Assembly: GCA_004335835.1 (NCBI GenBank)
Contig: RWJK01001720.1
Location: forward strand, 88,816 to 152,815
DNA: 64,000 bases
Reading direction: 5' to 3'
Origin: Scenedesmus sp. ARA3
Taxonomy: Eukaryota; Chlorophyta; Chlorophyceae; Sphaeropleales; Scenedesmaceae
Of the stretch, positions 1-64,000 are shown piece by piece (position 1 is the first letter of the stretch; each line of letters begins with the position of its first letter). Both the position numbers and the translations under genes were made by a program. The notes beneath the pieces were generated by a model that saw only the letters and a list, made by a program, of their open reading frames with translations, was not told the origin of the DNA and ran no database searches.

Positions 1-88
1 CACACACACAGCCATCGTCAAGCATGGCCAGCAGCACATTGCTGCCTTTTGTTCAGCTGACCTGCCAGCTGGCCGCTCACTGTGCTGT

Positions 89-90
<2 letters not shown>

Positions 91-123
<33 letters not shown>
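91..123. repeat. CAG triplet microsatellite
   Basis: An uninterrupted run of about 11 CAG units. No gene is visible around it. Similar CAG/CTG runs recur through the whole window, in exons and in introns. Confidence 0.95.
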
Positions 124-125
<2 letters not shown>

Positions 126-315
126 AGCATGCCTAGCCTAGAATGCTGAGCAGCACACCGCCGTTTTGAAGGTGACAGTGGTGTAGCTGCGGCTGCATGC
201 CCTGCCACCCACTGGCGTGCAGAGGTTCATCCGTGCGAGCCCGCAGCGCGAGAACGTATCCCTGTGGCAAGGGTCGTAGGGGCTGCATGCACACGGGTCA
301 TAGCTAGGTATATAG

Positions 316-540
316 GGGCCATAGTTTCCGTTAGGCCCGTAGTTTCCGTTAGGCCCGTAGATCCCGTTAGGCCCGTAGTTCCCGTCAGGCCCGTAGTTCC
401 CGTTAGGCCAGTGGTTCCCGTTAGGCCCGTAGTTCCCGTTAGGCCCGTAGTTCCCGTTAGGCCCGTAGTTTCCGTTAGGCCCGTAGTTCCCGTTAGGCCC
501 GTAGTTTCCGTTAGGCCCGTAGTTTCCGTTAGGGTCGTAG
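316..540. repeat. 18-bp minisatellite, about 12 units
   Basis: Tandem 18-bp units of the form GGCCCGTAGTTCCCGTTA with single-base variants (TTTCC/TTCCC, one GTCA, one CAGTGG). Because 18 is a multiple of three, both strands stay open: the minus strand reads as repeated NYGPNG and the plus strand as repeated RPVVPV. There is no start context, splice signal or flanking conserved sequence to support a protein, so I annotate it only as a repeat. Confidence 0.95.
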
Positions 541-1918
541 CTGCGCAAGAGGCGCATATGCAGTGCAGGGAGAATACGTGTGAACATGTGAAGGGGTAAA
601 AATCATTGCGCTGGGAGTTACTGCACAGCAGACTCTACTGCAGCTGCATGGTGTCAACCTGACTTTGACGTTACATTTGCCAGTGCCAGCAAATGCACTG
701 CACGCTGCCACCCCGACTGAGTCAGCATGCAGTCAGCTATACTTGAAAAACGCGGCTTGCAACAGCGTGACAGGCGCACATCTGTCTCTGCACCCAAACA
801 CTTCAAACCAGGGCAACAAACAAAAATGCCCTGCGCTTCATATGCTTGTGCATATGAATAGTTCATCGCCGGTTGCACGCCGGGTGCACGCGATGCTCAA
901 CTCACTTGGCGGCAGTCGCAGCAGCTGCAGTGTCCGCACTGTCCGCAGTGTCAACAGTCTCTGCAGCCTTTAAGGTTCGTCCAGCTGCTGTGGTGCACAG
1001 CAATGCCAGTGCCACGGCCACGAGCATGGCGTGATGAGTCAGCATCTTGCGGGGGCGATGCAGTAAGCCTTGGTGCGTTTGTGTTGGGGTGGTGCACCTG
1101 TGCATAGCAGCGGAACGCAGGCAGCGGTGCAGCGCATTGTCAGCAAATGCATCAACTTGGAGTGTCACTGACTGGCTAGTGACTAGCAGCCTTCGCAGGG
1201 AGTGCTGTGTTTCTTCAGCAGGAGCAGCACAGCTGATATGGCAAAGGCAGCAGCAGTCTTGCAAGCGCCATTGTGTACAGCAGCATCAGCAAATGCTGCA
1301 GCTGCAGTGTCGGCCTTGCAGCTTGTCCTCAAAGCAGTGAAGCATGCTAGCGCTAGGAGCCTGCTCGGGGAACCCAAGAACAAGGCTGAACCACACAACT
1401 GTCAGCTGAGGCTTTTATCGGCAGTTGGAGCACTCCGGACATTGGCTGCAGCAGCACTAGCTAGGGTACAGGTGCCTGCTGGCATGACCAATCAAGCCTC
1501 AAAGCAGCAAGCCTGCCAGCCTGCCATCTGCTGAGTCAGGAGGAGAAGGCTGACGGCAGCTGCTTCACATCGCACTGATTGGACATGCTTCTATCTGCCA
1601 AACAAGTTGCCAGCTACACTGCTGCATCCTGAGACACGCTGTGAGCTGCACACGGTGCTGCTACCGTGACCGGCATCAACAGATTGCAGCTCACCTTAAA
1701 AACGGCTTCAAGCGTTTACAACTATTGCGTAGATGACTCAATACCGATGCGCGAATGTAGCGAACTTCTACACGGCTGGTGCTATTCCGGAACGGTAAGG
1801 GAGCAGCAAGGAACAACTTGAAAGGACACAACAGAGCGTTTTAATTTAGTGCAGATGATACTCATGTGAGGATCCAATCGTGGGCTTCATAGACGAATCA
1901 TGTTGTGTCGTGTCCATA
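541..1918. other. no gene recognised
   Basis: Several short overlapping ORFs exist on both strands, rich in A, C, H and S, with no domain, no conserved-looking segment and no consistent splice structure. I see no RNA gene here. Confidence 0.6.
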
Positions 1919-2040
1919 GAAGGTTACGCCCTGCACCCGGTCAGAAGGTTACGCCCTGCACCCCATCTGAAGGTCACGCCCTGCACCCCGTCCGAAGGTC
2001 ATACCCTTAACTCCGTCAGAAGGTCATGCCCTGCACCGCA
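1919..2040. repeat. 25-bp minisatellite, about 5 units
   Basis: Five degenerate units of about 25 bp around AGAAGGTYACGCCCTGCACC. The fourth unit is the most diverged (CATACCCTTAACTCC). No coding sense is apparent. Confidence 0.9.
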
Positions 2041-2918
2041 ATGTACCCCAAGTGCCACTTTCATGCACTTTTGAATTGGGTTCAACACCGCCCGCATCAC
2101 TGGCAGACAGCCTCTGTAGTGACTGCGGGATGTCATATTACGAGTTTTAGAAAATGAACATTCACTGTGCTGCATCTCCAGCCATCCCTGAGCTCAGGCC
2201 AGGCCTTGGCATGCCAAGCCACATGTGCTGCATAAGCAACACACAGACCATGCTCTCAAGTCATATGGTCTTTTGTCTGATGAGTCAATCTGTAACTGTG
2301 GCTTCTGCAGGCTGCAGCAACCGGAATATGGGCACGGGGTCCTGCTGCTTCATTCCATCTGCCGCAGTACCCGGTACTGAGGGCCTGGTGTGATGGCCAG
2401 TCAACTGGCGAGTGTGCAGAATAACTCGCAGCTCGCTTAGTTGCTGATGTCAACTGAGCCGTTACCATGTAGTCGGATTTCGCATTTCAAGTAACAGCGT
2501 CACCGCATGTGCACTGCCTGAGCAGCAGCTGTGGCACGTCACATCACCTGTTACATTACGTGCGCCCACCACCAGGGCGCCTCGATAGTTTCCCGCAAAG
2601 CAATTGCAGCGCAGTGAGATGTTCGAGGCTGCTGTTTTAGTACGTTCATCGGCCGAACTACCGACTACTCCTACAGACTGGCCAGCTTACTGGTGTTTCG
2701 TATATGCAGTCGCAATCCTGCTTTTCATCGAACAAATCCCAACAGCATTGGAGCTTGCAGTAGTTTTGTATCTGCGGCGCCAGCTGAGGCCGCTGATAGG
2801 GCTGCTTCCGGCCTGCGTAGCGGGACTGCCTCTGGCTTTTGGCCTTTTCTTGCGAGAAGCTTCATTTACTGGGCCTCTACTGCATATCTATCACTCTCAA
2901 GATAGCCAGCACGCAGTC
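2041..2918. other. upstream region of the rhodanese gene
   Basis: No independent gene is visible. The reading frame of the downstream first exon is open back to an ATG at 2619, but the extra 100 residues are hydrophobic and unlike anything in the TrhO family. I treat 2619-2918 as probable 5' UTR or promoter, or at most an alternative N-terminus. Confidence 0.5.
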
Positions 2919-4205
2919 ATGCAGCTGTTCAATCATGCCAGCAAGCTTCAGGCACGCTGGGTGACCACTCGAGCCCAGGTGCTGCTGCCACCCCATTTAG
3001 CATCATGCGTCAACAGCAACCGCAACAGCAGCAGCAGCCTATCCCTCAGCAGCATCAGCCAGCTGCTGCATGCCCAGGTGCAGCCAGTCAGCTGCTGCAG
3101 CGGCAGCAGGCGCTGGCAGCACTCAATAGCGGCAGCAGCAGCAGAGGCAGCAGAAGCAGCAGACGAAGCGGCAGCTGGCGGTGCTGCAGCAGCAGTAGAA
3201 GGAGAGCAGCAGCTTGCAGGAGACTGGACCGTTCTCAATTTCTACCACCTGGTGGACCTTGCAGACCCTGAGGAGGTGAGCAACAGGTTTCATGCTGTTG
3301 TAGTTTGACTGTGCTGTGCTGCAGCTGCAGTGCAGAGTTGGGCAGCAGTAATGCCACAGCAACGCAGCATCCAGCATTAGCCGCTTGGCTGTGCACCTGA
3401 TGTGCGTGCTAGGCTGCATGGCTGGCACCAGCAGAGCACAGCAGGCCACTAGCAGCAGCATGCTGCAGCTGCCACTGCTGTTTGTGGCCGTATGCATATG
3501 CAGCATGCAGCAGCAGCAAACTTCTACCACCTGTTGGACCTTGCAGACCCCGAGGAGGTGAGCTGCCAGTTGTGGGTGTGCTGGTCTGTGCGAGTTTTGT
3601 GGTGCTGGTCTGTGCTGCAGCTGCTGCAGGGCCAGGCAGCAGTGCTGCCACAGCAACACAGCATCTAGCAACACGGCTGGGCTGCGCTACAGCAAAGAAC
3701 AGCTGCTGGGCAGCAATGTTGCCACAGCATACAGCACCAGCTGCACGGCTGTGCACCGCTGCTGCCTGTGCTGGAGTGCATGCCTGGCTGGCACCAGCAG
3801 AGTAGCCATCTAGCAGCAGCAGCAGCAGCATGAAGCTGCTGCCGCTGCAAATCATGGTGGTAGCAGGTACAGCGAGCAGCAGCCAGGAATCTGCACATGC
3901 AGCATGCACGCAGGGACGTATGCTTGCTCTTGTTGTGGCACCACTGGCCATTCAGTGACATGGTAAGCTTGTGACTAGCTGACTGGATGCTGTCATGGCA
4001 CGACAGGGGCAGTGGCGCCATGACCACAGCAGGTATGGCTCTGCATGCAACAGGTTGCAACAGGTTGCGGCACATGTATAAGTACTGCTGCCTGGTGCGT
4101 TATGCTGCGTCTGACGTCCCTGCAGATGCTGGCGCGCCACAAGGCCTTTATTTTTCGCAATGGCCTGGACTCCATCTTATTACTCAGTTGAAGGAGATTT
4201 GACGC

Positions 4206-4255
<50 letters not shown>

Positions 4256-4541
4256 AATGTGCCTGCAGATGCTGGCGCGCCACAAGGCCTTCATTTCTAG
4301 CAATGGCCTGGACTCCATCTGCGGCCGCATCTACATCAGCGCCCAGGGCATCAACTGCCAGGGAGGGGGGCTCAGGGAACACACAGAGGTGCGCAGCAGC
4401 AGCAGGAGCAGCAGCCGCAGCAGCTGCAGCGGCAGCAGCAGCAGCAGCAAGCGCAGCAGCGGCAGCAGCAGGGCCAGTGTATGTTTTTGTTGTGGGGCAT
4501 CAACTGCCAGGGAGGGGGGCTGCGGGAGCACACAGAGGTGC

Positions 4542-4574
<33 letters not shown>

Positions 4575-6171
4575 CATGCGTGCATGTCACACAAACGCAG
4601 TGTTCGTGGGTGTGGTGTTGTTTGTCAGCAATGGCTGCGAGTGGTCAGCGGGAGGCTTGACAGCAGCAGCAGGGCAGGTGGCATAGCTGCAGCAGCAGCG
4701 GCTGCAGCATGCACTGTTTGTGCGGAAGAGCTGCAGCAGCAGCTGCAGGGCACCGGCCGCACCTGTAGGGGGACATGGGAGTTGTCAGCAGGCATGAAGA
4801 TGCCTGCGGGCATTGACTTCAGTAGCAGCAGCAGCAACAGCAGGTGCATCATCCGCTTGTCTGGTGCCCGCGGCGCGCTTGGTGCATGCTGCTCCATGTG
4901 AAAACCTGCGATGGCGATGCTCTTCTGCTGTCGCTTTCCTTTTACAGGCATACGTTGCCTGGGTGGCGGCCCAGCCAGAATTTGCCGGCCTCTTCCACAC
5001 GCTGTGGCCCACAGCAGGCCCTGCCTTCCCCAAACTGTGCCTGAAATACAAACCAAACCTGATCAGCGTAGCAGGAGGCATGGCTGCCATCCCCTGCACG
5101 CATAATCGCATCTGCCAACACCCCAAGCTGCTCCCCACCAACCTGTTTTTTGCTGTATTCCGCCTTGTGCTTCTGGTGTTGCAGGCATATGTGGCCTGGG
5201 TGGCTGCCCAGCCGGAGTTTTCCGGCCTCTTCCACACGCTGTGGCCCACAGCAGGCCCGGCTTTCCCCAAGCTTCGCTTGAAATACAAACCAAACCTGAT
5301 CAGCCTGGTGGGAGGCATGGCGGCCATCCCCTGCACGCAGATCCACATCTGCCAACACCCCAAGCTGCTCCTCACCAACTGGTTCTCACCTGTATTCCGC
5401 CTTTTGCTTCTGGTGTTGCAGGCGTATGTGGCCTGGGTTGCCGCCCAGCCAGAATTTGCCGGCCTCTTCCACACGCTGTGGCCCACAGCAGGCCCCGCAT
5501 TCCCCAAACTGCGCCTTAAATACAAGCCCAACCTGATCAGCTTGGCAGGAGGCATGGCAGCCATCCCCTGCACCGACCCAGCCATGAGGGCGACGCCGCT
5601 GCAGCCGCAGCAGTGGCGGGAGAAGCTGGATGCGGCCGATGCGGTAAATGCGGCGGTGGCGGCGGGCGCTGAGGTGCCGGTGGGTTAGGCACACATGCTG
5701 CGCGCATGCTGCCTGCGAGAGCACGTGTGTGATTGGTCAGACGCATGGCAATGTGGCAGCATGGCAGTGTGTGCTGTTTTCTGTCCGTCTCCAAGTCGTT
5801 GCGAACTGGTACACAGATTCAAGTTTCAGTTTGCACATGCGATTTCATGTAGCGTTTCTGTATCTGATGTTCACACCTCCGTGCGTGCTGGCGGCCTGGC
5901 GGCACTGTGCTGTGTGCCGGCAGTGCCCCGCCGTGCAGCCTTGTGCTGTAAGCCGCTGCGCACCACATCACTCCTGCTCCTGCTTACCCGGCACTGACAG
6001 CACCTCGAGTGACCAGGGTCAATGAAGGGCGGTGCATGCAGCATGGCTGCCCTCGGTTGTCGACACTTTGGCATGCTGCTCTGCTGTCCTAGACAGGCTT
6101 CTAGTACATGCAGTGATGTACGTAGCTGTTTCTCTCCATGCGCGCTTACGCAGCTGACAACACTTTTTGCA

Positions 6172-6210
<39 letters not shown>

Positions 6211-6636
6211 GCAAGCGCGTGGTGGTGATGGACCTGCGCAACGACTACGAGTGGGACGCGGGGCACTTCGACTGGGCCCCGCGGCCAGATGAAGAAGTGT
6301 TTGCAGGTTGGTTGGTTGGTTGGTCAGTCAGCGACAGTTGCTTGTCAATGCTGTGTGCTGTGTTCTTGGTCACAGTGGAACGCCGGGCACTTCGACTGGG
6401 CCCCGCGGCCGGATGAAGAAGTGTTTGCAGGTGTGTAGGTGACTGCTGATGCATTCTCGGTGGTGCTGATGCATGCTGATACATGCTAATGCTAATGCTG
6501 ACGATGTTGCTGGTGCTGCTGCGGATGTATGCTGATGCTGATGCATCCTTGAGCGCTTTGACAGGGGCTTGCGTGGTTATGTGGGCTGCTTTGATTGGGC
6601 GTCTTCGCGTGCTGCACACCCATGTGACTGCCACCA

Positions 6637-6679
<43 letters not shown>

Positions 6680-8144
6680 AGAGACGCCTGGAGTAGGGGA
6701 GCACAGTGTGCCCACCCCACTCAAAGGCACCGACCCAGAGAACACAGAGGTCATGGTGAGACGCATTTGGTTGCTCACAGCAGGGCTACTTGCGTGTCAT
6801 GGCCGCGGTTGGTGCTGTTGGCTTAGTGGATCATCTTTCTTAGCTTGCCCTAAGATTTCAACGAACATAAGCCCCTGCTTCTCTCATGCGGCGCGTGCAG
6901 CACCTGCCTATCCATAATCACTTCTCTGGCCACATGCCCTGCAGCAAGCCTGTGTACAGCCTAAACTGCCTGCGTTCTCACGCAGACTTACTGCACTGGC
7001 GGCATCAGCTGCGATGTGTACAGTGCGCTGCTGCGCTGCTGTGTTCCCGCTCCCACATCGTCCGCCTGCATTTTCTGGCTTTCTCGTGTGCAGATGTACT
7101 GCACTGGCAGCATCAGCTGCGATGTGTACAGTGCGCTGCTGCGCCAGAAGGGCTGCAAACCCTCATGTTTGTTGCGTCTAATTGAACATGCACACTTCTA
7201 TGTTTTGCCGCAGATGTACTGCACTGGCGGTATCCGCTGCGACGTGTACAGCGCGCTGCTGCGCCAGAAGGGCTTCAAGAACCTGTACACGCTGCACGGC
7301 GGCATCCAGCACTACCTGAAGGAGGAGGGCAGCGAGCACTGGCAGGGCAGCCTGTTCGTGTTTGACGGGCGCATGGCAATTAATCCCGCTCTAGACGGCA
7401 AGCTGCAGGAGGGTGAGTACTGCTGTCAATTGTTCGATGTGACGGCTGCAAGCAGTGTGATGCTGAGATGTGTTTTCTGACGGGCGCATGGCAATTAATC
7501 CCGCGCTGGACGGCAAGCTGCAGGAGGGTGAGTGCCAGGGGTTCGCACATCGCATATCGTTAATGGAGAAATAGAAGGCTGCACGCCCCCACATGAGCAG
7601 GTGTGTAATTGTGTGGACCTGGACATCCCATAGCTGCTCCTCACCAGACTAGACGTGTCAAGCTTGATCTGCTGTTGAAGTTGCTGCCTGAAGAAGTCAC
7701 TCTCTGCCAGGGCTGAAGCTGCGTTTGTATCATGTGGCATGCTGACCCTGTTGCTTGCTGCCCCGCAAACCATGTGGTGTGCAGGTGAGGGCCTGCCTGC
7801 TGCCGTGCCCTGCAGCATGTGCGGCGAGGCGCCCGCTGCGCTGCCGCACGTCAACTGCGCCAACATTGACTGCAACGAGCTCTTCATCGCCTGCAACGCC
7901 TGCAAGACCAAGTGAGGCCGGCAGATTGTGCTTCGTTGGAAGGTTATGGTGCCACCTGCACTTGCTGCATGGTGGTGCAGTGCTTGCTGGCAGCTGCCTG
8001 GGAACGGACACATGTAGGGAATCACTAGGCGGCCGCTCACCATACGTGCCACAGTTTGCTGTTGCTTACAACACGCACAACAAGGCTTGTTGCTCCCCAC
8101 ACCCTGGGCTGTGCTTCTGACCCTGCCGCTGACACTGCTGCTGC

Positions 8145-8177
<33 letters not shown>

Positions 8178-8788
8178 CGCCAGGTTTCACGGCTGCTGCT
8201 GCGAGGCGTGCCAGTCAGCGCCGCGGCTGCTGCGGCCCATCAAGATCAACGGCGGCAACTACGGCGCATGGGGCAACTACGCAGACAGGGACAGCCTGTC
8301 GCCAGTCATCGCCACGGGACGTAGCCGTGCGTGTTCACCCCTCATGCATGCTGATATGTATCAAGGATATTTGGGGCTGGGCTGGTTCTTATAGGCAGCT
8401 TGATGGCAGCGTTATCGGGCCAAGAGTCGTCAGCAGCATTGGGCTGCACATGCCGCCACGTTGTGTGTTTCAAGGCAGCAGGTGTTACATGCTGCTGGCA
8501 TGTTGGACGATCCCTTCTTGCCGCCCTTTCTGGCAGACCCTATTGTCAACACCACCGTCGACACCAACAACAGCAAGCAAACAACCTGACTATTATGCAC
8601 ATGCAGATGAGGGCCGCGTAGCGCGCCGCGCGCGGCGGCGAGAAGCGCAGCAGGCCAAGCGGGAAGAGATCATGGAGCAGCGCAAGGAGCTGCGCGCAGC
8701 CATCAAGGCGGCGGTTAGAGCAGCAGAGGAGGCGGACGCAGCGCAGCAGGCCACAGCAGAGGCAGCGAAGCAGCCGGCTGTGGCGTGA
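2919..8788 (+). CDS. Rhodanese-domain protein, TrhO/UPF0176 type (tRNA uridine hydroxylase-like), probably organelle-targeted
   Basis: Exons: 2919-3275, 4269-4388, 5422-5643, 6210-6306, 6682-6755, 7214-7412, 7785-7911, 8184-8320, 8607-8788. Phases match and give about 504 residues. Domains in order: an R/S-rich start resembling a transit peptide; the N-terminal TrhO domain (FYHLVDLADPEE, then GRIYISAQGIN, then FPKLRLKYKPNLI and RATPLQPQQW); the rhodanese core (VVMDLRNDYEWDAGHF, active-site loop MYCTGGIRCDVYS, FVFDGRMA); a Cys-rich C-terminal part (HVNCANIDCNELFIACNACK, then GCCCEACQ) ending in a basic Q/A-rich helix. Bacterial TrhO hydroxylates U34 of tRNAs, and plants have organellar relatives; activity here is inferred. 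The ATG at 2919 is preferred over 2619 because of the transit-like sequence. Five of the eight introns carry copies of adjacent exon edges. Confidence 0.88.
3518..3557 (+). repeat. copy of rhodanese exon 1 3' end with donor
   Basis: This segment repeats the last 40 or so bases of exon 1 (FYHLLDLADPEE) with few changes and is followed by the same GTGAGC donor. It lies in intron 1, about 280 bp after the true donor, and could act as a decoy donor. Confidence 0.9.
4126..4180 (+). repeat. copy of rhodanese exon 2 5' end with acceptor
   Basis: It repeats the start of exon 2 (MLARHKAF, NGLDSI) right after a CCTGCAG acceptor, 143 bp upstream of the true exon 2 start. It diverges into non-matching sequence after about 52 bp. 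Confidence 0.9.
4209..4255 (+). repeat. CTG microsatellite just upstream of exon 2
   Basis: About 15 CTG units end 13 bp before the exon 2 acceptor, in the position of a polypyrimidine tract. Confidence 0.9.
4494..4538 (+). repeat. copy of rhodanese exon 2 3' end with donor
   Basis: It repeats GINCQGGGLREHTE and the GTGCGCAGCAGC donor context of exon 2, 150 bp after the true donor. A CAG run follows both copies. Confidence 0.9.
4948..5643 (+). repeat. three tandem copies (237-bp unit) of rhodanese exon 3 plus its upstream intron end
   Basis: Copies of the exon start at 4948, 5185 and 5422, exactly 237 bp apart, each right after a CAG acceptor. Each carries AYVAWVAAQPEF, FHTLWPTAGPAFPKL and KYKPNLIS. 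Only the third continues into DPAMRATPLQPQQW and has a usable donor (GTAAAT at 5644), so it is taken as the real exon. Since 237 is a multiple of three, a single frame stays open through all three copies and the intron pieces between them. Confidence 0.93.
6376..6430 (+). repeat. copy of rhodanese exon 4 3' end with donor
   Basis: It repeats the 3' half of exon 4 (GHFDWAPRPDEEVFA) and a following GT. It lies 124 bp after the true donor at 6307. Confidence 0.9.
6986..7160 (+). repeat. two copies of rhodanese exon 6 5' end with acceptors
   Basis: Copies at 6986-7040 and 7094-7160 repeat the active-site loop segment (YCTGGISCDVYSALLR and MYCTGSISCDVYSALLR), each after a CAG acceptor. Both have Ser where the true exon 6 (7214) has Arg after GGI, so they would change the loop if spliced in. 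Confidence 0.9.
7469..7528 (+). repeat. copy of rhodanese exon 6 3' end with donor
   Basis: It repeats DGRMAINPALDGKLQEG and the GTGAG donor of exon 6, 116 bp after the true donor. Confidence 0.9.
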
Positions 8789-10756
8789 GAGGGGCATTGG
8801 CTCTTTCAGGTGGCATCTGATTATTTGTCTCAGATCAGCAGCAGAGGTAGGCAACCAGCGGTTGGGGAGGTGAGAGGCTGGTTGCGGCCATGATATATCT
8901 GCTTCAACAAGCTGCAGCTTATGTGCTTGAGCTGTGGATGTGCTGATGTGTCATGACTTTGTGTGCAGGGGATTCTTGACACATGGTTTGTAGCGTGATG
9001 GCGGGCAGCTGTGCAGCGCTCGAGTGTGACATGTGTGTGAGTGAGACGGTGTGATTTGGAAATGTGCAGGGCTTCCATGTCTGACAGTTAGTGTCACATG
9101 TTACTTCATACTGGGTTATGGACAAGCAGTGCATTGTGCTAATCACCTGCTGGTAGCTGCATTCACAGAGAAGTCAGCAGTTTTGGTGCCTTGCTGGTAC
9201 ATAGCGCTGCGGCTGTTACGTTGTAGCCTACAGCAGTTATTGTTGAATCATCGATTATGATTCAACAATAATCGATGATGATCTTCCTGGCAAACAAGGT
9301 TGAAGCGCGCACACGGCATCAAGCTGCACAGCACGGCTGGTATATTCAAGGGTAATAACGTGCAAGCAGGTCAATCATTTCAGGTATATCATTTCATGCA
9401 ACATAATGCGTACTCACATAGCAAGAAGGGGCCCCCCAGGACCAGCATGGCTGCTGCAACTCCAATGTTGTGGTGCTGCTGCTCCTCCTATTTGTTCTAG
9501 TATTACCTGCATTCGAAAGAAAACCTGGTCAGTGCCGCCCTCAGTAGCCACGATGGCCTGGGGGCAACGGCACTGACGGTGCCACCAGCGGCTGTTGTGC
9601 ACTTGCTGGCTGTCTGGACTGCTGTCTGACCGTCATTCAGTGACTGGTGCTGTATCACAGTGATGCAGTGACTTTGTAACAGCTTCTTCATGGGATGTGC
9701 ACAGCAGCAGTCGCAAGCTCTCCTGTTCCGCGACAGCATCTACTAGATGCGGTAGTACCCTGCTTTGAACGCTGCTTGCTGAGAACCCTAATGCAGTTTG
9801 TTGCTTGAAACAGCAGGGCATGCGTGTGATTGTTGTGACGCTCGCTGATTGTGCTGGTAGCTCCTGCCATACTACATTGCGCAGCGCTGCTCATTGCAAG
9901 CAGTGTCACCAGCAGCACAAGTGCGGCAGAGCCTCTGCAGCTGGCGGCCATGGCCAGCTGCTGCTGCTGCTGTGGCAGGGTGCAGTGACACACCTTGACG
10001 GCAACCCATCCGACAAGTCAGCGTCGTTGCTCGATGTATCTAATATTATAACACGTTTAGTCACCAGGCTCAGCCAGGAAAATTGGAATCCCCACAGGGA
10101 TCAGAGTGTTTTGGGCTTTGGGCTTTTGTACAACTTGGATGCCTGCCTTGAGGAGACAGCGCTTCCGTTTCTGCTGATACGTCGTTCACAAGCTGTGTGG
10201 ATATTCATTTGTGATAGCTGGTGCTGCCTCACGACTGTGAACAATTCATGTCAGGTGAACGCCCAGCGAAGAACGCAGCAGGCGCTTCAGACCGCACAGT
10301 TGGAGGTTTTCGGGCATGAATATGCTAGTGAGGCAGCACGCTAGTTGCTGCAGGTGAGGTTTCGGAGCGATCTCTTTTGGCAGAGGTGCACGGCAGGGTG
10401 CTTGCAAGCAGCCATGTCTCCGCTTGGACTGTAAGTTTATGCTAGAAAAATTTCATGCTGATTATTTGCTTTCAATCCTACTCGGATGTCTGATAAGTGA
10501 GGCTCGCATCACCACTGGGGATTCTGCACTGGCACCAGACCGCTTGCGGTGACACAGCAATAGTGGCCTAGCTCGACGAACGTATAGGCTTGTGTTGATG
10601 CAATAGAAGCTGCAGACCAGTTGGCCTGTATCGTGCCGTGCGTATCCGTACTCGCCCACTGTGGTACTTGCCATGGTGGATGGATCTTACGCTGCCATGG
10701 CGGAAAACAACAATACCAAGCGCTCACTCGCTTATTGAAACTTATTCTCTGGCATT
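8789..10756. other. no gene recognised
   Basis: Short ORFs only. The longest (9805-10344, plus) has no domain and no conserved-looking stretch. A pair of overlapping inverted repeats lies at 9237-9279. The right end serves as the upstream region of the lipase gene. Confidence 0.55.
9237..9279. repeat. two overlapping inverted repeats (mutually exclusive hairpins)
   Basis: Arms 9237-9250 and 9258-9271 are perfect 14-bp inverted complements with a 7-base loop. The left-arm/loop segment 9247-9258 is also the perfect complement of 9268-9279. The two hairpins share bases and cannot form together. The site lies about 450 bp downstream of the rhodanese stop codon. Confidence 0.9.
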
Positions 10757-13700
10757 ATGCACTGCAGACCAAACAGCAACGGCTGCAAAGCACTTGCAAC
10801 CCCTAGGCCTGTTGCAGCAGCTGCTGCTCGCAGGGGGCTGAGCACCATCACTCACGTTGCCAGGCCTAGCAGCAGAGCAGGCATGCCCAAGCGAGGAACA
10901 AACATGCCACCTGCTGTTGCAGTGGATACGCGCCTGGCAACTGACCAGAGCAACGGCACCGGCGCTAGCACTGCAGCGCAGGAGGTAAGCCATCTCCAGT
11001 GTTTCTGCAACCGCACCACACAGCAGCTGTAGTGCCAGGTTGTTTACATGTTCCAGCACCATAATTCCATCTGTTTCTGGAATTAATGCGAGTGTCTGCC
11101 TGGGCAACAGCAGCTGTCGGAGCTTTGTTTTGTTGCGCATTTGATGCGGAGCCTGAACAGCAGCCTCTGTCTGTCGAAACCTGCGCACTGCGCAGACATG
11201 GCATGTCTGTGCAAAAACATATATGCGCCTGATGTACGTGCAGCTGCAGGGTGGCGTCAACCTGGCTCATTGGCTGGTCAACTCGCCAGATGCAGCCAAG
11301 GATGACCTACAAAGCTACAGCCAGGGCTTCATGAACTTTTGGAAGCAGCAGCGCACTGACTACTGGAAGAAGGTTGCAACGGCAAAGCAAGCCTTTGAAG
11401 AAGAGCAGAAGGGGAGCGTCGGGGTGAGACAGCACCTGCGTAGCAGTCAGCATTGTGTGTGACGTCTTGCGCTGCTGAGGGGCGGCTTCACTGTGTATGA
11501 CAGCGCTGTGGGAGAGCAGCGCGTGCTCCTCCACCTAATGTGCTGCATCACAAAGATGTTTTTACTTACAGAGGCAGCAGGGTAGCGGCTGCAACAGCAT
11601 GCCATCCTCTTGTAACAAGCTGCGAAAATGAAGGTGGCCTGAGTCAACCATGGCAACGCCTTCAGGTGGCACATCATCAACTGCCAGCTGCCAGCAGCTG
11701 TGCTCAACAGTATTGGGTGCCAGCTGCTTTGCTGACCATCAGGCTGCTGCCTGGCGTGCCCTGTTACTTTTCCCCGTCGCCTGGTTTGTGTGTGCTGCTG
11801 CAGGCTGCAGACAAGCACTTCAGCCAGCCGCCCCTGCTGCTCTGCTGCCCCAGAGCTCCTGCGCTGCACCCCACCATGACCCTGCTGCCTGTCGCCCCCT
11901 GCCACTGTGTGCTGCCTGGGGGTGTGCGTGTGTGCTGCTGCTGCAGGCTGCAGACAAGCACTTCAGCCAGCCACCCCTGAAGCAGCTGCAGCAGGCGGCC
12001 TACACTGACAAGGACTTCATAAAGGAGGTGACGAAGTATGGCGAGATGGTGCAGGTGAGGGTGGCGAGATGGTGCAGGTGAGGGTGGCGAGATGGTGCCA
12101 GGGGGTGAGGCACAGTGGTTCAGGCTAGGGTTCAGGTTTTTACGTGAACACCGTTCACCACCAGATGGTGCAGGTGAGCGATGCGAGGCGCGGTGGTGCA
12201 GGCTAGGGTTCCAGATTTTGACGTGGAGAGAAGGTGGAAAGAAAGTGCATGTCAGGCTTGAAAGTTCAGACCTGAGAGTTCAGGGGGAAGAGTATGTGTA
12301 TGTCAGGGTTCATGCTTCAGGGTTCAGGGTGGAGAACTGGTGCAGGTGAGGCGGCACAGCAGGTCCAGCAGCAAGCAAGCAAGCGATGCAACCTGCAGCT
12401 TTGTGCTACAGTCGAAGCTGAGAAGAGAGCAGTAGCACGCACTGCGCAGCTCGCGCCTTGAGCAGAGTGGTGGCGGCACCGCAGTTTCAGCGCAGCCATC
12501 TGCCAGGGAAGGCGGCGCGCCAGCAGCCTCTTTCATAGAGAAATGAAAACCAAAACGCTGCCTGAACTGTGCAACACTTGTTGCACTGCAGTAAAGGGTG
12601 TGGCCTGGCAGGCAGGTATCACATGCTTTCCAAAAGCCAGTGGCTCTCAACCAGCATTTCTACACACACTACACATATAAAATGCAGGCTGTGTATGACA
12701 CGCTTGAGACAAAGGATGAGCTGATAGGGCAAGCACAGGCCTGGCAAGGGCCTGAGAAGCCCATCAACTGTTATTGCACCACCATGCATGTGTGCAGGCT
12801 GTGTACGACACGCTTGAAACGAAGGACGTGTACAGCCGCTTCTTTGGCGGCTGCATGGCTGGCGCGATGGTGAAGGGGTCCACGCTGGGCGCCAACAACG
12901 GCGAGTTCATTAACGTGGGCGAGGCGGCAGCAAAGTACACGGTGCGTGCAGCAGCAGCAAGCGCAATGCACATTGCAAGGTCAGGCGTGTGCAGAGCGGA
13001 AGTTTACTGCTGTAACAGCCCATGAGGCAGGCGCATTGTGCTCCTCTGTCGTGCTGGGCCGCTGCTGCGGATGCCGAGCTGCTGTGTGCTGGCTGGCACT
13101 ATGCTGCTAGCATTCAAAGGGAGGGAACCGAACGTAGTTAGCCCACATATTCCTCACTCTTGAAACCACAACGTTACGTTTTGCTGCTGCAGATTGTGAA
13201 ACAGATGCAGGCTGACTCTGGCGACTACAAGCTGGTCATCAAGGAGGGGCGCAACTACGTGGGCTTTGAATCAACAATTTGAGGCTGCCTTTGTGACTTG
13301 GGTTCGTGCTGCAGATTGTGAAGCAGATGCAGGCTGACTCTGGCGGCTACAAGCTGGTCATCAAGGAGGGCCGCAACTACGTGGGCTTTATTGCAACAGG
13401 GCCGGCACACGCTGCGCTGCCAGCGGACAGCAGCGAGGTTGACATTGCGGTGGTGTTCAGGGGCACCATCACCACCGACGAGTGGCTGCAGGTGCGCAGC
13501 AACAGCAGCGGCCGTCTCAGTCTTGCAGGATTCACTGAGTGCATCGGCTGCGTGAGTCTTGCAGGACTCTCACTGAGTGCATCGGCTGCGTGAGTCTTGC
13601 AGGACTCTCACTGAGTGCATCGGCTGCACTGAGGGTGTGGAATGAAGCACAAGCGCTGGGCCTGTCATCTGTTGTACTGCCGTTGCATGTGCATTGCCTG

Positions 13701-16180
13701 TGTCATGGATGCCAAGGTGCTGCAGGTGCACTGGAACATTGCTCTCCACTCAACGTGCGCCTCTCTTCCTGCCTGACCTGCTTGCGTTCCTCTGCATAGG
13801 ACGCCAAGGTACTGCAGGTGAACTGCAACACCTTTCATCACTCAACGTGCTTCTCCCTCCCTGCCTGACCTGCTCGTCCAATGTGTGTTGCTGCAACAGG
13901 ACGCCAAGGTGCTTCAGGTTCGCTGGAACAACGGCAGCGGCATCGCGCCGAGCCCCCGCGTGTTCCTGCGGGCCTGGCCCTTCCAGCCCACCGCAGGGGC
14001 CTTCACAGGCACACTAGCGCTGAGCTTGCTGGCTCTGTGGGCGGTGCAAATGCACACGGGTGCGCTGCCTGCAGGTAAGCAGGCCATTGTGCAGTGCTGC
14101 GCGCGTGCTTCAATGTATGTGCATGCATTGAGCTGCAGATGCCCGCGACGTGTGCATGCACTGCTGTGAAATGCCGTGCCCAGGCAAGAGCGGCTGCAGC
14201 ATGCAAGCCTGCTGGCGCATCACAGCGGTTGGCACCCATCGCTTGATGTGCACTGCTGCAGCTACAACGCTGCGTGCCATGCTTGTAGGTGTGGTGGCAG
14301 TTGACGCCTGGGTCAAATCCTGGCTCAGTGCTGCGGCTGGCTCCAGCCCCAGCTTCCTGCAAGGCGCCATCACCTCAGCAGCCACTTCCTGCAAGCACTA
14401 CTAGGCATCACCAACACTGCTGCTGCTGCTACATCAAGCACTGCTGTCCATTGACTTCTACATTGCTGCTGCATCTTATCTGCCCCGGCTATGTATGCAG
14501 CGGTGGTTGCAGTCGACGCCTGGGTGAAGTCATACCTCAGCGCAGCTGCCGGCTCAGCCCCCAGTTTCCTGCAAGGCGCCATCACCTCAGCAGCCGCTTT
14601 CCTGCAAGCCCTGCTGGGCATCACCATCAACGCAGACAGCGGGCCACTCCCCTTCAGCCTGGCGCTTGCATCAGCAGCTTGGGTGGTCAACGGCTTTGTG
14701 CAGGCTCGAATTGCACACCCCAACCATTGGCTGAGGGACTTGCGCAGCTTGGTGATGGCGCTGGGGCCATGGCTGCTGTATGGAGCGCAGGTGCTCGGTG
14801 ACACGCTTGTCAGCTCGTTTGCTGGGCTGAAAGGGGATCCATTGGTGTCGTATGGCTTCAAGCAGATGTACGCAGGTGGGTTGCTTGCTGTGCTGCTGCG
14901 CTGTGCGGTGTGATTTGACCTGAAGGTTGGTTGGGGGCCAACCCGCTGGTGTCCCACGGCTTCAAGCAGATGTAAGCAGGTGGAGTTCCGCTTATGCATA
15001 TTCCTGTGCTACATACATTGTAAAGTGTGGTGTGGTGGTGTGTGGCACGGTGTAGTGCATTGGCATTCAATCAGAAAGCGCGAGGCAGAGCAACGCACAT
15101 ACACTGCAGGGGTGGAACTGCACCGCTGTGCTGCGCAAATCCAGACGCTCAGAGAATAAACATTTGAGCACCAGCTGGTTCTACAACCGTCTCCATGGAG
15201 ACATATGGCCAGATGTGTATTGTGTTCTGCTGCGCAGATGCCAAGGACCGTGACAATGTCACGGAGCAGCTGCCGGCCAGCCCCCGACTGACCATCCTGA
15301 CTACCCTCACGCAGCAGCTGCAGATGCTCAGCAGCGAGGGCAAGGTAAGGCACACTGCATGGCGGTCAAACTTTGACTTTGACTAAGTTGACTGACACAC
15401 TTGCTGCACAGTTGAGATGTGGCCCAGCTGCCGCATCCTCAGCAGCATCCCAAAGGGCTGAATGGCGATACAAGTAGTAACCGTGCACGCATTGACATGT
15501 ATGTGTCACTCCCTTGCCCGCAAAACTCAGTGCGGGACAGGCAGTGGCAGGGCACCCCGGTCTGCTAGTCGCCGATCACTATCTCCTGTTGCTCTGCTGG
15601 TCTGGGCTGGTGGGGAGCAGTATCTTGATGACAGGCAACAGCCTGGACCTATTAGCAGACAGGCCCACCTACTAACCCAGGTTTTCAGTGGTACTAACCC
15701 AATAGAATTCTACTAACCCAGGTCGAGTTATGTGCCATTAGCGAGACACAGTAAGGTTAGTAGAGTGAGCTGGGCTGCTACTAAGCCTGGCTAAGGGGGC
15801 ATGGCGTCGGTTCAGCATGCCCTTGTGCTGTTCGGAGGAAGCCCAGACAGGCTGCTGAGCTTCAGCATGCCCTTGTGCTGCTCGAAGGAAGCCCACACAG
15901 GCTGCTGAGCAGCGCCTGCTTTGCAGAAGCCCTCTGCAGACAGCAGCTGCCTTCAACTTCCAACTTCCTTGGACGACTCTTTGCTTGCTCTCTTCTGTGC
16001 TGTGCAGACTGTGCGCAGCATCACTGTGACTGGCCACAGCCTGGGTGGGGCGCTGGCCAGCTTGTGTGCATACGACCTGTCTACCACAGTGGCGGCAGCT
16101 CTGGAGGCTGCAAAGGACCCCAAGGAGAGCAACGAGTACAAAGAGTTGCAGGTGGGTGCTGGACAGCCCCGCCTACAACC

Positions 16181-16211
<31 letters not shown>

Positions 16212-19046
16212 GCAGCCGCAGCAGCAGCCTTGCGGGTTATTTAACGCCCGACATGAGTGAAGCTCAGCTCAGTAGTACAGGGTGGCTGCGGATTTCGGCA
16301 ACTTGCAGGCTGTTTGAGCACTTGTTGTCTTGTCCCCTCATGCTGTAGACAGTAGACGTATACCTGTGTATGCAGTCTTGTACATCAGAGTGGACCATAT
16401 AGCCCCTGCACCCTGCAGGCGATGAGGATCTCCTCGCTGGATGAACCACATAATCGTATCTCGAGCTACTGCTGATTATTTGCAGCAACACGGTGGTTTG
16501 CACAAGCAGCGCAATCACTTGCCGAACTACGGACTGCTGCTGCAACTTGCCGCTGCTGTTGCTTGCAGGCCAAGCCAGACCTGTACTCCCAGACAGCAGC
16601 GCAGCGCCTGGAGCTCATGTCAGCCCTGTGGCACATCAAGCAGCAGCGCGGGCCAGAGGCAGTGCCGCTGGTGGCCGGCATCACCTTTGCTGCGCCGCGC
16701 GTGGGCAATGCGGCATATGCGAATGCCTTCAAGGCCCGCTCGCTGATCGACCCACTGGCAGTGAGGGAGCCGCTGTTCAATGCCGACGGCTACCACAGCA
16801 GCGCGGTGCGCGTGAACTCTTTGTTCAATGTGCTGCTGCTTGCTGCGTTACAGTGCAAGCTGTGGTTGAGGCACTGCACGCACACTGCGGGCATGAGCTG
16901 GAACAGTTGAGGATTACGTCTCACATCCACAACTTACCCCCACTGCAAATTTTTTGTATCTGAATACTCTTCTACTGCCTCTGTGTTGTCTATGCCGTGC
17001 TGCCGTGCCGCTTGCAGCTGAGCTGGCTGGGGTCTGTGTTCAGGGACCGCATCTGGCTGCTGGCGAAGCACCTGTGGTTCAGCGTCGGTTCAGGGTCGGC
17101 ACGCAAAAAGCTTATCACTTCTCCTGTGTGTTGCAAATCTGCTGCTCTGCCGCTTGCAGCTGAGCTGGCTGGGGTCTGTCTTCAGGGACCGCCCCTGGCT
17201 GCTGATGAAGCACCTGTGGTTCAGGGCAGGCACGCAAGACATGAAGAATGACGCCGCCAGCAGGGCAGCTGAGCAGGTAAGGTGCAAACAGCATCAGCAG
17301 GCAGCTGCCAAAGCCGCACAGCAGCCACTGCTGACATCAAAAACTTCAGACCATGCACATGCGTGTACATGTGCCAGCAGCATGTTTGTGCTGCAGATGC
17401 ACCAATGCGAAGCTGCGGCAGGAGCAACCCAGACAAGCATATTGGGCGCCTGGCACTCTCTGTAGTGCTGCTCAGCAGCTGCACTCTTGCAGACATATAC
17501 TGTATGCACCAACTCGCCACACGCCTGCGCTGCGGCCCTGTTTCCTGTGCAGCTGCTGCAGAAGAAGACTGACGCAGCAGCAGCCCCAGTGGTGGGCGGC
17601 ATGCTGCGGCTGGTCAACGTGCATGACGTGGCGCCTGACGTGCCCTCAGCAGTGCGCGTGCCCTTCTTCAGGTGGGTGTGTACTGCAGGGACATCGTAAT
17701 GCGTACAGCGTACGACACTGCTGTGTTCTGCTTTAATGTCGTCTGCAGTGCGCGTGCCCTTCTTCAGGTTTGTGCACTGCAGGGGTGTCGTACTGTGTAC
17801 AGCGTACGACACTGCTGTGTTCTGCTTCAATGTCGTCAGCAGTGCGCGTGCCCTTCTTCAGGTGGGTGCAACTGCCGTACTGTCGTGCTGTGCACGTGTA
17901 CGGCAAATCCTATACGGCATTCTGCCGTGCGTGCTCTCAGCAGTGCGCGTGCCCTCCTTCAGGTGCGCGTGCTGCGCTGCCGTGCTGTGCATTGCCGTGC
18001 TGTGTATTGCAGCACTCTGTGCTATAATACTGCACTGTGGTTCCTGCCTGCGCTGCTGTCTCATGCACTCAGGATCGTGCATGGTGATGGGCAGGAGCTG
18101 CTGTTCAACAGCCTGTTGCCATGTGTGTTATTTATGTCACTTTATTTGTGCCTGCGCTGCTGCCTCGTGCGCGCAGGTACGTGCACGGCGGCCAGCAGCT
18201 GCTGTTCAACAGCCTGATGCTGCTGCTGCCGCATGTCTTGCTGCTGCTTGATATTTGTGTTTCCTGCTGCTGCCTCATGTGCAGGTACGTGCACGGCGGC
18301 CAGGAGCTGCTTTTCAACAGCCTGGCGGTGCCCTACTACAGGGCAGGCCAGTTCACAGGGGCAGCCATTGGGGCCCGCCACAACCTGGAGGTGGGCCGCT
18401 GGGGTGTACAAGTGCATTGTGAACGTGTTATCACATAGTCTGTATGGCACGCAGCATGCGCTGTCTTTCCTGTGCTGGGCAGCTCACTGGGGCAGCCATT
18501 GGGGCGCGCCACAACCTGGAGGTGGGTCGCTGGCGTTTATAAGTACTTCTCTGTCCACCTGGTCATGTTGATGAGCTGTAAGTCACATGCACTGCGTGGC
18601 ATACAGCCTTTGCGGTGTCCTGCTGCCGTGCTGGGCAGTGCATTGGGGCGTTCATCAGGGTGCACAACCTGGAGGTGAGCGCCCAGCGTGTTGTGTTATG
18701 TTGCAAACGTAATGCTGATTTGTTGCAAGTCAAATGCGCTGCATGGCAAACACCCTAGCAGTACTCCTATATCCCCCAGCCAATAACAGACGCCAGACTG
18801 GCGCCCGTTGGCCCATGCCGCCTTGCCACGAAGTGTTTTCTATCATGCTGCAGCAATACCTGCACAGCATGGACCCAACGCGGCCCCAGGCGCTGGTCAA
18901 CAAGAGTGACGACGTGCTGCTGAGCATCTACTGCGTGCCCAAGTGCTGGTGGAGCCCCGTGCCCAACAGGGGCATGGTGTGCAAAAATGTGGACGGCAAG
19001 AGCGTGTGGCTGCGCAAGGAGCTGCCGGGTGATCTGCCAGGGCAGC

Positions 19047-19081
<35 letters not shown>
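10757..19081 (+). CDS. Class 3 (alpha/beta hydrolase) lipase, plastid-lipase/DAD1-like
   Basis: Exons: 10757-10984, 11244-11423, 11947-12054, 12798-12941, 13315-13491, 13900-14074, 14501-14875, 15238-15344, 16008-16151, 16569-16760, 17160-17276, 17553-17671, 18285-18390, 18854-19081. Phases agree, about 799 residues. The basic, A/S-rich N-terminus resembles a transit peptide. Lipase_3 landmarks in order: VDIAVVFRGTITTDEW; nucleophile motif GHSLGGALASL with its Ser; FAAPRVGNAAYANAF; LVNVHDVAPDVPS carrying the likely catalytic Asp; YVHGGQELLFNS; QYLHSMDP with the likely catalytic His; ALVNKSDDVLLS and NRGMV near the end, as in plant DAD1-type phospholipase A1/lipases. Hydrophobic segments between the FRGT and GHSLGG exons (14000-14800) suggest membrane contact. 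Substrate (galactolipid, phospholipid or triacylglycerol) cannot be told. The exon 10 donor is the least certain boundary. Nine of the thirteen introns hold copies of neighbouring exon edges. Confidence 0.88.
11804..11838 (+). repeat. copy of lipase exon 3 5' end with acceptor
   Basis: It repeats ADKHFSQPPL after a CTGCTGCAG acceptor, 143 bp before the true exon 3. The upstream intron sequence (GTGTGCTGCTGCAGGCTGCA) is duplicated too. Confidence 0.9.
12042..12107 (+). repeat. three tandem copies of the lipase exon 3 donor site
   Basis: The 22-bp segment around GCGAGATGGTGCAGGTGAGG, which holds the end of exon 3 and its donor, is repeated back to back. The third copy is mutated (GTGCCAGG). 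Looser copies of ATGGTGCAGGTGAG recur at about 12165 and 12335. Confidence 0.9.
12688..12720 (+). repeat. copy of lipase exon 4 5' end with acceptor
   Basis: It repeats AVYDTLETKD after a GCAG acceptor, 110 bp before the true exon 4. It then diverges into DELIGQ. Confidence 0.9.
13193..13266 (+). repeat. copy of lipase exon 5 5' half with acceptor
   Basis: It repeats IVKQMQADSGDYKLVI and onward to YVGF after a CTGCAG acceptor, 122 bp before the true exon 5, with only a few base changes. It ends without a donor. Confidence 0.93.
13513..13630 (+). repeat. 38-bp minisatellite, about 3 units, in lipase intron 5
   Basis: Units around CGTGAGTCTTGCAGG...CACTGAGTGCATCGGCTG repeat with a 38-bp period just inside the exon 5 donor. 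Each unit contains both a GTGAGT and a TTGCAGG, so each could be read as a donor and an acceptor. Confidence 0.9.
13707..13830 (+). repeat. two copies of lipase exon 6 5' end
   Basis: Copies at about 13707 and 13800 repeat GACGCCAAGGTNCTGCAGGT (DAKVLQ), one of them after an AG acceptor (CATAG). The shared following intron text (CTCAACGTGC...CCTGCCTGACCTGCT) shows that the unit is about 95 bp of exon plus intron. Confidence 0.88.
14287..14395 (+). repeat. copy of lipase exon 7 5' end
   Basis: It repeats VVAVDAWVKSWLSAAAGSS and FLQGAITSAA, about 214 bp before the true exon 7, with roughly ten base changes. The acceptor of this copy is weak (GCTTGTAG). Confidence 0.88.
14937..14983 (+). repeat. 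copy of lipase exon 7 3' end
   Basis: It repeats NPLVSHGFKQM and the donor region. The TACGCAG of the true exon end is TAAGCAG here, which puts a stop codon in the coding frame. Confidence 0.85.
15809..15909 (+). repeat. 50-bp direct repeat, two units, in lipase intron 8
   Basis: Two adjacent copies of TTCAGCATGCCCTTGTGCTG...CAGGCTGCTGAG with about four differences. Unlike most duplications in this gene, the unit has no exon homology. Confidence 0.88.
17018..17110 (+). repeat. copy of lipase exon 11 5' half with acceptor
   Basis: It repeats LSWLGSVFRDR and WLLAKHLWF after a CGCTTGCAG acceptor, 142 bp before the true exon 11, then diverges. Confidence 0.92.
17740..17961 (+). repeat. three copies of lipase exon 12 3' end with donors
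   Basis: SAVRVPFFR is repeated near 17746, 17838 and 17938 (the last as PSFR), each followed by GGT. The unit of about 95 bp also contains a GTACAGCGTACGACACTGCTG stretch from the intron. Confidence 0.9.
18066..18216 (+). repeat. two copies of lipase exon 13 5' end
   Basis: Copies near 18072 (diverged, VHGDGQELLFNS) and 18176 (YVHGGQQLLFNS, after GCGCAG) precede the true exon 13 at 18285. The spacing is about 105 bp. Confidence 0.9.
18480..18680 (+). repeat. two copies of lipase exon 13 3' end with donors
   Basis: GAAIGARHNLE with a following GTGGGT or GTGAGC donor is repeated near 18490 and, more diverged, near 18645. The unit is about 150 bp. Confidence 0.88.
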
Positions 19082-19146
19082 GTCAGCTGTCGCAGCGTCT
19101 GCCAGAGCAGCAGCAACAGCAGTGGGTGTGCCGGCTGTCGCCTGCC

Positions 19147-19238
19147 CAGCTGCTGGTGGAGCCCAGTGCCCAACAGGGGCATGGTGTGCGCGAATGTGGA
19201 TGGAGGAAAGGTGTGGCTGCACAAGCAGCTGCTCTAAG
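19147..19238 (+). repeat. copy of lipase terminal coding segment, with its own stop
   Basis: It repeats CWWSPVPNRGMVC and a KVWLHKQLL version of the C-terminus, then stops (TAA at 19236). It lies 66 bp after the assigned stop codon. The assigned C-terminus ends in a poly-Q run, so this copy could represent the older C-terminus or an alternative one. Confidence 0.85.
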
Positions 19239-19249
19239 GCCTGCCAGGC

Positions 19250-19281
<32 letters not shown>

Positions 19282-20352
19282 AACGCTCGTCAGTAAGCTG
19301 GTGGGATGCCCGCCAGGGGATTGATAGCAGCAGCAGCAGCAGCAGCCATATTGTATTCAGGGGACCGGCCAAGGCAGCGCAGCAGCAGCAGCAGCAGCAG
19401 CAGTGTGCATGAACAGGCTCTGAGCCCCAGTGCCGCCGCTGCCAGCGGCCGCAGGGCTGTGGTACTGCCTAACTGCGGAGCTGTGCGAGTGCACTGCTGG
19501 CGGTCGGATGACATGGAGAGAGAGAATGAGCAAGAGGAAACAGCAGATTAAAGTTGTGATTGGTGGGGAGTTTATGGAACAAGGCACATCAGCGAGAGCA
19601 GCTGCAGCATATTTATTGCAGGCAGTGCTGCTGGCAGCAGAACATGTATGCTGCTTGGTTTTAAACCATTTGGAAGGGCTGTCTGAGGTTACATGTGCGC
19701 TTGAGGCTTGTTGACACAAAGGGTGCAGTGGGCGTATCAAGGAGCAGCAGCTGCAGTACTCGCTGCAGCAGCTTCAAGTTGTTGTGTCTATGTGCTGCTG
19801 CGGATCTCATTGCACAAAGCACCACGGGGTTATGCTAACCCAGTGCCAGCAGCAGCAGTCAATGTGGGCATTGGCAGCAATAACTGATGAATAACCATGA
19901 GATCTGGGGCATCAATGCGTCTGTCTGGGGATGTATGCAGTGGCAAAAGCAGTGGGAGGAGCCGTTACAGCAAGAGACACAATGAGGAATGGCTGCTGTG
20001 CTGATGATTAAAGTTGAGCACAAGACATAGAAGCTGGCCTGGGGGTCCTGCTGCAGAAAGATCCCATGATTGTCACAAAGTTCGGAAGCTGAGCAAGATA
20101 TTAAATTCATGGTGTGTGTGCATATGTGAGCAGCGTGCTGCAAGGGTGCATGGGGGCCAGGGTGCTGTTTTGAGCCTGTCAGCTGCAGCTTGGGTGAAAA
20201 AGTGAGAATGCGTTGAACTGCTACAAAGCGCGCAACAGTGGGTATGGGCCGCTGGCCAGCTTGGATTGTCTTGTGCATTGGCTGTTTGGCACGCTTGTAT
20301 GTTTGGGGAACGGGGCATCTCAAGCGTCCAGCATGTTGCTCATCAACAGCAA

Positions 20353-20383
<31 letters not shown>

Positions 20384-20401
20384 GTCACCATCATCACCGT
20401 C
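20353..20401. repeat. ATC/GTC triplet microsatellite
   Basis: About ten ATC units followed by mixed CACCATCATCACCGTCAC. Not in a recognisable gene. Confidence 0.93.
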
Positions 20402-20872
20402 ACTCAATGCCTCATCATCATCCTGTCGGCATCAGCATGAAGAGCTTCTTGTACAACTCTGGTGTACATTCTGAAGAGATGTCATTTTGTGCTACAGCCT
20501 GTCATCTGCCAGTGGCACCGGCTTCTGGTTGGTTTGTGCGGTTGAACATCAAGCGAGGCTCCAATGCTGTGACGGCTGGTGGCAGCAGCCACCGACAACG
20601 CGAGTCTGGAAATCAAAGTGCTGTATTGTATTATTGTTTGAGATGTGTGATGTGTGATGTGGGACTGCCAGCCTGCACAGTGTGCCGCACAAGGTGGCCA
20701 GGTGTGCAAGGTGCAGACAGTGCCAGGCAAGCCTGGTGGAGGGCGCTTACTTATGCGGCCTTAGCTGTTGGTGTGTGCAGCAGATACCATTGATGCCGGG
20801 GTTCGTTGATGATCAAATCTATTCAAGTTGCAGCATGCACGTCTGTTGCGCCCTGGCATACAATGCCCCTGG

Positions 20873-20972
20873 CAGGCTGTCATTCATACCATAACATCCC
20901 ACACACCTCGTACACGGGCTGCAGTCCATGTACGAGATGTGTTTGATTGTTATGGTATGAATGACAGCCTGC
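20873..20972. repeat. long inverted repeat (arms of about 41-43 bp, 16-bp loop)
   Basis: The left arm 20873-20913 and right arm 20930-20972 are near-perfect complements. The outer 24 bases (CAGGCTGTCATTCATACC...) match perfectly; the inner part has a few mismatches and a two-base length difference. The loop is 20914-20929. A transcript would fold into a long hairpin of the kind that yields small RNAs in green algae, or this may be a small foldback element. I found no clear target-site duplication. Confidence 0.92.
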
Positions 20973-21678
20973 ACTTGGTTGGAGTCACGCAACGGTTGCT
21001 GGAGGCCAGGGAATTGTTCAAACGCTTTCGCTCTGGTGTGACATGCATGCACATGCATGCGCAGCAGCAAGTGCACCCGGCGGGCCCACAACCCTATATA
21101 CAGAAAGTTGCCGATTGCATTCATTACAAGCATAAGCATAATGCAACTCGCTGGCGGGTCGTCTGCGCGCGTGCCTGCCTGCCCACGTGGCGGCAAGCAG
21201 TTGTTACCTGTTGTGTAACATATATGTATATGTATTTATGTATATACATTGTGACTGGCCAGTACTCAGGGGAATCCCAGGCGCTAGTTTCAATGTTTGC
21301 CAAGTCAATGGTTACAAGGTCCGTACCAATCCAGGAACGGTCGGCGACAGACAGGCCTGAGCCGCCATTGCATATGGCAGACACCATGCAAGCTGCTGCC
21401 GCACAGGCAAGTGACGCAACTGACCAGTTTGGGTGTGATAAGTGCACTACAGCCTGCCAAAATTGCAGTCATGTTGCAGTGCCAATTGGCTTGCAAGTGC
21501 TGCAAACCTATGCTGCACCGCATGCTCAGCACATCTCCACACATGCACTTGAGTACATTGCACAGCCCAGTGCAGTCTAGCCCAGCCCAGGCACATGTGC
21601 CTGAGGATGATGCACAGCCCATGGGCTGGCCAGCCCAAACACAGACATGAGGATACAAAGACAGCAGAGCCCATGCTG

Positions 21679-21756
21679 CTACACCCGCTGCCCCATCCTC
21701 TGCTGCCAGTCGTGCCAATCTCGTTGGGGCTCCTGCTGCCGCACCAACTGCTGCCA

Positions 21757-21787
<31 letters not shown>

Positions 21788-23055
21788 AGCTGTACATCTT
21801 CCTCCTGCTGCTCATCATTCTCCTGCCCAGCGCTGAACCCTAAGCCCCGCTTGCGCTTGTTCTGCAGCGTCTGCAGCGGCTGCTTTATACCCTGGCCTTC
21901 CCTGCCTAAACCCTGCCCAGGCCTGTACCCCATCTTCTCCATAAGCGAGTGTGCAGCACCCCAGCGGCCGGCAGCAGCAGCCTGCGCCGCTGCCGCTGCT
22001 GCCGCTTCTCGCGCTGCTGCTGCTGCTGCATCTTGCACTGACGGCCCGCCGGCTGTTGCTGGTGCTGCTGAGCCAGACAGCATGCTTGGCTCCTCATCTC
22101 CATCGCCGCCCACAACACCCCCAGGCACCCAAGCAATAGGGCCCCTAGGAGCCTCCTCCTGCCGCCTCTTCTTGCGCCGCTTGCTGCTCTTCAAAGCAGC
22201 AGCACTGCCCGGCCTACCCAGCCCCTGCTGCTGCTGCTGTGCTGCATACTGCCTGTCCTCTGCCTGCCAGGTGGGCAGCAGCTCCCGCTGCAGCAGCCGT
22301 GACAGTGCAGTGAGCCAGGGCTTGGCTGATGCAAAGGGGCAGCCAAGCCGCAGCTGTGGCGGCTGCCGGTATTGCTGCTGGTAATGCTGCTGCTGCTGCT
22401 GCTGGTGGTAGGGAGGCATGGTGGGTGCTGGCTGCATCCATGCAGGCAGCCGTAGCTCTGGCTGCCAAGGCCCTGCTATGCTGGAAGGATCGCCATTTGC
22501 AGCAATGCTCAGGTAACTTGAACGCTGCTGCTGCTGCTGCCGCTCATCTTGGTGGCTCTGCCGCTGCCGATCGTGATAGCTCCTATGGCTCTCCTGTTCA
22601 GGCCATCTCTGCTGCTGCCGCTGCTGCTCGTGCCGATCCCGCTCATGTGGCTGCTGCCGCTGAAAGCCGTTGGCATCTGCAGCAGCACCTGCTGCTGACG
22701 GCGCTGGTGGGCCGTACTGCTGCTGCTGCTGCTGGCTTGCTGCTGTTTCAAAGACATGCCGAAGTGCTGAGATGTCAAGCTGCCATCCCTTGCCCTTTGA
22801 TCCCCGCCTGAACAAGCGGTCTGCCTCAAAGATTGAGTTGGTCTCAGCCTCAATGCCTAGCTGGTTCTTTGACAGGCCCCTATCATGCAGCTGATTAGCG
22901 ATAACATGCGTCCTGGCTGTCTGCTGTGGCTGTGAAAGCAGGACGCTGGCTGCTGCACGCTTGAACTGCGAGACAGCATCTGAGCCTGGCCACGCGCGCT
23001 GAACTGCATGCAGCAGCAGCTGCTGCTGGTCTTCAGCTGCAGCTTGCCCCATCAT
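21679..23055 (-). CDS. G-patch domain protein, Q-rich, intronless
   Basis: A single open frame of 458 residues starting MMGQ. The C-terminal G-patch, roughly residues 363-407, reads MEKMGYRPGQGLGREGQGI and ends RKRGLGF, with the regular glycines of the family. G-patch proteins bind RNA and activate DEAH-box helicases, mostly in splicing or ribosome assembly; the exact partner here cannot be told. Upstream of it are a helical N-terminal part (residues 1-100, with FKRAAASVLLSQPQQ and GWQLDISALRHVFETA) that I do not recognise, several poly-Q runs, an R/H/Q-rich stretch, and a KSSKRRKKRRQEE basic cluster likely to act as a nuclear signal. It differs from its neighbours in having no intron. Confidence 0.8.
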
Positions 23056-23659
23056 TGAGACATTAGCTACAAAGCGAAGCTGCAGCTGTGCCTAGCTGTT
23101 ACCGAGGCTTGCCTGCAGACACAATAGAAGGGTTGCAGGGTGACTGGTGTGACAGCAGCAGGAGCACCGGTGCCAGCAGCACGCATCAGGCAACTGAGCA
23201 ACCGAAAGACAAACAAATAAAAGCCTAGATATAAGAAGGTTTCAAGTACCAGTGTGGACAGCGCACCATGCAGAAGATCGGTAGGAGCCCCGCTCGCCAA
23301 CGCAGCGTCACTAAGCTTGCACCTGACACCTGTGCTTGTGCCTCAATGGAGGAGTGTGCTACGGGTTTACAAGCTGGTCACGCATCAGAGCAACTATGCT
23401 TGCAGGACGATGCGTTCTAGCATGTCCGTCTGAACATTTGTCATGTGTGTCAGTGGCACTGTCAGTCAGTTCAAACTGCCAACCTTTGCATTGTATGCAG
23501 GCTCTTGACCTACCGTCTGGAGTGGTGGGCAGCCAATTATTAACGCAGTAATTGGATTGTATAACTCAAACCGACACTGCAGAGGCCTGCACTCCTCGTG
23601 GCACTTCGCGACCTTCATTAGCGTGGCAGTTGGTGCTGAGGCCGCTGCAGCAGCAGCAA
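23056..23659. other. divergent upstream region between the G-patch gene and the Q-rich gene
   Basis: Short ORFs only. An in-frame TAA at 23549-23551 closes the downstream frame. A possible acceptor (CACTGCAG) near 23580 would allow an upstream non-coding or short coding exon for the next gene. Confidence 0.5.
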
Positions 23660-24703
23660 ATGCAGCAACAGCAACAGCAGCAACAACAGCAACAACAGCA
23701 GCAGCTACAGGTGCAGCAGCAACAACAACCAGCACAGCAGCAGCAGCAGTCGCAGCAGCAGCAGCAGCATGACGTTGTCACCGTACAACAGCAGCTGTGG
23801 CGTGCTTTGCAGGCACATGAGACAACACTGCTGCAGCTGATACAAGAGCTGCGCGTCCGACAATGCAATGTAACAAAGCAGTTTGCAGCCGCATCTGCCT
23901 CCTTCACTAGTGGCGAAGCAGCACTTAGCGATGAGCAATCTGACAACATGAAGGGCCAGCTGCTGCTGCTGCAGCAGCAGCTGCAGCAGCTAGAGCAACA
24001 GGTCGAGGGGCATGCAACAAATCACACAGCATGACCAACGTTATTTAACTTGTGACTAAGCAGCAGGTCGAGGGGCATGAAACAAATCACAAAGCATGAC
24101 CAACGTGTTTTAACTTGTGACTAAGCAGCAGGTCGAGCGGCATGAAACAAATCACACAGCATGACCAAAGTTATTTAACTTGTGACTAAGCAGCAGGTCG
24201 AGCGCCATGAAACAAATCACACAGCATGACCAACGTTATTTAACTTGTGACTAAGCAGCAGGTCGAGCGCCATGAAACAAATCACACAGCATGACCAACG
24301 TTATTTAACTTGTGACTAAGCAGCAGGTCGAGCGCCATGAAACAAATCACACAGCATGACCAACGTTATTTAACTTGTGACTAAGCAGCAGGTCGAGCGC
24401 CATGAAACAAATCACAAAGCAGTCAGGCAACAGAGGCAACAGGCGCAGGGTGACCTGCTGGCGATGCTGCAGCCACCTGGCCTTAGATTTGGCGATGCTG
24501 CTGCTGCACCCAGCCAGCAGCAGCAGCAGCAGCAGCCGCCTGCAGCCGACACTTCAAGTGCTGCACTGGGTACTGCAGAGCTAGCAGCCGCACATTGTCA
24601 GCCATCCCTGCTCCTGTCGCCGCCGCAGCAGCAGCCCAAGCCTCAGCAGCCTCAGCAGCAGCAGCCTCAGCAGCAGCAGCAGCCTCAGCAGCAGCAGCAG
24701 CCT

Positions 24704-24744
<41 letters not shown>

Positions 24745-25150
24745 CTGGACCGCAGGTAGACCCCTGCAGCACATGGGCAGCATTGACCAGCTGCGCAGCG
24801 TCCTGCAGCAGCACCCTGCTGGTGAAGGCATGTCTGCAGCCACCCAGCAGCTGATCAACCAGCAGCTGTTGAAGGGCCAGGGAGCCTCCATTCCTGTGTC
24901 AGTAGCTGTGTCCATGTTCCTGCACCTGGAGAGGCAGCTAGGCATGCTGAAGAACAAGGTCGATGGGTTGGAAACAGCAGCAGTAGGTGCCAAGCGGCCG
25001 CGGACGATGCTTCGAACAAGCAGAGATGCGGCAGCAGCTAGCCCTGCCAGTGCTGCTGCAGTGCCTTGGCTGCCTAGGGCAGAGCAGGTGCCAGGGGCTG
25101 AGGCTGTGCAACCTCTGCAGGCAGCAGCTGCTGCTGGGCCTCATGCAGTG

Positions 25151-25204
<54 letters not shown>

Positions 25205-25813
25205 CCTGCAGGCCAGCAGCAGCGGCCTGTGGTGCGAGCCTTTCCCATCTTAGGTGACATGGGCACAATCAAGGCCCTGGCACACTTCCACTTTGTAGAC
25301 CTCTTGCCTGAGAACCTGATTGCGCTGGATGGCATGGGAAATGTCAATGATGCAGGCCTGCCTTGGACGCCTGCCCTGGCTGATGCAGCAGGCTTGGAGA
25401 AGTGGCGGGGCGGCAGGAGGGGTCCCTTCCAGCGCTGGTATGAAGTGCGCTTTGTGGCTGCACAGGTCAAGGAGAAGGCGCAGCAGATAGCAGAGATGAA
25501 ACAGCAGAGTGCAAATGAGGCTGCTGGGCATAGCAATGGTGTGCCTGATACTAATACATCTGCAGCAGCAGCTGCAGAGCAGGATAGGGAGAGTACTGAG
25601 GTTGGGCCTGGGGCCACTGACGAGCGTGGAAGTGAGGCAGCGCTGCTGCTTGAAGCAGCTGCAGCGCTGGATGCCGAGCGCAGTGAGTGGAAGATGACGC
25701 TGTACAAGTACTTCCACTTTTTGAAGAGCGGCGGGGGCATGGGCAGCAGCGGCAGCCAGGACAATGGGGCAGGGGAGGCAGCTGGCAGCGGGGAGGATGA
25801 GGGACAGCACTAG
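23660..25813 (+). CDS. Q/A-rich protein of unknown function
   Basis: Exons 23660-24001 and 24392-25813, both ending or starting in phase 0 at CAG|GTC, giving about 587 residues. The first ATG in the frame was chosen; an in-frame stop lies just upstream at 23549. Exon 1 encodes a Q-rich coiled-coil-like stretch (VTVQQQLWRALQAHETTLLQ, QQLQQLEQQ). Exon 2 has long poly-Q and poly-A, a helical part (VSVAVSMFLHLERQLGMLKN), a KRPRTMLR basic cluster, then a more ordered part around 25225-25480 with IKALAHFHFVDLLPENLIAL, GLEKWRG and FQRWYEVRFVAAQVKEKA. This last part faintly resembles the GCR1_C type of DNA-binding domain (spaced W residues, basic end), but I cannot confirm that. The intron is made entirely of 65-bp repeats. 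Confidence 0.65.
23989..24419 (+). repeat. 65-bp tandem array, about 7 units, forming an intron
   Basis: The unit (core ATGACCAACGTTATTTAACT, then TGTGACTAAGCAGCAGGTCG) recurs at 24031, 24096, 24161, 24226, 24291 and 24356, always 65 bp apart. Every unit contains CAGCAG|GTCGAG. Splicing from the GT in the first unit (24002) to the AG in the last (24391) removes exactly 390 bp, six units, and restores one frame (LEQQ joined to VERHETNHKAV). Unspliced, the frame meets TGA in each unit. Confidence 0.93.
25155..25203 (+). repeat. GCA/CAG run coding poly-Ala
   Basis: About 16 triplets inside exon 2 of the Q-rich gene, read in frame as alanine. Confidence 0.95.
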
Positions 25814-26771
25814 TCCCAGCAGCTTGGGGTTTGTAGATGTATTGTGGTTTGCTGTATCACTACAAGAGTTTGGTGTGTGAAAATGTTTTGTGATGTTGGC
25901 GTGTGAGCTGGTTCCGGTTGTATTGGGTTGGGCTGGTACCCCGCTGTCATGAGATTTGCTGCTGCAGTGAATGCATGTTGTATGCATGTATTTTAAGGTT
26001 ATGGGTTTTGCACTTCCTGCTGCAGTATGGTGTCATGGAGTTGAGTTCTCCTGGAACTTCAAGCTGATGGCGGCTGACTTGCAAGTGCTAGTAGCAGCAC
26101 GTGCTCTCTCCGAAAGCCAAAAGGTGCATGGTGTGTGTGGTCAGGCGGTGTGATGCACAGGGATCATGCTACTACTGGGCAACATATCTGTTTGACACCT
26201 CAGCAACAAGCTTGCGGTAATGAATTGGTGCAGTTGTGTGCATTCACTGCACTGCAGGCATGATGCCTTGTAAGTTACCTAGCAGCATCATTGGCATGTT
26301 CAGCATTGTGTCTTTGCAAGGACTGTCTGTGATCCAGTCAGCTACACTTCGACAGCACAGCCGACTTGTACCTGTACACAATCAACCACGTGGCTTTGTC
26401 CTCTGCATTGCAAGTGACCGTTGTGTACTGCAGCCTGCAAGCTGCAGGAGCAGCACACTTTACACCCGTCAGGCGTACAAAAGGCCCTTCATCCAGAAAG
26501 TGTTCTTACACCATGCAATACTGCCTATAACGCGCGACAGGAGGCATTCGCAAGGAGGGGTTTCGCGAGACAGACCGGGTGACACAGCTTTAGCTTTGAC
26601 TGTCCACGGTCGAAAAAGCTAAAGCGACTATCAGGCTGTGCTATATCTATCTTGACGGTCTGTCTTGTTCTTCGACACCAGTGTGCCGACGAGCAGCACT
26701 GCAGGCAGGCACTGCAACAAGCTTATGATTCGCACAGCATCATCAGCTCCACATCCACGGGCGATATTTGC

Positions 26772-26822
26772 AGCATGACCAACGTTGTCAACTTGTGACC
26801 GAGCAGCCGGCCAGATAGAGCG
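26772..26822 (+). repeat. dispersed diverged copy of the 65-bp intron unit
   Basis: AGCATGACCAACGTT, then AACTTGTGAC and GAGCAGC, matches the 24.0-24.4 kb unit in order and spacing, with a few substitutions and one missing base. It lies 2.3 kb from the array, outside the Q-rich gene. Confidence 0.8.
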
Positions 26823-26861
26823 GCAGCAGCAGTAGCAGGAGCACCAGGTCATCATCCCCAT

Positions 26862-26912
<51 letters not shown>
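26862..26912. repeat. CAG triplet microsatellite
   Basis: About 17 CAG units upstream of the USP gene start codon. Confidence 0.95.
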
Positions 26913-26914
<2 letters not shown>

Positions 26915-26987
26915 TGCGGCGCAGTAAGCCACAGCGTCACCCTGGTGCCACCCTTACCCTACAGCATAAGAACCAACACCAGCAGCC

Positions 26988-28696
26988 ATGAGCAGCAGCG
27001 AGGGCAGGGCCATCCTGCTTGCAGTTGATGACACAGATGCCTGCCAGCTGATGCTGCAGTGGGTGCTGGACAGTGACCTGCTGCTGCCAGGGGACAAGCT
27101 GCACCTGCTGCATGTCACCATGCGTGACACAGCAGGCACAGGCAGCAACCAGCTGCCGGGAGGTGACTACTTTTTGCAGGTACCGTGTGCAGAGTGTGCT
27201 TGTGGTACCCCATATACACCGTTTTTTTTACCTGAACCGTGCTACTGATGAGTCAAACTGCAGTGTGTGACGGCACGTACATGATTGTGAGCATTGCTGT
27301 TTCTACTGCATCCGCGGGGTCCTACTGCTGCATCTGTTTGCAGTGGTGCAGCCAGCCATGCTGCGCAAACGGCAGCAGCAACAGCAGTAGCAGTGGTCCT
27401 GCACAAATGCGGCTCGCACCACTGCGTGCCACCCCTGCACAATCGGCTCATTACGCCATCGACAACAAAGCTGCACCATACTGTGGTCACATCCGCCCGC
27501 TGCAACAATGTTGCATCATGCTGCTGCTGCAGGCGCATCCTCAGGAGGCGCAGCGCGTGGTGCTGGCCATGCTGCAGCGCCGCTTCCTGGGCAGCCTGGA
27601 AGCCCTGGGGATGCGGCCCACAGTGCACATCGTGCAGGTGAGGGGAACTTTGCCTATTTGTGTGTCACCCGGAAGCACACTGTGGCTGGTGGTGCTGCTT
27701 CCTGGGCGCCCTGGAAGCCCTGGGGCTGCGGCCCACGGTGCACATTGTGCAGGTGCGCGTTAACAACTGTTTCTCCCACTGATTGTATTGCGGTTCACCT
27801 TGAAGCACACTGCTTCTGCTGGTGCTGCTTCCTGGGCGCCCTGGAAGCCCTGGGGCTGCGGCCCACGGTGCACATTGTGCAGGTGCGCGTTAACAACTGT
27901 TTCTCCCACTGATTGTATTGCGGTTCACCTTGAAGCACACTGCTTCTGCTGGTGCTGCTTCCTGGGCGCCCTGGAAGTTCTGGGGATGCGGCCCACGGTG
28001 CACATCGTGCAGGTGCGGGCGGGTGTATCTGATTCTGTATAAAGCACAGCATGTCGAGCGTCATCTGCAGGAAGACGCACAGTTTCCTAGATGCCTCCTT
28101 GTGTGCGCCAAAACGTGATTCTTTTCGGAATTTGCTTGCCTGTAGGCCTCATAGTACGCCAAGATGGAGGGCAGGTCTAACTGCAGAAGCGGTCCCACCC
28201 ATCGCATGTATTGGCATGTGCGGCTTGGCTTATTGCTATCACTGCCATATGTTCTGCTTCCTGCAGGCCTCGCAGTGCGCCAAGACAATAGGCAGGCTCA
28301 TCTGCGCCAAGGCGCAGGACTTGAACTGCAGCCACGTGTACACATCATAACATGATTAGTGTTACAAACACTTGCCTGCAGGCCTCCCAGTGTGCCAAGA
28401 CAATAGGCAGGCTCATCTGCGCCAAGGCGCAAGACTTGAACTGCAGCCACGTCTACCTGGCAGCAGGCCGCGGCCAGCAACACCACAGCAGCAGGGGCGT
28501 GCTGGCCCGCATGATCAGCGGCCCTGGCATCAAGCAGTACGTGCAGCAGCACTGCACAGTGCCGCTGACAATTGTTGCGGCTGCAGGGGATGCAGCAGAG
28601 GTGGCAGAGTTTGAGGCAGCAGCAGCGGCAGCAGCGGCAGCAGCAGCGAAGCCTAGCAGTGCTGCTGGTAGTGCGCAGGGCCCAGCTGCGGTGTAA
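26988..28696 (+). CDS. Universal stress protein (USP) domain protein
   Basis: Exons 26988-27179, 27533-27637 and 28382-28696, all phase 0, about 203 residues. The first exon has the USP opening (ILLAVDDTDACQLMLQWVLD, then LLPGDKLHLLHVTM). The second carries the helix and strand RPTVHIVQ. The third has ASQCAKTIGRLICAKAQDL, CSHVYLAAGRG and the closing GPGIKQYVQQHCTVPLTIV, matching the family's last helix and beta strand, where PVTVV is usual. The GxxGx9G(S/T) nucleotide motif is only partly kept (GRG...SGPG), so ATP binding is uncertain. The C-terminal A-rich tail goes beyond the domain. USPs act in stress responses; a specific role cannot be inferred. Six further copies of the terminal exon follow. 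Confidence 0.82.
27700..28017 (+). repeat. three partial copies of USP exon 2 3' end with donors (130-bp unit)
   Basis: FLGALEALGLRPTVHIVQ and its GTGCG or GTGCGC donor are repeated near 27700-27757, 27820-27887 and 27950-28017. The last two are an almost exact 130-bp tandem repeat that includes intron text (AACAACTGTTTCTCCCACTG). The copies lack the 5' part of exon 2 and its acceptor. Confidence 0.92.
28136..28340 (+). repeat. two copies of USP exon 3 5' end
   Basis: A diverged copy at about 28141-28185 (TGTAGGCCTCATAGTACGCC) and a close copy at 28268-28340 (ASQCAKTIGRLICAKAQDL, ending in TAA) precede the true exon 3 at 28382. Confidence 0.9.
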
Positions 28697-28759
28697 GACC
28701 TTGGGAGATTCTTGTGTTGTGATGTTGCTGCGCAGCAGCAATGCAGTCCTGCAACCACA

Positions 28760-30181
28760 ATCCATCCACAGGCTAACCCGCATGATCAAAGGCCCTGGCA
28801 TCAAGCAGCACGTGCAGCAGCACTGCACTGTGCCGCTGACAATTGTTGCGGCTGCAGGGGATGCAGCAGAGGTGGCAGAGTTTGAGGCAGCAGCAGCGGC
28901 AGCAGGGGAAGCCTAGTAGTGGTGGGGGTGCTGCGCAGGGCCCTGCCGCGGTGTGAGGCCTTGGCAAAGTGATGTTGTTGTTTGCTCTGCAGCAGCAGGG
29001 GCGTGCTGGCCCGCATGCTCAGCGGGCCCGGCATCAAGCAGTACGTGCAGCAGCACTGCACAGTGCCGCTGGCGATCGTGGCGGCTGTTGGAGATGCAGC
29101 GGAGGTGGCAGAGTTCAAGGCGGCAGCGGCGGCGGCAGCAGCAGCAGCAGCAGCGGCAGCAGCAGCAGAGAAGCCTAGCAGTGCTGCTGGTAGTGCGCAG
29201 GGCCCAGCTGCGGTGTGAGACCTTGGGAGGTTTTTGTGATGTTGCTCAGCAGCAGCAATGCAGTCCTGCAACCACAACCCATCCACAGGCTAACCCGCAT
29301 GATCAGCGGCCCTGCATCAAGCAGTACGTGCAGCAGCACTGCACAGTGCCGCTGACAATTGTGGCGGCTGCAGGGGATGCAGCAGAGGTGGCAGAGTTTG
29401 AGGCGGCAGCAGCGGCAGCAGCAAAGCCTGGTGATGGCGGGGGTGCTGCGCAGGGCCCAAGTGCGGTGTGAGGCCTTGGCATGGATGGTGTCGTTGTCTG
29501 CTGTGCAGCAACAGCTCTGTCTAGCATGCTCAGCGGGCCTGGCATCAAGCAGGACGTGCAGCAGCACTGTGCCGCTGTGATTGTGGCGGCTGCGGGGGAT
29601 GCAGCGGAGGTGGTAGAGTTTGAGGCAGCAGCGGCAGCAGCAGCAGCAGCAGCAGCGACGCCTAGCAGTGCTGCTGGTAGTGTGCAGGGCCCAGGTGCGG
29701 TGTGAGACCTTGGGAGATTTTTGTGATTGTGCTCAGCAGCAGCAATGCAGTCCTGAAACAACAACACATCCGCAGGCTGGCGCGCATGCTCAGCGGGCCC
29801 GGTATCAAGCAGTACATGCAGCAGCACTGCACAGTACCGCTGACCATTGTGGCGGCTGCCGGAGATGCGGCCGAGGTGGCGGAGTTTGAGGCGGCAGCAG
29901 CAGCAGCGGCAGCGAAGCCCAGTGATGCTGCTGGTGGTGTGCAGGGCCCTGCTGCGGTGTGAGGCCTTGGCAAACCAATGTTGTTGTTTGTGCTGCAGCA
30001 GCAGTTCTGTCCAGCATTCTCAGCGGCCCCGGCATCAAGCAGCACTGTGCCGCTGGCGCTCGTTGTGGCTGCAGGGGACGAGGCAGAGGTGGCAGAGTTT
30101 GAGGCAGCAGCAGCAGCAGCAGCGGCTCGCTTGAAGCCTGGTGGTGGTGGGAGCGCTGCGCAGGGCCCAGGTGTGGTATGA
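28760..30181 (+). repeat. six additional tandem copies of the USP terminal exon
   Basis: Copies lie at about 28768-28916, 28990-29218, 29289-29471, 29511-29705, 29766-29962 and 29996-30181. Each starts at an AG acceptor-like site, repeats RMLSGPGIKQYVQQHCTVPL and AAAGDAAEVAEFEAAA, and ends in its own stop followed by a CCTTGGCAAA/CCTTGGGAG stretch. The copies at 28768, 28990, 29511 and 29766 keep the frame. The 29289 copy has lost one G in GGCCCTGGCATC, and the last copy has net loss of 17 bases; both are frameshifted. The arrangement suggests either alternative last exons or decaying copies. Confidence 0.93.
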
Positions 30182-31820
30182 GGCCTTGGCAAATCTATGA
30201 TGGCAGTTGCTGTGCAGGAGCACCGCAGTGCTGCAGCCGTAATGGCACTAAGTGCATGCCTGCAGGGTGTGATTCGCAAGGTTGCTGCATGTGTTTGTTG
30301 CGTTCTGCTAGCTGTGCTATGTTGGTGAGATGTGGTGGCACTCAACAGCAGCTGTGTTGCCTGCAGCCTGTTTTGTGTGGATGATGCTGTGCTGCCAACC
30401 TGTTCTTGACCAGCAGCCCGCTCGCCTCAGCAGCACAGTCACAGTGTGCAGCGGCAGGCCCGTAGACAGCGCGTGCCTGCAACACCTGCCATAGCACATA
30501 TAAATGTGGTGTTACTTCAAGCAAGTTGCGTCTACTTGAAACATTAAATGGAGTTGACCTTCAGCCTTTGCTCTTGCACAGTGCTGGGGGGTGCTAGGGC
30601 ACAACTGGCGTACCATGGTGATCACTCAAACTGAACTGCTTTCAAGAAGAAGGATTTGTGGTGCCATAGCAGTGTATCATACATGATGTTCTGTCTTTTT
30701 ACTCCAGTAATTGCTGCTGTGTTGCTCAGGTTGGTGCCTGCCTGTGTTTGTGATTGCAAGGTGTCTGATCATCATGTAGTGGAAGAACATGTGTCAAGCA
30801 TGCACGGAGGCATTCTGTAGAGCATGTGCTGTCATGCTGGTATCAGCAGGTGTCGCACCAGCTAATAACGTAATGCTTGCTAACTGCGCACTAGTGGCTC
30901 AGAAACGTGTGGTGTCCCCTCATGTAACAGTCATAATATGACTGAGCCTGAGCCCGCGGCGGGCACAGCATGAGACGGCTGGCCTTGAGATTTGGCCTTG
31001 AGAGTTGCTCAGGCTGGCAGTTTGCTTGCGCGACGCGCCTTGGGATGCAAGCTCTTGGGTGGCCTGAGGTGACCTGTCAGCGAATCTGAAGGGCTAGAAT
31101 GGCTGACCTGGCTCCAGCACAGCTTGAAGTGGTGCTGTGGTAACAGCAGTGCGGCTTGTTGTGCAAAAAGTGGTATGGTGAAGGCAACCAGCATTGTTGG
31201 CAACCCATGTAACCGCTGTTGGGTACGACTCATGGCAAGGACAAGGGTTGTCCAACCTGCTGAGGTTGGCATGCACTTCAAAGTGCCCAAGCACATGACA
31301 AGCTGGCAGAAAACCTGATGCTGCAGGGCAATGGGCGTGCGATTGTCTGCAGTTGCATAGACTTCAATACATGGCAACAGTAACAGGAGCTGTAGATGAT
31401 TCAAACCCCAAGCAACATGCCACATATCTTGCCACTCAGATCGTCCACGTCATCAATGTTGGCTCTCAACCTTCTATAAAGCTACCGAATTCACCGGCCA
31501 CGCGATTTTGTCTACACACGCTCGGCCCGCCATGCGCACTGCATTTTCGGGCTGAGCCTCGTAGCTGCTTGAAATGGCAGCTATTCCCCAGAACCGCGCT
31601 GACATCGCATCTTCAAGCGTTAGTGGTCCATCTGGCTGCTGTTTGGAATCCCCAGGTGCGGCAGCCCGCAGCAGGCAGCAGCACTCAACTGCTACTGCCT
31701 TGGACGCCAGTCTTGCTCAAACCGGGCATTGCTCCGCAGGCAGGGTAAGTCAGTACCTACGTGACTATATGGGCACCTGACAGGCCAGCAGCAGCCGCTG
31801 ATCAGCGCACCCCACTCCCC
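30182..31820. other. no gene recognised; upstream region of SMG1
   Basis: Only short unsupported ORFs. An ATG-led ORF at 31574-31744 ends at a possible donor, but the following intron would be 39 bp and out of phase, so it is not joined to SMG1. Confidence 0.55.
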
Positions 31821-34800
31821 ATGCCTGCCCACCACCAGCACAGCAGGCAGGCCCCTGCTGCTGCTGTTCCTGCAAGCAGCAGCAGCAGGCAGCCAGGGCC
31901 ACACCCAGCCGTCATGAGCTTGCAGAGAGAAGTCAGCATAGCGCAGGATGCATCTGCGCCCCCGGTGAGCACATGCTTCTTAGGCTGCAATGGCAGCCTG
32001 TGCGCTTGCAGGAACTGCTGTCCTCTGTGCTGTCGGTTGCAGTGTACTGCCCACCTGCTTGCCTGCAGCCACCTGCCCCAGCTTGCAGGACTTGCACTGA
32101 ACTCAATTATTTTGCTGGTCAATAAGTAATTGCTGTGACTCATACATTTCTGGCCTGCAGGAAGCCCGGGTTGTTTCTCTGTCCAAGCTGCATGCCGTGA
32201 TGGCTTCCCACCAAGCCAACAGGCAAGGGTAGCAAGCATTGAACAGCAGCGGTCGCCTGCATATATTCATGTGTACTGCAAAGGCATGCAGGATGCAGCC
32301 GTATTGATTCTCTTGGCAGCGTGCTCACATAATCTACAGTAACCACAGCCCTGTAATGGGGGTGCAACAGTGCCCTGCATATCCGCCAGTGCAATGCAGC
32401 ACACTCTTGCTGACGAGCAATGCATTGCTGCCACTTTACTCAATCCCACACCGCATGCTCCTGCAGGCCCGGCCTTGCTGTCGCAATGCTGCCATGGTTC
32501 CTGGCTGGCTGGCCGCACCTGGTGGCCTGTATGTGGGACCCCAACCCGCAGCTGCCTGCAGCAGTGGCACCGCTGCTGGGCATGGTCGGCGGCCTTGTCG
32601 CGTCCAGCAGGGCGGCAGCAGCAGCAGCAGATGATGCGGCATCCTCAGCTGCTGCTGCCACTTCATCTGACAGCACCACCACCACCACCGCCACCGCAGA
32701 CAGCGCAGCTGGGGCAGCAGCTGCTGCACCCACCACCACCACTACTGCTACTGCTGCTGCTGCCAGCTCCGACACCACAAGCGATCCCCCGCAGAGGCAG
32801 CAGCAGCAGCAAACCCCACCAGCAGCAGCTGGCATGCCTGCTGGCCCACCAGTGCCCCCTCCAGGCCTGCTGTTTGACTGGCTGCTGCCGCTGCTCACTG
32901 GCAGAGTCCCCCTGCCCACCGGCAGCCCAGCACCACTGCAGCTGCAGGCGCTGATCTGCAAAACACTCATCTACGCACTACAGCAGCTGCCTAGCTGCAC
33001 ACCTGCTGCACAAGCCAGCACAACTGGCACCACATCATCATCATTATCATCATCAGCAGCTGTTGCATTAGCCGGCAGTAGCACGGACGCTGGCAGCAGC
33101 AACAGCAGCAGCAGTGCCGGGCAGCCGCCGCTGCTGGTTGCCCCAGTACCAGAGGCAGCAGCGCAGCAGCTGCGGCAGCATGGCAGCGCAGTGGTGGCTG
33201 CAGTGCAGGAGCTGCTGGAGGCTGTCACTACATCACCTCAGCTGCTGGCGCCGCTGCTGCAGCTGCTGCTGGAGGTCATCCGGATGGATGCTTCGGTCAT
33301 CACAGGTGCAGTGTGGCTGCAGCCGCATCATGGGACATTGGCAAGTTGTTGTCTGCATTGCCCAGCAGTTGAATGTATGTTTGTTGGCTGGCATGCAATA
33401 TGCATGCGGGTGATGCATCTGCACTCTCTACCCTTTTAGAACTGCTCGCAGCAAGCTCCCCGCCAGGAGTACAACGCCTCTGATTGCTTCGTCCATCGCT
33501 GCGTTGAATGATAACACCTGTACTCTTCGTGTTTTCCTGATTTTCGTTGTGCTCGTACTTGCGCTTGTGCATCACTCTCACTGCTGCTGCTGCTGCTGCT
33601 GCTACCTCAGGTGCCGTGCTGCGTGACTTGCTGGACCTGCTGCTGGGCTGGTCACTGGAGCCTGGCCTGCCCAACAGGGACAGGTGCGTGAATAACATAC
33701 CTTTTGGTTGCAAAACTGTTGCCACTGTCTACGAGCTACCTGTGCTGTCAAGCTGGGTTGGTGCACTTGGTGCAGCAACCATCGGCTAGCAGCAGCTGTG
33801 CATGCGCTCTGCTATGTGCTCAGGGTGCGCGCGTGTGCTTTATGGTCCTGCACACACCGATTCTCCAAAAGCTTAAGAGCATCTGGGTGCATTAGAGGGA
33901 ATGCGGTGATATCCATGTGCGTGAGCATTTGCGCATGAGTATCTCGTCATGGCCGCATGCCTGCTTGCTGAGCTGCGCTGTTCGCGCTGTTTGCGCTGTT
34001 GTAGGCAGCTCACCGCGCGGGTGCTGGCGTCCTGCAAGGCCTGCTGGCCTGCCTTCTGCACACAGTCAGCTGAACATTGCATTTTGTTCTGCGCTCTTGT
34101 ATGCTGTGCTGTGGCTTGCAGGCAGCTCATCACGCGGGTGCTGTCCTCCTGCAAGGCCTGCTGGCTGGCTGAGCCGCAGCTGGTGGCTGATGTGAGCAGC
34201 AAGCTGCTTGCCGACCTGACGCAGCTGCTGCCCCCACCCCCTGCAGCAGCAGCGGCAGCAGATGAGACACAGCAGCGAGAGCAGAAGGATGTGAGGCAGG
34301 AGGAGCAAGTGCACGGTGCTGCTGCAGGCATAGCAGTCGCAGGCGCATTAACAGCGGAGCCTGCAGACAACACACAAGGAGAGCAGCAGCAGCAGCAGCA
34401 GCAGCAGGGTGAGCGCGAGGGCGACAGCGCTGAGCAGCAGCAGCAGAAGTTCCTGGCGCTGCTGTCCTGCCTAGTGGCCATCTTGCATGCAGCGGGCAGG
34501 CTGCCCAGCTGCCAGGGCTTGATAGGTGATGCTGCTGCGCTGATGGCCACGGCACATGCGCGGTTCTGTGCGGGTAGGGATGATGATGGAGCGGAAGCTG
34601 GCGCTTGTGAGGCAGCAGCATCTCTGGCCTCGCTTATGCTGGTGCTGTGGCAGTCAACATCCGTGGATGCTGCTGCTGCAGCAGCTGCAGTTGAGGCAGG
34701 CCGAGAAGACAGCAGTGAGCAGGCTGCAGCTCCAGCTGAGGCAGTTCAGGGGAACAACAGCGAGAGCGATAAAGTTGTATCGGCAGCTGGCGCAGGCCAC

Positions 34801-35364
34801 AGTAGTACAGCAGCAGCAGTGTTTGACAGCGCCTGGGCAGCAGTGCTACGCACATTGAAGCTGCAGCAGCTGTCAAAAAAGGATGCCGCTGCTCTGCTGG
34901 ACAGCATGAGCAAGGCTGTGGCTGGCTTGGCCAGTCTCTGCAAGCAGCATCAGCAGCAGCAGCAGCAGCAGCGCTGGCTGCAGGAGCTGTGTGTGAAACT
35001 GCCTGAGCAGCTGTTCAGCGACACGCTGCACCTGAGGTGGGATGCTGTGGTGTGCTCAGATGCCTGTGACGTTTTTAGTCCATCCCGTTTACAATCTCCT
35101 GTTTGGCTCGCATCATCAACACAATTGCATGGCTTTTATCTGGTGGGTGTGTTGTCATGGTCGCTGGGTATGCTCTGAAGCAAGGCAAAGTCTTTGGTGA
35201 GCCTTGCTTTGTTCTTTGGTTGGTTCTGGGGGAGGGGACGGGGGGCCATGGTATTCATTGGCAGCTTGCATGTTTTAAGCATGGCTAGGCACAGACACGC
35301 ACACATGCACTCAGGCACCCCTGTTGCAGGAGCACTTTCTGTGTGTCTGATGATGTGCTCTGCC

Positions 35365-35409
<45 letters not shown>

Positions 35410-35817
35410 TGCCTTTCAGGTACCTGTCTGTGCCAGATGTGCAGGCTGCAGCAGGCCCGCTGTACACAGCAGCACTGCTGCTGCAGCCAGCGCCACCAGG
35501 CCAGAGGCACGATAGCAGCAGCAGCAGCAGCAGGCCTCCAGGCAAACCACTCATTGAGGCAGTGCTGCAAGAGCTGACAGCTGTGAGTGAATGCTTGGCA
35601 GCCATGCACGCTGCTGCTGGCAGCAGCCGCACGAGCATCAGCACAGCAGGCAGTGCAGCAGCAGGCAAGGCTGACAAGCAGCAGCAGCAGGATGACAGCG
35701 CAGCAGAAACAGAGCTAGGCCTTGCGCAGCATCAGTACAGCAGCCTCAGCGAGCAGCAGCTGCTGTCGGTGCTGCTGTTTGACCTTGTGCTGCTGGAGGC
35801 TTGGGCATCCAGCAGCA

Positions 35818-35870
<53 letters not shown>

Positions 35871-36503
35871 GTTCATGCTGCACACGGCGAGGCAGCACCA
35901 GGCTCACAATTGAGCAGCACACAGGCAGTCGCAGCTCATGCTGCTGCCGCACCGCAGGCCACAGCACTGAGTGTGCTGCGCTGCATGCAGCAGCTGCTGC
36001 AGGCTGGGGCGGCACCAGGCCTGCTGGGTGATGAAGATGTGACAAAGCAGCTGCTGGCTGTGCTGCAAGCATTGCTGCAGTTGGTGTCTGGAATGCAGCC
36101 ACATACAGACAGCGACTCTGATGCAGCTGCGGCAGGCAGCAGCAGCAGCAGCAGCGGTGACAGCAGGCCGGATGCTGCAGAGCCTGGCGCGAGGCAGCTG
36201 CTGCTTGAGGCGCTGCAGCTGCTGGCGCTTACACCAGGGGTGGCTTTGGCGTCTCAGTGCGCGGCAGTGGCAGCACTGCCTGGTGTGGTTCTGCAGCAGG
36301 ACCAACAGCAGCAGCAGCAAAGTGTGTGCAACAATGCTTTCAGCGTGTCTGTGCATGTAGATGAAGGTCTTTGGCAGCAGGTGTTAGGTGTGCTGAGAGC
36401 TGCAGGCAGTGCTGCCGCTCCTGCTGTGCGCAGCACTGCAGTTGAGGCAGCAGCACAGCTGGCCCAGTCACTGCGGCTGCGAGAAACCGGACATCAGTTG
36501 GCT

Positions 36504-36540
<37 letters not shown>

Positions 36541-38297
36541 ACATGGGCACTTGCCAGCACTTCACACACCACAGCCCGCTGCAGCATCTGCCTGTGCTGC
36601 TGCAGCTGCTGATGAGCCGCTGCTCAGACCTGGACATTCAAGTAGCAGCAACAGCCCAGAAACACACTGTAAGCATGGCTCTGCCGCTGTACATTTTGGC
36701 TGCAGCTGGGGCACCAGTTGAAGCAGCAACAGCAATCAGCAGCAGCAGCAACAGCAGCAACGCGTGGCTCAGGGCAGCTGCACTGCAGCCGCAGCAGCGG
36801 GGCTTCAAGCCTGCACAGCTAGCGCAGCTCTTTGAGCAGCAGATGCACGCGTCACCGCTGCTGCTGCAGCGCCGCCAACCTACTGCTACTGCCCAGACCG
36901 GGCTGCTGCTGCAGGACCAGCAGCAGCAGCTGATGCAGTGGCATGCAGCAGCAGAGGCGCTGCACCGCCTGGCCCAGTCCCTGCCTGTGCTGCCACCTGG
37001 CGCTCTAGGCGTTACAAGCAGCAGCAGCAGCCGCAGCAGCAGCAGCAGCGGTAGCAAGGGTGCTGCTGTAACGTTTGAGTCGCTGGACTCAGCTGCTGTG
37101 ACTGCATGGCTGCTGCTGCAGGAGGCTGCCAGGCATTGTGTGGCTGCAAGGCTGCGCACACACTTGGGAAATCCAACGCAGAGCTTCAACACACTTGAGA
37201 AGCTGCTGCACAGCATGGCGACGAAGCTGCGCTGCGACGGCTCCGCAGCTGCTGCACAGCGCGCCTGGCAGCAGCAGACGCAGCAGCAGCTGCAGAAGCT
37301 GCTGCCGCAACAACAGCAGCAGCAGGCAGCTGGTGAGGGAGAGCAGGAGGGGCAGCAGCAGCAGTCAGAGCCGCAGCAGCTGCTGCAGACTCCAGCAGCA
37401 GGGGTTCGGGCGCTGAGCCCGTACCCGGCAGCGGCAGCAGCAGCAGCGGCGGCGGCAGCAGCAAGCACAGGCGGCGGCTCGCGTCACTACAATCAGGATG
37501 TGGACAGCACAGCCAGTAGCACTATGCAGCAGCAGCAAGAAGCAATGCAAGCACTGCGGGCTGCTGAGCAGCAGCGGCTAGAGTCTGAAGCTGCAGCAGT
37601 ATCACTGCTGGATTTCATGCTGGCTTTAGAAGTGAACATGCATGCAGCTGCTGAGGGCAGCAGCATGCGGCCTGCTGTGGGCAGGGCGGTGATGGCATTC
37701 TTTGCGGGCAACAAAAAGGTGAGCAGCAGCAGGTGCACAAAGTTGTCAATGCATTTTTAGAGAGAGTGGCGCTGTCGCTGCAGCTAGCACGGATGCCGAC
37801 GCCAGCAGAACGGCAGAACCCTGCTCACCTGTGTCTTGCTCTGATATCTAAGGCAGCCACGAGTTGACTTGTGGTGCTGCCGGCACCTCCTTTCTCATTG
37901 CGCAGGGTACAAGCGCAGCATCCTTTCACCTGTAGCCCACCATCGCGGCCTCATTATGTTTCTGTTGCCGTACTGCTGCACTGTCACTGCTGCAGGTGTG
38001 TGACGACTGGCTCAGCCGTGTGCGCGACAGCCTGCTGTGCCTGTCAGCAGCAGCAGGTGCACAGCAGCACACCATCTACCACGGCATGGCCCGCCTGCAG
38101 GAGCTGGCTTCCAGTTTGAAGTCCCTCACAGCTCACTACACGGCGCAGCAGCAGCAGCTGCGCCAGCAGCACCAGCAGCAGGAAGAGCAGCGCGAGAAGG
38201 AAAGGCGGCAGCGCGAGGCGGGTGCCAGCAGCGCAGCAGCAGCAGCGGCAGCGTCTGCAGCAGCTGCTGCAGCGATCAGCGGGCTCGGCAGCGGCCC

Positions 38298-38331
<34 letters not shown>

Positions 38332-41300
38332 GCAGAGCGGCGGGGGAGACATGGCAAGCAACAGCAAGGCAAGCTGCCGCGCAGCCAGCAGCTGCAGCTG
38401 CAGCAGCAGCAGCAGCAGGGCACTGGCCGTGCGTCATCCCCTACACCTGGCGAGCAGCAAACTAAGATCAGGAGCAGACATGCAGCAGCAGCAGCAGCTG
38501 CTGCTGCTGCCAGCACAACAGATAGCCAACCTGGCAGCAGCAGCAGCAGTGTAGGGATGCTGCAGGATCAGCTGAAGGCCCTCAGCCAAGCTTTCCAGGC
38601 TTCGCTGCTGCGCCTGGCTGCACCGGTGCTGTCTACGCTGCTGCTGCTGGTGGACGCGCTAGTGCAGCAAGGCGAGGCTGCTTCGATATCTGGGCTGCAG
38701 GCATGGACCCACAGCACCTTCTACGCAACGTGGAGGGCTGTGAGCAGGTTTTACGCGCTGGACCTCAGCTTGGATGCTGGCAGCAGCGGTTTAGGGCTTG
38801 GCGATGTGACTGAAGAACCTCAGTCTCAGCCTGAAGATGACTTTACCACAGCTAAACCTTCAGCAGCTGCAGGCCCCGCAGGTGTAAGTGCAGCGCAGCA
38901 GGGCACTGCCAGCACGCTGCTGCTGTTGTCATGGATGCGTGGTGCTGCAGCACAGGCTGAGGGTCGATATGAGGCAGCGCTCGCACTGCATGCAGCCTAC
39001 CTGCAGTCCGAGGCCTGCAGCATCCCCTTGGGGCAGTGCTTGAGGGGCTTCCTGGCTGAGCAGATGGCAGCGTGTTATGCTGCTGTGGGGGACTGGCAGG
39101 GGCTGGCCGGGCTGTCGAGCAGCAGCAGCAGCGGCGTGCAGGAGATGCGGCCGCAGCAGCAGCAGAACGTTGGTGTACAGCACTGGGCATTTGCAGGTGC
39201 CGCAGGCATTGCTGCCCTGCAGCAGTGGCAAGTGGCAGAACAGGGGCGGCAGCAGCAGCAACAGAACAGGGGCCAGCAGCGTGCGCCTGGCAACATGCTG
39301 TTTACATCGGATTGCTGCCAGGTGCCTGGCTTGACGTCAACAGCCCATACACTCTTGAACGCACTCGCAGCGCTTGATTCTGCTGGCACTCACAGTGCCT
39401 CTCCTTCACTGCTGCAGCAACAACAGGGTCTTTTGCTGCGGCAGCAGCAGGGCCAGCCACTGCAGCAGCAGCAGCAGCAGCAGCAGCTGGCAGCGGTGCT
39501 GGCAGAGGTGCAGGCCCAGCTGCAGGAGCTCAGCAGCCCGCAGCACATCCTGGCTGCCTGCAGCAGCAGCAACAGCAGCCATGAGCGGCATTGGCAGCAG
39601 CTTGCTGTGCTGCAGCTATTGCGCGGCGCGCTGGCAGGCCGACTGCAGCAGCAAGCGCAGCAGGGAGATGTTGCAAATCTTACAGCAGTGAGGCAGCTGC
39701 TGCAGCTGCTGCCGCCGATGCATCACGCCAACCAGGGCCTGGATGAGTCCAGTAGCATTGCTGGCAGTTGCTGCTGGGAGGCGGCTCTGCTCTGCAATGG
39801 GCAGCTGCAGGGCAGCTGCTTTGCTGATGTGCAGTATGCAACGCCACTGATACAGGTGTGGGGACTGGGGAATGGAGAAGCCATGCGATGTGCACAGCAT
39901 TGACATCTCATATTGAGTACTTGTGGCAGCGTATGAGCTGTGCTTCTGTTGTTGCAACAGACTATGTATGAAGCCAGCACTGACCCACTGTATCTTGCTG
40001 CCATGCTGCCTGGCAGGTACTGAGTGTAGCAGCCAACAGCAGCAGCAATAGCAGCAGCAGCAGTACTGCCTCTGGTGGCAGCCGCAGCACCCATCAAGCC
40101 CTGAAGCTGCTGCTGCGTGAGGCGCTGCTAGCCGCCAATGCAGCTGGCTGCATCAGCATGCAGCAGCGGCTGCTGCGCCTGGCTGACAGTGCTGGCTGCA
40201 GCTCAGAAGATGAGCGGCTGTGGCTGCAGCTGCTGCGGTGCAAGCTGGACCTTGCAGCCAGCGGGAGCAGCAGCAGCGGCTATGACGCACTGCAAGAGGC
40301 TGTTGCTACCCACTTGGCATTGCTCAAGAAGCACGGCACCTTCTCCCCAACCAGCAGCAGCAGCAGCGCAGGTGGTTCAGCGGCATTGGCAGCAGCCTAC
40401 CTCTCATTATCGCAGCTGCTGTCTCCTGAGGCAGGCGCCAGCCTGCCTGCTGTGCAAGGAGTGAACTGGCAAGCCGCAGCCCACAGCAGCTGGGGACAGG
40501 TGACATCTGAGCAGCAACAAGCGCCAGATGCTACACCCTATAATGTTCCAAAGTGTTCTGGGTATAGCCCTGTGACAGCTGGCCAGTGTGCAGCTGCTAT
40601 TGATGTGCTGCCAGCTGGCTATGTGTCAGCCGCAGCCTGCTGTGCCGCTGCTGTGGCAGCAGCGCCGGCAGCAGCAGCACCATGGAAGGCGTACGGCGAC
40701 TTGCTGTACAGCTTAGCTAGCAACATCGAGCAGCAGCAGCAGCGGCAGCAGGGTCATGCGCAGCTGCTGGCTGCAGCCGCAGAGGCGTACTGCAACTACC
40801 TTGCAGCAGCAGTGAACGCAAAAGCCCTGGCCTCACCAGAGCAGGGCTTAGCTGTGCTGCTGCGGCTGTTAGAAACAATCCTGCAGCATGGAGAGGCTCT
40901 GCAGCCGCAGCTGCAGCAGGCTTTGGGCAGTTGCCCAGCAGCAGCATGGCAGGTGCTGACGCCACAGCTGCTCGGGCAGTTGCAGCATGGCAGTGCTGCT
41001 GTGCGGGGGCTGGTGCAGGGGCTGCTGACGGGGCTGGCGCGTGTGGTGCCGTGCTCGGTGCTGTACCCGCTGATTGTGGAAGTGCGGGCGGCACAGGAGG
41101 CCGGCCAGGAGGTGGGTGTCGGCTGCAGCTTCAAGCTTCAAGCTTGTTTCTGGCCCGTATGTTTGTGGGATTGTATATTGGTTGTTGTTGACACCTGCAA
41201 TGCATGCATCGGTGTCTGAGGGTGGGCGGTGCAGGAGGCGGGCCAGGAGGTGGGCGGCGGCTGCATCGCAGCTGCAGGCTTCAAATGCTCTTGTCAGCTC

Positions 41301-42439
41301 GTTTGTGGGAGTGCACACTGGTTGGTCATGCGATGCATGCGCAGGTGTCTGCAAGCTTGCTGTTGTGTGTGCTTTGCCCTGCAAGCGCTTTCATCGTTCA
41401 TCGGCAGCGTGACACGTTGTGCCTGCGTCGCTGCCACTGCTGCTGCCTGCCGCCTCGCCTGCTGCTGCTGCAGCCGCCGCCGGAGCTGGCTGCGGTGCTG
41501 TCTCAGCTGCAGGCCCGCCAGCCGCGGCTGCTGGCCGACACTGCCGCCATGGCTGGCGCGCTGGAGGCACTGACGGTGACACCCCGGGAGGCGTGGGCGG
41601 GCCTGCTGGGCGAGCTGGGGTTGGAGGTGGACCGCAAGCTGCTGGCGCTGCAGGTAGGCGGTTTAAATGGTTTGGAGATTTGACATGGAGTTTGGTGGCA
41701 GCTCAGGAGGTATGTGGGGGGCTGCTGGGGGAGCTTTGGTTAGAGGTGGACCACAAGCTGCTGGCGCTGCACGTGGGCGCTGCACAGTGCACAAAGCACA
41801 TTTCTGCTGCTGTACAGTTCTCTGCTCCCTGTGGGCTGTGTGGGGAAGCTGGGGTTTGCCATCTGCAGTAGCTGACATGCTGCAAACTGATGGCACGCTT
41901 CGCCCGCTGTGCGGTGTTGTTGTGCTGTGTGCAGGCTGATGCGGCGCGGCTGGTGCAGCAGGGCCTGGGCAAGGAGCGGCGCATTGAGCTCATCACAAAC
42001 AGGTGCAGCGGCTGCTGCTGCTGCCGCTGGCATGATGGCAAAAGCGCGCAATCTGCTGATAATGTATTGCCTCATGCAACGCAGTGTGCAGCCCTTGCAG
42101 CGGTATGTTCCCTTCACTTGCTCTATTGCTGTGTCCTGGCCCTGCAGCAGGTTGCATGTACTACATGCATCTGCCAAGGGCTCTCGCGCTACCGTGTATA
42201 TTTCGGTGTGATGCAAAGTAATGCATGTTACGCGGCTGCTGCCTGGCTGCTCCCAGGTACCACACTGTGATGGCGCCCGTGCGCTCGCTGCTGCAGCAGC
42301 ACCTGGCAGCAGCAGAAGCAACACCCCCGGGCTCACCGGACGAGGCTGCCTTCAGGCAGCAGGTACTGCCGCAGCTGCACAGCCTGCTGGCAGCGCTGCA
42401 GCAGCTGCCGTCTGAGCTGCTGCATGCAGTGGAGGACCC

Positions 42440-42470
<31 letters not shown>

Positions 42471-45400
42471 GGACAAGCGCCAGGAGGCACAGCACGGCAG
42501 CCAGGCTCCACCACTGCAGCTGCAGCAGCAGGGCGCGCCAGCAAGCCCGGCAGCAGCGCAGCCACTGTGGCAGCCTTTGCGCCGCTGAAGCAGCTGCAGC
42601 AGCAGCTTGCGCAGCAGCTGCGGCAGCAGCACCATCTGGAGCTTGCTCGTGTGGCTCCTCTGCTGGCTACGCTAAAAGACACAGCCATCCCGCTGCCTGC
42701 TGACGACCTCACCGCAACAACGCTGCCACCTGTGCCACTACGGGCACTCCTGAATCTAGATCCAGACGGCAGCAGCAGCACTGCTGAGGAGGGGCGAGCA
42801 CCTGCATCAGGCGCTGCGCTGGCAGCAGCAGCAGCAGATGCAGGCGCAGCAGCAAGCAGCGGCAGCTGGCTGTGCATTGCAAGCTTTGACACTGCTGTGC
42901 TGGTGCTGCCCACAAAGACACGCCCAAAGCGGCTGCGGCTGCTAGCCAATGACGGCAGCGTGCATGCCTTCTTGCTGAAAGGCAGGGATGATTTGCGTGT
43001 AGACGAGCGGCTGATGCAGTTCATGCAAGCAGCAAACGCGCTGCTGGCCGCACCAGCAGCAGCTGAATGGAGTAGCGCTGTTGCTAGGCAGGCCGATGTG
43101 ACAGCTTCGCAGGCCGGCTGGTCAGCAGCATCGCCCAGGAGGCAGCAGCAGCAGCAGCTGCGGGTGCGGCCTTACAGCATCACTCCCCTAGGCAGGAGGG
43201 CGGGGCTGGTGCAGTGGGTGCGCCACACCACCTCACTCTTTGGCCTAGTCAGGGCCTGGCAGGCAGCCACTGCTGAGCGGCACCATGCAGTGGCAGCAGC
43301 AAAGCGGGAGGCTGCAGCAGCAGCAGCAGCCGGCGCTGCTGCTGCCCCTGCTGCTGCTGCTGAGGCAGCTGGGAAGGATGGCGGTGACGCAAAGCCTGAC
43401 AGCAGCAGCAGTGGCGTTGTGCTGCCGCTGATGGTGGCAGCAGCCAGGCCTGCGGATGCGTTCTATGCGCGGCTGCTGCCGGCGCTGCAGGCTGCTGGCG
43501 TATCGGTTGGCGCGCCACGCAGCTCCTGGCCTGCCGGTGAGCCCATGTGTGGTAAACGACCTTTTGTACGAGCATGCATGTGCCATGAGTTTTGTCAAGC
43601 ACGTTATGTATGCGCGGCGAGTCTATTGTGCACCACACAGCAGTATGCCTTCCTCCTGCAGCACGGTTGAAGTGCATTTATGTGTGTTTTAGCATAGCCA
43701 CAGGCATCACACAGACAGCAAATGCTCACAGCTAACCACAGCATGCTGCTGGCGTATCAGTTGGCGCGCCACACAGCTCCTGGCCTGCTGGTGAGTGCGC
43801 GTGGCGCTGGCCTGTGTGTCTGCATTACGCATGTGTGTGCAGAAACAACATTGTGTATGTGTGGGAGACAACTGTGTGCAGTGCTGGGATTGCACTTGGG
43901 CAGAGAGACAGCGCCAATCCCCAACATTAGAACAGGGTTTCCCTCAACCTTGACATTGATTGGTTGTGCCGGACGCAGTCCTTGCATAGTGACCGGCCTC
44001 TGCAATTGCCTGTCTGCCAACCCTGGCCTCTGCTGCTGTCCCCTGCACTGCAGACGTGCTGCGCAGCACTTTCACTTCCCTGCACCAGGAGGCGCTCAAG
44101 CAGCTGCTCACACTATTCACACAGCAACCAACCACAGAATTTGTCTGCCCTGCTGCACCTGCCCTTCCCTGCTCCTCCCTGCAGCCGTGCTGCGCAGCAA
44201 CTTTGCTTCCCTGCAGCGCGAGGCCCCAAAGCAGCTGTCGGTACAATACACACAGCAACCAACCACAGCATCTTGTCTGCCCTGCTCCACATGCCCTCCT
44301 CTGCTCTGCCCTGCTCCCCCCTGCAGCCGTGCTGCGCAGCACCTTCACCTCCCTGCAGCGCGAGGCCCCCAAGCAGCTCCTTGCGCGGCAGCTGCTGTCA
44401 GCGGCCGCCACCCCAGCCACCTGGTGGGCCAGACTGCACTGCTTTGCTGCCTCAGCAGCAGTGGGCAGCATGCTGGGCTGGCTGCTGGGCCTGGGGGACA
44501 GGCATTTGGACAACTTGCTGCTAGACACTGAGCGAGGGGAGCTGCTGCACATTGATTTCAGCGTGTGCTTTGACAAGGGCGCGGCGCTGGGCGTGCCGGA
44601 GCTGGTGCCCTTCCGGCTGACAGGCATGATGCAGGTGGGCCACTTTGGCAGATTGCAATCATTCAGCGGTATTTGTATCAATGTGTTGCTGGTCAGTATC
44701 TGAATGCCGGAGCTGGTGCCCTTCCGGCTCACAGGCATGATGCAGGTGGGCTGCTGGCAGATTACCATCATTCTGCGATGTTTGTGTAGTGGTTTTGGTC
44801 GTCTTTTTGAGTGCTGGAGTTGGTGCCCTTCCAGCTGACAGGCATGATGCAGGTGCGTGTTGCAAGTTTCTGCAGCATTCAAGTGGGTATGTTGCTTTTC
44901 ATTGAATGCGTTCTTGAATGCTTGTGATGTAATGCAGCCACACAAACCTGTTGGCACAGGCAGTGCCTGCAGCCTCAACCAGTGCACTTGCAACGGGATG
45001 ATGTGATTCAACACGCGCCACCTGTCTCACCTCACTGTGTTTCTCCCTGCCCTACCTGTTGTGGCATGCTGCATCTTGCGTCAACACAACACCTGTTCTG
45101 CTGCCTTGTCTGCCATGTCTGCCCCCGCCAGGCTGCGCTGGGCCCAGGCGGCCTGGCTGGCCCCTTCAGCGCAGCAGCAGCAGCAACGCTGTCTACTCTC
45201 CGCAACAGCGGCGAGCTGCTGGCGCAGCTGCTGGCGCTGCTGCTGGCCGACCCTGCCGTGGACTGGAGCGTGGAGCGGGAGGCGCATGCGGCGCGCAAGG
45301 ACCAGGACACAGGCGTGAGCCTCAAGCTCTTTGCGTCCAGGTGAGGTCTGGTACCCGGGTGCCAGGGGTCTGCAGCAGTGTGTGCACTGACACGTTGTCA

Positions 45401-48400
45401 ATGCTTGTGCATGCATGAAATGTGTGCTTGCGTGTGTGTCTTGGTCCTTTGTTTGTTGAGATGTGAGAACAGCAGCCATGTACTGTGCTTGGGAGGGACG
45501 CCAGTTGACTGTGCGCGTTACAGGGGCGTTGTTTTAGTGCTTGCTGCATTGCCACTTCGTTTTATATCCCATGCTTTTGTCACACGTGTTGGGGCACCAA
45601 CCTGCCGCCTTTGCAGGATGGAGGAGCTGCAGCAGCCGCTGCTGGCCGGCCCGGCTGCTGCGCTGCCTCTGTGTGTGTGCATGTGTACAATCGCTGCTGC
45701 GTGCCCGTACTCTAAAGTCACTGCCCACTCCGCTGCCCTTGCAGGATGGAGGAGCTGCAGCAGCCGCTGCTGGCTGGCCTGGCTGCTGCGCTGCCTGCCG
45801 TGGGCAACGGCCTGGCAGCAGTGGTCAGCTACGGCGAGGCCCACCTCTACATGCAGCAGCTGGCTGCAGCAGCAGACACAGCACGCAGCAAGGCAGCAGC
45901 TGCCGCTGCAGCAGCAGCAGAAGCAGCGGACGGCGAGGTGTCTGCGCTTACTGCGGGAGCGGCAGCAGCGCAGGCTGTGGGCGCTCATCTGTCGGATTAC
46001 CGGAGGTTGTGCAGCATGGCGAGCAGCAGCATGGGTGCTGCAGGTAGCTGGCTCGCCAGGCACCAGGAGACACTCGCCACCCTGCAGCAGCAGCTGCTGG
46101 GCGCGGCAGCAGCAGCGGGTGCGGTTGGCAGCAGTCAAGTGCAGGGGTTGATGGCACCGCCGCTGGAATGGGATGCTGCTGCCTGTGACAGGTCGCTGCT
46201 ATTGCTGAGCCCCAATGCAGGCAATGCATCCAGTGGTGCCAGTGTGGTTGCACTTGATGATGGCATCCTTGCACGGTCCCTGGGGGCTGTGCTGAGCAGC
46301 GGGCCAGGCACCAGCAGCAGCAGCAGCGTGGCGCAGCTGCTGCCGGCAGATGTGCTGCAGTGCTGCCAGCAGGCAGATGGCCAGGGCCGGCTGCTGCTGC
46401 AGCAGCAGAGCCGGCTGATGGCGCTGGGGCGCTGGGCGGTGGCCGCATATGCTGCAGTGCTGCAGCAGCTGCTGCCAGGTGCGGAGGAGAGGGCAGTGCC
46501 TGTTGTATTTTTTGACATGCTACTTGCTGATGATGTTGCAGCAGACCCAGGCTAGCAGGGCTGGTTCAGATGGCTTCTTGTGCTGCCTTGCTTTGTTGCA
46601 ACTGAAGGAGGTTGTGAGCCCCTGCAAGGCCCCGCTGCACATCATGCCAGGGTGATCCCCACAGTCTGTCTCGTTTTGCCCTCTTCTGCATCCTTGCGTA
46701 CGCAGGCGACTACATCCAGCACAGCCACCACTGGGCCTGGTCCCAGGCCTTCGCAGCAGCAGTGTCAGGCCCCAACACACCATCCCTGGCAGCAGCAGCA
46801 GTCACAGCACCCCAGCTGCCCAGCCCTGCTGCTGCTGGCCGCACCTGGGCCTGCCTAGCTGCCTGCTGGACTGCCTGCCAGCTACAGCAGCAGCAGCATG
46901 CTAGTGCTGTTGCTGCTGCTGCTGCAGATGCAGCTGCTGCAGTTGGAGATACGGCCACAGTCCAAGTTCATAGTGAAGATCTGGCTGTGAAATTGTCACA
47001 GCTGGGAACTTCACTGGGAACTGCCAGTGAGGCTGAGTCAGCAAGGGTGCAGCTGGTGGCGAGCAGGGCTCTAGGCTTGGTGTGTGCTGAACTTCACTCA
47101 GCAGCACAGCAGCTGCAGCAACCGTCTCCGCCAGTAGTAGCACCTGGCAAGCTTGAAAGTACCTGCAGCTCTTTGCAGCAGCACCTGGCAGCCCTGCAGG
47201 CTGTGCTTCTGCAGTACCAGCAGGCGGGGCTGTCATTTGTTACTGACGTGTCATCTTCGCTGGCGTCTGATGAACTTCCAGAGGCAGTAGCATCAATAGA
47301 AGAGCTGATGGAGCAACACAGCGCAGCAGGCAGTGAGGCAGAGCTGCAGCTGGCACTGCAGCAGCAGCAGCAGGGCACGCAGCAGCACGGCTGGCTGGCA
47401 GCTGCGGCTGGGAAGCTGCAGCTGCTGCAGCAGCTGCTGCTGGCAATCAAGTATGAAGCAGTTGCGCCGCTAGCCCCTTGGGCAGCAGCAGCAGCAGCAC
47501 TTGGCAGCAGCAATGCTGCCAGCTGCAGTGAACATGAGGATGCCAACGCAGCAGCAGCAGCGGTGGAGGCGTCTCAAGCTGTGATGATGCCAGCTGGGCC
47601 AGTCAGCCAGCTGCAGTGCTGGGCTGCTGCACAGTCACTCGTGAGCAGCAGCTGGCAGCAGCTGCAGCAGCTGCTGCAGCAGTGCGCGCTGCTTGACCAG
47701 CAGATGCAGGCGCTTCCTGCTGTTGCTGCTGCAGGCGGTGCAGCAGGCATCCCAGCAGCAGACACAATGCTGCTGGCCCAGGTAGAGCACCTGCAGCAGC
47801 TGCTGCTGCCGCAGGGCTATGACGTGTCATATGTCGAGGATTGTGTGGCAGCTGCGCAGCTGCTGCAGGTGCAGTGGGGTGAGCTGGACAAGGCGGTTCT
47901 TAGCTGCCTGGGTGCTTGTTTGTGTCCCTTGCTCGGCCTCTCCCAGCTGGGGCTACAGCACTGGCTCAACACCGCAGAAGATAACAAAAATAACAAACAA
48001 AATAACAACAAAAGTAACAACCCTGCGTGCGGAGGAGGTGTGGCTCCAGGGCTTTGGGCAGGGGTGGGTGCTGCAGCCGTTCCCGTTGATGATCAGGCGC
48101 TGTCAGTGCTGCAGCAGGTGCTGGCTGCTGCTGCTGCCGGCATTGCAAGCGGCGCTGCCATGCACAGCAAGGATGTGTTTGACGCCCTGGCTGGCTCGGC
48201 TGCAGCAGCAAGCGCTAGCAGCAGCTTTAATGGTGCTGGGAGCAGCAGCAGCAGCAGCATGTGGGGGACACCAGAGCCTGCAGCTGCATGGAAGTGCCTG
48301 GTGGTGCTGCTGCTGCAGTGCGGGTGCCTACAGCACCAAATGCAGCAGCAGCAGCTGACAGGCACATCAGCAGCGCCATCTGCAGCAGCTGATGCTGACA

Positions 48401-51400
48401 GTGGCGGTGTGGTTGATGTGTTGAGCAGTAGCACGCCTCTGCCGCTGGACCTTGAGCAGTACCGGCCGCTGGTGTTTGTGCTGCAAGTGCTGCACAGCCT
48501 GCTGCTGTCGCCTTGCTCTGATGATCATGCAGCAGCAGATGAGGCAGCAGCAGCAGCAACTGATGACGAAGGAGCAGCAGCAAATGATGTGGCAGCAGCA
48601 GTAGCGGCAGCAGCAGCGTCAGATGGGCTGCTTGCGCGGCTTGAGCAGCTGCTAGTGCCTGCAGTGTCAGGCTGCCTGCTGCAGCAGCTGCAGCAGCAGC
48701 TGAGCCAGCTGCAGCGGCACCTGCAGCTGCTGGGCAGTGAAGCAGCTGCAGTGCTGCAGCGGCGCAGCGCAGCAGCAGGCAGCATCCAGCTGCAGGCAGA
48801 TGCGCCAGCTCAAGCCGGCAGCAGCAGCAGCCATGGCCCTGGCTTAGGTGGCTTGGGTGATGCCTTGGAAGGTGATGGTGGGCTGGAGGGTGGTGGTGCT
48901 TGGGATGCCCCTGGCTTGGTGCCGTTTGACGCATTTGACTCGAGCCTTGCTGGGGCCGGTATGCTGCTGGAAGATGATGACGGTGAGGAGCTGGGTGGGG
49001 CTCTGGAGGACGCAGAAGATGCAGCAGCAGCAGCAGAGGGCTTGGAAGAACATGTTGATGAAGAAAAGCTTGATGATGATGAAGAGGGCCTAGAGTGGCT
49101 GCTGGAGGAGCAGCAGGCCCAGCAGGCAGCAGCAGCAGCAGCAGCCAGCAGTGACCCACAGCATGGTGCAGCAGCAGCAGCGGCAGCACTGCCGGAGCTG
49201 GTTCCTTTTGCTGCCTTTGACCCCTCACTGCCAGGAGCAGGGGCAGTGCTGGAAGGCGGAGATGACGATCTGCTGCTTGGTGGATCCTTGGATGTGGATG
49301 ATGGCAGCTTGGAGCCAACATTGCAGCAGCCAGCGGCAGATGATTATAACGATCAAGATGTTTTTGCACCGCAGTCTGAGGCCGGCGAGTGGCAGGTGCT
49401 TGGGCAGGAGCTGCTGTCGGTGGGGCTGCAGCGCGCGCAGCAGCTGCACAGCCAGCAGCAGCTGGCAGCGCTGCAGCAGGCAGGGCCCAGCTGTGAGTGG
49501 CAGCAGCAGGCCTGGCTGAGGCAGCTGGCTGCCTTTGAGTGGCTGTGGGGAGACCTGCTGCAGCAGCAGCAGCAGCAGCAGCAGGCGGGGGTCCAGCAGC
49601 ACCTCACTGTACTTGTGCAGGCTGCTGCTGTCTCCCTGGGCATGCCAGCTGGAGGTTCGAGTGATGGTGAGGGGCCTGGGGGGAATGTGACGGCGGCTGC
49701 TGTTGCTGCTGCCGCTGCTGCTGCGCTGGCGCCTGGTGACGCTTTCCAGTGGCACTTCAGCCAGCTAGGGCTGCTGCAGCTGCTGCCGCAGCACCCCGAC
49801 CAGGCCCCTGACAGCAGCTGCACCAGCCTGCCTCTGCCTCACCTACTGGGGCCAAACTCTCAGCATCCAGACGGCAGCACAACTGCTGCTGCTGGTGCTG
49901 CTGCTGGTGGTGCTGGCAGCAGTAGTGAGTTGCGCATGCCCGGGCGTAGAGAGCTGCTGGCAGCATGGCAGGAGGTGTCGGAATGCCTGTCAGGGCTGGA
50001 GGCTGGCACGGCGGCGTGGCAGGAGGCTGCCGCTGCTGCTGCTGGCGGCGTAAGGGAGGCGGTGGCCAGGCTGGCAGCAGCAGGGGGTGTGGTGGTGGGG
50101 GACACTTCAGTGTGCTTCAAGGTGAGGGGCTGCAAGCAGTTAGAAACAGGGAGGATGTGGCAATGCGTGGTGGTGTCATGAGGCTTCTTGCGCGTCCTGC
50201 AAGTAGCGATTTGTCAAGCTTAATATGGTATGCTGCAACCAGGCAGCTTTTTCATGCACAGTGTGGCGTCTGTGCCCACTATGACTCTACTAACGCCAAG
50301 CATCTGAGCAATGCAGCGCACTGCCTTTGTAGCCCAACCAACGTCTTGTGTCGCGTGGTGCCTGCCCTTCAACTGCTGTCTGGGCTGGTCACTCGCAGAT
50401 CTCCACCACTCATTCTGACCTCTGTTGTGCTGGATGTGCGTGTGCGTGTGCCTTCATGTGCTGTCTGGGCTGGTCACATACACAGTCCGTCAAAGACACA
50501 GTCCGTTGTCTCACTATTTCTGCAGCTCATGATCTGCAGTGTGCTCTGTTGTCCCGCACCCGCCCCTGCAGGTGCTGTCAGGGCTGGTCACACGCAGCCG
50601 CCACTGGGCCTCGTCTGCTGCCGGGCTGCTGGCTGGCGTGAGCCGGCTGGGGGAGGCGGCCCTGCAGCTGGAGTTCAGCAGGAGGGGCCGGCTGTGGGCG
50701 CCAGGTGCGGCACACTAGCAGCAGACAAGGCAGCTGTAGATAGCTGTAGATATTGTGAGTTCGTAATACATAGCCAGTCGCTACTAATATCACACAACAG
50801 CAGCAGGCGGGGCTGGCTGTGGGCGCCAGGTGCGGCTCGGCTTGCGACAGGCTTCAGTCAGCGCATCTGACGATGAACGCTTACAGATCAGATATGAATG
50901 ACAACTCCATGCAGCAACAGCCCATCGTGCAAGGTGTTATACCAACATGTTGCTGCTGACCCCTGCCTCTGTTGATGTGCTTGTTCTGTTCTGCTGCCAT
51001 GCAGGCATGCCTGAGGGCGTGGATCAATTTGTGTTTACTGCCGCGCTGCTGCTGCTGCTGCTGCTGCCGCTAACATCTGCTGCCACTGCTGTTGATGTAT
51101 GTGCTTGCAGGCATGCCTGACGGCGTGGATGCATTCCAGGGTAACGCCTCGCTGCTGCTGCAGCTGCGCAGCACAGCCGCCGCCGTGGCAGCAGCAGAAG
51201 GCGAGGCAGCAGCAGCCGAAGCTCTGCTGGCCTCATCACAGGCGGCAGGCCAGCAGGCAGAAACAGCAGCAGATGAGGCAGCGCAGGAAGAGGCAGCAGC
51301 AGAGCAGCAGCTAGCGCTCAAGACACCTGCAGCACTAGCTAGGGCGCAGGCACTGACAAATGCGTTAGGTCCTATGGTTGATTCTGCTGAGTCAGCACTT

Positions 51401-51751
51401 GCGTTAGTAAAAGGCGGCACCGGCAGCACACTGCATGCGCTGCAGACGCTTGTGGAGAGGAACTCTGCGGCGCGTGACCTGGCTCCCATCACGAGTGATA
51501 CGCTGGCGCAGCATGGCAGGTGTGTGGTGGTGCTGCAACGGCTGCGAGGCATTGGTGCTGCTGCTGCAGCAGGCTTGCAAGAGGCCCTGCTGCTCAACCA
51601 GCAGCAGCAGCAGCAGCATGAGGCGCAGGGCGGCGAGCAGCAGCAGCAGCAGCAACAGCAGCGGAGGTTGCTGGAGCTGCTGCTGCAGCACATGTCGCCT
51701 GCGCTGCAGGGCGTGAAAGATGAGCTGCAGGAGCTGGGCCAGGTGAGGGCT

Positions 51752-51793
<42 letters not shown>

Positions 51794-52367
51794 TGCTGTT
51801 GCTGCTGTTGCTGCAAGTGCTAGAGGTGTAGCAGATGTGGTCTGCCTGGCATGTTTCATTGTTGTGTGTGTGCTGGCGCGTGCACTCACTATTGTGTGCT
51901 GTGCCTGCTGTGTGCTGCTGTGCATGCAGGCTCACATCTTGCTGACTCAGCTGACGCACCAGCTAAACAGCCTGGCAGCAGCAGCAGAGACAGTGGCAGC
52001 AGCCATCACAGCAGACCACGCCATGCACATGGCAGCAGGCAGCGGCAAGCACGGCGCCGCAGCAGCAGCAGCAGCAGCAGCGAGTGGCAGCAGCGTGAGG
52101 CGCGCCAGGGCTGAGGCGCGGCGGCGGGCCTTTGCAGCAGCAGCACTGGCGCGCTGCATGGCACGGCTGACTGGCAAGCACATGCAAAGCAGCAGCAGCA
52201 GCAGCAGCTCTGGTGGGGGAGCTCCGGCCGCTGTTGGTGCCGATGACGGCAGCAGTGCTGCTGCTGCTGCTGTGAGTGTGGATGCAGAGGTGTCTGCGCT
52301 GGTTGCTGCTGCCACCAGCGTTGACAAGCTGAGCAGGATGTACGAAGGCTGGGCAGCATGGCTGTGA
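31821..52367 (+). CDS. SMG1: SMG1-type PI3K-related protein kinase (nonsense-mediated decay)
   Basis: Exons: 31821-31964, 32161-32228, 32467-33305, 33611-33683, 34122-35036, 35420-37718, 37996-39855, 40017-41111, 41474-41653, 41935-42002, 42257-43536, 44327-44634, 45132-45340, 45745-46478, 46706-50121, 50572-50704, 51111-51742, 51930-52367. Phases agree at every junction; the total is 14,691 nt, about 4,896 residues, against roughly 3,660 in human SMG1. The extra length is mostly poly-Q/A/S. SMG1 phosphorylates UPF1 in NMD. Identity rests on segments matching SMG1 rather than other PIKKs: FLLKGRDDLRVDERLMQFM, ITPLGRRAGLVQWV, GLGDRHLDNLLLD, HIDFSVCFDKG, a very long kinase-FATC insertion, and the C-terminus YEGWAAWL. 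The start ATG and first two exons are the least certain. Eight of seventeen introns contain copies of exon edges. Confidence 0.93.
34005..34060 (+). repeat. copy of SMG1 exon 5 5' end with acceptor
   Basis: It repeats RQLTARVLASCKACW after a TTGTAG acceptor, 117 bp before the true exon at 34122, then diverges. Confidence 0.9.
35365..35411 (+). repeat. CTG microsatellite just upstream of an SMG1 acceptor
   Basis: About 15 CTG units directly before CCTTTCAG at the start of the 35420 exon, in polypyrimidine-tract position. Confidence 0.93.
35822..35868 (+). repeat. CAG run coding poly-Gln in SMG1
   Basis: About 15 CAG triplets read in frame as glutamine. Confidence 0.95.
37996..41653 (+). other. 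SMG1: SMG1 FAT region (domain segment)
   Basis: Exons from CDDWLSRVRDSLLCL through WMRGAAAQAEGRYEAALALH, to LYPLIVEVRAAQEAGQ and LAAVLSQLQARQPRLL. The order and spacing fit the FAT solenoid that wraps the kinase in PIKKs. Two long Q/A/S-rich stretches lie near its start. Confidence 0.75.
41220..41290 (+). repeat. copy of SMG1 exon 8 3' end with donor
   Basis: It repeats AVQEAGQE and the GTGGGNGNCGGCTGC donor context, about 130 bp after the true donor at 41112. Confidence 0.88.
41707..41778 (+). repeat. copy of SMG1 exon 9 3' end, donor lost
   Basis: It repeats GLLGELWLEVDHKLLALH about 120 bp after the true exon 9. The CAG|GTAGGC of the original is CACGTGGGC here, so the donor is weakened. 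Confidence 0.88.
43740..43795 (+). repeat. copy of SMG1 exon 11 3' end with donor
   Basis: GCTGGCGTATCNGTTGGCGC, then CAGCTCCTGGCCTGC and GGTGAG, is repeated about 250 bp after the true donor at 43537. Confidence 0.9.
44051..44240 (+). repeat. two copies of SMG1 exon 12 5' end with acceptors
   Basis: VLRSTFTSLHQEALKQLL (about 44053) and VLRSNFASLQREAPKQL (about 44187), each after CTGCAG, precede the true exon 12 at 44327. Spacing is about 135-140 bp and the shared intron text includes CACACAGCAACCAACCACAG. Confidence 0.92.
44705..44851 (+). repeat. two copies of SMG1 exon 12 3' end with donors
   Basis: PELVPFRLTGMMQ with GTGGGC (about 44705-44745) and LELVPFQLTGMMQ with GTGCGT (about 44811-44851) follow the true exon end at 44634. 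Confidence 0.92.
45617..45672 (+). repeat. copy of SMG1 exon 14 5' end with acceptor
   Basis: RMEELQQPLLAGPAAALP after a TTTGCAG acceptor, exactly 128 bp before the true exon at 45745. Confidence 0.92.
50369..50490 (+). repeat. two short copies of SMG1 exon 16 5' end
   Basis: TGCTGTCTGGGCTGGTCAC is repeated near 50375 and 50458 before the true exon 16 (50572, GTGCTGTCAGGGCTGGTCAC). Neither has a strong acceptor. Confidence 0.8.
50802..50835 (+). repeat. copy of SMG1 exon 16 3' end with donor
   Basis: GGCTGTGGGCGCCAGGTGCG is repeated 128 bp after the true exon end (50704). Confidence 0.88.
51002..51030 (+). repeat. copy of SMG1 exon 17 5' end with acceptor
   Basis: GCAGGCATGCCTGAGGGCGT is repeated about 107 bp before the true exon at 51111 (GCATGCCTGACGGCGTGGAT). 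Confidence 0.88.
51755..51813 (+). repeat. CTG/TTG microsatellite after an SMG1 donor
   Basis: About 19 CTG/TTG triplets begin 13 bp after the donor of exon 17 (51743). Confidence 0.93.
52092..52367 (+). other. SMG1: SMG1 FATC motif (domain segment)
   Basis: The last exon encodes RRRAFAAAALARCMARL, an S/G/A spacer, and DAEVSALVAAATSVDKLSRM leading to YEGWAAWL and the stop. The spacing and the ending match SMG1 FATC (LYEGWTAWV type), which is needed for PIKK activity. Confidence 0.9.
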
Positions 52368-55300
52368 GCACATGTTTCAGCCAAGGCCGTTCACAATCGC
52401 AAGGGTCTGTTTGCTGTAGCTGTAGTGCAGCTTGTACAGACCTTATCACCAATCTGCCATCATCAGTGCTGTGAGCACAATTGCGCTGGCCAGATGGGGG
52501 CCTGTTCAGCTAAAGTGGTTGCCTGCTAGCAGCTCATCAGAATAATGGGCTTGAAGCTGGGTGTAGTGCTGCGTACAGATCTTCTCATGGATGTGCCGTC
52601 GGCCTCCTCAGCAGAAGTTTTCTGGACATGCTGTGGCTGCTGTCGTGTTGACTGTGGAGACTGCGGTCGGCCTAGCAGCTACGGCTTCGAGGGTAGATGC
52701 AGCAACCTGGTGCGCTAGGCCACCTGGTAACACCCATGATCCTAGCACAGCACCCATGTTGTCAGAGCTGAAAGCGTATAAAGAATCGCAGGAAACACAC
52801 ATTGCAGTAGCACAATACAGCATATTGCGTCACTCAAGCGGCTTGCACTGGATCCTGAATTACTCTGGTACAACCTCAGGTTGTTGGCAAACTGCCAATG
52901 CATGGCCAGAGAGTGACAGCCATCCACTGAAGTGCGGTCTGTTGCCAAAAAATGCTGGCATGGAGCACCACACCCAGCACTCGGGCATCTGTTTTTGAAG
53001 AAACGGTCACACCTGTTGGAGAGTTGCTTGCAAGTTGCAGGCTTCACTGCTGCCTTGGTGGGCAACCTGGCCGATGCACCAACATGTGCATGGGTCAGGC
53101 TAACAGCGTCGACTTCCAAACATGCATTGTCACGCCCCATCCCAAGCAGCACCCACGTCAGCACAAAGGATAATAATTTGAGTTGGTCACGCAAATGCTC
53201 AGTCAAACAATCAAACACAGGCGGATGCATGCATGCCACGGTAGCGGCGGCATGCGCAGTGTGTCCTCTCAGAGGTCTGCATGCACAGCAGACATGCTCA
53301 TCGCCATGCAGTCCACACTGAGACAGGCTCAAACAAACAAACAACAAACATGACGCATGCGTACACACATGCAGCAAAGCCCTGCAACACTGTCGCTGTG
53401 CAGTGCAACGCTGTGCCAAAGAGCTCTTCTGCAGTGGATGAAAGGTGTAGGCAGCTCAAAGCATCTCTCAAGCGTGCTTTGCCTGGTCTCACAGTGACCT
53501 GTGGCCACCACGCCTGGTGGCAGCTGCAGCTCGAACATATGCACAGTAGTATACAGTGCTGGAGTAACAAGGGCGCCAAGCGACCAACGTCCCAACAGCT
53601 GGCACCAGTGCTTCATACACAGAAGCAGAGGCCTGGCAGCAGCGTGCCACGCCATCGCTTGGTGGCTGGCGCGCCATCATGTAGGCTACATAGGTTAAGT
53701 ACATGGAAACACATTCTACAACAATGCTGTGCTCGTGGTGCTGGCGCAGCAACATACACCAGTGGTTGCCAGAAAGGGAAAGCGCCAGCGACAGCAAGAA
53801 CACAAGGGTGAGGTCCAGGCAGGCATTGAGTTCACGTACTACTACAGGACCCACAAGAGCAACTCGCACACGCCACCCTGCAGTGATTTATGCACACATG
53901 TCAACCACAGTGGACAACTTTACTAAGTTAGTAACTGCCCAACGCACCCCCAACTGCTGAGCCACATACTATGCTTGTACTACACATCAGATGCATCACC
54001 ATGTGCCGCGCGCTCTCTGAGGCTGCCAACAGCTTTGCCACACTCCTTCAGACGCCACCGCATCTGCTGAAATTTGCCACATCGCACTCATGGTCGCACA
54101 AGCATGACGCCGCCTCACTCTATCCACGCAACTCCTCCACCACTGCTGCCAGAACATCAGCCAAGGGCACTTCAACCAAGGTCCCCAAAAGACACTGGTA
54201 GGTACCATAAATGAAGCAGCTATTGCTGCCCACACATGAAGCTCGCAATGCAGCTTCTGCGTTGCTTGGTCGTGCCAGGATTCTCATCCAATCACGAACA
54301 TGCTGCAGGAGCAGAGACACAAAACCACAAAGCACACCCCAGATTGCCAGATACTGCTGTAGCGCATGTCAGAACACAGCCTGCACGAAAAGATGATGAG
54401 GAAGACATGTGCGGCACAGAACCTTCCAAGCTCAAGGAGTAAAAATAGCTGACAGCACAGCTGAGCTCGCTGCTGTTGGTGCTTGATGCAGGGTGCAATC
54501 ATGCTGAGCAACATTGGTGTGCACTGAAAACCTGGAGTTCTCTAATCACTTGTACCCCTGACATGCAACACACTCATCTGACAACAGCACCATGCCAGGC
54601 ATCACTGGCAGGCGGCAAACCTCGCTACCAAGCTGGTTTGAAATGGTGTGATGACCTGGCATGTAGGGCAGGATGTAATGCACAGACAGCACCATAACAC
54701 ACTAACATTGGAGGATAGGTCGCTAGCCTACTTGTATGCCTCCAAAGGTGATCCCTCCGCCATCACACACAGCAACCCCTCGCAGCGGCAGAATGACAAC
54801 ACACCCCCAAAGCAGTGCGGCCCTGGTTCAACCCAAACCACGCTTATTGAACCCGGCAAAGGGACGCGGAGACAGAATAACTCTGGTCAAGTATGCACAC
54901 CCTGATGTAAACAGTACAGCAATCTTAGTTGAGGTACAACCCTGGCAAGTGCTAGCCAAGGAAGTCCCAGCCAAGCATGGCTGCTGCCAACCCAGCTCCA
55001 CTCAGGTGAGACGCCTCACCACAAACACACAAGTTGGGAGTTGGTCGGCTCGAAACGCGTTGCGCAATGCAGCACTTCGTTACTGCGTTGCACACTGCTG
55101 GCGAGGTGCCATGGCTGGAATGCAGCCCCAGGTATGATCTGAGCTCCCAATGCAACGCATTGCAGCGAGCTGCGATGAAGTGCCAAGCCTGTTCCCTGGC
55201 ATGCAGGCCCCTGGCACAAAGATGGCTCCCTATGAAATGCACTGCACACTGCTGGTCAGGTGCCAAGCCTGTGCGCTGCCTGAACTGGGCAGCCTGTGAC

Positions 55301-55859
55301 ATGCATTGCATTGAGGTGCATTGAGGTGCCATGCCTGTGCCCTGGCATGCGGGCTCCTGGCACAACAACTGGGCTCTCTGGAGCTGTGAACCTGAAACTT
55401 CAACAAACAAACAAGTCACAGTTGCCAGCAAGCAGACAGCACAGCATACCACCACCAGCATTGCAGCACCAACATGCCCACTTGCTCACTGCGCCCTGCC
55501 CATCGATGACTGTGCAGTGCGGGGCAGTACAGGGCATCAACGCGCCCAAGGCACGCCGCAGCTACAGCGGGTTGTGCTGGGTTGTGCTGCGCTGCGCTGC
55601 TGTGAGCCGCCCTGCCAGCCACACCGCAGCACATCACCGTGTTCATACGTTCAAAACATCAGTTCACCACATAAGTCACCCCCACAAGTTATCACGCACA
55701 CAACACCGTATGTCACACAATGCTGACTAGCTCTGTGCAAGTCGTCTCTGTACTGTGCTTCTGCTGCCAGCTCCCAGCAGCTGCAAGCACATAAGTTGCA
55801 TCTGCCTGCCCCTTGCTGCCTCCACCTCCTGCTGCTGCTGCAACTCTCACAGCCTTGCA
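52368..55859. other. no gene recognised
   Basis: A 3.5-kb stretch with only short, mutually overlapping ORFs and less triplet repeat than elsewhere. Weak direct repeats of about 146 bp around GCCATGCCTGTGCCCTGGCA lie at 55180-55370. No domain, RNA gene or transposase signature was found. Confidence 0.6.
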
Positions 55860-55953
55860 CTACCTGGCCCGCGCCTCCTCTGCCTCCTCCTGCTGCTGCG
55901 GCGGCTGCTGCTGCTGCTGCAGCAGTGCTGACTCTACCTGGCCCGCGCCTCCT
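55860..55953 (-). repeat. duplicated C-terminal coding end of the F-box/LRR gene
   Basis: CTACCTGGCCCGCGCCTCCT occurs at 55861 and again at 55934. On the minus strand it encodes EEARAR and a TAG stop. The second copy downstream could serve as an alternative terminus if the first stop were spliced out. Confidence 0.85.
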
Positions 55954-56762
55954 CCGCCTCCTGCTGCTCCTCCGCCACCAGCCGCAGCTGCTTGCACCTG
56001 ATCTTGATCAGCGCCAGCAGCCGATCCTCCGCCTGCAGGTGCATTTCTGGCGCTGTCATCGACAGCTGCGCCAGCACCCTCACTGTGGCAGAGCCCTCGT
56101 TGCGCAGGCTGTGGGAGAAGGCCGCAAACAGGCCCAGGTGGTGCAGCTGCGTCAGGCGCGTGAAGTTGTCGGGCATGGACTTGAGCCGGTTGAGGGACAG
56201 GTCCAGCAGCGTGAGTGACTGCAACAGCAGCAGCATCAGCAGCAGCAGCGTGAGGTGGTGCAGCTGTCAAGCACGGCAGAGCCGGGGTATGGTGTGCATG
56301 CGCACATGCAGGCACGCACGCAGACACACCCACACACCCACCCAGAATTTTGGACTTGAAAACCCAACTCATGCCGTGCTTAAAACACCCAGCCGCCCAC
56401 CTGCAGCTGCGCCAGGCTGTCCGGCAGCTCCGTGAGCAGGTTGTTGGAGGCGCGCAGGCTGCGCAGCTGCGTCAATCCTCCAAGCCCCTCCGGCAGGCAG
56501 GGCAGGCTGTTCTCGCTCACGTTGAGCTTGCGCAGCGTGCGGCCCAGGCTGCCGATGCTTGCAGGAAGCTCGCCCAGCAGGTTGCATGACAGGTCCAGGT
56601 GCTCCAGCTGCAGCAGCAGGAGGCACGACGGCAGCGGCAGCAGCCACAGCAGCAGTGGCAATGATGAGTCACAGGGTCGCAGGCAATAGTGAGGCACAGC
56701 AGGTTGCAGGAGAGGTCCATGCGCTCCAGCAGCAGCAGGAAAGTGGGAAAGATGGCAGCAGC

Positions 56763-56796
<34 letters not shown>

Positions 56797-58161
56797 GCAG
56801 CAGTGACAATAGGGGATGTTGATGCTTGCAGGGAGCTCTCCCAGCAGGTTGCAGGACAGGTCCAGGTGCTCCAGCTGCAGCAGGACAGCGGGGGACATGG
56901 CAGCAGCAGTGGTGGTTATGGTGAGACACACGTGGCAGGCAGTAGTGAGGCACAGCAGGTTGCAGGACAGGTCCAGGTACTCAAGCTGCGCAGGCAAGTG
57001 GGCAAGATGGCAGCAGCAGCAGGAGCAGCAGCAGCAGCAGTGGCGATGGTGAGGCACATGAATGCCGATGCTGGCAGGGAGCTCGCCCAGCAGGTTGCAG
57101 GACAGGTCCAGGTGCTCCAACTGCAGCAGGACAGCGGGGGAATGGCAGCAGCAGCAGCAGTGGCGATAGTAAGTCACAGGGTCGTAGGCAGTAGTGAGGC
57201 AAAGCAGGTTGCAGGACAGGTCCAGGTGCTCCAGCTGCAGCAGGAAAGCGGGGAAATTGGCGGCAGCAGCAGAAGTGGTGATGGCGAGGCACTAGATTGC
57301 AGTTGATGAGTCTGCTGCCCCATAGCAGTCTAACTAGACCGCCCTATGCGCATACCTGCACACCTGTTACTAGCATACCTGCACACCTGTTTAGTTCCAC
57401 ACGCTGTGCGCTCAGTTGTGCCCGCACCAGTTCATTCAAAAACATCCAAAAGCAGCATACTGAAGCCAGCTGGCCGCACCTGTGGCAGCATGTGCAGCTT
57501 GGCGCCGCGCAGCTCCTTGAGCCTGTTTGATGACAGCACCAGCGTGCGCAGGCCGGCCAGCTGGTGCAGGTCTGGCGGCACGCTGCTGAGCATGCTGTGG
57601 CTCAGCTCCAGCACGCATAGGTGGGCCGCAGGCAGCGCCAGGGCATGGATGGCGGCCTGCAGCAACAGGTGCACCATGGGATGTAACAACAGAGGGACGT
57701 GAGCATCGTAACATGCCTGACAGCAAAAGGCAAGGCCCGTATGTGGGGTGACTCGGAGGCAGAATGTTGCACAGAGGCTGTTTGAGTGTGCAGCAGGGTC
57801 CGTGACGGTTTATGTGTGAGGGTTGGGCGGCACGCTGCTGAGATTAGGACTGGATTCGTCTGAAGATGCCTGCGCACCTGCGCGCCGCTGTGGCTGCAGT
57901 GGCTGACCACCAGGTGCTGCATGTTGGGGAAGCGGCTGGGGCTCTGCGGCAGCAGCGCCACGTTGCTGTGCAGCGTCACGCACTTGACCGTGGCGTCAAA
58001 GCCGTCACGCCACGCACGGCACACGCAGCGCATGACCTGCGGGGGTGCAGCCGGCAGCGCAGCAGGGCGCGTGGTAGCGGTTGTCAGCAAGGTTGCAGCG
58101 GGTGCGTCGGTTGCTTTATAGTTCTCACAACCAATGCATGTGCTCGCGTGTCTGCACGCCT

Positions 58162-58200
<39 letters not shown>

Positions 58201-58360
58201 AGCTCACCACTGCTGCTGCTGCTGCAACTCACCGCTGCATCATTCTTTGACGAGAAGCGCTCGATGATGGCCACCAGGCAGTCATGCGGCACGTCTGCCC
58301 AGCCCTCAGCCACACCAGGGGAGGCGCAGCGCAGCGACAACGACGACATGCGGCGCAGCC
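55934..58360 (-). CDS. F-box/leucine-rich-repeat protein
   Basis: Minus-strand exons: 58360-58233, 58036-57878, 57656-57480, 56607-56401, 56218-55934 (stop TAG 55936-55934). From the ATG at 58349 all phases are 0 and give 314 residues. An F-box-like start is seen across the first two exons (WADVPHDCLVAIIERFSS, then VMRCVCRAWRDGF), followed by leucine-rich repeats: LCVLELSHSMLSSVPPDL, LRTLVLSSNRLKEL, LEHLDLSCNLLGELPASI, LRKLNVSENSLPCLPEGL, LRSLRASNNLLTELPDSL and LTLLDLSLNRLKSMPDNF. The tail is a charged Q/E/A-rich helix. F-box proteins link substrates to SCF ubiquitin ligases; the LRRs would bind the substrate, which is unknown. The first exon opens 11 nt before the ATG at an acceptor, so a further upstream exon is possible. 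Confidence 0.78.
56698..57242 (-). repeat. five partial copies of an LRR exon 5' end with acceptors
   Basis: The intron between 57480 and 56607 holds five copies of the start of the next exon (LEHLDLSCNLLGELPASI type) near 57242-57207, 57126-57062, 56992-56957, 56881-56822 and 56737-56698. Most keep the CTGCAG acceptor in front of CTGGAGCACCTGGACCTGTC, and a triplet run or GTGAGNCAC stretch between copies. Only the copy at 56607 continues through a full exon with a donor. Confidence 0.9.
56757..56803. repeat. CAG (plus strand) microsatellite in the LRR intron
   Basis: A run of about 15 triplets, CTG on the gene's sense strand, between two exon-edge copies. Confidence 0.93.
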
Positions 58361-60002
58361 CTGCAGGCACAAGATGACAGAAACAACGGTGAGGCCAAAT
58401 GGCAGAATGAGTGTGTGGCGAGCTGTGTAGCGCTGGACCTGGTCTGTGTGTACTGCGGTGTGCAGGAGAAACAGCTTGAGGTGGGCTGAGCAGCAGCAAC
58501 ACTAAGCGCAGCTGCAGCTCTTGCAGGATGCCGAAAGGCGACGTGTGGCTAGGCTACAGATGTGCTGTGCTGGTTGTTGATAAAGAAAATACACGTGCTG
58601 GACCCAGCAACCTCTGCTTGAGCTACCGAATGCAGTGAGTGGACAACGACAACACTGCAGTCCAGGGTAGGGCTGTTGCATCAGTTTGCAAGTGGTGCAA
58701 GCCAGCAGCTTGCCTTTAGCGGTTCCTCCGAAGATGCAAACCGAAAGCACATCGCCCACGTCCTTGAGGATGCGCATTGCGTACCAGTAGCCCGTGCTCG
58801 CTGTGAAGTGACGCCTGCTGTTGCAGGCTACCCGCCAACCTGAAGCAAGTTGAATGATTTATCTGAAACAGTATCAAGCATCTCGCGAAGCAGCAGGCGA
58901 CGATCCAGCCGTGCGCGCAGGAGTGTAGGTTCGAAATCCCACCAACAACGCTCAGACGCAATCTGACCCAGGTGGCTGACACAAGGGCGCAGATGTAGTA
59001 AGTCAGACTGAGCTGGCAGAGGGCAACGTAACCCGAGGACCTGGCCTGACACTGTCAGCCTGGACCCTAATGACAGCAGTGCTGGCAGGAGCTGTGACAA
59101 AGCAGCGAAGCCTATATAGCGGAGCGCAAAGGTAATAAACACGTTGTATGTTTTCCCTAGCTGTTTTTGAAGGCAGCAAGAAAGTCCCAGGTAACGCCTG
59201 GGCTGTGGACACAGTGTGCCTGGCATCATGCTGGCAGTGCCAGCGGGGTGTGTCAGTACCTCATAAGGTTGATCAGAGGTTGACTGGCTGGAAGCCCAGC
59301 AGGCACAGTACAGTGTATGAAGCTGTGCATGCATGAATGTGACGATGGCTGTCATGATGAACACACAAGTGGCCTTGGTTGCTGCACCGCCCAAAATCAA
59401 GCAGCTGCAGCATCCGCAACCAAGAATGCACATTCTGGATCTGTGCAGGGCTTGTAGTGCACGGCAGCTGAGCTGCCTTAACATTTTCTTGACGCAAGCT
59501 TTTTTCATACTTTTCATACTTTGTTGGGAAATGCCTTCAGAAGACCGCTTGCACTTGGCTGTCCAAGTGTACATGCGCCCAGGCTGGTTGACAATCATAT
59601 TCAAGCAAAGATGGGTGCCAGGATGCGAATCCCTCCATGGGCAGATGTGTGCACAACATAAATAAATATATGTGTTCCTTTCCTGATGACCAGCTGTCTA
59701 GCTTTTGGGGCGCACGATGGCATTCCCTGCGTTACATTGAACCCAGCGTGCCATAACACGGGATCCTCTTTTGTTGCGGAGCTTCTTTAGTCACTTTGTC
59801 AGCATGATGTACTTTGAACTGCTTCTGGTCGATTTAATGTTGCAGCCGTGATAGTGTTGTGCTCAACAACCCTAGCCCCAGCTGAAGCGGTCGCTGCGCC
59901 TCTCGCAAGGCTCATTGGCGTGAGCGACGGACACCTGCACGTCTTCACAGCAGCTGCTGCTGTACATCGCGCCGTTTGCTCTCCGGCTGCTACAAAGCAC
60001 TA
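58361..60002. other. mostly no gene; one unassigned minus-strand coding-like segment
   Basis: The minus-strand segment 58814-58714 reads FTASTGYWYAMRILKDVGDV and then LSVCIFGGTAK, which looks protein-like. It ends at AAAG|GCAAGC, a GC-type donor, in phase 1, which matches the phase needed by the F-box first exon (58360). A second segment, 59000-58850, reads RARLDRRLLLREMLDTVSDK but does not join it in phase. I recognise neither. The rest, including a 258-residue minus ORF ending at 58828, has no other support. Confidence 0.4.
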
Positions 60003-62331
60003 ATGATCACACTCCAGGCGCTGGCGCTGCTGAGGCCAGCAGTATCAGCTGGCAGGGCTACCCCTTCGCTGCTGAGGGCCTTTGCAGCAGCAGCAGCAGA
60101 CGGACCAAAGACAGCTACACCGCCGCCAGACACAGCCAGGGGTGCAACAGCAGATCTTGCAGACGTGTTCATTCCAGGTGGGTGCAGCGGCAACAGCAAC
60201 AGCAGGAGCAGCGTGCCGCACAGGAGGCACGCCTTGCATGTTGCTGCATGATTGCAGCAAAAGCAGCAGCAGTGGCAACAGCAGTCGTGGCAGGCATAGC
60301 ACCAGCAGCTTTGGTCTGGGCAAGGTATGCTACACGTTGCAGCAGGTGCTGCAGAGCAGGTGCTCAACCTTACGCTTTGTACTGAGGAGCGCACGCAAAA
60401 CTCCTGCGAGGCACCCAAACAAAGTGCAAGGATACTGCAGCAGGCGCTGCAAGCCGTTTCCAGTGGTCCAGGTTGCTTAAATAATACAACTCACTTGCCC
60501 CACTGCTGTGCTGTGTGTTTGTTTTTTTGCTTGCAGAGCCAGTGGACCAGGTTTCACTGGGGAAGGTGCAGATCATGGAGCCAATCTTCCAGTGCGTGCT
60601 GCTGCTGCGGCGGCTGCTGCTGCTGCTGCTGCTGCCGCTGTTCTGTGATGCATGTTGCGTCAACTCAAAGCAGATGTTAAGGCTAGGCAGCCAATGTGCG
60701 ATTAATTGGCAGTGCGCGGACTTAATGCAGCTGTACAGGCTGGGCAGTAGTGTGCAAGTCAACCGGCGGGCTGGTCTGCCAGAATAGCAAAGCCGTTTGC
60801 TGGTTTGGCAGTTGTGTGCTGCTGTCGTCTGCATGTACTTCCTAGATATGGCAGCAGTCCGATCACACAAAGTTCACTGAGCTGCTGCTGCTGCCGCTGC
60901 TGCTACTATTTCAATGTGCTGCAGGGACTTGGGGGGCAAGATGCGTTTCTCTGGTGAGCGTTACTGCTCAAGGTTGTGATGTCTTCAGCATATGTGCTTG
61001 CACAGCAGCTGCACGGCAGTGGCTCCTGTGAAATCAGGGTGCAGATAACCTATGTACCCAAGCTTGAGAGCGTGCATCACCTGCAGCAATGTCAATTTTC
61101 GACACATGGGTGGCCGCTGCAGCATGACGCAAGTAATCGTCCAACCACTATCTTGCTCTGCTGGCTGGCTTACACACGTAACGTTTGATTTTTCTCTCAA
61201 CACCGCAGTGTGCTGGTTGCTTGCGCAGGCCAAGTGTCCACTGTGAAGTGCTTCGAGAACAACCCGCTTGTGCGCAAGGTGGGTGCTGTTGAGCATGCTG
61301 CAAACATAGCTCAGCAGCAGTCCACCGGCAACCAGCTTGCAGCTCTACTGGGTGGTGCAAGCATACTGGAACAAGTTGGCAGTGCAAGCACATGCACCAG
61401 TGTCACACTGTCCAGCAAGATGCAGCAGATGAGGCTAGGCACACATAGTAAACGTTCAGCTACTTTTCTCTGCTGCCACATACCCGCCCTGTTCTTCCAA
61501 CACCCCACCGTGCTTTGCAACTGCACCGCGTTGCACTGTGTCCAGGCATTTGAGCAGCCAGGCAACGGCCGCGTGCTGGTTGTGGACGGCGGCGGCAGCA
61601 AGCGCTGTGCACTACTGGGTGACAACATTGCAGAGATGGCACACAAGAACGGCTGGAGCGTGAGTGGCAAGCTAGCGCGCAGAACCGCAGCCGCAGCAGA
61701 GCCGCATATGTTTCGGCTGCCTTATTAGTAGTAGCAGCAATGCAAGCAGCACTCGCAGCTCTCACAGCAGCAGCAGCAGCGCACGCAGCAGCAGCAGCAG
61801 CAGCAGCAGCAGCGGCAGCAGCAGCTACACTGGTGCCTTGGTGCATGCACAGCCACTTGATGCTGACCGCTGCTGGTGGTCATGCTTTGTGCGCAATGCA
61901 GTGCATTCTCAGTCTGACCCATGGTGGCGGCTGCGCTGGCACAGCACCCTGAGATATGGCACGCTCCGCACAGCACACACTATGAAATAAGCAGCCCCAC
62001 CTGCATCCTGCCCCACTTCCTTCTCATGCTCCCACCCTGCTCCCCACCCTGCACCCCACCTTGCACCACATCCACCACATCCCACCCTGCACCCCACCCC
62101 CGCCCCCTGCAGGGTGCCATCATCTATGGCTGCATCCGTGACAGCGAGGACATCAGCGAGATGCCGCTGGGAGTGAAAGCCCTTGGCACATACCCCCTCA
62201 AGTCCTCCAAGCGTGACGTGGGGCTGGCTGACGTGCCTGTGACCATTGCTGGCGTGACCGTGGAGCCTGGGGACTGGGTGTATGCTGACAGGGACGGCGT
62301 GCTCGTCAGCAAGGAGGAGCTGAAGCTGTGA
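60003..62331 (+). CDS. RraA-family protein (4-hydroxy-4-methyl-2-oxoglutarate aldolase-like)
   Basis: Exons 60003-60177, 60537-60591, 60925-60953, 61229-61278, 61546-61659 and 62113-62331; all phases match and give 213 residues. An N-terminal R/A-rich extension ([20 protein letters not shown]) looks like an organelle targeting sequence. The family core follows in order: [69 protein letters not shown] joined to [29 protein letters not shown], and [17 protein letters not shown]. The CIRD Arg/Asp pair and the DGGGS and NGW motifs are those of the catalytic, metal-binding RraA/HMG-aldolase fold. In plants and bacteria members cleave HMG or decarboxylate oxaloacetate; RNase E regulation is not expected in a eukaryote. 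Exon 3 is only 29 nt. Confidence 0.9.
61770..61815. repeat. CAG microsatellite in the last RraA intron
   Basis: A nearly pure CAG run in the 5' part of the intron between 61659 and 62113. Confidence 0.93.
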
Positions 62332-63367
62332 GCTGCAGATGTCAGCTGCTAAGGACGAATTTGCATTAGTGCAGCAGGCATACTATGCTCTCAGAGCTGT
62401 AGTGACTACAGCTGTGTAGCTGACAGGGACGGCGTCCTTGTCAGCCAGGAGGAGCTGAAGCTGTAAGCTGACAGGGACAGCGTGTTTGTTCACTGAAAAG
62501 GGCAGATTGGGGACTGGGTGTATGCCGACAGGGACGACGTTCTTGTCAGTGAGGAGGAGCTGAAGCTGTGAGCTGAGTTGTCATTGCATGCTGTATTTCC
62601 ATGGTGCAAAACACATATCGTGCATACTGATCATGTTGATGATGATGATTGTGCATGCGCTGAGATGGCCATAATGATGCATTGCTGGTCATGTGGCAAG
62701 TCTGCTGGCGCGTGCGGCAGCAGCAGCAGCGCTGCTCCAGCTTGAGGCGCCCATGTGCAGTGCTCTGCAGGCACGTGCCGCTGCCCCGGATGACAGGTTC
62801 ATATGCCATGTTCATTGCTTGGTGCTGCTTCAAACCGGGTGTGTTGCTGATGGCTTGGTGAGGTGGAAATGATGCCATTCCAAGATGTGACAATAACGTG
62901 ATCTGCGCTGCAATCTTGTTTGTAACACAAAACAGGCGCAGGACCATATCTGAACCGCACTGGGACATCTGCGGTTGTGCACCATGCCATGGCCATGATG
63001 GTGACTCACCCGTCGGACGGGGTCCCCCGTTGTGCTTCTTCATCTTGTGCATGCAGAAAATGCATACCCCGGCATCCAACGGATGTACTCAGAGAAGCTG
63101 TTTCCAGAAAGTGCATACTTGTACGCACGCAAGCTTGCCAAAGTGCAACATGCTGTAACATCGACGCGGTGTTGGCTGTGTTTGCATTCATAACATGGCA
63201 TGCATGTGTGATTCAGGTGATAGGAAATGAAGAAAAGCTTTCCATACAGTTTGGTGGTGTTGAAAAACACCAGTTTGGGTTGTGGCTTGCTTGACTCACT
63301 GCTGCTGCCAGGGAGCTAGAAGCCCCACAGGCAGCAGCAGCAAGACAAGTAGCAGCAGACCAGCTGC
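62332..63367. other. no gene recognised; contains two RraA C-terminal copies
   Basis: No supported ORF apart from the two short copies at 62419-62571. TGTAA, the usual green algal poly(A) signal, occurs near 62921, well downstream of the RraA stop. Confidence 0.55.
62419..62571 (+). repeat. two copies of the RraA terminal coding segment, each with a stop
   Basis: [18 protein letters not shown] (about 62419-62465) and [23 protein letters not shown] (about 62510-62571) repeat the last 15-20 codons of the gene after its stop at 62331. Neither has its own acceptor. Confidence 0.9.
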
Positions 63368-63947
<580 letters not shown>

Positions 63948-64000
63948 ATGGCCCGCACCAAGCAGACCGCTCGCAAGTCCACCGGTGGCAAGGCGCCCCG
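63948..64000 (+). CDS. H3: Histone H3, 5' end only
   Basis: The frame from ATG 63948 reads MARTKQTARKSTGGKAPR to the window edge, the invariant H3 tail with Lys4, Lys9 and Lys14. No intron lies in the visible part. The gene is cut by the window end, not broken. Confidence 0.97.
   Translation, partial: MARTKQTARKSTGGKAP

Follow-up and report, generated by a model that had tools for sequence, protein, structure and literature searches.

Direct copies of exon edges lie in the introns of a Scenedesmus genome and may stem from short tandem duplications

The lengthening of introns and the origin of splice sites are usually argued from few proven cases. Tandem duplications left by break repair are typically small, as are those described here, and Vaughn and Bennetzen reportedly traced small tandem duplications to break repair in 2014. 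Such duplications are direct and local, as in this alga, and in the part of the account drawn on here breaks, not a sequence target, are held causal (PMC8355091). Intron gain by tandem duplication in potato RdRp also involves a direct duplicate carrying splice signals; in the section used, an intron-exon structure is duplicated and a further 83-bp duplication lies in the first intron (PMC4974935). Introner elements, in the portion considered, cause intron growth or gain across many genes, as here (PMC9860276), and tandem exon duplication with mutually exclusive exons, in the passages considered, likewise leaves exon-like copies in introns (PMC9013439). Single cases of short duplications that cross exon-intron junctions and lengthen introns are known, and no description of them at the density reported below was found in the literature.

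The window is a stretch of 64,000 nucleotides from Scenedesmus sp. ARA3. Genes were predicted with a two-strand gene finder trained on 264 kb (donor CAG/GTGAG, acceptor CTGCAG/G), and the intron count was limited to exons of at least 40 nt and introns below 1.5 kb. Copies of adjoining exon edges in the introns of the window are real. On these independently built models, 28 of 63 predicted introns contained a nearby direct repeat of the edge of an adjoining exon, the total of 63 being inflated by predicted exons that are themselves copies; this is near the 25 of 50 modelled introns of the preliminary description. Twenty arbitrarily placed 10-kb stretches of the same assembly (loci) were also examined, and 27 of their 217 predicted introns carried an edge copy; these densities are those of a single assembly. 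All 27 were confined to ten loci, and none was seen in the 107 predicted introns of the other ten. The pattern reaches beyond the window and is uneven across the assembly. The longest frames of the ten copy-free loci had a Pfam match in only two, so some may not be genes. Near direct repeats appeared by self-comparison in 12 of the 20 loci, and edge copies were also present in a light-harvesting gene (L034) fetched for another purpose.

At E <= 1e-6 the window matched itself in 61 places, of which 59 paired sequences within 4 kb of each other and two paired sequences farther apart. All near matches but one (58/59) were direct, the lone inverted one being a palindrome lying on itself. Dinucleotide-keeping shuffles of six window chunks (the first 60 kb) and the 20 loci, one each and 26 in all, gave zero matches, which upholds the copies against chance. 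The extra sequence is thus a direct local duplicate, as in intron expansion or gain by tandem genomic duplication. A search of window and loci, restricted to direct repeats less than 1.5 kb apart, returned 83 non-overlapping clusters; by hand count of the listing, 65 touch an exon edge, 3 lie within an exon and 15 are non-exonic. The smallest spacing per cluster was 90-159 bp in 61 of the 83, and gapped (48) and head-to-tail (35) clusters had similar spacing ranges. Median intron length was 381 with a copy (n=55) and 268 without (n=225), a difference of about one unit. Unit length modulo 3 was 23/19/26 (remainders 0/1/2), showing no reading-frame preference, as expected if units are spliced out. 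The members in the window are the following.

3237..3883, +: predicted edge 3275, near the start of the finding, with two local repeat pairs around it that have diverged (71-73%)
4085..4320, +: rhodanese, acceptor side; start of the exon at 4269 copied at 4085-4177, with a CTG-rich intron part
4346..4573, +: rhodanese, donor side; end of exon 4269-4388, copy 4495-4573; intron part CAG-rich
4942..5573, +: rhodanese, acceptor array of 237-bp units preceding exon 5422-5679
6250..6440, +: rhodanese, donor side; exon end (predicted 6306), copy 6374-6440
6981..7278, +: rhodanese, acceptor side; copies precede exon 7214-7412
7363..7533, +: rhodanese, donor side; exon end 7412, copy 7478-7533 (96%, only 6 nt beyond the splice site)
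11787..11979, +: lipase, acceptor side; copy 11787-11836 of the start of exon 11947-12054; intron halves weakly alike
12683..12826, +: lipase, acceptor side; copy 12683-12716 of the start of exon 12798-12941
13185..13389, +: lipase, acceptor side; start of exon 13315-13491 copied at 13185-13267 (96%)
14291..14629, +: lipase, acceptor side; start of exon 14501-14875 copied at 14291-14416, with 14 synonymous and 3 nonsynonymous changes and one gapped codon
14843..14983, +: lipase, donor side; exon end plus a decayed copy (14947-14983) that contains a stop
16998..17224, +: lipase, acceptor side; copy 16998-17082 of the start of exon 17160-17276
17646..18324, +: lipase, ~95-bp units in succession, flanked by exon end 17671 and the exon at 18285
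18343..18544, +: lipase, donor side; exon end 18390 copied at 18474-18544, with similar intron halves (z 5.8)
18933..19279, +: lipase, 3' exon plus a diverged copy that contains CAG repeats
27579..28017, +: universal stress protein gene, donor array made up of the exon end at 27637 plus three additional copies
28260..28456, +: universal stress protein gene, acceptor side; start of the exon at 28382 copied at 28260-28341 (4 synonymous, 0 nonsynonymous)
33999..34165, +: SMG1-like gene, acceptor side; start of the exon at 34122 copied at 33999-34048
41575..41779, +: SMG1-like gene, donor side; exon end 41653 with a copy at 41694-41779 that has decayed (9 nonsynonymous)
43487..43795, +: SMG1-like gene, donor side; exon end 43536 copied at 43741-43795
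44048..44381, +: SMG1-like gene, acceptor array of ~131-bp units preceding the exon at 44327
44593..44855, +: SMG1-like gene, donor array made up of the exon end at 44634 plus two copies
45604..45796, +: SMG1-like gene, acceptor side; start of the exon at 45745 copied at 45604-45668
50676..50836, +: SMG1-like gene, donor side; exon end 50704, copy 50801-50836
51000..51167, +: SMG1-like gene, acceptor side; decayed copy precedes the exon at 51111
56550..57292, -: LRR gene with weak F-box match; array of ~122-250-bp units around the exon ending 56607
62268..62583, +: RraA gene, end of the CDS plus two more copies, each ending in AAGCT/GTGAGC or GTAAGC

Ordinary arrays or coding/low-complexity repeats also occur among the window members (316-540, 23994-24421, 28478-30233). 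The rhodanese array at 4942..5573 lies within one open frame (4798-5688) and may be partly coding, and the donor-like site at the RraA copy ends overlaps the stop codon. Hand-picked chains of the lipase (15 predicted exons) and the rhodanese (8) read without a stop. The two match Tetradesmus obliquus proteins at 98% and 95%, respectively, and the annotated T. obliquus proteins cover parts of both chains. Within the chains, the lipase piece 18013-18114 is probably a copy in its own right, and the joining of rhodanese exon 7816-7911 used the wrong frame. The gene finder took copies for exons at 4436-4537, 5185-5307, 13193-13258 and 28267-28335, a caution that gene finders may annotate intronic exon-edge copies as exons. 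When 51500-54500 was scanned for RNA families, all 26 matches stayed below the gathering score.

To compare exon and intron halves, each of 68 anchored copies was aligned with its source at a splice site of matching kind. The exon half was about 0.9 alike and the intron half down to about 0.45; in the freshest two-copy cases, likeness took in the exon and mostly only ~5-10 nt of splice consensus. The two halves were uncorrelated in likeness (r = 0.09), versus r = 0.78 under simulated drift with indel rate, ages and a 0.33 exon rate of our own assumption. Among 22 edges with an exon half at least 93% alike, the intron half fell below 62% in 11, where simulated drift gave a mean of 92%. Plain tandem duplication followed by neutral drift was rejected on this uncoupling, indicating that exon halves were kept, or made, alike, either by exchange with the exon or by duplication around an unrelated spacer. 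Such uncoupled likeness was not found described in the literature.

Some likeness reaches into the intron. Ungapped identity on the intron side of donors was 0.51 at +9..+12 and 0.45 at +13..+20, against 0.27 and 0.25 in an unrelated-edge control, and mean likeness exceeded control at donors +7..+45 and acceptors -7..-20. In splice-anchored alignments, z was above 3 in 32 of the 68 edges and below 2 in 26, some of them fresh; the values, some raised by CAG/CTG repeats, read down the list as a continuum, not two classes. At L002 6541 the exon half was identical (54/54) with an intron-half z of 1.6, and an L002 copy was identical over 59 bp with unrelated flanks. Spacer and outer flank were more alike in 28 pairs than in swapped loci (reached in 0/500 permutations, though local composition may confound this), and z against shuffles exceeded 2 in 7/28. 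In seven of eight arrays examined, intronic copy pairs were 87-100% alike in the exon half and the outermost flank was random-like against the spacers (30-55%); the array at 44327 gave 69% and 57-64% instead. Within several arrays, neighbouring units resemble each other about as closely in their spacers as in their exon halves (first spacer pair 91% and exon halves 91% at L020 8840, 90% and 88% at L019 6924, 86% and 88-91% at 5422), indicating that the halves age together there.

The copies were then examined for splice signals and coding changes. GT was kept in 26/35 donor copies and AG in 30/33 acceptor copies (56/68 together). Mean scores were 5.50 for real donors and 3.84 for their copies, 6.39 and 4.75 for acceptors; the real acceptor outscored its copy in 24/33, the real donor in only 15/35. 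Decoy splice sites had been proposed to flood transcripts, and these counts uphold candidate decoys at the sequence level only. One LHC intron start carries repeated AGGTGG. Inner edges of 40 copies were inspected by eye for partner splice sites of alternative exons, and none was consistent. In 46 copies, 234 codons had changed, 131 synonymously and 103 nonsynonymously, against ~41-46% synonymous expected by our own arithmetic for a neutral copy facing a constrained exon. The excess was strong in some copies (14:3 at 14291, 11:2 at 4942, 4:0 at 28260), and in one copy at L034 three out of four changes assigned to the copy were synonymous (by eye). Stops occurred in 5/46 copies, and frame-changing gaps were also seen. 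Polarised against relatives, amino-acid differences in lipase and rhodanese were ~11 copy-derived, 1 exon-derived and 5 unclear (hand count). Each exon occurs once in the stretches covered by two proteins annotated in another T. obliquus assembly (by eye).

The best explanation, which we hold at just short of an even chance, is that short tandem duplications over exon edges are sheltered by splicing and have their exon halves renewed by exchange. Direct tandem duplications, mostly of 90-159 bp, would arise genome-wide by break repair or slippage. Those straddling an edge, which add an exon end and a second donor or acceptor, would survive as intron material and lengthen introns, being tolerated since the exon's own site would remain the one spliced and the rest would be removed. 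Out-of-register exchange between copies may extend some into the arrays observed, and would keep renewing the exon-derived half from the functional exon; intron-derived halves, without a constrained master, would drift to little likeness, so that likeness ends near the splice consensus. The direct orientation, the narrow spacing, the added intron length, the frame-indifferent units, the residual intron-half likeness, the uncoupled halves and seven of the eight arrays agree with this. On the other hand, the 26 edges with z < 2 are accounted for no less well by a copy born with an unrelated spacer, and the halves that age together in several arrays and the synonymous excess count against it.

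A genome-level process behind the edge copies is supported by the ten loci and L034. The preliminary description had this process duplicate junctions, but persistence could serve in place of such targeting: duplications of this length inside exons would usually break the frame, and those inside introns would lack a constrained partner and fade, leaving edge-crossing ones detectable. Random placement with exon-interior events removed predicts ~33% edge events, and 65/80 were seen; persistence or a real edge preference must therefore add to geometry. The wider proposition, that exon ends spread into neighbouring introns and are kept alike by a process bounded by the splice consensus, whether homogenisation by the functional exon or unit-copying repair, is possible though doubtful. 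If true, introns would grow by taking up remnants of exon ends together with splice signals, from which new splice sites and introns could continually be drawn.

Rather unlikely, in our judgement, is a gap at birth, in which repair or template switching would copy exon end and consensus into the intron, or duplicate them around new filler, so that spacer and outer flank were never homologous. The 26 edges lacking intron-half likeness, the 11 of 22 fresh copies with dissimilar intron halves and the 59-bp L002 copy agree with it. Searches for spacer sources point the same way: among the matches listed for the 87-Mb assembly, one L002 spacer and one LHC intron hit nothing but themselves, and a query that included the spacer at 50705 hit nothing beyond itself and the edge of its own exon. 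For 13 spacers, the longest exact matches nearby (8-15 nt) were close to shuffled means (~8-10), suggesting no clear local source. No sequence family shared across genes, as introner elements form, emerged from these three queries, a small sample, and the whole window has just two far self-matches. A splice-site-specific endonuclease, a long-target-duplication transposon and a splicing-intermediate template were considered and dropped, on evidence limited to spacer searches. Against a gapped birth stand the above-control likeness inside introns and the continuum of z; moreover, it offers no reason for the copied piece to end at the splice consensus.

Algae of this group can be diploid. Break repair might have copied edge and intron from a diverged other haplotype and joined the ends out of register, with the copy decaying later; we consider this improbable. 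The synonymous excess, including the L034 copy, speaks for it, as do a T. obliquus strain with an assembly nearly double the size of that of another strain (PMC5552973) and Scenedesmus NREL 46B-D3, called likely diploid in the part of the report used (PMC7955037). However, fresh copies (0-5% exon difference) often have introns showing no likeness, whereas LHC paralogues with exon blocks only 85-93% alike still align over 1,024 mixed intron/exon columns at 77%, and no second haplotype of the lipase piece was among the matches listed.

An assembly artefact, with contigs or haplotypes joined and their overlap left unmerged, seems improbable. Three random loci each hold 49-50 N letters, so parts of the assembly are scaffolded, and one T. 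obliquus assembly, perhaps not the one studied here, used 101-bp reads and gap filling (PMC5255914). However, the 60 kb of window chunks examined hold zero N, arrays exceed two units, residual likeness reaches into introns and a 1.27-kb lipase gene piece is matched just once among the hits listed for the 87-Mb assembly. Haplotypes laid in tandem, named in the preliminary description as a possible artefact, should both be functional alleles, but the 103 nonsynonymous codons, the stops and the frame-changing gaps speak against this.

Retention of the copies for function, as alternative exon ends or splicing regulators, is hardly credible: the kept dinucleotides, the copied donors, outscored by the real ones in fewer than half the cases, and the mostly synonymous change of some copies favour it, but unit length ignores frame, mean splice scores are lower, stops and frame-changing gaps occur, and the proteins of the other T. 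obliquus assembly hold each covered exon once.

A genome with edge copies of many ages would make the process readable as a time series of birth, splice-site competition, decay and possibly exon rewriting. Compared with known systems, the alga departs from each in part. A plain break-repair tandem duplicate is alike along the whole unit, whereas exon and intron halves are uncoupled here. Introner elements, as far as the portion cited describes them (PMC9860276), differ in that our three spacer or intron queries gave no shared element among the matches listed. Mutually exclusive exons, in the passages cited (PMC9013439), differ in that complete, frame-compatible copies with both splice sites are expected, whereas the copies here are exon edges truncated on the far side, with a frame-indifferent unit length. 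In intron gain by tandem duplication, as the section cited presents it (PMC4974935), a new intron arises, usually from an AGGT-bearing exon piece; in the alga, existing introns grow, the copy lies flush with the same kind of splice site as its source, and the event is common, not a single case.

The window lies within contig C1317 of an 87.3-Mb assembly (1567 contigs). All intron counts rest on the predictions of a gene finder trained on 264 kb, namely the window and 20 arbitrarily placed 10-kb loci. The lipase model was 98% identical to OEZ85_009243 (627 aa queried) and the rhodanese model 95% identical to OEZ85_009244 (249 aa queried), both of Tetradesmus obliquus, which makes the genome that of this species or of a very close relative. 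An open frame runs through 15 predicted lipase exons and 8 predicted rhodanese exons in chains chosen by hand. Judged against protein P0009, rhodanese exon 7816-7911 is in the wrong frame in the hand-chosen chain, and lipase piece 18013-18114 is probably not an exon proper but a copy of the beginning of the exon after it.

Comparison of the window with itself on both strands gave 61 matches. Fifty-nine were at most 4 kb apart, and 58 of these 59 were direct. Dinucleotide-preserving shuffles of 26 chunks, one shuffle per chunk, gave zero matches. The 20 loci were placed blind to repeats, but solely on contigs returned by a kinase search; with both strands compared, near direct repeats were found in 12/20 and near inverted repeats in 0/20. 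The preliminary description had claimed that introns carry partial copies of the flanking exon end with its splice signal (edge copies), through a genome-level process. Both claims were borne out in the predicted models, as edge copies were present in 28/63 introns of the window and also outside it, in 27/217 introns of the 20 loci. The copies were clumped (27/110 introns in ten loci versus 0/107 in the other ten). Among the longest frames of the ten copy-free loci just two had Pfam matches, so some of these loci's introns may be unreal and 27/217 may be an underestimate.

The cluster search was restricted to direct repeats separated by less than 1.5 kb, and direction and locality of its 83 non-overlapping clusters are therefore given by construction. 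Sixty-five clusters were at an exon edge, 3 were exon-interior and 15 non-exonic. The smallest spacing was 90-159 bp in 61/83, and a gap of at least 20 bp separated the matching parts in 48/83 (35/83 had no such gap). In donor arrays the exon end is followed by alternating spacers and copies, a spacer coming first, and unrelated intron lies beyond the last copy; acceptor arrays are the mirror image. Splice-site anchoring was possible for 68 edges (35 donors and 33 acceptors), and identity of copy to exon falls off stepwise across them:

Identity of copy to exon at 68 anchored edges
20 exon bases adjoining the splice site: 0.88-0.95
splice dinucleotide: 0.89-0.94
next four positions: 0.73-0.75 (unrelated edges 0.54-0.65)
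intron positions 7-12: 0.45-0.60
intron positions 13-20: 0.42-0.45
intron positions 21-45: 0.30-0.41 (unrelated edges 0.24-0.29 from position 7 onward)

GT was retained in 26/35 donor copies and AG in 30/33 acceptor copies, with mean splice scores below those of the real sites. By eye, the inner ends of the 40 copies listed showed no consistent motif.

When units of the observed sizes were dropped at random on the predicted gene models, 27% hit an edge and 18% an exon interior, leaving 55% outside both. After dropping exon-interior events, the expected edge share is 33%, compared with 65/80 observed. A constrained exon keeps its own half recognisable for longer, which may contribute to this excess, and a duplication preference for edges is possible. 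Introns with a copy had a median length of 381 bp (n=55) versus 268 bp (n=225) without, a difference of about one unit. This supports, without proving, lengthening by copies; longer introns could simply offer more room for them.

Under drift, the exon and intron halves of a duplicated unit, on either side of the splice site, should age together. Simulated drift gave a correlation between exon-half and intron-half identity of r = 0.78, with intron halves at 92% where exon halves were at least 93%. The observed r was 0.09, and at the 22 edges with exon halves of at least 93% the intron halves averaged 63%, 11/22 being below 62%. Nevertheless, intron halves scored z > 3 in splice-anchored alignment at 32/68 edges, along a continuum of z values, a few of which (e.g. 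4269, 4389 and 19256) were raised by CAG/CTG stretches. Uncoupled halves and residual intron-half likeness together lead us to favour tandem duplications that are old and have had their exon halves renewed from the exon. Room is left for duplication with a spacer unrelated from birth, as z was below 2 in 26/68 edges. Counting against uncoupling, in several arrays the likeness between neighbouring spacers is close to that between exon halves, a result expected from recent amplification of units.

In 46 copies (835 codons; a few frames, e.g. 43487, doubtful), 131 synonymous and 103 nonsynonymous changes were counted, the synonymous share under random change being 27%. Stops occurred in 5/46 copies and gapped codons numbered 8. 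The copies are more decayed than two functional alleles should be. Their synonymous change exceeds our expectation for an unconstrained copy compared with a constrained exon; the surplus could come from biased mutation at GC-rich third positions or from birth out of another allele.

Sixteen light-harvesting loci, several overlapping one another, were surveyed for local repeats. L034 had three edge copies. Polarised by eye against paralogues, one showed three synonymous and one nonsynonymous copy-derived changes; nonsynonymous changes were present in the other two, of which one carried a one-base deletion. Local direct repeats, not all placed on exons, were found in L023, L025, L027, L030, L031/L036 (a single place seen twice since these loci overlap) and L035, and the remaining loci had none among the matches listed. 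A 105-bp head-to-tail duplication at L025:1779-1989 is single-copy in a paralogue near 21-22 kb of contig C1476. A light-harvesting gene on C1476 has a 247-bp intron (L023:649-895) where four other paralogous loci (two on C1476, one on C869, and L034) read straight through. It contains an internal duplication at 89-bp spacing and matched only itself in the assembly. This is intron turnover, as compatible with gain as with loss.

Other repeats were observed in the window. (CAG)n/(CTG)n runs are numerous in exons and introns, peak in density from about 30 to 52 kb, and show up in predicted proteins as tracts of glutamine, alanine and serine.

23994-24421: six to seven 65-bp units, head-to-tail, 96% alike, opening the long frame 24374-25813
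28478-30233: 3' part of a universal stress protein gene, amplified as roughly 271-bp and 504-bp units in which exon-like and intron-like sequence is mixed, 81.7% across 1.3 kb
52776-52836: stretch of about 61 bp, at 28 places on other contigs among the matches listed (82-95% identity), no Rfam match up to E 1
62320-62345: RraA gene end, a strong donor-like GTGAGC overlapping the stop codon TGA; one copy of this end has GTAAGC/TAA, keeping both
63239-63799: probably an interspersed repeat, about 490-560 bp, matched at 83-88% on contigs C1514 and C1073

In the literature covered, which included few subscription papers, no description of exon-edge copies at such density was found; isolated instances in which tandem duplication gave rise to an intron, and duplications from break repair, are already described there.
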